The notes under the pieces: model-generated | What the model saw: the letters and a program-made list of their open reading frames with translations, nothing else | What the model was told of the DNA's origin: nothing | Databases searched by the model: none | Origin: Chitinophagales bacterium | Lineage (GTDB): Bacteria > Bacteroidota > Bacteroidia > Chitinophagales > Saprospiraceae | DNA length: 33,955 nt | Direction: 5' to 3' | Assembly (NCBI GenBank): GCA_013298845.1 | Contig: JAAFJN010000047.1 | Coordinates: forward strand, 1-33,955 | Position numbers and translations under genes: made by a program | Shown: positions 1 to 33,955 of the stretch, one piece after another | Layout of the letters: every line of letters begins with the position of its first letter | Numbering within the stretch: position 1 is the first letter of the stretch

Positions 1-1085
1 ATTTGCTCAATAAGGCATAATTGCCCAGGTTCGCCGCGCAATTCGCGCCCACCGCTACTGTCGTATTCGCCGGACAAGTAATCGCGGGAGCCGTAATGTC
101 TTTCGCCGTGATGGTAAATTGGCAAGTGGACGTGTTGCCGTTACCGTCATTGGCCGTTAACACCACCGTTTGCGTCGCGTTATGGCCGTTTAACACCGTA
201 CTCGCCGCCGGACTTTGCGTTTCTGTAACGTTCGCCGCGCAGTTATCCGATTTGCTCAATAAGGCATAAGCACCCAGGTTCGCCGCGCAATTCGCGCCCA
301 CCGCTACCGTCGTATTCGCCGGACAAGTGATTGCTGGAGCCGTAATGTCTCTGGCCGTTACTGAAAATTGACAAGAGGATGTATTACCGTTAACATCGCT
401 GGTCGAAAGCGTCACCGTTTGGGTAGTGTTGTGGCCGCTGATTACCGTGCCAGGGACCGGGCTTTGTATTTCCACCGCGCCCAGCCCACAGTTATCCGCT
501 TTACCCTGCAAAGCATAAGCACCCAATGAGGTCGTGCAGTTGGCACCTAAGGCCACAGTGGTATTACTGGGACAAAAGATCGACGGGGCAATAATGTCTT
601 TCGCCGTTACCGTAAATTGGCAGGTCGCCGTGTTGCCATTGCCGTCGTTGGCGGTCAAAACCACCGTTTGGGTTGTGTTGTGGCCGATTAACGCCGTACT
701 CGCCGCCGGACTTTGGGTTTCTGTAATATTCGCCGCGCAGTTATCGGATTTGGTCAATAAGGCATAACTGCCAAGATTTGCCGTACAAAATGCCACTACC
801 GACACCGTGGTGTTCGCGGGACAAGTAATCGTCGGGACGGTAATGTCTTTTGCCGTCACCGTGAATTGGCAGGTGGCGGTATTGCCATTACCGTCATTGG
901 CCGTTAATACCACCGTTTGCGTCGCGTTGTGGCCATTTAATACCGTGCTGGCCGCCGGACTTTGGGTTTCCGTAACGTTCACCGCGCAGTTGTCCGATTT
1001 GCTCGTTAAGGCATAACTGCCCAACGGGGCCATACAGTTGGCACCCAAGGCCACGGTGGTATTCGCCGGACACGTAATGGATGGT
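1..1085 (-). repeat. Tandem 249-bp HYR-domain coding repeats
   Basis: The adhesin gene carries four full and one edge-truncated copies of a unit of about 249 bp (83 residues). Equivalent points fall near 32, 281, 530, 779 and 1026. The copies are similar at the DNA level (for example CGCCGCGCAATTCGCGCCC at 32 and 281), so recombination between units could change domain number. Each unit encodes one HYR domain ending in KDIT-P-TITCPANTTV. Confidence 0.85.
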
Positions 1086-3514
1086 GGAATAGCGTCGTTA
1101 AAATTCACCGTCCACGATACCAACTGCGGGCAATTTAGTTGATTGTTGGTGACGGTAAAATACAAGGTATTGAGGCCCTGCGCCAAATTGGTACTTGTAA
1201 ATGTATTGCTCGCCTGATTATAAGTGCCCGTCGGAATGGTCAAATTGGCATCTTTGTACCAGGTTGTTGCGGCGGTAAAACTATTACTCCCCCCAATTTC
1301 AAGAGCATTCAGGAGAGTGCAAGACCCCGCTACCCCGCGAATAATCAAATCGTTATTGGTAAGATTGGGAATAAAACTGTTAATGAGGTATTCCACTAGG
1401 CCGTTGTTGACCGCCGTACCGGTATTGCTGTGCAGGCTAACGGTAGCCATGGAAAGCAACCCGGCGTTGGTCAATGTACCGGTATTTTCCACCTTGGCCG
1501 ATACGCGCATCACCGCGCAAGCCGCGTTAGTGACGGTACCCGAATTTTTGATCCCTGTATTCACACCATTGGTTGCCTGTACCAAAATGGTGCCTTGGTT
1601 GGTTACCGTGCCTTGGTTGTCTAAGCGATTTGCGGTTGCGCCCGATAAATTCAACGTTGCGCCCGAAGCCACGGTCAAATTACCCTGCGACAGAACGATC
1701 ACGGACTGTGCAACAACGGTAGTACCCGCCGCAATAACCGGGTTGTTAGCCGCTTTTACAACCACCGGGGTTTGGGTCGCCGTGGGTACCGCCTTCAGGT
1801 GCCAGTTAGCGGCGTTCGACCAGTCGGTATTCGCGCAACCCCGCCAGATGGGGGCATCAATGGCGACCACCGCACCAGAATTGGTATTGGCCAAAAACGT
1901 ACCGCCGTTGAGGTTTTGAATCAAGCCGTCATTTTGGGAAATGGAACTATTTCCGCTCGCTTTTTCAACCAAAGTGCCGGTATTTGTAAAATCACTGGCA
2001 TTTTGAATGTTGTGGTTCGAGTTAATTTTTAACAATGCATCGCATCCTTGGTTCTTGAATGTAGCACCAGATTTGTTTTCAATGGCCGCTCCGCCTGCGT
2101 TGTACAGGTTGTCAATGTTGACTTGTCCGGTGTTAATAAATGAAAAAACAAAATCAATGCCGACTAATCTTTCGTTTACAATGGACTGACTCGTGCTGTT
2201 TTTAAGATTAATTACGCCCGAAGATTGGTTAAGCGTTTGGCCAATATTGACGTATCCATAACGCCCGCACGGGCTTGTCATTCCGATGTCCACCGTTCCC
2301 CGGTTTTCAAAAGCCGCGTTAGCGTACACGTAAAACCCATCTTTACCAGACCGGTCAATGCTAATGGACGCCCCCGCCTGGTTTTCAAAAACCGTGGTTG
2401 TTCCAATTCCGCCCAGAAAAACCCCAATCGAGTCCGTGTTTTTGATCACAATATTGCCACCGGGTTTATTGGTAAATTTGGACAAGCCCGTAAAGGAAGA
2501 ATTTACCAGCCCAATATTTCCGATGGATTGAACCAGTAACGTACCAATCTCAATTTTGCCGGAATTTTCAAAGACCCCTCCTTTATTGTACAAAGCCGAA
2601 TTGGTAGTAAGATCAATTTTGAGGTGCCCCGTTTCGGTGTTGGTGAATTTTGATTCATTCACTATGCCTTCGCGTTCAATTAATGAGAAAGATTGCCCCG
2701 GTTCAATAATTTCGATGTAACCTTTGTTAATGGTTTCGCCCGTGACTTGGGTATTAAACCCATTGGCACCACTGCGTTTAATGTACACTTTGCCCGTCGT
2801 TTCATTGGTAAAAACGCCATCCTGCACGTCAATGCCGTCGCCGGTAGCGGCGATAGCCGGGTTTAAGCCCGAGCGTTCAATATTGATCGTTCCGAAGTTA
2901 GTTACCTTGTTGTCAAAATCAGTAATAAGAATACCATTGTTGCCGGGCCAAAAAACATTGATGGTACCGTTCGCGTAGTTGAAAAGATCAGCCAGGGAGC
3001 CATCTACATGCAACCCTTCTTCTTTAAAAGAAAAAGCGGAGGTCATAGTCCCCAGGTTAATCGTTCCGTAGTTGTAAAAATTATTCAATATTTTCAACCC
3101 TGTAAAGCCACTTTTTACGTTTACCGTACCGTAATTATAGGTCGGCCCGTCGGCTATAAAAGTGACAACATTAATAGGAGCGGCTAACTCCAGGGTAGCA
3201 CCGCTTTCGATGGTAAAATTAATAAAAAAACCATCATGATTGATGCAACGCGCTTGGGCAGCCACCCCACTCGGAATAACCACATCAAAGGGGTCGGCGG
3301 GGAACAAGGATTTTATCACCACCGAATCGGCGGAAGTGGGAACAATAGCGGGTGTCCAGTTGGCCGCCACGTTCCAGTTACTACTAACGCTCCCGTTCCA
3401 TACTCGAAGAGGCGGATTGGCTTGTGCGTTTACGATGTAAAAAAAGAAAAGAAGAAAGAGCAAGGGCCATTTTGATAATTGTGCAAAGCCCCGTTGGTGC
3501 GTGTAATGATTCAT
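1..3514 (-). CDS. Large secreted cell-surface adhesin with HYR repeats (partial, 3' end off window)
   Basis: The reading frame is open on the minus strand from ATG at 3514 through the left edge, about 1170 codons. It begins MNHYTHQRGFAQLSKWPLLF and continues with a hydrophobic stretch ending VNAQA, a signal peptide. Just after it is a WNGSVSSNWNVAANWTP module, and a similar one (WRGCANTDWSNAANW) recurs near 1800. Between about 3300 and 1100 the protein is rich in repeated short N-T-G/F-N-x-G strings typical of right-handed beta-helix segments. From about 1085 to 1 come tandem HYR-type immunoglobulin-like domains (motifs TCPANTTV, DGNGNTATCQFTV). Such proteins are usually outer-surface or type IX-secreted adhesins in Bacteroidota; the sorting domain would lie off the window. 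It is the first gene left of the sensor gene, same strand, with about 250 bp between them. The family call is firm; ligand and role are unknown. Confidence 0.85.
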   Translation of the reverse strand, partial: MNHYTHQRGFAQLSKWPLLFLLFFFYIVNAQANPPLRVWNGSVSSNWNVAANWTPAIVPTSADSVVIKSLFPADPFDVVIPSGVAAQARCINHDGFFINFTIESGATLELAAPINVVTFIADGPTYNYGTVNVKSGFTGLKILNNFYNYGTINLGTMTSAFSFKEEGLHVDGSLADLFNYANGTINVFWPGNNGILITDFDNKVTNFGTINIERSGLNPAIAATGDGIDVQDGVFTNETTGKVYIKRSGANGFNTQVTGETINKGYIEIIEPGQSFSLIEREGIVNESKFTNTETGHLKIDLTTNSALYNKGGVFENSGKIEIGTLLVQSIGNIGLVNSSFTGLSKFTNKPGGNIVIKNTDSIGVFLGGIGTTTVFENQAGASISIDRSGKDGFYVYANAAFENRGTVDIGMTSPCGRYGYVNIGQTLNQSSGVINLKNSTSQSIVNERLVGIDFVFSFINTGQVNIDNLYNAGGAAIENKSGATFKNQGCDALLKINSNHNIQNASDFTNTGTLVEKASGNSSISQNDGLIQNLNGGTFLANTNSGAVVAIDAPIWRGCANTDWSNAANWHLKAVPTATQTPVVVKAANNPVIAAGTTVVAQSVIVLSQGNLTVASGATLNLSGATANRLDNQGTVTNQGTILVQATNGVNTGIKNSGTVTNAACAVMRVSAKVENTGTLTNAGLLSMATVSLHSNTGTAVNNGLVEYLINSFIPNLTNNDLIIRGVAGSCTLLNALEIGGSNSFTAATTWYKDANLTIPTGTYNQASNTFTSTNLAQGLNTLYFTVTNNQLNCPQLVSWTVNFNDAIPPSITCPANTTVALGANCMAPLGSYALTSKSDNCAVNVTETQSPAASTVLNGHNATQTVVLTANDGNGNTATCQFTVTAKDITVPTITCPANTTVSVVAFCTANLGSYALLTKSDNCAANITETQSPAASTALIGHNTTQTVVLTANDGNGNTATCQFTVTAKDIIAPSIFCPSNTTVALGANCTTSLGAYALQGKADNCGLGAVEIQSPVPGTVISGHNTTQTVTLSTSDVNGNTSSCQFSVTARDITAPAITCPANTTVAVGANCAANLGAYALLSKSDNCAANVTETQSPAASTVLNGHNATQTVVLTANDGNGNTSTCQFTITAKDITAPAITCPANTTVAVGANCAANLGNYALLSK

Positions 3515-3742
3515 CTCCGATAAAAATGTTTAGTGAATAATTTTACCAGTGCATCACTCCAAAGTGGGTGGGTTTTCTACCAGAGACATGGCCCGATTGA
3601 GCGCTATTGGGTATGTCCCGAAACGTAAATTACCCACCCCCTGGAGATGATTTACTGTCGGGACAAATGTGCCCGCAAACGACGCGGACGGGCCTGCACT
3701 ATTCTTTCAAAAGGCTGGACTATTTTTTCATTGTAAAGATTT

Positions 3743-3774
3743 TTTCAAAAAAAATAATTGATAATCAATTATTT
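3743..3774 (-). terminator. AT-rich hairpin terminator of the hybrid sensor gene
   Basis: AAATAATTGAT (3752-3762) is followed after one base by its reverse complement ATCAATTATTT (3764-3774). On the minus strand the stem is followed by a T8 run, and it overlaps the stop codon of the sensor gene. The stem is AT-only apart from one G-C pair per arm, so strength is uncertain. The rest of 3515-3742 holds only the upstream region of the adhesin; I see no gene there. Confidence 0.5.
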
Positions 3775-6700
3775 GCGCATTTCACTCGGCGCTGCGCCAA
3801 ACTCCTGCGAAAAGGTGCGCGAAAAATAATTGGGATCTTCAAATCCCACCCGGTAGGCAATTTCGGATACGGTCAGGCTGGTCGTACGCAACAAATCAAG
3901 GGCCGCGTGCAGGCGAATGCTCCGAATATACACGGCGGTTGATTTGCCCGTAAGTGCTTTGATTTTTCGGTACAACTGCACTTCACTCAGCAACATTAAT
4001 TTGGCCAAACGAGGTCCGTCGAAATCAGTGTCTTCGAGCGATTGTCCGACGTGTTGCCAAATTTTTTGCAAAAATTCATTTTCAATTTTCAAATCGACGC
4101 TGGCTTCGGGCGCTACTATTCCGGGGGCGGTGGCCGTCGTTGGTGCGGGCGCAAACGCCCCAAAACGCTCCTGTAATTTGCGGCGTTGTTCCAACAAATT
4201 TTGCAATACCACCTGAAGTTCTTCTTCGTGAAATGGCTTGGACAAATACACATCGGCACCGCGCCGCAAACCCGCAATCCGGCTGCTCACGTCGGCTTTG
4301 GCGGTGAGCAATACCACCGGAATATGGCTGGTCCGTTCGTCGTTTTTTAGCCGGTCGCACACCTCCAAACCATTCATTTCGGGCATCATCACGTCGCTGA
4401 CGATGAGGTCGGGAACCAGTTGCAGGGCTTTTTCGTAGCCTTCGCGTCCGTTGTACGCCAACTCCAGCCGATAAGCCGATTGCAAACAAGTCACCAAATA
4501 CGCCATGACATCGGGGTTATCTTCAATTAGCAAAAGTTGGGGCAACGATTCATCAACAACCGGAATATCTGATTGGACAGGGCCAGCAGCGGCCAGTTGG
4601 GGCACATCCGGCGATACATTGCCAAAGGGTGCCTGGTTGGTGATGGGCAATTGCACCGTAAACGTCGTGCCTTGGCCCAAGGTACTGCGCACCGCAATGT
4701 CGCCGCCCATGGTACGCACCAGTTCACGCGTGAGCGAAAGCCCCACGCCCGTGCCGCCGGTGGAAGAATAATGCTGGTTTTCGGCCTGAAAAAAGCGGTC
4801 AAAAATACCCGTCAGTTGCCCTTCCGGAATGCCCGCTCCAGTATCGCTCACGGCAATTTGTAACAGGGCAACACCGTTGGTTTGGGGTAAAATTTGGGCC
4901 AACAACACCACATTCCCCCCAGCGGGCGTAAATTTGATGGCATTGGACAACAGATTGTGCACAATTTGTAACAAACGCTCCGGGTCGTAATCCATCACAA
5001 TGGTATCTTCCAGGCTCTCTACCCGAAGCGCAATGTGCCGCACCGCCGCCAACGATTGCAAACTTTCGCTGATATAGTTAAAATAAGCCAAAACATCCCC
5101 CTGCAAATAACTCAATTGCAGCGCGTTATTTTCCAAACGGGCCAAATCCATAATTTCCACAATGAGGCGCAACAGGTTTTCGCCGCTGCGCTGAATCAGG
5201 CCCAAACTATGCCGCACTTCGGTTTCCACCCATTTGCCCGGCGCGGTCGTCCAGCGTTCGGCCAAACCCAAAATCACAGTCAACGGGGTACGAAACTCGT
5301 GGGAGATATTGGTAAAAAATCGCGATTTAAACGTGTCCAAAGCCGCCAAACGTTCACGCTCGCGGCTTTCTTCCGCCAAATTTTGCTCCAATACAAAACG
5401 CCGCATCCGAATGTGGTACAAACGCCAAACCGCCAACGCTATCAGCACCGCGTAGGTCAGCCAAGCCCACCGGGTAGACCACCACGGCGAACGAATGACA
5501 ATGCGTAGGGGAATCTCGGCCTCCGCCCACAAACCGTCGCTGTTGCTCCCGCGCAGGTGCAAAGTGTAGGTTCCGGGTGCCAAATTGACCAAATTCAAGG
5601 AACTTTGATGGTTTAGTTCCACCCACGTTTCCGATACACCTTCTAACCGATATGAAAAACGATTCAACGCCGGAATGGACGAATTAAACACCGCAAAACC
5701 AAACAACAGGTTGTTCTGGTCGTGCGCCAACCGAATTTCGGGCAGCCGGTAAATATCAGCATCCATCTCGATTATTTGGCCATTAACGCGCAGGGATTCA
5801 ATTTTTACGTTAGGCAAACCACCCGCCACAATGGCCTCCGGACGAATAACGGACACCCCCGAACTGCCCGAAAAATACAAATGGCCATTGACATCCTCCG
5901 CAATATCGAAGTGCCGGGTGACAAAAAAGTTATTGTCAAGGTGGAATTTTGGGTCAAATAAAATGCTGCTTTGGTTGGTGGCATCGTAACGCAACAGCCC
6001 CATTTCACCACTCATCCAAATGATCCCCGATTGGTCTTCGATCAGGCCCGTGGGAAAAAAATTGGAAAACGGAATGGGTAAAGGCACCGCCGGTCGGTCG
6101 GGGTGTTGGGGATCAATTCGGAACAAGCGTTGTTTAACGGTGGCCAAAAGGGTACCGTCTTTGGACAAAGCCAATTCCATGACACGCGCTTGGCCTTCTA
6201 TCCCGGGGAATTGAATGGGCAATAACTGCAAATCACCGCTGATCACATCGTAACGCACCAGGCCATCGTGCGTACCCACGTATAGCAGGCGGTCGCCCAC
6301 AGGCAAAAACGAAACGGCTTCGTCGTCGTGTCGGCCATCGGGGCGGTACGGCGGCTCAATGACGACAAATTCAACGGTATTATTGGGTTTTCGGGTTAGT
6401 TTCACCATTCTTTGCCGGGCCGCCAGCCACAGGTTCCCTTGTCCATCCCGGCAAATTCGACCGGCTGGCCCCAATTCAAAAAACTTCAATGCCGCCGGGT
6501 GGTCCTCTCCCGCGTTAATATTCATCACAAAATATTCCAAAATCGCCCCGGTGTTCAGGTCCAGCCGACACACCGACGACCAGGTACTGACCCAAAAACT
6601 CGTTGCATCGCCAGGCGCAACGCTCAAAATCCCGTCGTTGTAGGCATTTTTATTAAACAACGGCAAGTGTACGTTTCGGAAAGTATGCAGTTTGCAGTCG

Positions 6701-7839
6701 TAAATGCTCAACCCCGAAGTGGTGCCCAACACTATTTTGTCGGGTGCAACCCGGGTCGCCGTGGAGGCATTGCGCGACACCAGTCCTTTATTCGTGCCGA
6801 GATGGGTAACGAAATTGGGATTGGCCGCCGCCAGGTTCAAAAACCGCGAAGTACCCACCCACAAATTGCCAAAAATATCGCGGGTAACGGATTGAGCCTG
6901 CATTTCGCTAAAACTCCGGGGTTCTTGTTCATCGGGCTGAAAGCGGCGAAAAGTGCGCGTTTTTTTGTCGTAGCACACCAGTCCCTCGTCGTTGGTCGCC
7001 AGCCAAACCCGTTGGTTTTCGGCGTAAACATCCTGAAAATCTGTGCTGGGCAGTGAGTCAGGGTGGTTATTTTCGCTAAAGAAGCCCAATACGCGCTTCT
7101 GTTTGGGGTCATAATGAATCAATCCACCCCGCTTTTGGTACCAGCGATTAATCCACAAAGAACCATCCGGATCAAGGGTCAGGTACGGGTATTCACCATC
7201 GCCGGGTACTTCACTGTGAAAAGTCCAGGCGTAAGTATCAACGTTAAACTGTAAGATGGAATCACCCGCCATTACCCAAAGATTATCATCGGCGGCGGGA
7301 CAAAACGTAAAAGTGGGAAAATCGGATTTTCGGAGGTGCGGTGGTACGGCAAACCATTCAAACTTATTGTTGCCCGGACGGTGACAAGCCAGGCCATTTT
7401 TCGCTAAAGCCCAGACATTCCCCTTTTTATCGAGGTGTAATCCGGGCAATTGCGGCAATTCGATGTTAAAAAAATCGTCTTCGTACTGTTCGAGGCGTTG
7501 TTGGGCCAAATCCAGGGCGAACACACCTTTACGACCGTATTGCAGCCATAATTTACCCTTTTGGTCTTTAACCATCATCCGCGTTGTCGAAGTAGGCAGT
7601 TGGATACCGTGGGATAATTCATTCACGGGAACAAATCGCTGACCATTAAACCGCGCCAGTCCCCGCGCCGTACTCACCCACACAAAACCATCGGAGTCGG
7701 CGTACACGTGCCCGATAAAATTGCTGGGTAATCCTTCGCTGGTGGTAAATTTAATAAAATCATATTCCTCCTGCGCGGGCAATGCCACGGGAACAAATAC
7801 GGCCAAAAGGATCAATGCGCTAACGCGAAACAGAGGCAT
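3769..7839 (-). CDS. Hybrid two-component sensor kinase/response regulator with AraC output domain
   Basis: This is a 1356-residue one-protein signalling system of the Bacteroidota HTCS class. Order: signal peptide (MPLFRVSALILLAVFVPVALP, cleavage near AQ|EEY); periplasmic two-component propeller repeats over about residues 25-680 (repeated D-x-x-G-x-[LIV]-W); Y_Y_Y domain (about 700-780); one membrane helix (WAWLTYAVLIALAVW, near 795); dimerization domain with phospho-acceptor His near residue 846 (NISHEFRTPL); HATPase with N- and G-box motifs (LLSNAIKFT, DTGAGIP, GTGVGLSL); receiver domain with Asp near 1149 (IVSDVMMPEMNG) and Lys in YLSKPF; C-terminal AraC helix-turn-helix (about 1250-1356, VGFEDPNYFSRTFSQEFG). 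Such proteins sense extracellular ligands, often glycans, and control neighbouring genes. All key residues are present. The ligand is unknown; the nearby adhesin is a possible target only by position. Confidence 0.95.
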   Translation of the reverse strand: MPLFRVSALILLAVFVPVALPAQEEYDFIKFTTSEGLPSNFIGHVYADSDGFVWVSTARGLARFNGQRFVPVNELSHGIQLPTSTTRMMVKDQKGKLWLQYGRKGVFALDLAQQRLEQYEDDFFNIELPQLPGLHLDKKGNVWALAKNGLACHRPGNNKFEWFAVPPHLRKSDFPTFTFCPAADDNLWVMAGDSILQFNVDTYAWTFHSEVPGDGEYPYLTLDPDGSLWINRWYQKRGGLIHYDPKQKRVLGFFSENNHPDSLPSTDFQDVYAENQRVWLATNDEGLVCYDKKTRTFRRFQPDEQEPRSFSEMQAQSVTRDIFGNLWVGTSRFLNLAAANPNFVTHLGTNKGLVSRNASTATRVAPDKIVLGTTSGLSIYDCKLHTFRNVHLPLFNKNAYNDGILSVAPGDATSFWVSTWSSVCRLDLNTGAILEYFVMNINAGEDHPAALKFFELGPAGRICRDGQGNLWLAARQRMVKLTRKPNNTVEFVVIEPPYRPDGRHDDEAVSFLPVGDRLLYVGTHDGLVRYDVISGDLQLLPIQFPGIEGQARVMELALSKDGTLLATVKQRLFRIDPQHPDRPAVPLPIPFSNFFPTGLIEDQSGIIWMSGEMGLLRYDATNQSSILFDPKFHLDNNFFVTRHFDIAEDVNGHLYFSGSSGVSVIRPEAIVAGGLPNVKIESLRVNGQIIEMDADIYRLPEIRLAHDQNNLLFGFAVFNSSIPALNRFSYRLEGVSETWVELNHQSSLNLVNLAPGTYTLHLRGSNSDGLWAEAEIPLRIVIRSPWWSTRWAWLTYAVLIALAVWRLYHIRMRRFVLEQNLAEESRERERLAALDTFKSRFFTNISHEFRTPLTVILGLAERWTTAPGKWVETEVRHSLGLIQRSGENLLRLIVEIMDLARLENNALQLSYLQGDVLAYFNYISESLQSLAAVRHIALRVESLEDTIVMDYDPERLLQIVHNLLSNAIKFTPAGGNVVLLAQILPQTNGVALLQIAVSDTGAGIPEGQLTGIFDRFFQAENQHYSSTGGTGVGLSLTRELVRTMGGDIAVRSTLGQGTTFTVQLPITNQAPFGNVSPDVPQLAAAGPVQSDIPVVDESLPQLLLIEDNPDVMAYLVTCLQSAYRLELAYNGREGYEKALQLVPDLIVSDVMMPEMNGLEVCDRLKNDERTSHIPVVLLTAKADVSSRIAGLRRGADVYLSKPFHEEELQVVLQNLLEQRRKLQERFGAFAPAPTTATAPGIVAPEASVDLKIENEFLQKIWQHVGQSLEDTDFDGPRLAKLMLLSEVQLYRKIKALTGKSTAVYIRSIRLHAALDLLRTTSLTVSEIAYRVGFEDPNYFSRTFSQEFGAAPSEMRK

Positions 7840-7895
7840 GTTAAATTGTTTTTCTGCTGTTCACTGCGTTGGGGGGGCGGTGACAAAACGGGTGG

Positions 7896-7903
7896 CAAAA
7901 GTA
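7896..7903 (-). promoter_or_regulatory. -7 box (TACTTTTG) of the hybrid sensor gene
   Basis: On the minus strand TACTTTTG matches the Bacteroidota -7 consensus TAnnTTTG and lies about 57 bp upstream of the ATG. No clear TTG -33 box is seen. Confidence 0.5.
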
Positions 7904-7949
7904 TTATTTTCCCGGTGAAAGCGGTTTGAAAAATTTATTTTGCAATTAT

Positions 7950-7980
7950 TTGCGAGAAATAAATTACCAGCGTATCTTTG
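7950..7980 (+). promoter_or_regulatory. Promoter of tRNA-Pro
   Basis: TTG at 7950-7952 (-33) and TATCTTTG at 7973-7980 (-7, TAnnTTTG) are 20 bp apart, and the tRNA begins 15 bp further on. This matches the Bacteroidota sigma-factor consensus. Confidence 0.7.
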
Positions 7981-7995
7981 CGGCCCAATTTGCTA

Positions 7996-8069
7996 CGGGA
8001 TGTAGCTCAGCCCGGTAGAGTACACGTCTGGGGGGCGTGTGGTCGCAGGTTCGAATCCTGTCATCCCGA
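7996..8069 (+). tRNA. tRNA-Pro (anticodon GGG)
   Basis: A 74-nt cloverleaf: acceptor CGGGATG pairs with CATCCCG plus discriminator A; D-arm TAGCTCAGCCCGGTAGAG; anticodon stem CACGT/GCGTG around loop CTGGGGG, giving anticodon GGG; T-arm CGCAGGTTCGAATCCTG. It carries its own promoter and a downstream terminator. It marks the transition from GC-richer host DNA to the AT-richer accessory region, so its 3' end is a candidate attachment site. No second copy of the 3' end was seen in the window. Confidence 0.95.
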
Positions 8070-8079
8070 CTTGATTTAC

Positions 8080-8117
8080 AGCGAGTTATACAGTAATTGT
8101 ATAGCTCGCTTTTATTT
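8080..8117 (+). terminator. Terminator downstream of tRNA-Pro
   Basis: AGCGAGTTATACA (8080-8092) pairs with TGTATAGCTCGCT (8098-8110), a 13-bp stem with one G-T pair, followed by TTTTATTT. Confidence 0.8.
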
Positions 8118-8162
8118 CGGTGTAGATATAGTGTAGAAGTTACAGAAAAAAGCCACAACTAC

Positions 8163-8209
8163 AAGGGCGTAACTTTGACCTTTCGGGATCAAAATTACGC
8201 CCTTTTTTT
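8163..8209 (+). terminator. Strong intrinsic terminator
   Basis: AAGGGCGTAA (8163-8172) pairs with TTACGCCCTT (8195-8204); the inner TTTGA/TCAAA continues the stem and a T7 run follows. It is a second terminator within 100 bp of the tRNA on the same strand and has no gene of its own. It may insulate the element boundary. The rest of 8118-8317 holds no gene that I can see. Confidence 0.7.
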
Positions 8210-8347
8210 CGTTCCTGCCACAAAATAATCTCGCAAAGCCACCTCCATTCCGACTAATTTTGGCTATAAACCTGCCCATAACTCCGATTAATTTGAAAAT
8301 TATTGATAATCAATGAGTTAGGAAAGGTTTCTCTTTTCAACTAATCT

Positions 8348-9175
8348 TCAATAAAACATCTTTCTCTCTTTCCCGGCGACATTGCGCCAGGAAAGAAAAA
8401 TGTCCTCCCCGATTTTGGAAAGGGGTTTGAAAAGAAAGTATTCAGCAAGTGGCTCAAAAAGTGGCCGGGAATGCAAGTCTTTTATTACTGCTTCCATCGC
8501 CCCTTCGTGTTCAAATATCCACAGTATCCGGTAGCCGCTTTGGAAATCGTAGCGTTTGTTTACCGCTCCTGTCAGCATCGCTTCGCCGTGCCGGATGCAC
8601 TTTTCGATGGACTTTTTGGAGTCCCTACCGTTCTCCAACTCCACCAAGAACAGCTCCTTTTGTAACGTACTTTGCAACATGAAAGTAACATCAGGTTTGA
8701 TGGAACTGCTGCCAGTCACCTCAAATGCGGTTTTGGATTTGAGATTTTTTTCAACCCGATTGTTCCCGACCGTATCAAAATAACGGTCACAAAAGAGCAG
8801 TGCAACACCCGCCTTTTGGCAGGCTAAATCCAGGGTAATGTGAAAATCAATGATGCTCGTACGGTGTGCCTGATCCTGGGTGTGGGTCAGGATCGTTCCT
8901 CGTGGGCAGTGGATTTCCTGTTCCTCCAAACCGGACAACTCCTTCAAAACCGGGATCGCTTTTTCGTTTAAGTAGTGCTTCACTTCCTCTCCCATACCGT
9001 GCGGTATTTTCTTCACCATCTGGAATTTGCTCTCCCGTAGGTCTTTTAGCAGAAGGCTCAGATTGGAGCGGTGCTGGTCAATTCCCAACTGCATCATCTG
9101 TGAATACGTCAAAAATTTATACCGTGCGAGTGCCGTCAGTATGCTGATCTGTTTCGGCGAAAATCTGGTTATCAT
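8348..9175 (-). CDS. Replication-relaxation family protein (mobilization)
   Basis: A 275-residue protein with an N-terminal winged-helix region (MITRFSPKQISILTALARYK, then FLTYSQMMQLG) and a C-terminal region resembling the replication-relaxation family (KPDVTFMLQ, LFLVELENGRDS), which has a nuclease-like core. Members are found on plasmids and conjugative elements, often beside a VirD4/FtsK-like ATPase, exactly as here. Its ATG overlaps the end of the ATPase gene (ATGATAA at 9169-9175), so the two are translationally coupled. Oddity: the first stop is TGA (8348-8350); read through, the frame goes on for nine codons (RLVEKRNLS) to TAA at 8318-8320, right before an AT hairpin at 8302-8314. This matters because other genes of the element appear to read TGA as sense. 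The family call is moderate. Confidence 0.7.
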   Translation of the reverse strand: MITRFSPKQISILTALARYKFLTYSQMMQLGIDQHRSNLSLLLKDLRESKFQMVKKIPHGMGEEVKHYLNEKAIPVLKELSGLEEQEIHCPRGTILTHTQDQAHRTSIIDFHITLDLACQKAGVALLFCDRYFDTVGNNRVEKNLKSKTAFEVTGSSSIKPDVTFMLQSTLQKELFLVELENGRDSKKSIEKCIRHGEAMLTGAVNKRYDFQSGYRILWIFEHEGAMEAVIKDLHSRPLFEPLAEYFLFKPLSKIGEDIFLSWRNVAGKERKMFY

Positions 9176-10887
9176 GCTTCAGGAATAGTTAGTGAGAAAG
9201 GAGGTTTGATTACACCCGGCGCAGATGGAACGGGGAGTGTAGTGGCTTCAGAAACGGTCTGCGGTTGCTCTTCTCCACCCAAGCGTTTGTAGAAGTGGGC
9301 TACCTGATAATTGTCAAAGTCCTGCTCTTCCTGCTTTGTCATGTAATACTGGTCAGGCATATCGAGCAGGAAACTTGGAGATTTGAATTTGACCAAACCT
9401 TTGTGCCGCACCTTCAGCAAAAACTCATACTGCCCTAACGATGCTTCATTTTTGAGTTTGACGATCTCTTTGATGCTTTCGATATTGTCGTCTCCTCCAC
9501 CTGCAATTTTTACGGCTGTATTTTCTAATACCGCTTTTAACTGTGTGCCAAACTGCTCAGGATACTGGTTGGCCAGAACAAGGTGCAGTCCGAAACCTCG
9601 AAGTTGAGCCAGGATATATTCCATGCTCCCGGTGGCAAAGTTTTGCGCTTCGTCAATAATACAAACCGTGTGCGTCCCGCCGTTCTTTTTCCGCTTCCTG
9701 ACAATGCTTTTGATGCTCGCTACAATGAATTTGCCAAAGGCAATTTGACTCATCTCTCCCAATTTTGCAAGATTGAAAATGACGACTTTGCCACTATTCA
9801 TTGCGGCTTCCAGATCAAAAGTGCTTTGACCTCCTAACAGATTACTGAGGGCTGGAGAATTAAGCACCCTGCTCGTCCGATTGAACAAGGCTTCGCGGGT
9901 CTTATTTCCCGGCTTCAGGTAGTAGTCGTCAAAAATAGCATCAAAGCGTTTGGCCTCTCTGAAAAGGGTTTCGTCGCCTCCCAATAAGTCCAACAAGTCA
10001 TTGAATGTTGAACCTGTTCTTTGCAGCAAGAAGTAGATGGCTTTTTCCAACATGTTGACCATGTTTTCAGAAAGCTCCCCTCCATCTTTATCCAGCACTT
10101 CTTCCATTGCCTTGATAATCTGTTCCGCTGTGAAGTTGACGTTCATCATTGACCTGTCAGAAATAGCAAAGGGGTTAAAGGTCGGCGCATACCCTTCTCT
10201 TAGAAATGGATCAATATAAATGACTCGCTCAGAATTGATGTTCAGGCAAAAACGCTTGGCGTTTTCGGCTAAACTTCCATGCGGATCAATCACCACCAAA
10301 CTCAGCCCTTCATATTGGCTTTGCAAGCTATGTAGAAGCGTTTCAAGCAGCACAGACTTGCCCTCCCCTGTTGGCGCAACACAATACAAGTGCATAAACA
10401 GTTTACTCAGTGGCATTGAAGCCGTTGGTTTTATTACTTCCTGGATAAAGTAATTCACGGCTTGGGCGTAGCCCTGATCCTTCAATATCCTATGGTAGTC
10501 CTCGTCTGAAAGCTCATAATGCAAGGTAAAGTCCAGCCTTTGCTTTTCGGTATTAATACCACCCTTCTGCCTATTTACCTGGTTGAAAACAGGATAGTAG
10601 GGAAACTCTTCCGGTACGATATGCGAATTAAATAAGGCCACATATTCATCGTATGAGAATCCCCGAACAGATAAAAGGTTATGAGTAATATCCGTTGAAC
10701 GCCCATTTACATCTAAATCCAGTTGAATGATTTTATCGAGCCGCTGACTCCATATAGCCATGAACTTTTTGAGCAAATTAGGCTCAATATCAACGAGTTT
10801 CCCAATAGGAATATCATCCCCATCCTTCTCCAAAGAGAAAAGGGCTTCCACCTCTTCCGGTCGGATAATTTTACTAAAGAACTGCAT
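9172..10887 (-). CDS. VirD4/HerA-like conjugative ATPase (type IV secretion DNA-binding domain)
   Basis: A 571-residue P-loop ATPase. Walker A is APTGEGKS near residue 172 and Walker B is CIIDEAQNF near 409; between them are VVIDPHGSLAE and FNPF, which are common in TraD/TraG/VirD4-type and DUF87 ATPases. No obvious N-terminal membrane helix is present, so it is probably cytosolic and could rely on the coiled-coil membrane protein encoded just upstream (gap 11 bp) for membrane attachment. Likely role: motor or coupling protein delivering the element's DNA. The frame ends TGA immediately followed by TAA (9174-9169), a tandem stop whose first codon is also part of the next gene's ATG. The ATPase family is firm; the conjugation role is inferred from neighbours. 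Confidence 0.85.
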   Translation of the reverse strand: MQFFSKIIRPEEVEALFSLEKDGDDIPIGKLVDIEPNLLKKFMAIWSQRLDKIIQLDLDVNGRSTDITHNLLSVRGFSYDEYVALFNSHIVPEEFPYYPVFNQVNRQKGGINTEKQRLDFTLHYELSDEDYHRILKDQGYAQAVNYFIQEVIKPTASMPLSKLFMHLYCVAPTGEGKSVLLETLLHSLQSQYEGLSLVVIDPHGSLAENAKRFCLNINSERVIYIDPFLREGYAPTFNPFAISDRSMMNVNFTAEQIIKAMEEVLDKDGGELSENMVNMLEKAIYFLLQRTGSTFNDLLDLLGGDETLFREAKRFDAIFDDYYLKPGNKTREALFNRTSRVLNSPALSNLLGGQSTFDLEAAMNSGKVVIFNLAKLGEMSQIAFGKFIVASIKSIVRKRKKNGGTHTVCIIDEAQNFATGSMEYILAQLRGFGLHLVLANQYPEQFGTQLKAVLENTAVKIAGGGDDNIESIKEIVKLKNEASLGQYEFLLKVRHKGLVKFKSPSFLLDMPDQYYMTKQEEQDFDNYQVAHFYKRLGGEEQPQTVSEATTLPVPSAPGVIKPPFSLTIPEA

Positions 10888-10898
10888 GACTGGATTAT

Positions 10899-12359
10899 TT
10901 ATCGGGTTTGACGACGAATAACCGCCGCCTCTTGCTGAAGCAGGTTATTACGGTTTGAAGAATAAGTAAGATTTTCACGACTCATGTGCAATTGGTGTTT
11001 CAACTCCATTGTCTCCTGTCCGCGTGAAATTTTCTCCTGGATTCGCTCCTCAATCCGGCGTTGTTCGGCGATCAAGATATTCATTTTGCCCTGCTCTAAT
11101 TGAACGCGTTGGTCGTACTCGTTTCTTAGTGCCGTTACGCCCATACGTTCGTAGGCAATATCTTTCAGCGCGTAGTACTGATCCGTACTGATCTGTTCCA
11201 GTTTGAGTGTTGAACTACCGACTTCATTGGCAAACTCTTGCTTGTAAAGCGACATTTGTTGCAAGCCCATACCCACATCTTTGGAGACGGCTTGAATGGC
11301 CAACTGCTGCTTTTCGTAAGAAAGACTTGCCTTTGACAGCAACTCCTCTGCTCGAATCTGTCCCCTGTCAAACTCGTTTCGCAAGCGAATCATTTCAGTG
11401 CCGAACAGTTGTACGGTATTATGGAGTGAACCAACCCGCTCAACAATGCGAACCTGTTGCTGATCGAGCCTTAGAACCTCCTGGCCAAATTGAAGCCGAA
11501 CATCGGCGAACTGATTGGAAACATCCGCTTTAAATTTGTAGAGGTCTTCTTTTACCGAGGCGATCTCTTTGAAAAAGGCGATTTCCAACTGGTTGAACTT
11601 CTCTCCCATGTACACGGTCAAAGTCATTACCTTGTTATCTACATCCATGATTGCTTTTTGAAGTACAAGAAATCCGGCATTCATTTCCTGACGTACTTTC
11701 CCCACCTCCAGTTGTGTCTCAAATTTGACCTCCTGGATTTTTACATCTTGCTTGAAAAGTTGTTCAGCAGTTGCATGTTTGAGTTCACGAATTTCAAGTT
11801 CCTCCTGTTTTTTCCTCAGCCCTTCAAAATAGCGTTGGCGTTCAAATTCATCAGAACGGGAATACCTTTCATTGATTGAGACGTTATTAGTTGCGCCGAA
11901 AATATCAGTAAGAACAGCGGCTTTGCTCTCCTTCTCTGCCTGGATAACAGCATTTTGGACGGCTACCTGATTTTCAGTGCGCTGCCTCTCGGTTTCGCTC
12001 TTCATATCCAGCACCAGTGATTTGAGTTCACTGATTTGAGTATGAACCTCATTGGTAACAGGCTGCTCCTGCACGGGCATTACTACTGAATTTTCTTGCG
12101 GCTGTTCTGTTTTAGCCTGGATGGTTGAAGGTTGTGAAGATTTTGAAACACGATCTACCACCTTATCAAAAAGGTTGTTGATAAATCGGGTGCGCTTATT
12201 CAGCATGTAGAGGGCGTATATGATTGCCGCCACAAGGCCAATGACTAAAAGTAGTTTCAATACTGCAATAATCGTTTTGTAGAAGTAGCAGATGGCTACT
12301 AATGCAAGAATGCCGAGTCCGGCTTTGTCGTCGTTGTTATTATTGTTGTTATTGCTCAT
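10899..12359 (-). CDS. Membrane-anchored coiled-coil protein of the mobilization operon
   Basis: I do not recognise a named family. The 486-residue protein starts MSNNNNNNNDDKAG (an asparagine run from an AAY triplet repeat at about 12327-12353). It has two closely spaced hydrophobic segments (LGILALVAICYFY and IIAVLKLLLVIGLVAAIIYALYML), then about 430 residues rich in E, K, Q and R with heptad-like spacing (EFERQRYFEGLRKKQEELEI, QRRIEERIQEKISRGQETME), so a long coiled coil. It sits 3 bp downstream of the zinc-ribbon membrane protein gene and 11 bp upstream of the ATPase gene, so it is part of the same operon. A scaffold or membrane anchor for the ATPase is a reasonable inference, not shown. 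Confidence 0.75.
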   Translation of the reverse strand: MSNNNNNNNDDKAGLGILALVAICYFYKTIIAVLKLLLVIGLVAAIIYALYMLNKRTRFINNLFDKVVDRVSKSSQPSTIQAKTEQPQENSVVMPVQEQPVTNEVHTQISELKSLVLDMKSETERQRTENQVAVQNAVIQAEKESKAAVLTDIFGATNNVSINERYSRSDEFERQRYFEGLRKKQEELEIRELKHATAEQLFKQDVKIQEVKFETQLEVGKVRQEMNAGFLVLQKAIMDVDNKVMTLTVYMGEKFNQLEIAFFKEIASVKEDLYKFKADVSNQFADVRLQFGQEVLRLDQQQVRIVERVGSLHNTVQLFGTEMIRLRNEFDRGQIRAEELLSKASLSYEKQQLAIQAVSKDVGMGLQQMSLYKQEFANEVGSSTLKLEQISTDQYYALKDIAYERMGVTALRNEYDQRVQLEQGKMNILIAEQRRIEERIQEKISRGQETMELKHQLHMSRENLTYSSNRNNLLQQEAAVIRRQTR

Positions 12360-12362
12360 CGT

Positions 12363-13010
12363 TTAAGGATTTAAGTTTATTAATTTGATGTATTCAGGTG
12401 GTATAACAGCGATATAGTTTTGGGCAATGCCCAAGTAAAAACCAAATACCCCCTTAGAATCTGATACAGAGTATGCATCGAACATAGGGCAACTATACAA
12501 CACCTCGATTTGAGCATTCTGGTAGATGTAGGTACTTACATGTTGACTAAAACCTTCTCTTGTAGGCTTGTTAGCAGGGAGTTTAAATATTCCCCAAACC
12601 AGAAGTGCGGAAATAATTGGGAAGATGATCCAATTCCGAATGGCTTTAAGCCGACAAACTTCTACCCGCTCTAACAAATAAGGTACATTCAATTCTAAAT
12701 ACCTTATAAGTGCGTTGGGTGTTAAGAAAAGAATGACTTTCCCAAAGTAACTGTAAAATATCGCAGCCCCAATAACGAAAGAGGCAACAAACACTAAATA
12801 TCCCGATACAATAGCGGCATTCGCCAAAAAGGAAAAAACGGTTAATGGTGCGATCACTGATAATACGAGCGCAGAATGTCGAACAATGAACAGTCCAATA
12901 TACCTGGAGATCAGGAATGTCTCACTCTTTTGATCGTGGTTACAATGGTTGCAGTGGTATGCGTTTTCGCGCATGGTCTCACCGCAAAACTGGCAGTTTT
13001 TACTACTCAT
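12363..13010 (-). CDS. Zinc-ribbon multi-pass membrane protein
   Basis: First gene of the mobilization operon. I prefer ATG 13010 (MSSKNCQFCGETMRENAYHC), because the alternative start at 13049 only adds MCINRPQVNTLQK, which falls in a GC-rich inverted-repeat leader. The N-terminus has two Cys pairs (CQFCGE and CNHCNHD), a small zinc ribbon, followed by about three hydrophobic segments (residues roughly 35-60, 65-95 and 130-145) and a soluble C-terminal part. Function unknown. The zinc ribbon plus membrane helices suggest a membrane adaptor. Confidence 0.7.
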   Translation of the reverse strand: MSSKNCQFCGETMRENAYHCNHCNHDQKSETFLISRYIGLFIVRHSALVLSVIAPLTVFSFLANAAIVSGYLVFVASFVIGAAIFYSYFGKVILFLTPNALIRYLELNVPYLLERVEVCRLKAIRNWIIFPIISALLVWGIFKLPANKPTREGFSQHVSTYIYQNAQIEVLYSCPMFDAYSVSDSKGVFGFYLGIAQNYIAVIPPEYIKLINLNP

Positions 13011-13083
13011 TTTTTGTAATGTATTTACCTGGGGGCGGTTGATGCACACCGCTCCAACTCACCCCCAGAAGGTGAATGAAAGT

Positions 13084-13105
13084 AAATTTTCTGGCCAGAA
13101 AATTT
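13084..13105. promoter_or_regulatory. 22-bp perfect palindrome upstream of the mobilization operon
   Basis: AAATTTTCTGG is directly followed by its exact reverse complement CCAGAAAATTT, centred between 13094 and 13095, about 74 bp upstream of ATG 13010. A perfect 11-bp dyad without a loop suits a dimeric repressor operator better than an RNA hairpin. Confidence 0.6.
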
Positions 13106-13231
13106 GATGGAAATGGCGTATTCTGAGTACTTAAATATGACTCAAACGCACCAATCACGAGACAATATTAGTATACTTCTTTTTTCATTTGCAAATCATA
13201 ATTTGCCATAAAAATCGTAAAAGAAGGCCAA

Positions 13232-13265
13232 AAGTGGTATTTTGAAGGTTTGAAGTGGTGTTTTG
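13232..13265. repeat. Two 13-bp direct repeats with 21-bp period
   Basis: AAGTGGTATTTTG (13232-13244) and AAGTGGTGTTTTG (13253-13265) differ at one base and start 21 bp apart, two helical turns. They lie in the roughly 320-bp noncoding stretch 13011-13334 between the TPR/LytTR gene and the mobilization operon, together with the 22-bp palindrome. They could be operator or oriT-associated sites. I see no gene in this stretch. Confidence 0.5.
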
Positions 13266-13334
13266 GTTGAAGGAAGTTAGGAACTGCTTTTTTTCAAGTA
13301 GCGAAATTTAGAAGAATTTTACATCGTTGAATCC

Positions 13335-15293
13335 TTAGTTCTTTGAGGCTGGCTTTACAAGTCGTGAAAAAGAACGTTTAAGCATCACAAAATCAAGTTT
13401 CATATCTTTTTTAAACTCTCTGAGTACTAAAGAAAGCGTATTAGAATTGGAAGTACACTCCCTGATTGTCTCAAGGTATTTTTCTTTGTCCTCCCTTGAC
13501 ATAAAAACTATATCGCCGTTTTTCATCTTAACAGTATCTGTGTTTTGAATATATCTATCAACCTCATACATGTTGATAATATACGAGTTTTGAACCCTTA
13601 AAAAGATACTTGTGGGAAGAGGGTCTCTATCAAAAGGTTGATTTAGATCAAATAGCCCCGCCAGTGACCCATATTCAATTGGTTTCTCTATGTCATTTTT
13701 TAAAATAAATGTATAAAAATTTTTGTTTTTTTCTTTTGTGATATAAATAATGTCTTTTATGTTCAATATTTTTCCATTAGTCAAATGAAACTTCTTCTCA
13801 AATTTATTCTTTGCAATTTGACCTAAATAAACCCCGTATATAATATATATAATTATTGATAATATGATAAAAATTGCAATTATCTCGCTCAGAATTGAAT
13901 CATTGGGTTTATTTTTTTCGTTGTCTAATCCTTTAATATCTTTACCAATTCGGTTAATCATGCTTCTTAGAGTATCAATATTATCTTTGGTCAAAAAATA
14001 ATTTAGATATTCCTTAGTATCTTCTATTTCATAAAAAGCATTTAATAAGTTTTCTCTTGATACATTATAGTTTTTAACATCATTGAGGACAGAATAGTAA
14101 TCACACAATAATTCATACAGATATTTTTTATCGGCATCAATATCATCTTCTTCATAAATATTAGTTGGTTCATGAGTGGTTAGCATACACTCTGCATCTT
14201 TCAAGATATTTAACCCTTCATTGTACCTTTTCTCAGCAAAACAATTCTGGGCATAATACAATTGAATATTGGCACGTTGGTGCAAAGTAGAAATTGAGGT
14301 ATCTATTAATGAAAGAACGTAGTTTGATGAGTCAATCTTGTCAGCAATTTTATATGCGATTGCACACCCAACAGCAGGTTGAAATATATTTATGTATGGT
14401 TTTTTGATTGCCAAATAATAATTTATTGATTTATTAAAAAGCGCTATCGAGTGATTTAAAAAAGTATCTCTTTTAGGCTTTGATTCAATATCATCTAAAT
14501 GTTTCCTAAGAAGGAACCCGAAATTTCTGCAAATTCTTGCATAACCAATCGAATCATTTTCATTGGAGCAGGAAATGTTTGGAAATTCTTCCATTTCAAT
14601 ATTTTTTAGTGAAAATCCTTCCTCTGAATCCTTTACATACAAGTCTTGATAGATTAGAATTTCAGATAGGAAGAGATAAAGGCTAATTGAGTCCAGTTCT
14701 TCCAAATTTATCCTATCTTTGTTTAGTTTCAGGTATTCATCGCCAACAAAATTCATAGAAAGGTAAAACCAGTCAGATTTATTATTGTTTAACTCAACTT
14801 GTTTTGACAAAATATAATAATAATCATTGGCTGAAACTACCTGATTGGGATTATTCAGAAAATCTGAATATAAAGAGTTGCATTGGTCAAAATCATATAT
14901 CTGCTTTAGAATCTCTCCCAGAAAAATACAAGATTCCTTTCGAGTATTACTGAATTTTGACTTCATAGAGTATCGTAAATTCTCTTTGAGTGATTCTATT
15001 GAATCAATTCCATATCTTTCGTAATTGTTTAATGCAGTCCAGTAAGCAGCTAAATATCCAATTTCATCGTCTGGATAATCAAGCAAGCATTTTTGGAGAT
15101 GTAATTCTGCTTTATCATATTGCCTTGATTTATAGAATAATATTCCATCTTGTAAGTCTTTACTGGTAGAAATGACAGTAGTTGGTTTTGAATTTAGATT
15201 ATTTCTTGATAGAGAAAAGTAATATACGATGCCAGCAACAACAAATGCTATGGCTGTGAAAATTAGGCCGATGATTAATCTTTTTTTTGTCAT
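13335..15293 (-). CDS. TPR-repeat membrane protein with C-terminal LytTR-like DNA-binding domain
   Basis: About 652 residues from ATG 15293 (MTKKRLIIGLIFTAIAFVVA). Upstream in-frame starts are unlikely because the one at 15371 lies inside a terminator hairpin. Order: N-terminal membrane helix; TPR-like helical repeats (DGILFYKSRQYDKAELHLQK and similar) over about residues 45-430; second membrane helix (LSEIIAIFIILSIIIYIIYG, near 490); C-terminal LytTR-like domain (GSLAGLFDL, FLRVQNSYIINMYEVDRY, MKNGDIVFMSREDKEKYL). Bacteroidota use this architecture as membrane-linked regulators. It is AT-rich like the right half of the window. Targets unknown; the adjacent mobilization operon and its palindrome are candidates. 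Confidence 0.75.
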   Translation of the reverse strand: MTKKRLIIGLIFTAIAFVVAGIVYYFSLSRNNLNSKPTTVISTSKDLQDGILFYKSRQYDKAELHLQKCLLDYPDDEIGYLAAYWTALNNYERYGIDSIESLKENLRYSMKSKFSNTRKESCIFLGEILKQIYDFDQCNSLYSDFLNNPNQVVSANDYYYILSKQVELNNNKSDWFYLSMNFVGDEYLKLNKDRINLEELDSISLYLFLSEILIYQDLYVKDSEEGFSLKNIEMEEFPNISCSNENDSIGYARICRNFGFLLRKHLDDIESKPKRDTFLNHSIALFNKSINYYLAIKKPYINIFQPAVGCAIAYKIADKIDSSNYVLSLIDTSISTLHQRANIQLYYAQNCFAEKRYNEGLNILKDAECMLTTHEPTNIYEEDDIDADKKYLYELLCDYYSVLNDVKNYNVSRENLLNAFYEIEDTKEYLNYFLTKDNIDTLRSMINRIGKDIKGLDNEKNKPNDSILSEIIAIFIILSIIIYIIYGVYLGQIAKNKFEKKFHLTNGKILNIKDIIYITKEKNKNFYTFILKNDIEKPIEYGSLAGLFDLNQPFDRDPLPTSIFLRVQNSYIINMYEVDRYIQNTDTVKMKNGDIVFMSREDKEKYLETIRECTSNSNTLSLVLREFKKDMKLDFVMLKRSFSRLVKPASKN

Positions 15294-15344
15294 TTTATAT
15301 AATTGAAACCCACCAAGTAGGTTTATATTTTCATAAATTTTCAT

Positions 15345-15369
15345 AAAAAAGGCTACTGTTGCAGTAGCC
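15345..15369 (-). terminator. Terminator of the small membrane protein gene
   Basis: GGCTACTG (15351-15358) pairs with CAGTAGCC (15362-15369) around a 3-nt loop, followed on the minus strand by T6 (15350-15345). It lies 17 bp past the stop of the small membrane protein gene. Confidence 0.85.
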
Positions 15370-15386
15370 AAAATAAATAAAAAGTA

Positions 15387-15629
15387 CTAAGGCAATATGC
15401 CTAAATCCTCCAATATCAAGTAAATGCAAAGAATCAAAAATAATATCTTGATCCACTTTACTGCATTCGTTCCCTGATTTGACCTGTTTGGTATAACATG
15501 CGCTGCTATCATATCACTTGGAATATGAGAGCTGTAATGTTTTGTCCAAAAAAAGGACAGTTTAATGGTTGATAAGTTCCAAAAAATTGGAATTAAGAGG
15601 ACGTACTTTAGAAGGAACAAGTAGTTCAT
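15387..15629 (-). CDS. Small two-helix membrane protein, unknown function
   Basis: An 80-residue protein from ATG 15629 (MNYLFLLKYVLLIPIFWNLS); a TTG at 15662 would add 11 residues. There are two hydrophobic segments, at the N-terminus and the C-terminus (WIKILFLILCIYLILEDLG), with a polar middle. It is on the same strand as the DUF2958 gene upstream and has its own terminator. No family recognised. Confidence 0.5.
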   Translation of the reverse strand: MNYLFLLKYVLLIPIFWNLSTIKLSFFWTKHYSSHIPSDMIAAHVIPNRSNQGTNAVKWIKILFLILCIYLILEDLGILP

Positions 15630-15721
15630 ACCTATAACTGCATTTTTGTTTAATAAACGCAATCAAAGTATATTGTCTTTACTACAAATGTCAAGTCTTT
15701 TCGATTCTCAGAAAAGGCGAG

Positions 15722-16018
15722 CTAAAAGCTCACCAATTCTGAAAATCTGCATGGACGGAAGAACCTGTCTCTTTCGATTCCAAGTCACAACCTATCTCTG
15801 AAACTTTCTAATTCATGCAAACTAAAGCTTCATCGCTCGTTTTCGATGCCAACGACATAGCCGAAGAAAATCTGCTCTTCCTCATCGTATTCAGTCGGAT
15901 ACCGTGTTCGGACAGAAGACGCGTGAAAAAATTTGCAGATAATCTTAGGGTCTGACTCTTGCATATGATTTCAAACTTTGCGAAAGTCGGCTAAAATTTC
16001 CTTTGTAAGAAGTTTCAT
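15722..16018 (-). CDS. DUF2958-family protein containing three in-frame TGA codons
   Basis: ATG 16018 opens a 98-codon frame ending at TAG (15722-15724), interrupted only by TGA at codons 16, 63 and 78 (minus positions 15973-15971, 15832-15830, 15787-15785). The product begins MKLLTKEILADFRKV and contains KFFHASSVRTRYPTEYDEEE, FFGYVVGIENER, SFSLHELESFRDRL and LGIERDRFF, which I recognise as DUF2958. That family normally reads E-x-GYFSL-x-EL and FGLGIERD, so the second and third TGA fall where Gly is expected. Three gaps filled by single TGAs, with the frame and C-terminal family motif (ERD) kept, argue against simple decay. DUF2958 proteins are common on plasmids and conjugative elements; their function is unknown. 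Not detectable as one gene with the standard code. Confidence 0.75.
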
Positions 16019-16037
16019 GGTAGTATTGAAAAGAACT

Positions 16038-16072
16038 AAAAAATGCGGACTTCCAACCGCAATACAAAGATA
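16038..16072 (-). promoter_or_regulatory. Promoter and leader hairpin (possible attenuator) of the DUF2958 gene
   Basis: On the minus strand TATCTTTG (16072-16065) is a -7 box. It is followed at once by TGCGG-TTGGAAGT-CCGCA and T6 (16060-16038), a small terminator-like hairpin only about 20 bp before the ATG at 16018. The remaining 16073-16286 shows no gene that I can support. Confidence 0.5.
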
Positions 16073-16286
16073 CGGAAAGAATAAAATACTCTTGAAATTG
16101 TAAGATGAAAAAGTAGGCTTAGGAAGCTTTATTTCATTACTCTGCTAATGAGGAAAAACTATGTTCTCCTGTCAATGACGGATATGATAGTATATCCGCA
16201 GGAAATGATTGGAAAGTTAAAAGGACACATTTGGAGAGTCATTCCAGTAATGGAAAAGGAGGAGAGAGACTCCCCTCCATCTAAGG

Positions 16287-16610
16287 TTAGGTAATCTCTC
16301 TCTCTTCAAGAGTGTCCCGGATTGCACGTTGGTTGTAAAGCAATTTCAACCTGTAAGCTTCTTCCAGACTGGCTGTTGAGGTGCCAATGTCAACAAAGTC
16401 TTTCTCCTGTTTGTGATCGAATCGTCATCAAATAGTGAGATTGTCATACTGTTGTGCATAGGCTTTCGCTTGTTCCGCCAGGAACTCCGTAGTTGGCTCT
16501 ACATTGTCGGTAAAGGCTACTACATACCTCCTGATGAAATCTCACTGAAGTAACTCAGTGAAACCAGAAAGGTCTGCTCAATTCAAAATGCGAACAATCT
16601 TTTCCTCCAT
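16287..16610 (-). CDS. 107-codon element protein with four in-frame TGA codons (one TGA-TGA pair)
   Basis: ATG 16610 begins MEEKIVRILN and the frame runs to TAA at 16287-16289. It is interrupted only by TGA at codons 11, 23, 61 and 62 (16580, 16544, 16430 and 16427 downward). Between the stops the sequence is protein-like: DFIRRYVVAFTDNVEPTTEF, then after the TGA-TGA pair RFDHKQEKDFVDIGTSTASL and EEAYRLKLLYNQRAIRDTLE. This resembles small proteins of Bacteroidota conjugative elements with a core of the type GGW-x-D-x-x-x-x-x-x-x-VD and a later NQxAIxD, where the tandem TGA would be Gly-Gly. That likeness is from memory and weaker than for DUF2958. It probably forms a transcription unit upstream of the DUF2958 gene. 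Function unknown. Confidence 0.6.
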
Positions 16611-16663
16611 TGTACTAAGAAAAAAGTAAAAAGTGCTTTCTAAATAGCACGGAGCAAAATTAC

Positions 16664-16701
16664 AAAAAAAGCAGAAAACTAACGGGTTTCCTGCTTTTTT
16701 T
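16664..16701. terminator. Bidirectional terminator-like hairpin
   Basis: AAAAAAAGCAG (16664-16674) pairs with CTGCTTTTTTT (16691-16701); the inner AAA/TTT continues the stem, with T7 on either strand. It lies between the 107-codon gene and the TTTTAAAAG array. Confidence 0.6.
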
Positions 16702-16768
16702 AAACCTTTTAAAAGCCTTTTTACAACTTTACAAATCGTTTTACAACTTTACAAGCACCTTTTTAAAC
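16700..16768. repeat. Cluster of TTTTAAAAG / TTTTACAACTTTACAA boxes
   Basis: The segment holds TTTTTTTAAACC, CTTTTAAAAGCC, two copies of TTTTACAACTTTACAA (second at about 16739), and CTTTTTAAAC, each about 10-12 bp apart. Like boxes recur at 18675-18800, 24219-24257 and 24798-24835, always in front of element genes. It lies upstream of the 107-codon gene (minus) and, before the IS insertion, faced the 18280 gene (plus). Confidence 0.5.
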
Positions 16769-16865
16769 TGGCTATTTATAGTTGCTTTCAACTTTAAAGA
16801 ATTTCCATACTGCCATAAAACAGCTATACTGAGATGGTCTAATTAATCCGCACAAACAACTCTTT

Positions 16866-16873
16866 TACTTTTG
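16866..16873 (+). promoter_or_regulatory. -7 box (TACTTTTG) of the IS3 transposase
   Basis: TACTTTTG fits TAnnTTTG and ends 7 bp before the orfA ATG at 16881. It lies just inside the left inverted repeat, as in many IS promoters. Confidence 0.6.
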
Positions 16874-16880
16874 TGCAAAT

Positions 16881-17168
16881 ATGGAAAAGAAACAATCGGT
16901 CAAAAAACGACGTAAGTACGATGCAGGCTTCAAGTCTGAGGCTTTAAAAATGGTCAGTTCTGGGCGGAGCGTGAGCGAGGTTGCGCGAACGCTTGGGATT
17001 GGGGAAAACCTGCTATACAATTGGCGTGCAGAAACTGCCTCGATGCAAACGCCTGATAACCAATTGATTATCAACGAAAATGAGCAACTCCGCAAACAAC
17101 TTCGTCAAGCGGAAACGGAACGGGACATTTTAAAAAAAGTTATCTCCATTTTAAGCCCCAAAACGTAG
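16881..17168 (+). CDS. IS3-family transposase OrfA (HTH)
   Basis: A 95-residue protein with an N-terminal helix-turn-helix (RKYDAGFKSEALKMVSSGRS, then VSEVARTLGIGENLLYNWR) and a C-terminal leucine-zipper-like helix (ENEQLRKQLRQAETERDILK). It binds the IS ends. It overlaps orfB by 1 nt (TAG/GTG at 17166-17170). Confidence 0.92.
   Translation: MEKKQSVKKRRKYDAGFKSEALKMVSSGRSVSEVARTLGIGENLLYNWRAETASMQTPDNQLIINENEQLRKQLRQAETERDILKKVISILSPKT
17132..17139 (+). other. A7G slippage site for -1 frameshift (OrfAB)
   Basis: AAAAAAAG lies near the end of orfA. A -1 slip on AAA-AAA leads into the orfB frame, which is open from before this point (reading SYLHFKPQNVVAIYG), so a fused OrfAB transposase would be made as in other IS3 elements. 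Confidence 0.75.
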
Positions 17169-18064
17169 TGGCGATTTATGGGTTGGTGTCGAAGTTGCGT
17201 TCGATGTTCGGAATTGACCTGCTTTGTAGTGTTTTGGAGTTGTCCAAAAGTGCTTTTTACGCCTGGCAACGCTCGGCAACGTATGTATTGAAAGCGGAAA
17301 AATCCAAAAAAGCGGAGGCGGTTAAAGTGGTTTTTGAGGAACATCGTAAACGGTATGGAGCGCGTCGAATTGTGGTCGAATTACAAGAAAAAGGGCATGA
17401 AATGGGTCGTTACCAAGTGCGTTCGTTGATGAAACATCAAAATTTGGTGGCTTTACAGCCTAAAAGTTTTGTCCCAAAAACGACCGATTCCCGCCATCAA
17501 ATGGGCCGAAGTCCGAATTTGTTGTTGGATGAAACAGGCAAACGCAAGGGCGCAAATCGTCCATTTGAGGTTTTGGTGGGTGATATCACCTACATACCGC
17601 TTCAAAACGGGGATTTCGTGTATTTGGCCACTTTTCAGGATATGTTCACCCGGGTCGTTTTGGGTTGGGAATTGATGGCAACGATGCCCGCAGAACTCGC
17701 AACCAAGGCACTGCAAAAAGCGATTGACCGCCGGAAATTGCCTAAAAACATGATTGTCCACACCGATGGTGGCGGCCAATATGCGTCGAACCGTTTCCAG
17801 CAATTGCTAAAAGCGCACGATTTTGCACAAAGCATGACCCGAAAAGACAATCATTATGACAATGCCATGGGCGAAAGTTTTTTCTCTCGAACCAAGGCCG
17901 AAATGCTCCAAAATGGTGCATTTGCCAATTTTGAAGATGCGTATTCAGAGATTTTCGAGTATATTGAAGTCTATTACAACAAAAAACGCAGACATTCAGG
18001 CATTGACTATGATTTTCCCGAGCGTTTTGAAAAAAAATGCTTGGATAAGCAAAAGGAAGGATAA
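17168..18064 (+). CDS. IS3-family transposase OrfB (DDE integrase core)
   Basis: A 298-residue integrase-type transposase. A helical N-terminal region with KRYGARRIVVELQEKGHEMG precedes the DDE core: Asp in VGDITYIPL (about residue 138), Asp in VHTDGGGQYAS (about 199) and Glu in NAMGESFFSRTKAE (about 235). It ends with YNKKRRHSGIDYDFPERFE, the family's usual tail. Free OrfB would use GTG 17168; the active product is most likely the OrfAB fusion made by -1 slippage at the A7G run. Confidence 0.93.
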   Translation: MAIYGLVSKLRSMFGIDLLCSVLELSKSAFYAWQRSATYVLKAEKSKKAEAVKVVFEEHRKRYGARRIVVELQEKGHEMGRYQVRSLMKHQNLVALQPKSFVPKTTDSRHQMGRSPNLLLDETGKRKGANRPFEVLVGDITYIPLQNGDFVYLATFQDMFTRVVLGWELMATMPAELATKALQKAIDRRKLPKNMIVHTDGGGQYASNRFQQLLKAHDFAQSMTRKDNHYDNAMGESFFSRTKAEMLQNGAFANFEDAYSEIFEYIEVYYNKKRRHSGIDYDFPERFEKKCLDKQKEG

Positions 18065-18279
18065 CTTTGAGTGCGACAACACAAAAGGGTTCATTGCACA
18101 ATGGCAACCAGCCGTCGTCTTTCGCTCTGAACAAGTGTTAATCCATACCTCAAAACCTATATATTATCAACAAGTCAATCTCCTTATGGAGAAAACTGTG
18201 CGGCTAAACTGAACCACCTCATACCATTGCAATTTGAAACTACTTGGGTATAAGAAACTATTTACATTTTCCTGTACCT

Positions 18280-18669
18280 ATGAATAGCATGGATAACAGC
18301 GTTCCTTCTGAAGGTGAAAACCAACAGCCGTCCTCCCTTGAATTAGACCTTGATAAAATAGAGAACGATGCCTATAAATGGGTTTTTGATACCTTCGATA
18401 CAGATAAACTTACAAAAGACCAAATTATAGAATTGGTTAAATTACACATGCGAAAGCATGTATATCAACTGCAATTCCAAATGGTTCTTGAGAAATACCA
18501 GGGAACAGTTGCTCAATATGAAGAAATTGCTCGTAGGCTGGATAATATTGACGTACTAAAAATCCAGGCAGCCGAATGAAAAGATGCTCTAATCAGCGAG
18601 CAAGCGAGGGTTATTTGACAACTTTTGACCCAAAAAGATGAAAAAAACTTTACAATAAACCTGAATTAA
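18280..18669 (+). CDS. Small helical element protein with two in-frame TGA codons
   Basis: From ATG 18280 (MNSMDNSVPSEGENQQPSSL) the frame meets TGA at 18577-18579 and 18616-18618 and ends at TAA 18667-18669, 129 codons. The part before the first TGA is clearly coding (DAYKWVFDTFDTDKLTKDQI, QYEEIARRLDNIDVLKIQAA). The continuation KDALISEQARVI-(TGA)-QLLTQKDEKNF keeps a helical, charged character. Predicted to be mostly helical or coiled coil; no family recognised. Stopping at the first TGA would give a 99-residue protein, so the extension is plausible rather than proven. The IS3 insertion lies just 58 bp upstream, separating the gene from its probable original control region. Confidence 0.5.
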
Positions 18670-18674
18670 AGACC

Positions 18675-18800
18675 TTTTAAAAGCACTTTTAAAGCTGTTT
18701 AAAAGTTGTAAAACGTATCTATAAACCCTTGTAAAAATAGACGTTTTCAATACATTGGAATGGTTTTCAAGTGTAAAATCTTTCTTTTAAAAGTTTTAAA
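18675..18800. repeat. TTTTAAAAG-box clusters upstream of the 18803 gene
   Basis: TTTTAAAAG (18675-18683), TTTTAAAG (18687-18694) and GTTTAAAAG (18697-18705) are spaced 10-12 bp. A second pair, TTTTAAAAG (18785-18793) and TTTTAAA (18794-18800), ends 2 bp before the ATG at 18803. These look like phased binding sites overlapping the start region. Confidence 0.5.
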
Positions 18801-18802
18801 CC

Positions 18803-19351
18803 ATGACTTACGTTCTCCCCAAAGACTTATCGCATAAGTTTTGAATGTCTTTACAAACAGTTTACAACCACCTTACCAAATACGAAGGCAAAATCCGCAC
18901 AAAAAGCGAATATTGAAAGACTTTTATAGACTTGGAAAGCTTTTCAAATGTTTTACAAAGTCGTTTAAAACCTTTTGAAAAGATAGTAGAAGAACCCGCT
19001 AAGAATGAAGACTTTCAAGATGTTGAAAACTTTAAAAAGGGCTTTAATAAACTTGAAGGTGATTACCAGTTAGCTATCCAAAGAACAGAGGATTTAGAAA
19101 AATACAATATCAACCTTCAGGAGCAACTATCCAGGTATGGAATCATGCTTTCCGAGGAAAAGGCAGAAAAGAAGGATGCTCTTGTAAAGTACGATACACT
19201 CCAGAAGGAGTTTCACGAAAAAGTGGAATCCCTGTTCCGTGAAAAATCGCTGTTCGAGAAAAGATACTTCCTGGTACTTGGTTTTTTGATACTGCTTATC
19301 ATTTTTATTGCCCGGACGGTTATTCCGCCATTGTTCGGCGTGGAGAAATAA
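18803..19351 (+). CDS. Coiled-coil membrane-tail protein with two in-frame TGA codons
   Basis: ATG 18803 begins MTYVLPKDLSHKF, then TGA (codon 14), MSLQTVYNHLTKYEGKIRTK SEY, TGA (codon 38), KTFIDLESFSNVLQSRLKPF and on to TAA at 19349-19351, 182 codons. The downstream part forms a long coiled coil (QRTEDLEKYNINLQEQLSRY) and ends in one hydrophobic helix (YFLVLGFLILLIIFIARTVI), a tail anchor. The N-terminal 43 codons are protein-like only across the two TGAs. A shorter standard-code start (TTG 18932) would drop them. Convergent with the rep gene, whose terminator follows at once. No family recognised. Confidence 0.55.
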
Positions 19352-19381
19352 AAAAAACGGTGAGAAACACCGCTTCTCACC
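19351..19381 (-). terminator. Terminator of the rep gene
   Basis: GGTGAGAA (19359-19366) pairs with TTCTCACC (19374-19381); on the minus strand it is followed by T7. It lies 32 bp past the TAG at 19413 and over 200 bp past the in-frame TGA at 19587, so the transcript includes the downstream coding segment. Confidence 0.8.
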
Positions 19382-19412
19382 ATGCCAAAAATTTCATTTT
19401 TAAACAGTCTCA

Positions 19413-20741
19413 CTACTCGTCCGAAGAAGTACCCACCTTTGTATCGTACTCTACAACCTTCAAAAATTCGTCAAATTCAGAAGCCGTTTTTGGAAGGTGT
19501 CTTTTTGCAATGAAGTTGATCCATTGTGCCTGGATCGGCATGGAGTCCAATCCCTTTGTTTCCAATATTCTTTTGAAAAGCGGATTTCAGTTCAATTCCG
19601 CCAGGAATTCAGCCTTCATTTGTGCCGTCTCCTCATCGCTAAGTTTATTCAAAACATCGGCTACCGCTTCCATTTTCTGGTGTTCAAACTGTTTTGCCAA
19701 TTCAGACTTTTTGACCTCCCACTCCTCTGCTTGCTTTATTTCGAGTAGTTTTTCCTGCTTTTTGCCCTTTTGCGCCTTTTCAAATTCCGTTTCGATATGC
19801 CTGAAGTCAACGGTAAAGGCTTTCATCAAATAGGCTGGAATGTTGCGGATTTCCTTTCCGTTTTTCAGTTCCTCTTCCACTACCCTGATATTAGCCAGGA
19901 TATAATCCTCATCATGCTTTTCTAAAAGTTCCTTTGCCAAAGCATCCTTGATACCCATTGCATTCAGCTTATGGAGTATTTCTTCATTGTTTTTTTGCAC
20001 GACTTCATACGGTGCTGTTCCGCTCACCCTGAACACAATGGCAGTGATCTTCCTCCCTTCGTTTTCAAGATCATACACCACTTTCAGGTCGGTTTTCTCG
20101 TTGATTTCCTGGATTGCGGTATCAATGATCCTTTTCTTCAGCATCGTGAAAATCTTGTACTGCTCTGCTTCTACACCTACCAACTTCCTGAAGTTGTCAA
20201 TTTCCATGCGGATTCTGCCAATATTCTGGTAGTCTTTCAGAACCTCGTACAGTGCCAAACTATGCTTGCTGTTCAGTCCCCTTCGGATAAACAAGTTCAG
20301 TTTAACGTACATCGAAGGTCTTTTGATTGCTTCCAGGATAGGGGTTGGAAACTCAAAATGCACTTCTGATACACCGCCCCTCCTCTGCCCTGTTATCTTT
20401 ACGAAAGCCAGGAACGGGAAAGCTCACCACTCAAATTTCTCTTTGCCCAATATGTTATACTCGATAACCAGTGATACCAACGCTTTTAGTGCTGCTTTGA
20501 GTTCACTGTTATCATTGCGGTTGATTCCTGAAAGTTTTTTGATAATACCTAAGTCAATGGAGAAACTTCTTGCCTCCGGGTTGCGCTTCAGTTGGTCTTT
20601 TGCTATCCAAATGAGCGAGTTCATCGCCTTTCTTTGCTGTAAAGTCGTTACATTATTCATTTGCACCAGACTGCTATGCTTCTTTATTTCCATGACTGTA
20701 TTGCTCTCCTCAAAGAGCGAAATCTGTCTGTTTCAATCCAT
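19413..20741 (-). CDS. Rep_3-type plasmid replication initiator with three in-frame TGA codons
   Basis: Read from ATG 20741 to TAG 19413-19415 the frame has 442 codons, interrupted only by TGA at codons 3, 106 and 385 (20735-20733, 20426-20424, 19589-19587). It begins MD-(TGA)-NRQISLFEESNTVMEI. The first winged helix includes RKAMNSLIWIAKDQLKRNPE; then KEKFEW-(TGA)-AFPFLAFVKITG, IKRPSMYVKLNLFIRRGLNS, KHSLALYEVLKDYQNIGRIR and LKKRIIDTAIQEINEKTDLK, all typical of Rep_3 initiators, where the residue after EW is usually Gly. After the third TGA come NPLFKRILETKGLDSMPIQA and a conserved-looking tail. Under the standard code it breaks into separate pieces (20424-20693 and 19587-20363). It binds iterons to start replication, and six iterons lie upstream; the terminator sits after the TAG, supporting one gene. 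Confidence 0.8.
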
Positions 20742-20822
20742 TATGAGTGAATTAAAGTAAAATAACAAAACCGCCGACGGTGTTATGTTATCCTAAAAAA
20801 ATAAAAAATCAAGAGATAATAA

Positions 20823-20981
20823 ATACCCAATTTGTTATGAAGGCATCGTTTTAAATACCCAAAATGTTATAATAGGTGGTCAATGAAATACCGGATTTGT
20901 TATGATGAATTGCCCAATATGTTATGATAGAGGGGTGGTTAAATGCCCAATTTGTTATGTTTAATACCCAATTTGTTATAT
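20823..20981. repeat. Iteron array, probable replication origin of the element
   Basis: Six copies of an 18-bp iteron, consensus ATACCCAATTTGTTATGA, start at 20823, 20855, 20888, 20910, 20943 and 20964. Start-to-start distances are 32, 33, 22, 33 and 21 bp, that is three, three, two, three and two helical turns, so all Rep monomers would face the same side of the DNA. The array sits directly upstream of the rep gene, as in iteron plasmids. The remainder of 20742-21192 holds an AT-rich stretch and the lipoprotein terminator; no gene is seen. Confidence 0.85.
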
Positions 20982-21115
20982 TAGTGACGAGAGAGAGCAG
21001 TGCAGTAGCGATGTTTATCTACCCTAAATATTTAAACAGTTATTATAAACAAATACAAACACAACAAGAAGAGTAGAGGTGTTGTCGTTTGGAATAATGG
21101 ATTTCCTAATAAAAT

Positions 21116-21143
21116 AAAGCCCCCGCAATAATGCGAGGGCTTT
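21116..21143 (-). terminator. Terminator of the lipoprotein gene
   Basis: AAAGCCC-c-CGCA (21116-21127) pairs with TGCG-a-GGGCTTT (21132-21143) around an ATAA loop. On the minus strand ATTTTATT follows. It lies about 50 bp past the lipoprotein stop. Confidence 0.75.
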
Positions 21144-21192
21144 ATAAGAAACAACAATTTAAAAACGATCCATTGCGCTTTTATACTAAGTA

Positions 21193-22005
21193 TCAAGGCT
21201 TTATCTTTATTACATTTTTTAGATTACTCGCTGTGTTAATTGGATAATAAAGTGTACAAGTATTTTTACCAAGCAAAACATAGACATTACTCGCTCCAGA
21301 TGGTTGCCGAGCCATAATGCACCCATAACAAAAGAAGTTCAGCATTGATCTTGACCATGAAGTCGAGCCTGTAACTCTCACATACGCATAGGTTTGGTTA
21401 GAAGACGAAAATTTAAGTTCGTAATCACAATCATTTTGCCCTGTTGCTGTAACCTGAGAAACTAATAAGCAACTATTGTATGGACTTGTAAAACCTACCT
21501 GGTATGCCAAGAGTGAACCATACGCAGCAGGAGTACAAGCCCTTTCAGATATATTTGCACTCTCTATTGAATCAAATACGGATTTTTTTTCTTGGCCAGA
21601 AAGTTTGTTTAATGGCTTGTTGAAATTTGTTTCCGATTTAATTAAAATTTTATCAAAGTTACTAATTGCTGATTTGATCTCATTTTCATTTGCACCAGAA
21701 GCGGTTTGTCTGATTATTTCACCATGAAAAAAGCGAAGCTGATTTGGTTTTAAAGAGTTATAACGTTCCTCAAAAACCTTATCGTTCTCCTCCTTTGTCC
21801 CTTCTTTAAGGGCTGATTCAACCAATTGAATGACTTCTGATTTTTCAAAATCGGTTAGAGTGGTCGTGTAATAATCTTTTAGCCCTACTTGATTAGATTG
21901 ATTCTCCGGTGAAAGACTATTGTCTGACTTGGAGCAAGATGCCAAAAGTAGAATAATGGCGAAGAATGCGCTAAACGCAATCATTTTTTTACTTAACGAG
22001 TTCAT
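21193..22005 (-). CDS. Secreted lipoprotein of unknown function
   Basis: I choose ATG 22005 (MNSLSKKMIAFSAFFAIILL, then LASCSKSDNS), a lipoprotein signal with lipobox LASC and Cys near residue 24; the start at 22044 falls within the promoter. The mature protein has about 245 residues, a helical N-terminal half, and a C-terminal half with six or more Cys (ACTPAAYGS, YNSCLLVSQV, NDCDYELKF, FFCYGCIMAR, KNTCTLYYP), suggesting disulphides or metal binding outside the cytoplasm. It is divergent from the TPR regulator gene with a shared palindrome, so regulation by that protein is likely. No family recognised. Confidence 0.75.
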   Translation of the reverse strand: MNSLSKKMIAFSAFFAIILLLASCSKSDNSLSPENQSNQVGLKDYYTTTLTDFEKSEVIQLVESALKEGTKEENDKVFEERYNSLKPNQLRFFHGEIIRQTASGANENEIKSAISNFDKILIKSETNFNKPLNKLSGQEKKSVFDSIESANISERACTPAAYGSLLAYQVGFTSPYNSCLLVSQVTATGQNDCDYELKFSSSNQTYAYVRVTGSTSWSRSMLNFFCYGCIMARQPSGASNVYVLLGKNTCTLYYPINTASNLKNVIKIKP

Positions 22006-22041
22006 AAAAAAGAATTTAAAAGTTAAAAAATATTTGTGCCG

Positions 22042-22085
22042 CAAAGGTGAAATATTTTGGTTTTGAAACTTTTGTTACGGTAACA
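22042..22085. promoter_or_regulatory. Lipoprotein -7 box and GTTACGGTAAC operator
   Basis: On the minus strand CACCTTTG (22049-22042) is one base off TAnnTTTG. The 13-bp palindrome TGTTACGGTAACA (22073-22085) lies 24-36 bp upstream of it, overlapping the expected -33 zone, and a further half-site TTGTTACC lies near 22107-22114. It sits between the divergent lipoprotein and TPR-regulator genes. Confidence 0.5.
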
Positions 22086-22267
22086 TTGTTCTTAAAATTT
22101 GACTATTGTTACCTTAAACACGAAAATACATTATAGATAATCTACACAAAAGCAAGGTTTTTCAGCTTAGGGAACTTCTTAAAGAACTTTCTTCATACCA
22201 CTCTGCTCAAAGTAGTTTTGCTTTAAAATTTTCTAAAATTTACGGAAAAAGCATCAATAGAAATTTT

Positions 22268-23311
22268 GTGAATAGGATAATGAAAGGGGAGATTTTGTTT
22301 GAAAGGGAGTTGTATATCTATTTAGATGAAGCTATTCAACTGGCTGAAGATTTAATTAATCGTTTTAAAATCAAACGAGATAAATCTTCAAGTAAGATTC
22401 TTATTAAATCAGTTCTTCAAGATAATTCCGCATTACTGTATTTAGATGAACATATATCTATTACTGACAAATTGTATGAGAAAGGTAATATGCAAGAGGC
22501 ATTAGAACTCATAAGGAATTTAGATAAAATTGTTGATAGTAAAAAAATTGTCAAACATGCACCGTTTATATGCGGTAATTATTATATGATATATGCAAAA
22601 GTACAAATGCAATTTGGTGTTTCAGTAGGAGTAAATAACTCAATGTGCTTAGTAAATGAAAGCATAGCAATATTTAACAACTTGTTTGAGCCAGAAAAGC
22701 ATATACAATCATTAAATCTAAGAGGGCATATTCTTAGACAATTGGAATCTTATGATGAAGCATTGAATGAGTTTACTACAATTCAAAAATTAATAGAGTC
22801 ACTTCCAATGTCAAATAGCAAAAAAGAAAAATATTTGACGAATGTCAATCACCAAATTGGGGTAACGCTCATAAACAAAATACACAAAGAGGGAGCCATA
22901 GGACTGGTGGGCGCAGCTAAACAAATCTTCAAAGATGTCAATAAAAAACTTCAAGAATCTGAAAATGAAATTTTTGCAAAATTATCCCTTATTAGGGAGG
23001 CTGATTTATATGTTAAAAGCAATATGATTAGCGAAGCTGATTCTATTTTAGGCGATTTTGAAGACTATTGTGAAATAAGTACATTACAACAGCCACAAAG
23101 AGCAATTTTTTTTCGCATCAATTCTGAAAAATATGCTAAAATAAATGATGTAAAGAATTGTCTGAAGAACTTCAAAACAGCTGTTACAATTGCTGTAAAT
23201 GAGGGTTATCAACATGAGTTAAAACAGTTACAAGAACTATTTTTAAAATACGATATAATTAAAAATAACCTGTCTGAAGATTTTTCAATTTTGAATCCAA
23301 CCTGGCCGTAA
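22268..23311 (+). CDS. TPR-repeat regulator-like protein (possible RRNPP-type), N-terminus probably longer
   Basis: From GTG 22268 the protein has 347 residues of helical TPR-like repeats (EKGNMQEALELIRNLDKIVD, LNLRGHILRQLESYDEALNE). The frame is open further upstream to TAA at 22115-22117, and this extra part looks coding (FQLRELLKELSSYHSAQSSF, then ALKFSKIYGKSINRNFVNR), like a helix-turn-helix. It contains no ATG, GTG or TTG; ATT at 22130 would be the best start. HTH plus TPR is the layout of peptide-sensing RRNPP regulators, and the divergent secreted lipoprotein with a palindromic operator between fits a regulator-target pair. That function is inference. It ends at TAA before a bidirectional terminator. 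Confidence 0.65.
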   Translation: MNRIMKGEILFERELYIYLDEAIQLAEDLINRFKIKRDKSSSKILIKSVLQDNSALLYLDEHISITDKLYEKGNMQEALELIRNLDKIVDSKKIVKHAPFICGNYYMIYAKVQMQFGVSVGVNNSMCLVNESIAIFNNLFEPEKHIQSLNLRGHILRQLESYDEALNEFTTIQKLIESLPMSNSKKEKYLTNVNHQIGVTLINKIHKEGAIGLVGAAKQIFKDVNKKLQESENEIFAKLSLIREADLYVKSNMISEADSILGDFEDYCEISTLQQPQRAIFFRINSEKYAKINDVKNCLKNFKTAVTIAVNEGYQHELKQLQELFLKYDIIKNNLSEDFSILNPTWP

Positions 23312-23341
23312 TTATGCACCTTATGTCATATACTACTTTGA

Positions 23342-23384
23342 GAAAAAAAAGCCGCCCAGGAAGATACCCCGGTTGGCTGTTTTT
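23342..23384. terminator. Bidirectional terminator between convergent genes
   Basis: AGCC...CCCAGG pairs imperfectly with CCCCGG..GGCT (about 23350-23378), with T5 on the plus strand and T8 on the minus strand. It separates the TPR regulator and SprT-like genes. It directly follows the SprT TGA, which shows TGA acting there as a genuine stop. Confidence 0.6.
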
Positions 23385-24103
23385 CATTGTACCTCCTCGA
23401 ATTCAGCGTCGCAATCCTTGTGGATGATCGTAAGTCCTGGTCGTCCCCAAAGACTTGCTTTGCATCCTGGACAGGTGTACTTGGTTTTGTTTTTACTTGG
23501 TGGGCGCAATTTTTTGAGTCTGGCAATCCGCTTTTTTTCTTCCTCGTCATCTGTTCCGGCAGCATCTACACCTTCGATGAGTCGTTTCATTACTTCGCCA
23601 TCCAAGGCCGTGAAGGGGAGTAGGTGCTTTTGCGGCATTTTTTGAAAAGCCTTTTCGTACCTGCCACCTTCCTCGATGTAGTGGGTCATGTGTTGCCCCG
23701 TTTCTTTGCCGCCTGGTTGACCAGTGTGCGAGGGAATTAGGCCGATTTGTCGCATTTTCGCCGCCCATTCCCGGTTGTGATACCCGTTTCTGGACGGTTC
23801 TCCGAATTCCCATTGCCAGAGATGCGCCATCTCATGTACCAGGGTGGAAAAAATCAGAAGGGGAGTGCGGTAAAGCGTCGTTGGGGTAAGGCTGATTTCA
23901 TGCGTTCCAAAACTTTTTTCTTCCTGACGTTTCCACCGTTCAGGAGCCATGAAACCATGTGTGCCTTGTAATCTCGAAAAATTGAGAATACATCCCGGCA
24001 GTTCGTTGTTGAATAACACCCGATTAAAATAGGTGTACGCACCGTTTAGTGCGGCGAACTGTTCTTGGGTTGGCGTGGGTACTGCATTTTGTTTTTTTGC
24101 CAT
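23384..24103 (-). CDS. SprT-like zinc metalloprotease-domain protein
   Basis: From ATG 24103 (MAKKQNAVPTPTQEQFAALN) the protein has 239 residues. The active-site motif is VHEMAHLWQWEFG (HExxH, near residue 95) with a later His in RNGYHNREWA. The C-terminus is a zinc-ribbon-like unit (YTCPGCKASLWG and HKDCDAEFEE). This is the layout of SprT-like proteins, related to SPRTN-type proteases acting on DNA-bound proteins; on plasmids and conjugative elements they are common but poorly characterised. It ends in TGA followed at once by a terminator, and the downstream frame is antisense to another gene, so this TGA is a stop. It uses TGG for Trp throughout. Confidence 0.85.
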   Translation of the reverse strand: MAKKQNAVPTPTQEQFAALNGAYTYFNRVLFNNELPGCILNFSRLQGTHGFMAPERWKRQEEKSFGTHEISLTPTTLYRTPLLIFSTLVHEMAHLWQWEFGEPSRNGYHNREWAAKMRQIGLIPSHTGQPGGKETGQHMTHYIEEGGRYEKAFQKMPQKHLLPFTALDGEVMKRLIEGVDAAGTDDEEEKKRIARLKKLRPPSKNKTKYTCPGCKASLWGRPGLTIIHKDCDAEFEEVQ

Positions 24104-24131
24104 TGTAACGTTTATGTTTGGTACGTTACAA
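24103..24131. promoter_or_regulatory. TTGTAACG/CGTTACAA inverted repeat at the SprT-like start
   Basis: TTGTAACG (24103-24110) and CGTTACAA (24124-24131) form a perfect 8-bp inverted repeat with a 13-bp spacer, just upstream of and touching the ATG. The GTAAC/GTTAC core recalls the operator near 22073. It could be an operator or a leader hairpin. Confidence 0.45.
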
Positions 24132-24196
24132 AGCCTAATCACTAAGCCTTTAAAATCAAGACTATCAATATATTGACGGCATTCGATTATGATCTA

Positions 24197-24214
24197 TTAT
24201 AACAAAATGGGTAT
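24197..24214 (-). repeat. Isolated inverted iteron copy
   Basis: On the minus strand this reads ATACCCATTTTGTTATAA, matching the 18-bp rep iteron at all but two or three positions. It lies 3.2 kb from the origin array, in the intergenic region between the SprT-like (minus) and toxin (plus) genes, so Rep may bind here. Confidence 0.65.
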
Positions 24215-24218
24215 TTGA

Positions 24219-24257
24219 TTTTAAAAGTTTTAAAGCGTTTTTAAAAGCATTTTAAAG
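24219..24257. repeat. TTTTAAAAG-box array upstream of the toxin gene
   Basis: TTTTAAAAG (24219), TTTTAAAG (24228), GTTTTTAAAAGC (24237) and TTTTAAAG (24250) are set 9-13 bp apart, about 65 bp before the toxin ATG and immediately beside the isolated iteron. Confidence 0.5.
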
Positions 24258-24320
24258 TTATAAAACCTTGACTATCCATCAAGAGGGACTATAAGCATTT
24301 ATTTTACATATTCATAAGGT

Positions 24321-24707
24321 ATGAAGGATTTCGACAAACGAAATGGCCTGAAAAAAGGAATCAACAACCTTAGTCAGGATTTCTATGTAAGGGAAAGGGA
24401 AATATGGTATGTTCATCTTGGCGTAAACCTTTGATTTGAAGAAGACGGAAAAGGAGATGAGTTTAAAAGACCTGTACTGGTTTTAAAGAAAATCGGAAAC
24501 ATGTTTGCCGTGCTGCCTATGACCTCGAAAGGGAAAGACAGTCCTTTCTATTATCGCCTACCTGATAGTTATTTTGATTGACCTTCCAGGATCATTCTTT
24601 CTCAGGGTAGAGCCATAGATAAATGCAGATTTTTGGACAAAATCGGTATGGTATCGGAAGGGGACTTTAAAGACATAAAAGAAAAACTTAAAGCATTGAT
24701 GCTTTAA
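24321..24707 (+). CDS. PemK/MazF-type toxin with two in-frame TGA codons
   Basis: ATG 24321 begins MKDFDKRNGLKKGINNLSQD; the frame runs to TAA 24705-24707 (128 codons) with TGA at codons 38 (24432-24434) and 87 (24579-24581). Recognisable PemK/MazF features: REREIWYVHLGVNL-(TGA)-FEEDGKGDEFKRPVLVLKK, then FAVLPMTSKGKD, and (TGA)-PSRIILSQGRAIDKCRFLDK. In this family the segment usually reads GVNIGFEQDGKG, so the first TGA falls on an expected Gly; the second is compatible with Gly but not diagnostic. MazF-type toxins are ribosome-independent mRNA endonucleases. No adjacent antitoxin gene is seen. Under the standard code only a 37-residue stub would be made, so any toxicity would require UGA readthrough. 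Confidence 0.75.
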
Positions 24708-24797
24708 GTTTTGTATTTTCTCCCTTTCGGGAGGGTTCCGAAGAACGTTTGTACCAGCAGTATAATCAAAGGCTTTTATTTGTCAAGTCCATCTTGA

Positions 24798-24835
24798 TTT
24801 TAAAACGCCTTTAAACCTTTTAAAGCCCTTTAAAG
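24798..24835. repeat. TTTAAA-box array upstream of the type III R-M operon
   Basis: TTTTAAAACG (24798), CTTTAAACC (24809), TTTTAAAG (24818) and CTTTAAAG (24828) recur every 9-11 bp, one per helical turn, and end about 25 bp upstream of the -7 box. Confidence 0.5.
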
Positions 24836-24859
24836 CGGCTTCGGATAAACAAAAAGCAC

Positions 24860-24867
24860 TACCTTTG
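24860..24867 (+). promoter_or_regulatory. -7 box (TACCTTTG) of the type III R-M operon
   Basis: TACCTTTG matches the TAnnTTTG consensus and ends 26 bp before the mod ATG at 24894. The phased TTTAAA array covers the -30 to -60 zone, so the array is placed to control this promoter. Confidence 0.65.
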
Positions 24868-24893
24868 CCCAAATTTTAAATCAATATCTATTA

Positions 24894-26762
24894 ATGGACG
24901 GTAACTCTTTAAACATTACAAATGAACTCCTTGAAAGCCTAAAAGCACTTGTGCCGGAGGCGTTCTCAGAGGAGAAATTAGACGTTCAAAAGTTGCAAAC
25001 ACTTTTGGGCGAAGCCGTGAATACCGACCCGGAACGTTATCAACTTTCCTGGGCTGGCAAGTCTGAAGCTTACAAGGTTTTGCAGATGCCGACCACTGCA
25101 ACTTTGATCCCGCAACCGGAGCAATCCGTCAATTGGGACGAGGCCGAAAATATCTTCATCGAAGGTGAAAATTTGGAAGTACTGAAGGTGCTGCAAAAGT
25201 CCTATTATGGAAAGGTGAAGATGATTTACATAGACCCTCCCTACAATACGGGGAGCGATTCATTTATATACCCCGATAAGTTTTCAGAAACAAAAGAGGA
25301 GTACCTGAAACGTATTGGAGAGAAGGATGAGGACGGCTACATGATGAAGGAAGGGCTGTTCCGTAAAAACAGTAAGGAGAACGGACAGTTTCATAGCAAC
25401 TGGCTCAATATGATGTTGCCCCGTTTGTTCTTGGCTCGCAATCTTTTGAAAGATGATGGGGTAATATTCATTTCCATTGATGATAATGAGCAATCAAACC
25501 TCAAACTTTTAATGGATGAAATTTTTGGTGAAGAGAATTTCGTAGCTAATGTGATCTGGCAAAAGAAATATAGCCCTCAAAATGATGCAAAATGGTTTTC
25601 CAGTATGCACGATCATATTTTAGTTTATGCGAAGAATAAAGAAATATGGAGGCCATATTTGTTGGATAGAACCGAGGAGCAGAATGCACGTTATTCAAAT
25701 CCAGATAATGATTCAAGGGGAGATTGGAAATCAAGTGATTTCTTGGTGAAAACATATTCAAAGGAATACGACTACCCAATTACAACTCCTTCTGGAAGAG
25801 TTGTAAATCCTCCGCCTGGACGTTGCTGGAGAACATCGAAGCAAAATTTCCAAAAATTGGTATCTGAAAATAGGATATGGTTCGGTAATAATGGCGATAA
25901 TGTTCCATCGGTAAAAAAATTCTTAACTGAAGTGAAACAGGGGATAACACCATCTACAATATGGTTTAGAACTGAGGTGGGAGATAATCAGGAAGCAGCT
26001 AAGGAAATTAGAGATTTATTTAATGGTTTGCCTTTTGATACTCCCAAGCCAACACGTTTAGTAAAACGCATGTTGCAACTTTCAACTACCGAAGACGAAG
26101 GAGATATTGTTCTTGATTTCTTTGCAGGAAGTGGCACTACTGCACAAGCGGTTTATGACCTAAATGAAGAAGATGGAGGAAATAGAGTTTATATATGTGT
26201 TCAATTGCCAGAAAGAACCGATGATAATGACTCAAACTTTGATACTGGTTATAAAACAATTTCAGAGGTATCCGAAGCGAGAATAAAAAAGTCAATTGAA
26301 AAGATTACAAAGGAGCGTATTGGAAAAATGAATTTTGCCTCTTTTCAAAATTTATCTTTCCGCAAATACACTTTAACACATTCTAATTTCAAAATCTGGC
26401 GTGGTGATGTAATTGAGAGTGAAGAGGATTTAAAAAAGCAAATGTCACTTTTTGTCACTCCACAAAGAGCTAATGCTCAAACGGAGAATATTCTTTGGGA
26501 ATTACTTATCAAAAATGCAGTACCACTTACCGAAAAAATTGAGTTGATTTTATTGTCGGATGGATCGACAATTTACCATACGGTAGATAAAAGACTGGCA
26601 TTCGTCCTCGACAAATACACGCAAGAAGTGCAAATAGAGGTGTTGAAACTCAAACCCAGAATGGTGATTTGCCTGGATAGCCTTTTCCATAATGAGGATA
26701 AGGTCAAAACTAATGCACAACTGAAATTCCAGGACAACGATATTACTTTTAAGACGGTGTAA
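24894..26762 (+). CDS. mod: Type III restriction-modification methyltransferase (Mod)
   Basis: A 622-residue adenine-N6 methyltransferase of the beta class: catalytic motif IV DPPYNTG at about residue 114 precedes the SAM-binding motif I DFFAGSGTTAQAV at about 407. The intervening part (about 150-380) should hold the target-recognition domain. Mod gives the DNA specificity and protects self DNA; with Res it forms the restriction complex. The res gene follows 3 bp after the TAA. No in-frame TGA and normal TGG use, unlike several smaller genes of the same element. Confidence 0.95.
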   Translation: MDGNSLNITNELLESLKALVPEAFSEEKLDVQKLQTLLGEAVNTDPERYQLSWAGKSEAYKVLQMPTTATLIPQPEQSVNWDEAENIFIEGENLEVLKVLQKSYYGKVKMIYIDPPYNTGSDSFIYPDKFSETKEEYLKRIGEKDEDGYMMKEGLFRKNSKENGQFHSNWLNMMLPRLFLARNLLKDDGVIFISIDDNEQSNLKLLMDEIFGEENFVANVIWQKKYSPQNDAKWFSSMHDHILVYAKNKEIWRPYLLDRTEEQNARYSNPDNDSRGDWKSSDFLVKTYSKEYDYPITTPSGRVVNPPPGRCWRTSKQNFQKLVSENRIWFGNNGDNVPSVKKFLTEVKQGITPSTIWFRTEVGDNQEAAKEIRDLFNGLPFDTPKPTRLVKRMLQLSTTEDEGDIVLDFFAGSGTTAQAVYDLNEEDGGNRVYICVQLPERTDDNDSNFDTGYKTISEVSEARIKKSIEKITKERIGKMNFASFQNLSFRKYTLTHSNFKIWRGDVIESEEDLKKQMSLFVTPQRANAQTENILWELLIKNAVPLTEKIELILLSDGSTIYHTVDKRLAFVLDKYTQEVQIEVLKLKPRMVICLDSLFHNEDKVKTNAQLKFQDNDITFKTV

Positions 26763-26765
26763 GGC

Positions 26766-29498
26766 ATGAAACTACAATTTGATAAAAATCAGCAGTATCA
26801 GTTAGATGCGATCCAGGCAGTGATTGACCTTTTTGAAGGTCAAGAGCTGAATACATCGAATTTTGAGTTCAGTCTTTCTGATAATGCAGCGGGGAGTTTG
26901 CAGTTCTCCGAAGCAGGGGTTGGAAATAAATTGACCGTTGCACCTGCGCAAGTGCTGGAAAATCTTCATAAACTTCAGTATCAAAATAGCATCGAAAAAT
27001 CAGAAGAACTGGAGCTTTTGACCTATAAAGACGATGATGGCAAAAAAGTGTATGCTGAGTTTGGAAACTACTCCATCGAAATGGAAACAGGGACGGGTAA
27101 AACCTACGTTTACCTACGTTCCATCTACGAACTCAATAAGGTGTATGGATTCAAAAAGTTCATCATTGTTGTTCCGTCGGTCGCTATCCGTGAAGGTGTA
27201 ATCAAAAACCTGCAAATCACCTTCGAGCATTTTCAGGAAATTTATGAAAACATACCAGCTAATTTTGAATTGTATGACTCCAAGAAATTGGTCAGTCTGG
27301 CCAACTTTGCCCGCAGCAATACCATTCAAATAATGGTTATCAATATTGATAGCTTCACCAAAGACCAAAATATCATCAACCAGGTCAGAGAAAGAGGTAT
27401 CAAGCCTATCGAGCATTTGCAAGCGACTAATCCGATTGTAATAGTGGATGAGCCGCAAAACATGGAAACAGATATTCGTAAAAAAGCAATTGCGAACCTG
27501 AACCCCTTGTTTACCATGCGCTATTCAGCTACGCATACGAATTTGTACAACCTGCTTTACAAACTCGACCCCGTAAAAGCATACGACTTGGGTTTGGTAA
27601 AACAGATCGAGGTAGATTCTGTACTTTCTCAGTTTGATAGTGGTGGTGCATTTGTCAGTTTGGACGGATTCAAATTGGCGAAGCAGTCCGTTTCAACAAG
27701 CTTGACACTACTTGTAAGCGAAAAGAATGGCGTTGTAAAAAAGTCAGTTACCGCAAAGACGGGCGACAATCTCTATCTTTTATCCGGTGGCGTTGAAGCC
27801 TACAAAGACGGGTATGTCATTAACTCCATTGATTCAGAAGAGGAGTTGATTGAGTTTTCCAGTGGTAACGTACTTTACAAAGGGCAACCACAAGGCGGTT
27901 TGACCGATGAGGTGCAGAAGGAAATGATTAGGGCGACCATTGAAAACCACTTCAAAAAAGAACTCCAACTGAATGAGTTGGGTATCAAGGTTCTTTCTGT
28001 CTTCTTCATTGATAAGGTCGCAAATTATCGCTCTTATGATGCTGCCGGAAACCCTAAAGCAGGGCAATTTGCTATTTGGTTTGAAGAGTTGTTTGCTGAA
28101 ATATCAAAAAATCCTAAATATAAAAACCTCTATCCACACGCCGTTTCGGATATGCACGATGGGTATTTCTCCCAGGACAAGGGCAAATTCAAAGACAGTA
28201 AAGAGGGTAAGGGCAATAAGTCCGATGACGAAGCCTACCAATTAATAATGAAGGATAAGGAAAGGCTTTTGGATATGAATACGCCATTACGTTTCATTTT
28301 CAGCCATTCGGCACTAAGAGAGGGATGGGACAACCCGAACGTGTTTCAGATTTGCACCTTAAATGAAACCAAATCTGAAATCAAAAAACGTCAGGAAATC
28401 GGTCGTGGTTTGCGCTTATGTGTTGACCAGACAGGGGAAAGAAACTTAGAAAGGAGCATCAACCGTTTGACGGTAATTGCCAATGAGAGTTATGAGGATT
28501 TTGCCAAAGCCCTGCAAAATGAGATAGAGCAGGATTGCGGTGTGAAATTCGAGGGTAGAATCAAAAATGCCCGTTCCCGTACCAAAGTAGAACTCAAAAA
28601 GAGTTGGCAACTTGACCAAAACTTCATGGATTTGTGGGAGAGAATCAAGCATAAAACGGAGTACAGCGTCAATTACGATACCCAGGAACTCATTGGCCAT
28701 GCCAGTGGGGGAGTCAAGAATATGCCTTCCGTTCCAAAGCCTCAGATTCAGCGTATAAAAACGGAAACCACTTTTGTCAGGGATGACGGTGGTAGATTGC
28801 TTGAGGTGGGCGGCAATGTGAAGAGTTCCAAAGACCGGGTTATCAGTGATACTAAGTTCGATATACCGGACTTCGTTGGCTATATCCAGTCAAAAACGGA
28901 ACTAACCAGGGATACCATTACAAAAATCATCTTGAATTCCGGTCGTCTGGGAGATATTTTCAACAACCCTCAGATGTTCATGGATGCAGTAGTGAGGGCG
29001 ATCAAAGTTGAATTTGACAGACTAAAAATCAACGGTATCAAGTACGAAAAAATAGCAGGTCTGAGTTACGAAATGAAACTCTTTGAGAGCGTGGAAATCG
29101 AATCTTACATCGAGAATTTGATTGCCGTTCAAAACCAGGAGAAGACCCTTTACAACTACATCCTAATTGACTCTCTTTCTTCACCTGAAAGGAAGTTTGC
29201 AGAGGAGTGTGAGTCCAGGGACGACATTCTTTTCTACATCAAACTGCCTTCTTGGTTCTTTATCAAAACCCCTATTGGAAACTACAATCCCGATTGGGCA
29301 TTGATAAAAAGAGAGGAGGGCGACGAGACCAAAATCTACTTCGTTGCTGAAACGAAGGATGCAAAAGCAGCCCAGGACATGACCTTATTGCGTGAATCGG
29401 AACGTATGAAAATCAAGTGCGGTGAAAAACATTTCGCTGAGTTTTCGGATGTTAGGTTTCAGGCGGTGGGGAGTGTTGGGGATTTGAAAATACTGTAA
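26766..29498 (+). CDS. res: Type III restriction enzyme helicase-nuclease subunit (Res)
   Basis: A 910-residue SF2 helicase-nuclease. Walker A METGTGKT (about residue 108), DExx box IVDEPQNME (about 227), motif III RYSATHT (about 254), motif V HSALREGWDNPNVFQ and motif VI RQEIGRGLRL form the motor. Near the C-terminus, NPDWALIKREEGDE and FVAETKDAK (about residues 842-875) give the PD-(D/E)xK endonuclease. It translocates from unmethylated sites and cuts when complexes collide. All key motifs are present, so the system looks functional. It is 3 bp downstream of mod. Confidence 0.95.
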   Translation: MKLQFDKNQQYQLDAIQAVIDLFEGQELNTSNFEFSLSDNAAGSLQFSEAGVGNKLTVAPAQVLENLHKLQYQNSIEKSEELELLTYKDDDGKKVYAEFGNYSIEMETGTGKTYVYLRSIYELNKVYGFKKFIIVVPSVAIREGVIKNLQITFEHFQEIYENIPANFELYDSKKLVSLANFARSNTIQIMVINIDSFTKDQNIINQVRERGIKPIEHLQATNPIVIVDEPQNMETDIRKKAIANLNPLFTMRYSATHTNLYNLLYKLDPVKAYDLGLVKQIEVDSVLSQFDSGGAFVSLDGFKLAKQSVSTSLTLLVSEKNGVVKKSVTAKTGDNLYLLSGGVEAYKDGYVINSIDSEEELIEFSSGNVLYKGQPQGGLTDEVQKEMIRATIENHFKKELQLNELGIKVLSVFFIDKVANYRSYDAAGNPKAGQFAIWFEELFAEISKNPKYKNLYPHAVSDMHDGYFSQDKGKFKDSKEGKGNKSDDEAYQLIMKDKERLLDMNTPLRFIFSHSALREGWDNPNVFQICTLNETKSEIKKRQEIGRGLRLCVDQTGERNLERSINRLTVIANESYEDFAKALQNEIEQDCGVKFEGRIKNARSRTKVELKKSWQLDQNFMDLWERIKHKTEYSVNYDTQELIGHASGGVKNMPSVPKPQIQRIKTETTFVRDDGGRLLEVGGNVKSSKDRVISDTKFDIPDFVGYIQSKTELTRDTITKIILNSGRLGDIFNNPQMFMDAVVRAIKVEFDRLKINGIKYEKIAGLSYEMKLFESVEIESYIENLIAVQNQEKTLYNYILIDSLSSPERKFAEECESRDDILFYIKLPSWFFIKTPIGNYNPDWALIKREEGDETKIYFVAETKDAKAAQDMTLLRESERMKIKCGEKHFAEFSDVRFQAVGSVGDLKIL

Positions 29499-29534
29499 AA
29501 ACTAATCAAATACGATTCATTTTAATGCCTTCCC

Positions 29535-31301
29535 ATGAAGCTAATTTACGTTCAAATTACAAATTACAAAAACCTTTCAGAGCTTGAGTTGCACTTAAAC
29601 CCAAGAAACAATTTTATTGTTGGTGAAAATAACCTTGGAAAATCAAACTTTCTACTGCTACTTTGTACGCTATTTACTCGTAAGTCATTTGGAAATGATG
29701 ATTTCATGGACATTCAAAATCCAATCGAAATTAGATTTACATTAGAGTTGGAAGAGATTGAAATCGGAATTTTTGATGACTTTTTTGAACCTGACGATTC
29801 CAATAAAATAACTATAAAAGCTATTCAACCGACTATTGAAGACCCGATTGATTTTTGGCATGAGGCCACCAATACGAGGATTCAGCCTTCATTAATTAAA
29901 TGCCTTAATTTTCTATATTACGATTCAATTAGAAACCCATCAAACGAGCTTTCTTTTAATAAGAGCAAAGGGGTTGGTAAGTTTTTACACCATATAATAC
30001 AGAAGCACCTACAAGACAGTGGAACAACCGATGCTGATTTTGTTGATACGGCCAAAACAGATGATTTGTCTGAACATATAAATAGTGTAATTTGTAAAAT
30101 AAAGGCATTTAGCCAATACTCAATAAGTGTTGAAGTTGAAAGAGATGTTGAAAATCTCCTCTCAAGAATCTTAACATTAAAGGATGGGAATAACAAATAT
30201 ATACACCAAGCAGGTTATGGTGTCCAATTTCTTGCAATAATTACACTTACTATACTCCAAAAAATTCTTGAAACGATGGAGTTGAAGAGGGATAGAGGTG
30301 TTTATGAATATAAAGAAACAGAGGAGAGCGAAGATGTAAAAAAAGCAATATCCCTTATTGTCGGCTTTGATGAACCAGAAATTCATCTTCACCCATATCT
30401 TCAAAGGTCTTTAGTAAAGTATATAAATAGGATTTTAACAAATGGAGAACCGGATTTTATATCACTCCTTGAGTCAGTTTTTGGAGTAAGCAAGGTCATT
30501 GGCCAATCTATCATTGTTACACATTCGGCTAACATCATTTTGAATGATTATACAGAAATAGTTAGGTTCTATAAAAAGAATAATACCCTATTCGTTAAAA
30601 GCGGGTCGCAAATTACTATAGAACCGCACTTGAAAAAGCACCTTGAAATGCAATTCCCTTTTATAAAAGAGGCATTCTTTTCTCGCTGCGCTATTGTTGT
30701 TGAAGGAGTTACTGAATTCGCTGCTTTGCCATCCTTCGGCCTTAAAATGGGATATGATTTTGATGAATATGGCATTTCCGTAATAGGGGCGGGTGGTAAA
30801 GGTTCTGCGAAGCCCATCATTGAACTATTGAATAAATTTGAAATACCTACAATCTGCATTGTTGATAGAGATGACGACCCAGTAAGTACTGACCCATTAA
30901 TACTTCAAACTACTAAAAGAGATTTTGAAGAAGAGATAGTAACTTTAATCGTAAATGGGTATGAAGATGTACTAAAGTCCATTGTTTGTACTTACGAAAA
31001 TGACCCAAGAGATTTTCAAGGCCAACCAACCTATACTGCCTACCAAAGCAATCGTCTAATAAAATTAATACCCAAATATGCGACCTTCATTGACCAAACC
31101 ATAGTAATAAATGTTGATTTGAACCTTGCTCAACTTGGAGCTAATGATCTTGAATTAAAAAAACTATGGTATTTGTCTTGGTTTTTGAAAAACAAAGACA
31201 TTGTTTTGGGAAAAGTAATTGGTGAGACTTTAGAAATCACCCAGATTCCAGATATTTATACTACCTTGATAAACAGGGCAGTCCTACTTTCTAACTCATA
31301 G
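29535..31301 (+). CDS. OLD-family ATPase/TOPRIM endonuclease, Gabija GajA-like
   Basis: A 588-residue protein: N-terminal SMC/AAA-type ATPase (MKLIYVQITNYKNLSELEL; Walker A VGENNLGKSNF near residues 29-39; Walker B GFDEPEIHLHPYLQ near 277) and C-terminal TOPRIM nuclease (VVEGVTEFAALPSF near 389, CIVDRDDDP near 443). This is the OLD nuclease layout. Together with the UvrD-like helicase gene 3 bp downstream it has the gene order of Gabija defence (GajA-GajB). In Gabija, GajA nicks DNA and GajB senses DNA ends. It starts 36 bp after res. Assignment rests on domain order and pairing; class 2 OLD systems with a helicase are the alternative. Confidence 0.82.
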   Translation: MKLIYVQITNYKNLSELELHLNPRNNFIVGENNLGKSNFLLLLCTLFTRKSFGNDDFMDIQNPIEIRFTLELEEIEIGIFDDFFEPDDSNKITIKAIQPTIEDPIDFWHEATNTRIQPSLIKCLNFLYYDSIRNPSNELSFNKSKGVGKFLHHIIQKHLQDSGTTDADFVDTAKTDDLSEHINSVICKIKAFSQYSISVEVERDVENLLSRILTLKDGNNKYIHQAGYGVQFLAIITLTILQKILETMELKRDRGVYEYKETEESEDVKKAISLIVGFDEPEIHLHPYLQRSLVKYINRILTNGEPDFISLLESVFGVSKVIGQSIIVTHSANIILNDYTEIVRFYKKNNTLFVKSGSQITIEPHLKKHLEMQFPFIKEAFFSRCAIVVEGVTEFAALPSFGLKMGYDFDEYGISVIGAGGKGSAKPIIELLNKFEIPTICIVDRDDDPVSTDPLILQTTKRDFEEEIVTLIVNGYEDVLKSIVCTYENDPRDFQGQPTYTAYQSNRLIKLIPKYATFIDQTIVINVDLNLAQLGANDLELKKLWYLSWFLKNKDIVLGKVIGETLEITQIPDIYTTLINRAVLLSNS

Positions 31302-31304
31302 AAT

Positions 31305-33095
31305 ATGACTCAGCCACAATTAAACCCAATTACAGAGATTCTTCAAAGTCATAATGGAGACAATGAACAAAGTGGTTTCATAACCACTTTGAGTAAAAAG
31401 GTTATACTTCAAGCACCAGCCGGATATGGTAAGACTAAGACAATGGTAAGCAAATTAGCTTATTTGATTTCTACGAGGCAAATATTGTCTCCTAAAAAAG
31501 TCTTGGCTCTTACATTTAGTGTAAATGCTGCCTATAAAATCAAAAAGGATGTTGTCGAGCAGTTGCCTAAAATTTTACAAGGCAATGAAGGGCAGTTATC
31601 CATTAGCCTAAATAGTATTGTTTCAGTATCAAACTATCATGGATTTTGCAGAAAGGTTCTTAGTCGCTATGGGTATTTATTACATGAAAATTTAAGAAAG
31701 GTCAATGAATTTGTTTCTTTTGATGACAGCAGAGATTCCAATATAACTCGCTTGAATTTAGGAATAACCGCCGATGTAGTGATTGCTTGCACCTCATACA
31801 GTGAAAGAATTAAGTTGTCCGATAGAGCATATTTACTTGCTCAGTTCAATGCCTATAATAATCATGTATTGCAAAACTTTGTTCCTAATAACTTCATTCC
31901 ATTTAACTCAATTCTAACCTTAACACTAAAACTTTTTCACGAACATCCAAATATATTAGCATTTTATCAGAAATTATATCCAGTAATCATAGTTGATGAA
32001 TTTCAGGACACGAATTTTTTTGGTTATGCTTTACTGAAAAAACTAATTTCAGATAATACTTCTCTTTATTTAGTTGGCGATGCTCTACAAAGAATATACG
32101 GATTTATTGGAGCAATTCCAAATATACTTGAAGACTGTAAAGAAGTATATGACATGGAAGTTGTCCTTTTGAAGCAGAATTACCGTTTTATGAATAACCC
32201 AAATATGTTGCTTCTTGATGGGAATATTAGGAAAAATGCAGAGAACTTAATCTATCCCCAAATTACAGAAAATGCACAAATTAACCTTGCCGTAGTCCAA
32301 TCGCAAGATGAGGAAGCTTTATATGTCCTTGGAGAGTGCCAACGTTTACTTGAAAATGATGCTACATCTAAAGTTGCCATACTATTCAGACTTGGGTACA
32401 ACAATAGGAATACCCAAAGGGTGATTGAGGAATTTGATACTCAAGGAGTCAATTATTTTTACGGACTTTTTAGTGATGAAGACGACAACTACAAAGATTT
32501 TCATTTTGAGTGTGCCGTTGAGTTTTCTAACCTATTGAGACATTCAAGATTATCCAAACGAACTTGTAAAAAACACATTTCAAACTTAAAAGCAAAATAC
32601 GGCGCACAACCAGAACCTGTTTATGGTTCGCTCATTAATCTACTTGAGATATTCTACAATCGTTTATACTCAGAGTATAGTTTTCTTATTCTTGATGACG
32701 AGGATAAGTTAATTTTGATTAAGGAAACTTTTGATGGGTTTGGATTAAAGCAATATATGGAGTATGTTGACACTAACATTATTATTTCAACTATTCATGG
32801 CGCAAAAGGACTTGAATGGGATTATGTCATAATGCCCGATATGGAACAATATTCCTTACCAAGTTGGTTCGGCTTCTGCGGCGATTGCCCACATAAAAAT
32901 GGGTGTCAACTAAATCCTGGTTCCGTAAGTCCAAAGTTTTTAGAAGAACTTAGCGTTTTTTACGTCGGCTTCACAAGGGCTAAAAAAGAAGTATTTTTTT
33001 CAGCAAGCAGAACAGGTATTGGGTATAAAGGAGTAGAAAATCGCAACCTATCATGTTTTCTTCAATTGCCTGGAATTGCGATTGCTAATCCCTAA
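31305..33095 (+). CDS. UvrD-like SF1 helicase, Gabija GajB-like
   Basis: A 596-residue helicase. Motifs: Walker A APAGYGKTKTM (about residue 37), Ia LALTFSVNAA, motif II VDEFQDTNF (about 230), motif III GDALQRIYGFIGA, motif IV LLKQNYRF, motif V STIHGAKGLEWDYV and motif VI FYVGFTRAKKEVF (about 550). A Cys cluster FCGDCPHKNGC lies between motifs V and VI (near residue 524) and could bind Zn or an Fe-S cluster. The gene follows the OLD nuclease by 3 bp, and the pair ends in a strong terminator, so they form one unit, probably with the R-M genes upstream. Confidence 0.85.
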   Translation: MTQPQLNPITEILQSHNGDNEQSGFITTLSKKVILQAPAGYGKTKTMVSKLAYLISTRQILSPKKVLALTFSVNAAYKIKKDVVEQLPKILQGNEGQLSISLNSIVSVSNYHGFCRKVLSRYGYLLHENLRKVNEFVSFDDSRDSNITRLNLGITADVVIACTSYSERIKLSDRAYLLAQFNAYNNHVLQNFVPNNFIPFNSILTLTLKLFHEHPNILAFYQKLYPVIIVDEFQDTNFFGYALLKKLISDNTSLYLVGDALQRIYGFIGAIPNILEDCKEVYDMEVVLLKQNYRFMNNPNMLLLDGNIRKNAENLIYPQITENAQINLAVVQSQDEEALYVLGECQRLLENDATSKVAILFRLGYNNRNTQRVIEEFDTQGVNYFYGLFSDEDDNYKDFHFECAVEFSNLLRHSRLSKRTCKKHISNLKAKYGAQPEPVYGSLINLLEIFYNRLYSEYSFLILDDEDKLILIKETFDGFGLKQYMEYVDTNIIISTIHGAKGLEWDYVIMPDMEQYSLPSWFGFCGDCPHKNGCQLNPGSVSPKFLEELSVFYVGFTRAKKEVFFSASRTGIGYKGVENRNLSCFLQLPGIAIANP

Positions 33096-33127
33096 ATAAA
33101 TTTCTTACCTTCACATCCAGTTAGTAG

Positions 33128-33149
33128 CGTACCCTTCGGTACGTTTTTT
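33128..33149 (+). terminator. Terminator of the defence operon
   Basis: CGTACC (33128-33133) and GGTACG (33138-33143) pair around CTTC, followed by T6. Confidence 0.85.
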
Positions 33150-33175
33150 CTTTTTTATTTTTTGTCCCTTACACC

Positions 33176-33499
33176 ATGTTTGATTTACCGCAAAGACTGG
33201 ATTGGCTTGAAATTAGGGCATTGAACGAGTTTAAGGAGGTTTTTGAAGAAGGTGAGTGAAAGGAGTCAGATGATGATGAAGTTGCTGACCTTATAAATGA
33301 GATTGCTGATTTTCGAACGCCGCACCTCTTTTATCAAGTTCTTGAGGTCGCAACCTTCCATCCCATGCTTGCTTACGACACCCACGAGTTAAGCGAAACA
33401 TTTCCCAAAGCAGGAGCAATTGAACTGATTCAAACCAATATCTACTTGCATCTAAAGCAGCATTTAAGTGACTGGTACTACCAAAACAAAACTGAGTAA
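33176..33499 (+). CDS. Small acidic protein with one in-frame TGA codon
   Basis: ATG 33176 begins MFDLPQRLDWLEIRALNEFK; TGA at codon 28 (33257-33259) interrupts FEEGE-(TGA)-KESDDDEVADLIN, and the frame goes on as RTPHLFYQVLEVATFHPMLA and ends DWYYQNKTE-TAA at 33497-33499, 107 codons. The downstream part has no ATG near its beginning, so the TGA would kill the gene under the standard code. Two Trp codons are TGG. No family recognised. It follows the defence-operon terminator by 26 bp. Confidence 0.5.
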
Positions 33500-33551
33500 C
33501 AAAAGCCGACTGGGTACGCTAACTAACACTAAAAACTTAATTTTATTGAAT

Positions 33552-33851
33552 ATGACTCTTTGCTTAGCATGGAAGCAAAATAATGCAATCTACATAGCGG
33601 CAGACTCTCGTCTCACCTCCCCTGACGGTACAATAACTACTGATCAAGCTACTAAGATTTTTAAAATAGGTGTTCAGGTATTTGCACCGATACCGTCAGA
33701 GAACCCTGATGCAGAGGCAGAACTGGTTTTTAAATCTACGTTTGGATTAGCGTTTTCGGGTAGTTATATTAATGGTAGCCTCATTGCCAATACTCTTGAT
33801 GAAATATTTTCTAATTTACAGGCTGCGCCACTAGTGTCCGGTTCTAACTAA
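33552..33851 (+). CDS. Ntn-hydrolase/proteasome-like protein, 3' end replaced by an IS
   Basis: I choose ATG 33552 (MTLCLAWKQNNAIYIAADSR) over 33468, because the protein then starts with Met-Thr, as in Ntn hydrolases whose second residue becomes the catalytic N-terminal Thr. Following parts (AADSRLTSPDGTITTDQATK, IFKIGVQVFAPI, STFGLAFSGSYINGSLIANT) fit a proteasome-beta-like fold. It has only 99 residues, where such proteins usually exceed 180. The last residues (about LVSGSN) come from DNA that looks like an IS end, so the gene is truncated by insertion. Activity is unlikely. Confidence 0.55.
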   Translation: MTLCLAWKQNNAIYIAADSRLTSPDGTITTDQATKIFKIGVQVFAPIPSENPDAEAELVFKSTFGLAFSGSYINGSLIANTLDEIFSNLQAAPLVSGSN

Positions 33852-33955
33852 AACAAAGTCAATGAGTTATGACTGTCATCTGCCTGATTTTGTGAGCCAA
33901 TAGTTGTAACTAATTGATTTACAGGTGTTTTGTCAAAAATTGATACGCTCAGGAT
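33834..33955 (-). mobile_element. End of an IS4-type insertion sequence (partial, runs off window)
   Basis: From about 33834 (GTGTCCGGTTCTAAC) the sequence no longer continues the Ntn-hydrolase frame in a protein-like way, and a transposase tail is encoded on the minus strand up to the window edge. The exact IS end cannot be fixed without the other terminus. Confidence 0.5.
33848..33955 (-). CDS. IS4-family transposase, C-terminal fragment (start off window)
   Basis: The minus frame open from the right edge reads ILSVSIFDKTPVNQLVTTIG, continues SQNQADDSHNSLTLF and stops at TAG (33848-33850). A tail with SxFDKTPxxxL and a final LTLF is usual in Bacteroidota IS4-type transposases. Only 35 residues are visible, so the family call is tentative. 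Confidence 0.5.
   Translation of the reverse strand: MLSVSIFDKTPVNQLVTTIGSQNQADDSHNSLTLF

Follow-up and report, generated by a model that had tools for sequence, protein, structure and literature searches.

Stop codons have been turned into sense codons in phages, with UAG reassigned to glutamine in Lak and crAss-like phages and UGA to tryptophan in code 4 phages, and in the bacteria that follow genetic code 25, which have lost release factor RF2. In these bacteria, the Absconditabacteria (SR1) and Gracilibacteria (BD1-5), UGA encodes glycine genome-wide and is read by a tRNA-Gly(UCA), as set out in the sections of PMC8629427 used here. Stop-recoded phages often carry suppressor tRNAs and use glutamine or tryptophan, according to the sections of PMC10746230 on which we draw. 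The locus described here, from a 33,955-nucleotide stretch of Saprospiraceae DNA analysed as a whole (the window), differs from both. As in code 25, UGA appears to serve as a glycine codon alongside GGN, but this use is limited to some genes of a mobile element whose hosts keep RF2, and no UCA tRNA was found in the searches described below. As in stop-recoded phages and prophages, a subset of genes uses as sense a codon that the host uses as stop, whereas here the element is of the Rep_3 type, the residue is apparently glycine and searches of the element gave no suppressor tRNA. Like Rep_3 iteron plasmids, the locus has iteron-like repeats and an initiator with Rep3_N and Rep3_C domains, yet its rep gene has in-frame UGA codons and its contig also bears genes of chromosomal type, among them one for a tRNA. 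With selenocysteine insertion it has in common that UGA is read as sense in single genes; the differences are the glycine opposite UGA and the many UGAs per gene. The initial annotation had described UGA as glycine as not known in Bacteroidota or their plasmids, and our searches of open-licence literature gave no such report for Bacteroidota. What appears to be new is its use in part of a mobile element, beside genes that lack internal UGA, within hosts that have RF2 and by two separate Rep lineages.

The window appears to hold an integrated, mobilisable Saprospiraceae element on a linear contig, the end of which falls inside or next to the element. A tRNA-Pro(GGG) gene (7996..8070, plus strand; ARAGORN and Rfam) adjoins its left end. 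On the minus strand there follow a replication-relaxation family protein (8348..9175; PF13814), with a homologue of 75% identity in the genome that carries a related element, L074, from another Saprospiraceae metagenome-assembled genome (MAG); an ATPase resembling type IV secretion coupling proteins of the HerA/TraG type (9172..10887; Pfam); and a conserved element protein recognised by homology (10899..12359). Further along the same strand lies an SprT-like protein (23384..24142; PF10263). None of these four genes has an internal TGA, and all except the conserved element protein end in TGA. The recoding does not extend to the whole element: the mobilisation genes and the SprT gene are written without internal TGA. 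A two-ORF transposase inserted within the element (16881..18064, plus strand; HTH_Tnp_1 and rve domains in Pfam) also lacks internal TGA.

The initial annotation had reported seven frames with 17 internal TGA codons and no other internal stop, and recounting gave the same result: 17 TGA, 0 TAA and 0 TAG, the absence of TAA and TAG being partly by construction because the frames are bounded by these two codons, one or the other of which is the terminal stop of all seven. On the minus strand they encode a DUF2958 protein (15722..16018; PF11171; TGA at codons 16, 63 and 78), a small conserved protein (16287..16610; codons 11, 23, 61 and 62) and a Rep_3 initiator (19413..20741; Rep3_N and Rep3_C in Pfam; codons 3, 106 and 385), before which lie iteron-like repeats in 25-nt copies with the core CCCAAtTTGTTATga (20819..20984, given on the plus strand). 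On the plus strand they encode an uncharacterised ORF (18280..18669; codons 100 and 113), a protein predicted to form a winged helix-turn-helix (HTH) followed by a long helix (18803..19351; codons 14 and 38), a PemK/MazF-like protein of toxin-antitoxin type (24321..24707; PF02452; codons 38 and 87) and a weak candidate for an ocr-like anti-restriction protein (33176..33499; phrog_2568, E=0.0032; codon 28). Homology is strong for five of these, the DUF2958, small conserved, winged-HTH, Rep_3 and PemK-like genes; it is weak for the anti-restriction candidate, which has a homologue of 31% identity with one TGA in genome G611, and poor for the ORF at 18280..18669. A count of ATG-started frames of at least 98 codons, bounded by TAA/TAG and with one or more TGA, gave 15 in the region 15600-24800, compared with a mean of 4.3 and a maximum of 9 in 200 dinucleotide shuffles of the region; one TGA-containing frame reaches 300 codons, the shuffle maximum being 0.

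Sequence comparison shows this property to be shared along a lineage of related elements. The Rep of L074 is 71% identical to that of the window; its genes follow the same order and also contain TGAs, and in both elements the SprT gene sits between two recoded genes. Samples of 398 genomes from the family, 386 from the order and 395 from the phylum were searched. In the family sample, nine genomes have Reps with in-frame TGA, eight of them with TGA only and one (G526) decayed. One genome listed under two identifiers (G682 and G395, the same by coordinates) was counted once, and G863 was rejected as a recoded case, its single TGA being a normal stop. Alignments (tblastn) of the window proteins with seven other elements, G526 excluded, crossed 66 TGA, 0 TAA and 0 TAG, in a method that can pass through any stop and in which X in the query slightly favours alignment to stops at shared sites. 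A search of the relatives for TAA, TAG or split alignments in the recoded genes found none except in the decayed copy of G526 (4 TGA, with TAA counts of 3 to 5 in different searches).

Five recoded genes gave dN/dS of 0.17-0.20, or below 0.11 where synonymous sites were saturated (dS set to 2), and four TGA-free genes gave values from below 0.08 to below 0.24. The substitution pattern thus shows the recoded genes under purifying selection, as are their TGA-free neighbours. Moreover, codon 38 of the winged-HTH gene (18914..18916, plus strand) is TGA in all five elements in which the gene was found. While G526, with its mixture of TGA and TAA, shows that a relative can decay, the TGA-only composition of the other elements, dN/dS of 0.20 or less and this retained codon make it very improbable that the genes are decaying through nonsense mutations; the original proposal that the stops do not reflect random decay was borne out by the TGA-only relatives and the dN/dS values, which contradict a pseudogene reading. 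An artefact of sequencing, assembly or binning is less credible still: L074 comes from a MAG and the other genomes are mostly fragmented drafts, yet several different genomes share the property at different sites, and in both the window and L074 a single contig carries recoded genes mixed with standard ones, in matching order.

The residue opposite TGA was tabulated for 29 aligned ORFs from eight elements, a set that includes one ORF without TGA (G410, 18346-18873) and from which the frames at 18280 and 33176 were left out. Glycine was found at 41 of 88 sites, far above any other residue, compared with 150 of 270 opposite real glycine codons in the same set. The log-likelihood of the residue at TGA was -189 for glycine and -279 for serine, the remaining 18 residues being lower, so that glycine leads by 90 nats; tryptophan and other residues were rejected on this basis. 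Selenocysteine was rejected as well, cysteine being opposite TGA at 0 of 88 sites and UGAs being numerous in each gene. Between the window and L074, TGA alternates with GGC, GGG, GGA and GGT. Taken together, the opposing residues and these swaps give good support to the original assignment of UGA to glycine in a Bacteroidota mobile element, and within the recoded module UGA is seen to behave as glycine in the alignments. Among relatives of the DUF2958 protein, glycine stands opposite codon 63 in 77 of 84 alignments and opposite codon 78 in 72 of 82, while codon 16 was not decisive (tyrosine 37, glycine 18 of 84), all counts including L074 twice. The placement of TGA at conserved glycines is a further point against decay. 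In the small conserved gene, codon 62 is TGA in each of the three elements found to have the gene, and codon 38 of the winged-HTH gene falls at a predicted wing turn in structure models that were built with glycine at TGA (code 25) and are thus no test of the residue. A readthrough motif in cis was rejected, since the base after TGA (A 45, T 22, G 16 and C 16 of 99) has a distribution close to that after GGN and the sites lie throughout the genes.

While the element genes use TGA as sense, their hosts use it as stop. By sequence matches the hosts retain RF2: prfB was found in all eight, and in two the matching region contains a single TAA. Long host ORFs end in TGA in 10 of 68 cases in G000 and in 23 of 55 in G395, often with tens of open codons beyond.

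No tRNA with the anticodon UCA was found on the elements by ARAGORN, Rfam or further scans; several elements end at contig ends, so a suppressor tRNA could lie on a missing portion. At a first look, up to 150 tRNA candidates per genome were scored. A pattern search of G000 and G395 gave 87 matches in all; no UCA tRNA was among the tRNAs read in G000 (17 of 17 matches examined) or in G395 (33 of 70). Likewise, no UCA tRNA appeared among the 122 of 150 tRNA-model matches read in six other hosts (G410 33/33, G706 22/24, G477 20/21, G744 24/28, G438 13/21, G611 10/23). A pattern for chromosomal-type tRNA-Gly(UCA) matched once in the 398 family genomes, in G559; this array tRNA was set aside as a decoder, its acceptor stem not being glycine-like and its genome having no TGA-containing Rep. 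A pair of tRNA-Gly-like genes in G438, with anticodon ACC, led nowhere as a decoder, as did a search of the intergenic stretches for a tRNA-like sequence conserved between the window and L074. Glycine-type tRNA patterns with UCA gave no match in IMG/VR, and the same pattern with UCC gave at least 120. Five of seven aligned glycine tRNAs lack G at position 52; a pattern demanding this base was excluded from the evidence and replaced by the tRNA-model search. Unusual tRNA arrays and tRNA-like genes occur in Saprospiraceae genomes, and no UCA was read in the arrays of G000, G410 and G744.

Within an element, recoded and TGA-free genes have similar codon usage, and their GC3 values (recoded/TGA-free) are 0.58/0.58 in L074, 0.28/0.28 in G611, 0.35/0.33 in G410 and 0.45/0.51 in the window. 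In codon usage the recoded genes of the window do not match the contig's two long left-hand ORFs (r 0.57), on a scale where even unrelated AT-rich sets correlate highly (0.90 between the window's defence genes and G611). This similarity of GC3, the ordinary contexts of the TGAs and the unusual host tRNA arrays would fit hosts in which UGA is read as glycine to some extent by an unrecognised resident tRNA of odd structure, array-borne or unassembled; each UGA would then be contested between termination and glycine, and the elements would merely tolerate or exploit this. We consider this unlikely in view of the retained RF2, the long ORFs of two hosts that terminate at TGA and the lack of UCA among the tRNAs read. 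Moreover, TGA makes up 16 of 55 glycine-type codons in the window's recoded module and 0 of 90 in its standard module (p = 4e-8), and 0 TGA against 90 GGN is not what general tolerance predicts.

The Reps with TGA fall into two clades, the second of which has as its sister group 20 Bacteroidota Reps without TGA. The sequence TAnnTTTG, which we take to be the Bacteroidota -7 element, lies upstream of the DUF2958 and small conserved genes in both the window and L074; in the window it was not seen upstream of the Rep, PemK-like or winged-HTH genes or the frames at 18280 and 33176. These features, the way in which recoded-gene GC3, over a range of 0.28 to 0.58, tracks that of the TGA-free genes in each element, and TGA as the terminal stop of the SprT, coupling and relaxation genes all speak against a module that works in a second host with UGA as glycine, such as Absconditabacteria or Gracilibacteria living on Saprospiraceae, and is a silent, mobilisable passenger in Saprospiraceae itself. 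In favour of such a second host, the division between standard and recoded genes is one of mobilisation and replication in the window and L074, and these two groups are the only bacteria in which UGA is known as glycine in the sections of PMC8629427 used here. On balance we regard it as doubtful, somewhat more so than decoding by the hosts.

The reading we prefer, at a probability of roughly 60%, is that of an integrated mobilisable element with a module for replication and upkeep that uses UGA as a glycine codon, the decoder being supplied in trans and the recoding acting as a lock on replication. The module would comprise the Rep_3 initiator, the winged-HTH, DUF2958, PemK-like and small conserved proteins and possibly the anti-restriction protein. 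A UGA-reading glycine tRNA would be present in some Saprospiraceae cells or conditions, perhaps from a helper replicon outside these assemblies. Without it, Rep would end early (at codon 3 in the window and 65 in L074) and the element would stay put; with it, the module would be switched on. The idea of a lock is drawn by analogy from stop-recoded phages, where stop recoding is thought to lock late genes. More tentatively, two Rep_3 lineages may have taken up UGA as glycine while their hosts kept it as stop, with decoding that dispenses with a canonical tRNA-Gly(UCA), operates alongside RF2 and gates replication; such a non-canonical route from UGA to glycine might be on only in some cells. 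The findings make it testable whether a difference in genetic code can switch a replicon on or lock its host range, and they point to a glycine-inserting UGA decoder in Saprospiraceae.

Such elements are likely to have been missed, because ordinary gene callers would cut the recoded replication genes into pieces. In IMG/VR, 80 DUF2958 loci were found, their aligned portions all free of in-frame stops, and alignments with the Rep, PemK-like and small conserved proteins gave no relatives; a PDB fold search with the model of the last gave nothing useful. A plasmid search with the winged-HTH gene gave no match. With Rep it returned 1827 records, all below 60% identity, the best placed being a Geobacter plasmid at 34.5%, and with the PemK-like protein it found two Nitratiruptor plasmids at 41%.

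The window is the entire contig C42 of its genome (G000; 6.37 Mb, 89 contigs). The seven frames of its mobile element (W) were recovered as the initial annotation gave them, with 17 in-frame TGA codons and no internal TAA or TAG, although this absence alone is weak proof because the frames were chosen between TAA/TAG stops. Between 15600 and 24800, ATG-started, TAA/TAG-bounded frames that span at least 98 codons and contain TGA number 15, whereas dinucleotide shuffles of this region (n=200) average 4.3 comparable frames and never exceed nine; one TGA-bearing frame of at least 300 codons is present, and none occurred in the 200 shuffles. Homology is the stronger test of such frames. When the window frames were searched with TGA translated as X, Pfam matches above cut-offs were obtained for DUF2958 (15722), Rep3_N and Rep3_C (Rep, 19413) and PemK_toxin (24321), and no match for the remaining four of the seven. 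The 33176 frame weakly resembles an ocr-like anti-restriction protein (PHROG 2568, E = 0.0032). The 18803 frame is predicted to form a winged helix followed by a long helix (pTM 0.31), with weak PDB matches (best E 0.035) and phage Xis nearest in shape (TM 0.67 across its 56 residues).

A Rep query on genome_contigs returned one relative, L074 (JALHQW010000012.1, from another Saprospiraceae MAG), whose Rep is 71% identical over residues 1-437. The two contigs share the gene order Replic_Relax (8348), T4CP (9172), 10899, 12363, 13335, DUF2958, 16287, 18803, Rep, SprT (23384) and PemK, with just 29% identity for 12363 and 21% for 13335. The L074 homologues contain TGA (Rep 2, DUF2958 1, 16287 3, 18803 1, PemK 1) and no internal TAA or TAG, and each aligns as one unbroken segment; SprT, T4CP, Replic_Relax and 10899 of L074 have no internal TGA. 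The syntenic partner of 18280 is TGA-free and aligns poorly.

The alternation of TGA with GGN that was to be looked for in related genomes is seen here with all four glycine codons. TGA of W faces GGC at DUF2958 codon 16, 16287 codon 61 and Rep 106, GGG at DUF2958 78 and PemK 38, and GGA at 16287 codon 23; conversely, TGA of L074 faces GGT in W at 16287 codon 16 and Rep 65, and GGA at PemK 59. Because swaps between TGA and GGC or GGT take more than one base change, the equivalence lies at the level of translation. Both elements have TGA at DUF2958 63, 16287 codon 62 and 18803 codon 38, and the remaining sites lie opposite Ser, Ala, Gln, Thr, Glu, Thr and Lys (18280 sites: Ile and Gln).

Across eight elements (29 ORFs, 28 with TGA; residue taken from the most similar partner), glycine stood opposite TGA at 41 of 88 scored sites, followed by Glu (7), Ser (6) and Lys (6), and real glycine codons of the same ORFs faced glycine at 150 of 270. 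A glycine profile gave the best likelihood (-189), then serine (-279), in agreement with the earlier proposal that TGA occupies glycine positions. The narrower claim that known-family positions point to glycine held for DUF2958 codons 63 and 78 (glycine in 77 of 84 and 72 of 82 alignments of relatives) and for PemK codon 38, opposite Gly in Nitratiruptor PemK; relatives are mixed at DUF2958 codon 16, and PemK codon 87 is opposite Lys. The Nitratiruptor protein has Asn opposite the L074 PemK TGA. The 18803 gene was found in five elements, and its codon 38 is TGA in every one of them; the predicted structure places this codon at the turn joining two strands. We consider it very probable (about 0.93) that UGA encodes glycine in the recoded module of W.

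Between W and L074, dN/dS was 0.19 for DUF2958, 0.20 for 16287 and 0.17 for 18803. Synonymous sites were saturated for Rep, PemK and four TGA-free genes; with dS set to 2, the ratios were <0.11, <0.10, and <0.09, <0.13, <0.08 and <0.24, respectively. With terminal stops excluded, TGA in W made up 16/55 glycine-type codons across six recoded genes versus 0/90 in the mobilisation genes and SprT (p = 4e-8); the figures were 8/49 versus 0/92 in L074 (p = 1e-4) and 35/70 versus 0/33 in G611 (p = 5e-8). G410 was left out, since the stop-to-stop ORFs that form its TGA-free set include three TGA.

PMC8629427 warns that UGA = Gly contigs can be contamination, against which the interleaving of recoded and TGA-free genes argues. 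A second host using code 25 appears to be the less likely explanation, given GC3 and promoter motifs. Recoded and TGA-free sets within one element look alike in GC3 (L074 0.58/0.58, G611 0.28/0.28, G410 0.35/0.33, W 0.45/0.51). Their codon usage correlates at 0.86, 0.97, 0.84 and 0.81, respectively, but GC3 is the fairer statement because unrelated AT-rich sets also correlate highly (W defence genes versus G611, 0.90) and W recoded genes differ (0.57) from the two long ORFs on the left side of the contig. Moreover, TAnnTTTG, which we take to be the Bacteroidota -7 element, precedes DUF2958 and 16287 by 52-62 bases in W as well as in L074; none was seen ahead of the remaining recoded genes.

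Rep_3 matches occurred in 90 of 398 family genomes, nine with in-frame TGA. TGA is the only internal stop in G000, G682 (by coordinates the L074 genome, also G395), G706, G611, G438, G744, G410 and G477; the G526 Rep is a decayed copy (4 TGA, 4 TAA), and the other Rep matches listed among the 398 had no in-frame TGA. In the phylum sample (matches in 18/395), G000 was the sole genome with TGA, and the two Rep copies of G371 contained one TAA each. The order sample (39/386) added one TAG in G587 and, beyond family members already seen, a single TGA in G863, rejected as recoding because it is a normal stop. Alignments of window proteins to seven other elements (tblastn; G526 left out) crossed 66 TGA and no TAA or TAG. 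In G611 and G410, a T4CP and Replic_Relax pair with TGA (10 and 8, and 4 and 2, respectively, within the alignments) shares a contig with a TGA-free pair, and the G477 Rep contig has a TGA-free pair. A quick tree built from 58 Rep_3 proteins placed the TGA Reps in two clades (W/G395/G706/G611/G438/G744 and G410/G477), both with SH-aLRT support of 100 and neither including a TGA-free Rep; a single clade was rejected (AU p = 2e-5), a result to be read with caution given long branches. TGA-bearing PemK accompanies both.

UGA is taken to be a stop in the hosts G000 and G395: stop-to-stop stretches of at least 200 codons end in TGA in 10/68 (some loci overlap) and 23/55 cases, often with tens of open codons beyond. 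All eight hosts have prfB above cut-off, the matched stretch containing one TAA in G611 and G477. The likeliest decoder would be a tRNA that acts in trans and occurs in a subset of cells, in which case the recoded module would be conditional; without this tRNA, W Rep would terminate at codon 3. ARAGORN found no UCA tRNA on element contigs, and Rfam, at E values up to 10, gave none in the window, L234, L254-L258, L262, L264 and L265 (L259-L261, L263 and L364-L369 being outside the Rfam set). UCA was absent among G000 and G395 tRNAs with a read anticodon (48 and 44 tRNA matches). A UCA plus T-loop pattern gave 17 matches in G000 and 70 in G395. All 17 were inspected: one was tRNA-Glu, one tRNA-Met, and ARAGORN called no tRNA at the others; in G395 no UCA tRNA was among the 33 inspected. 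In six further hosts a glycine-tRNA model gave 150 matches, and in the 122 read, glycine tRNAs carried UCC or GCC, apart from a pair with ACC in G438. A pattern combining the D-arm with UCA matched in one of the 398 family genomes, G559, within a 25-gene tRNA array; this tRNA begins TTTTAAG, not GCG. With UCC, the pattern recovered chromosomal tRNA-Gly in 8/8 hosts and 0/4 array or second copies tried, and the null therefore covers chromosomal-type tRNAs and leaves room for array-type ones.

PMC8629427 gives bacterial UGA = Gly only for Absconditabacteria and Gracilibacteria, PMC13092985 discusses UGA decoding by short-stem tRNA-Trp, and PMC10746230 treats code 25 and standard-compatible phages. 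Among the matches listed in open-licence literature, none described UGA = Gly for a mobile element of Bacteroidota.

Several unusual tRNA loci were also observed. Arrays of 12 to 25 genes lie on large Saprospiraceae contigs (G000:C34, L032:9061-10319; G410:C37, L324; G559:C12, L370 and L372). tRNA-like copies adjoin real tRNA genes at G000:C3:521-595 (L021), G395:C42 (L193) and G395:C37 (L192), with a palindromic anticodon arm of type TCCCGA...TCGGGA, in tandem in G395. The tRNA-Gly-like genes of the G438 pair (C436, L303:980-1190) lie in tandem and have the anticodon ACC; both lack U at position 33, their anticodon stems are read as having four pairs, and a terminator-like hairpin comes after each. 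ARAGORN assigns a four-base anticodon (tgaa) to a tRNA gene at G410:C80:38380-38680 (L545).

Elsewhere in the window, 24894-33095 holds a Type III restriction-modification pair, then a Gabija pair (GajA, GajB), without in-frame TGA, and 13335-15371 encodes a long protein that has a low-identity L074 counterpart and whose C-terminal LytTR-like DNA-binding domain scores slightly below the Pfam cut-off. In three genomes (L256:9285-11613 in G611, L260 in G526, L262 in G744), a block of nucleoside deoxyribosyltransferase and 8-oxoguanine glycosylase-like genes, assigned by Pfam on the G611 copies, lies close to a Rep that contains TGA or is decayed.
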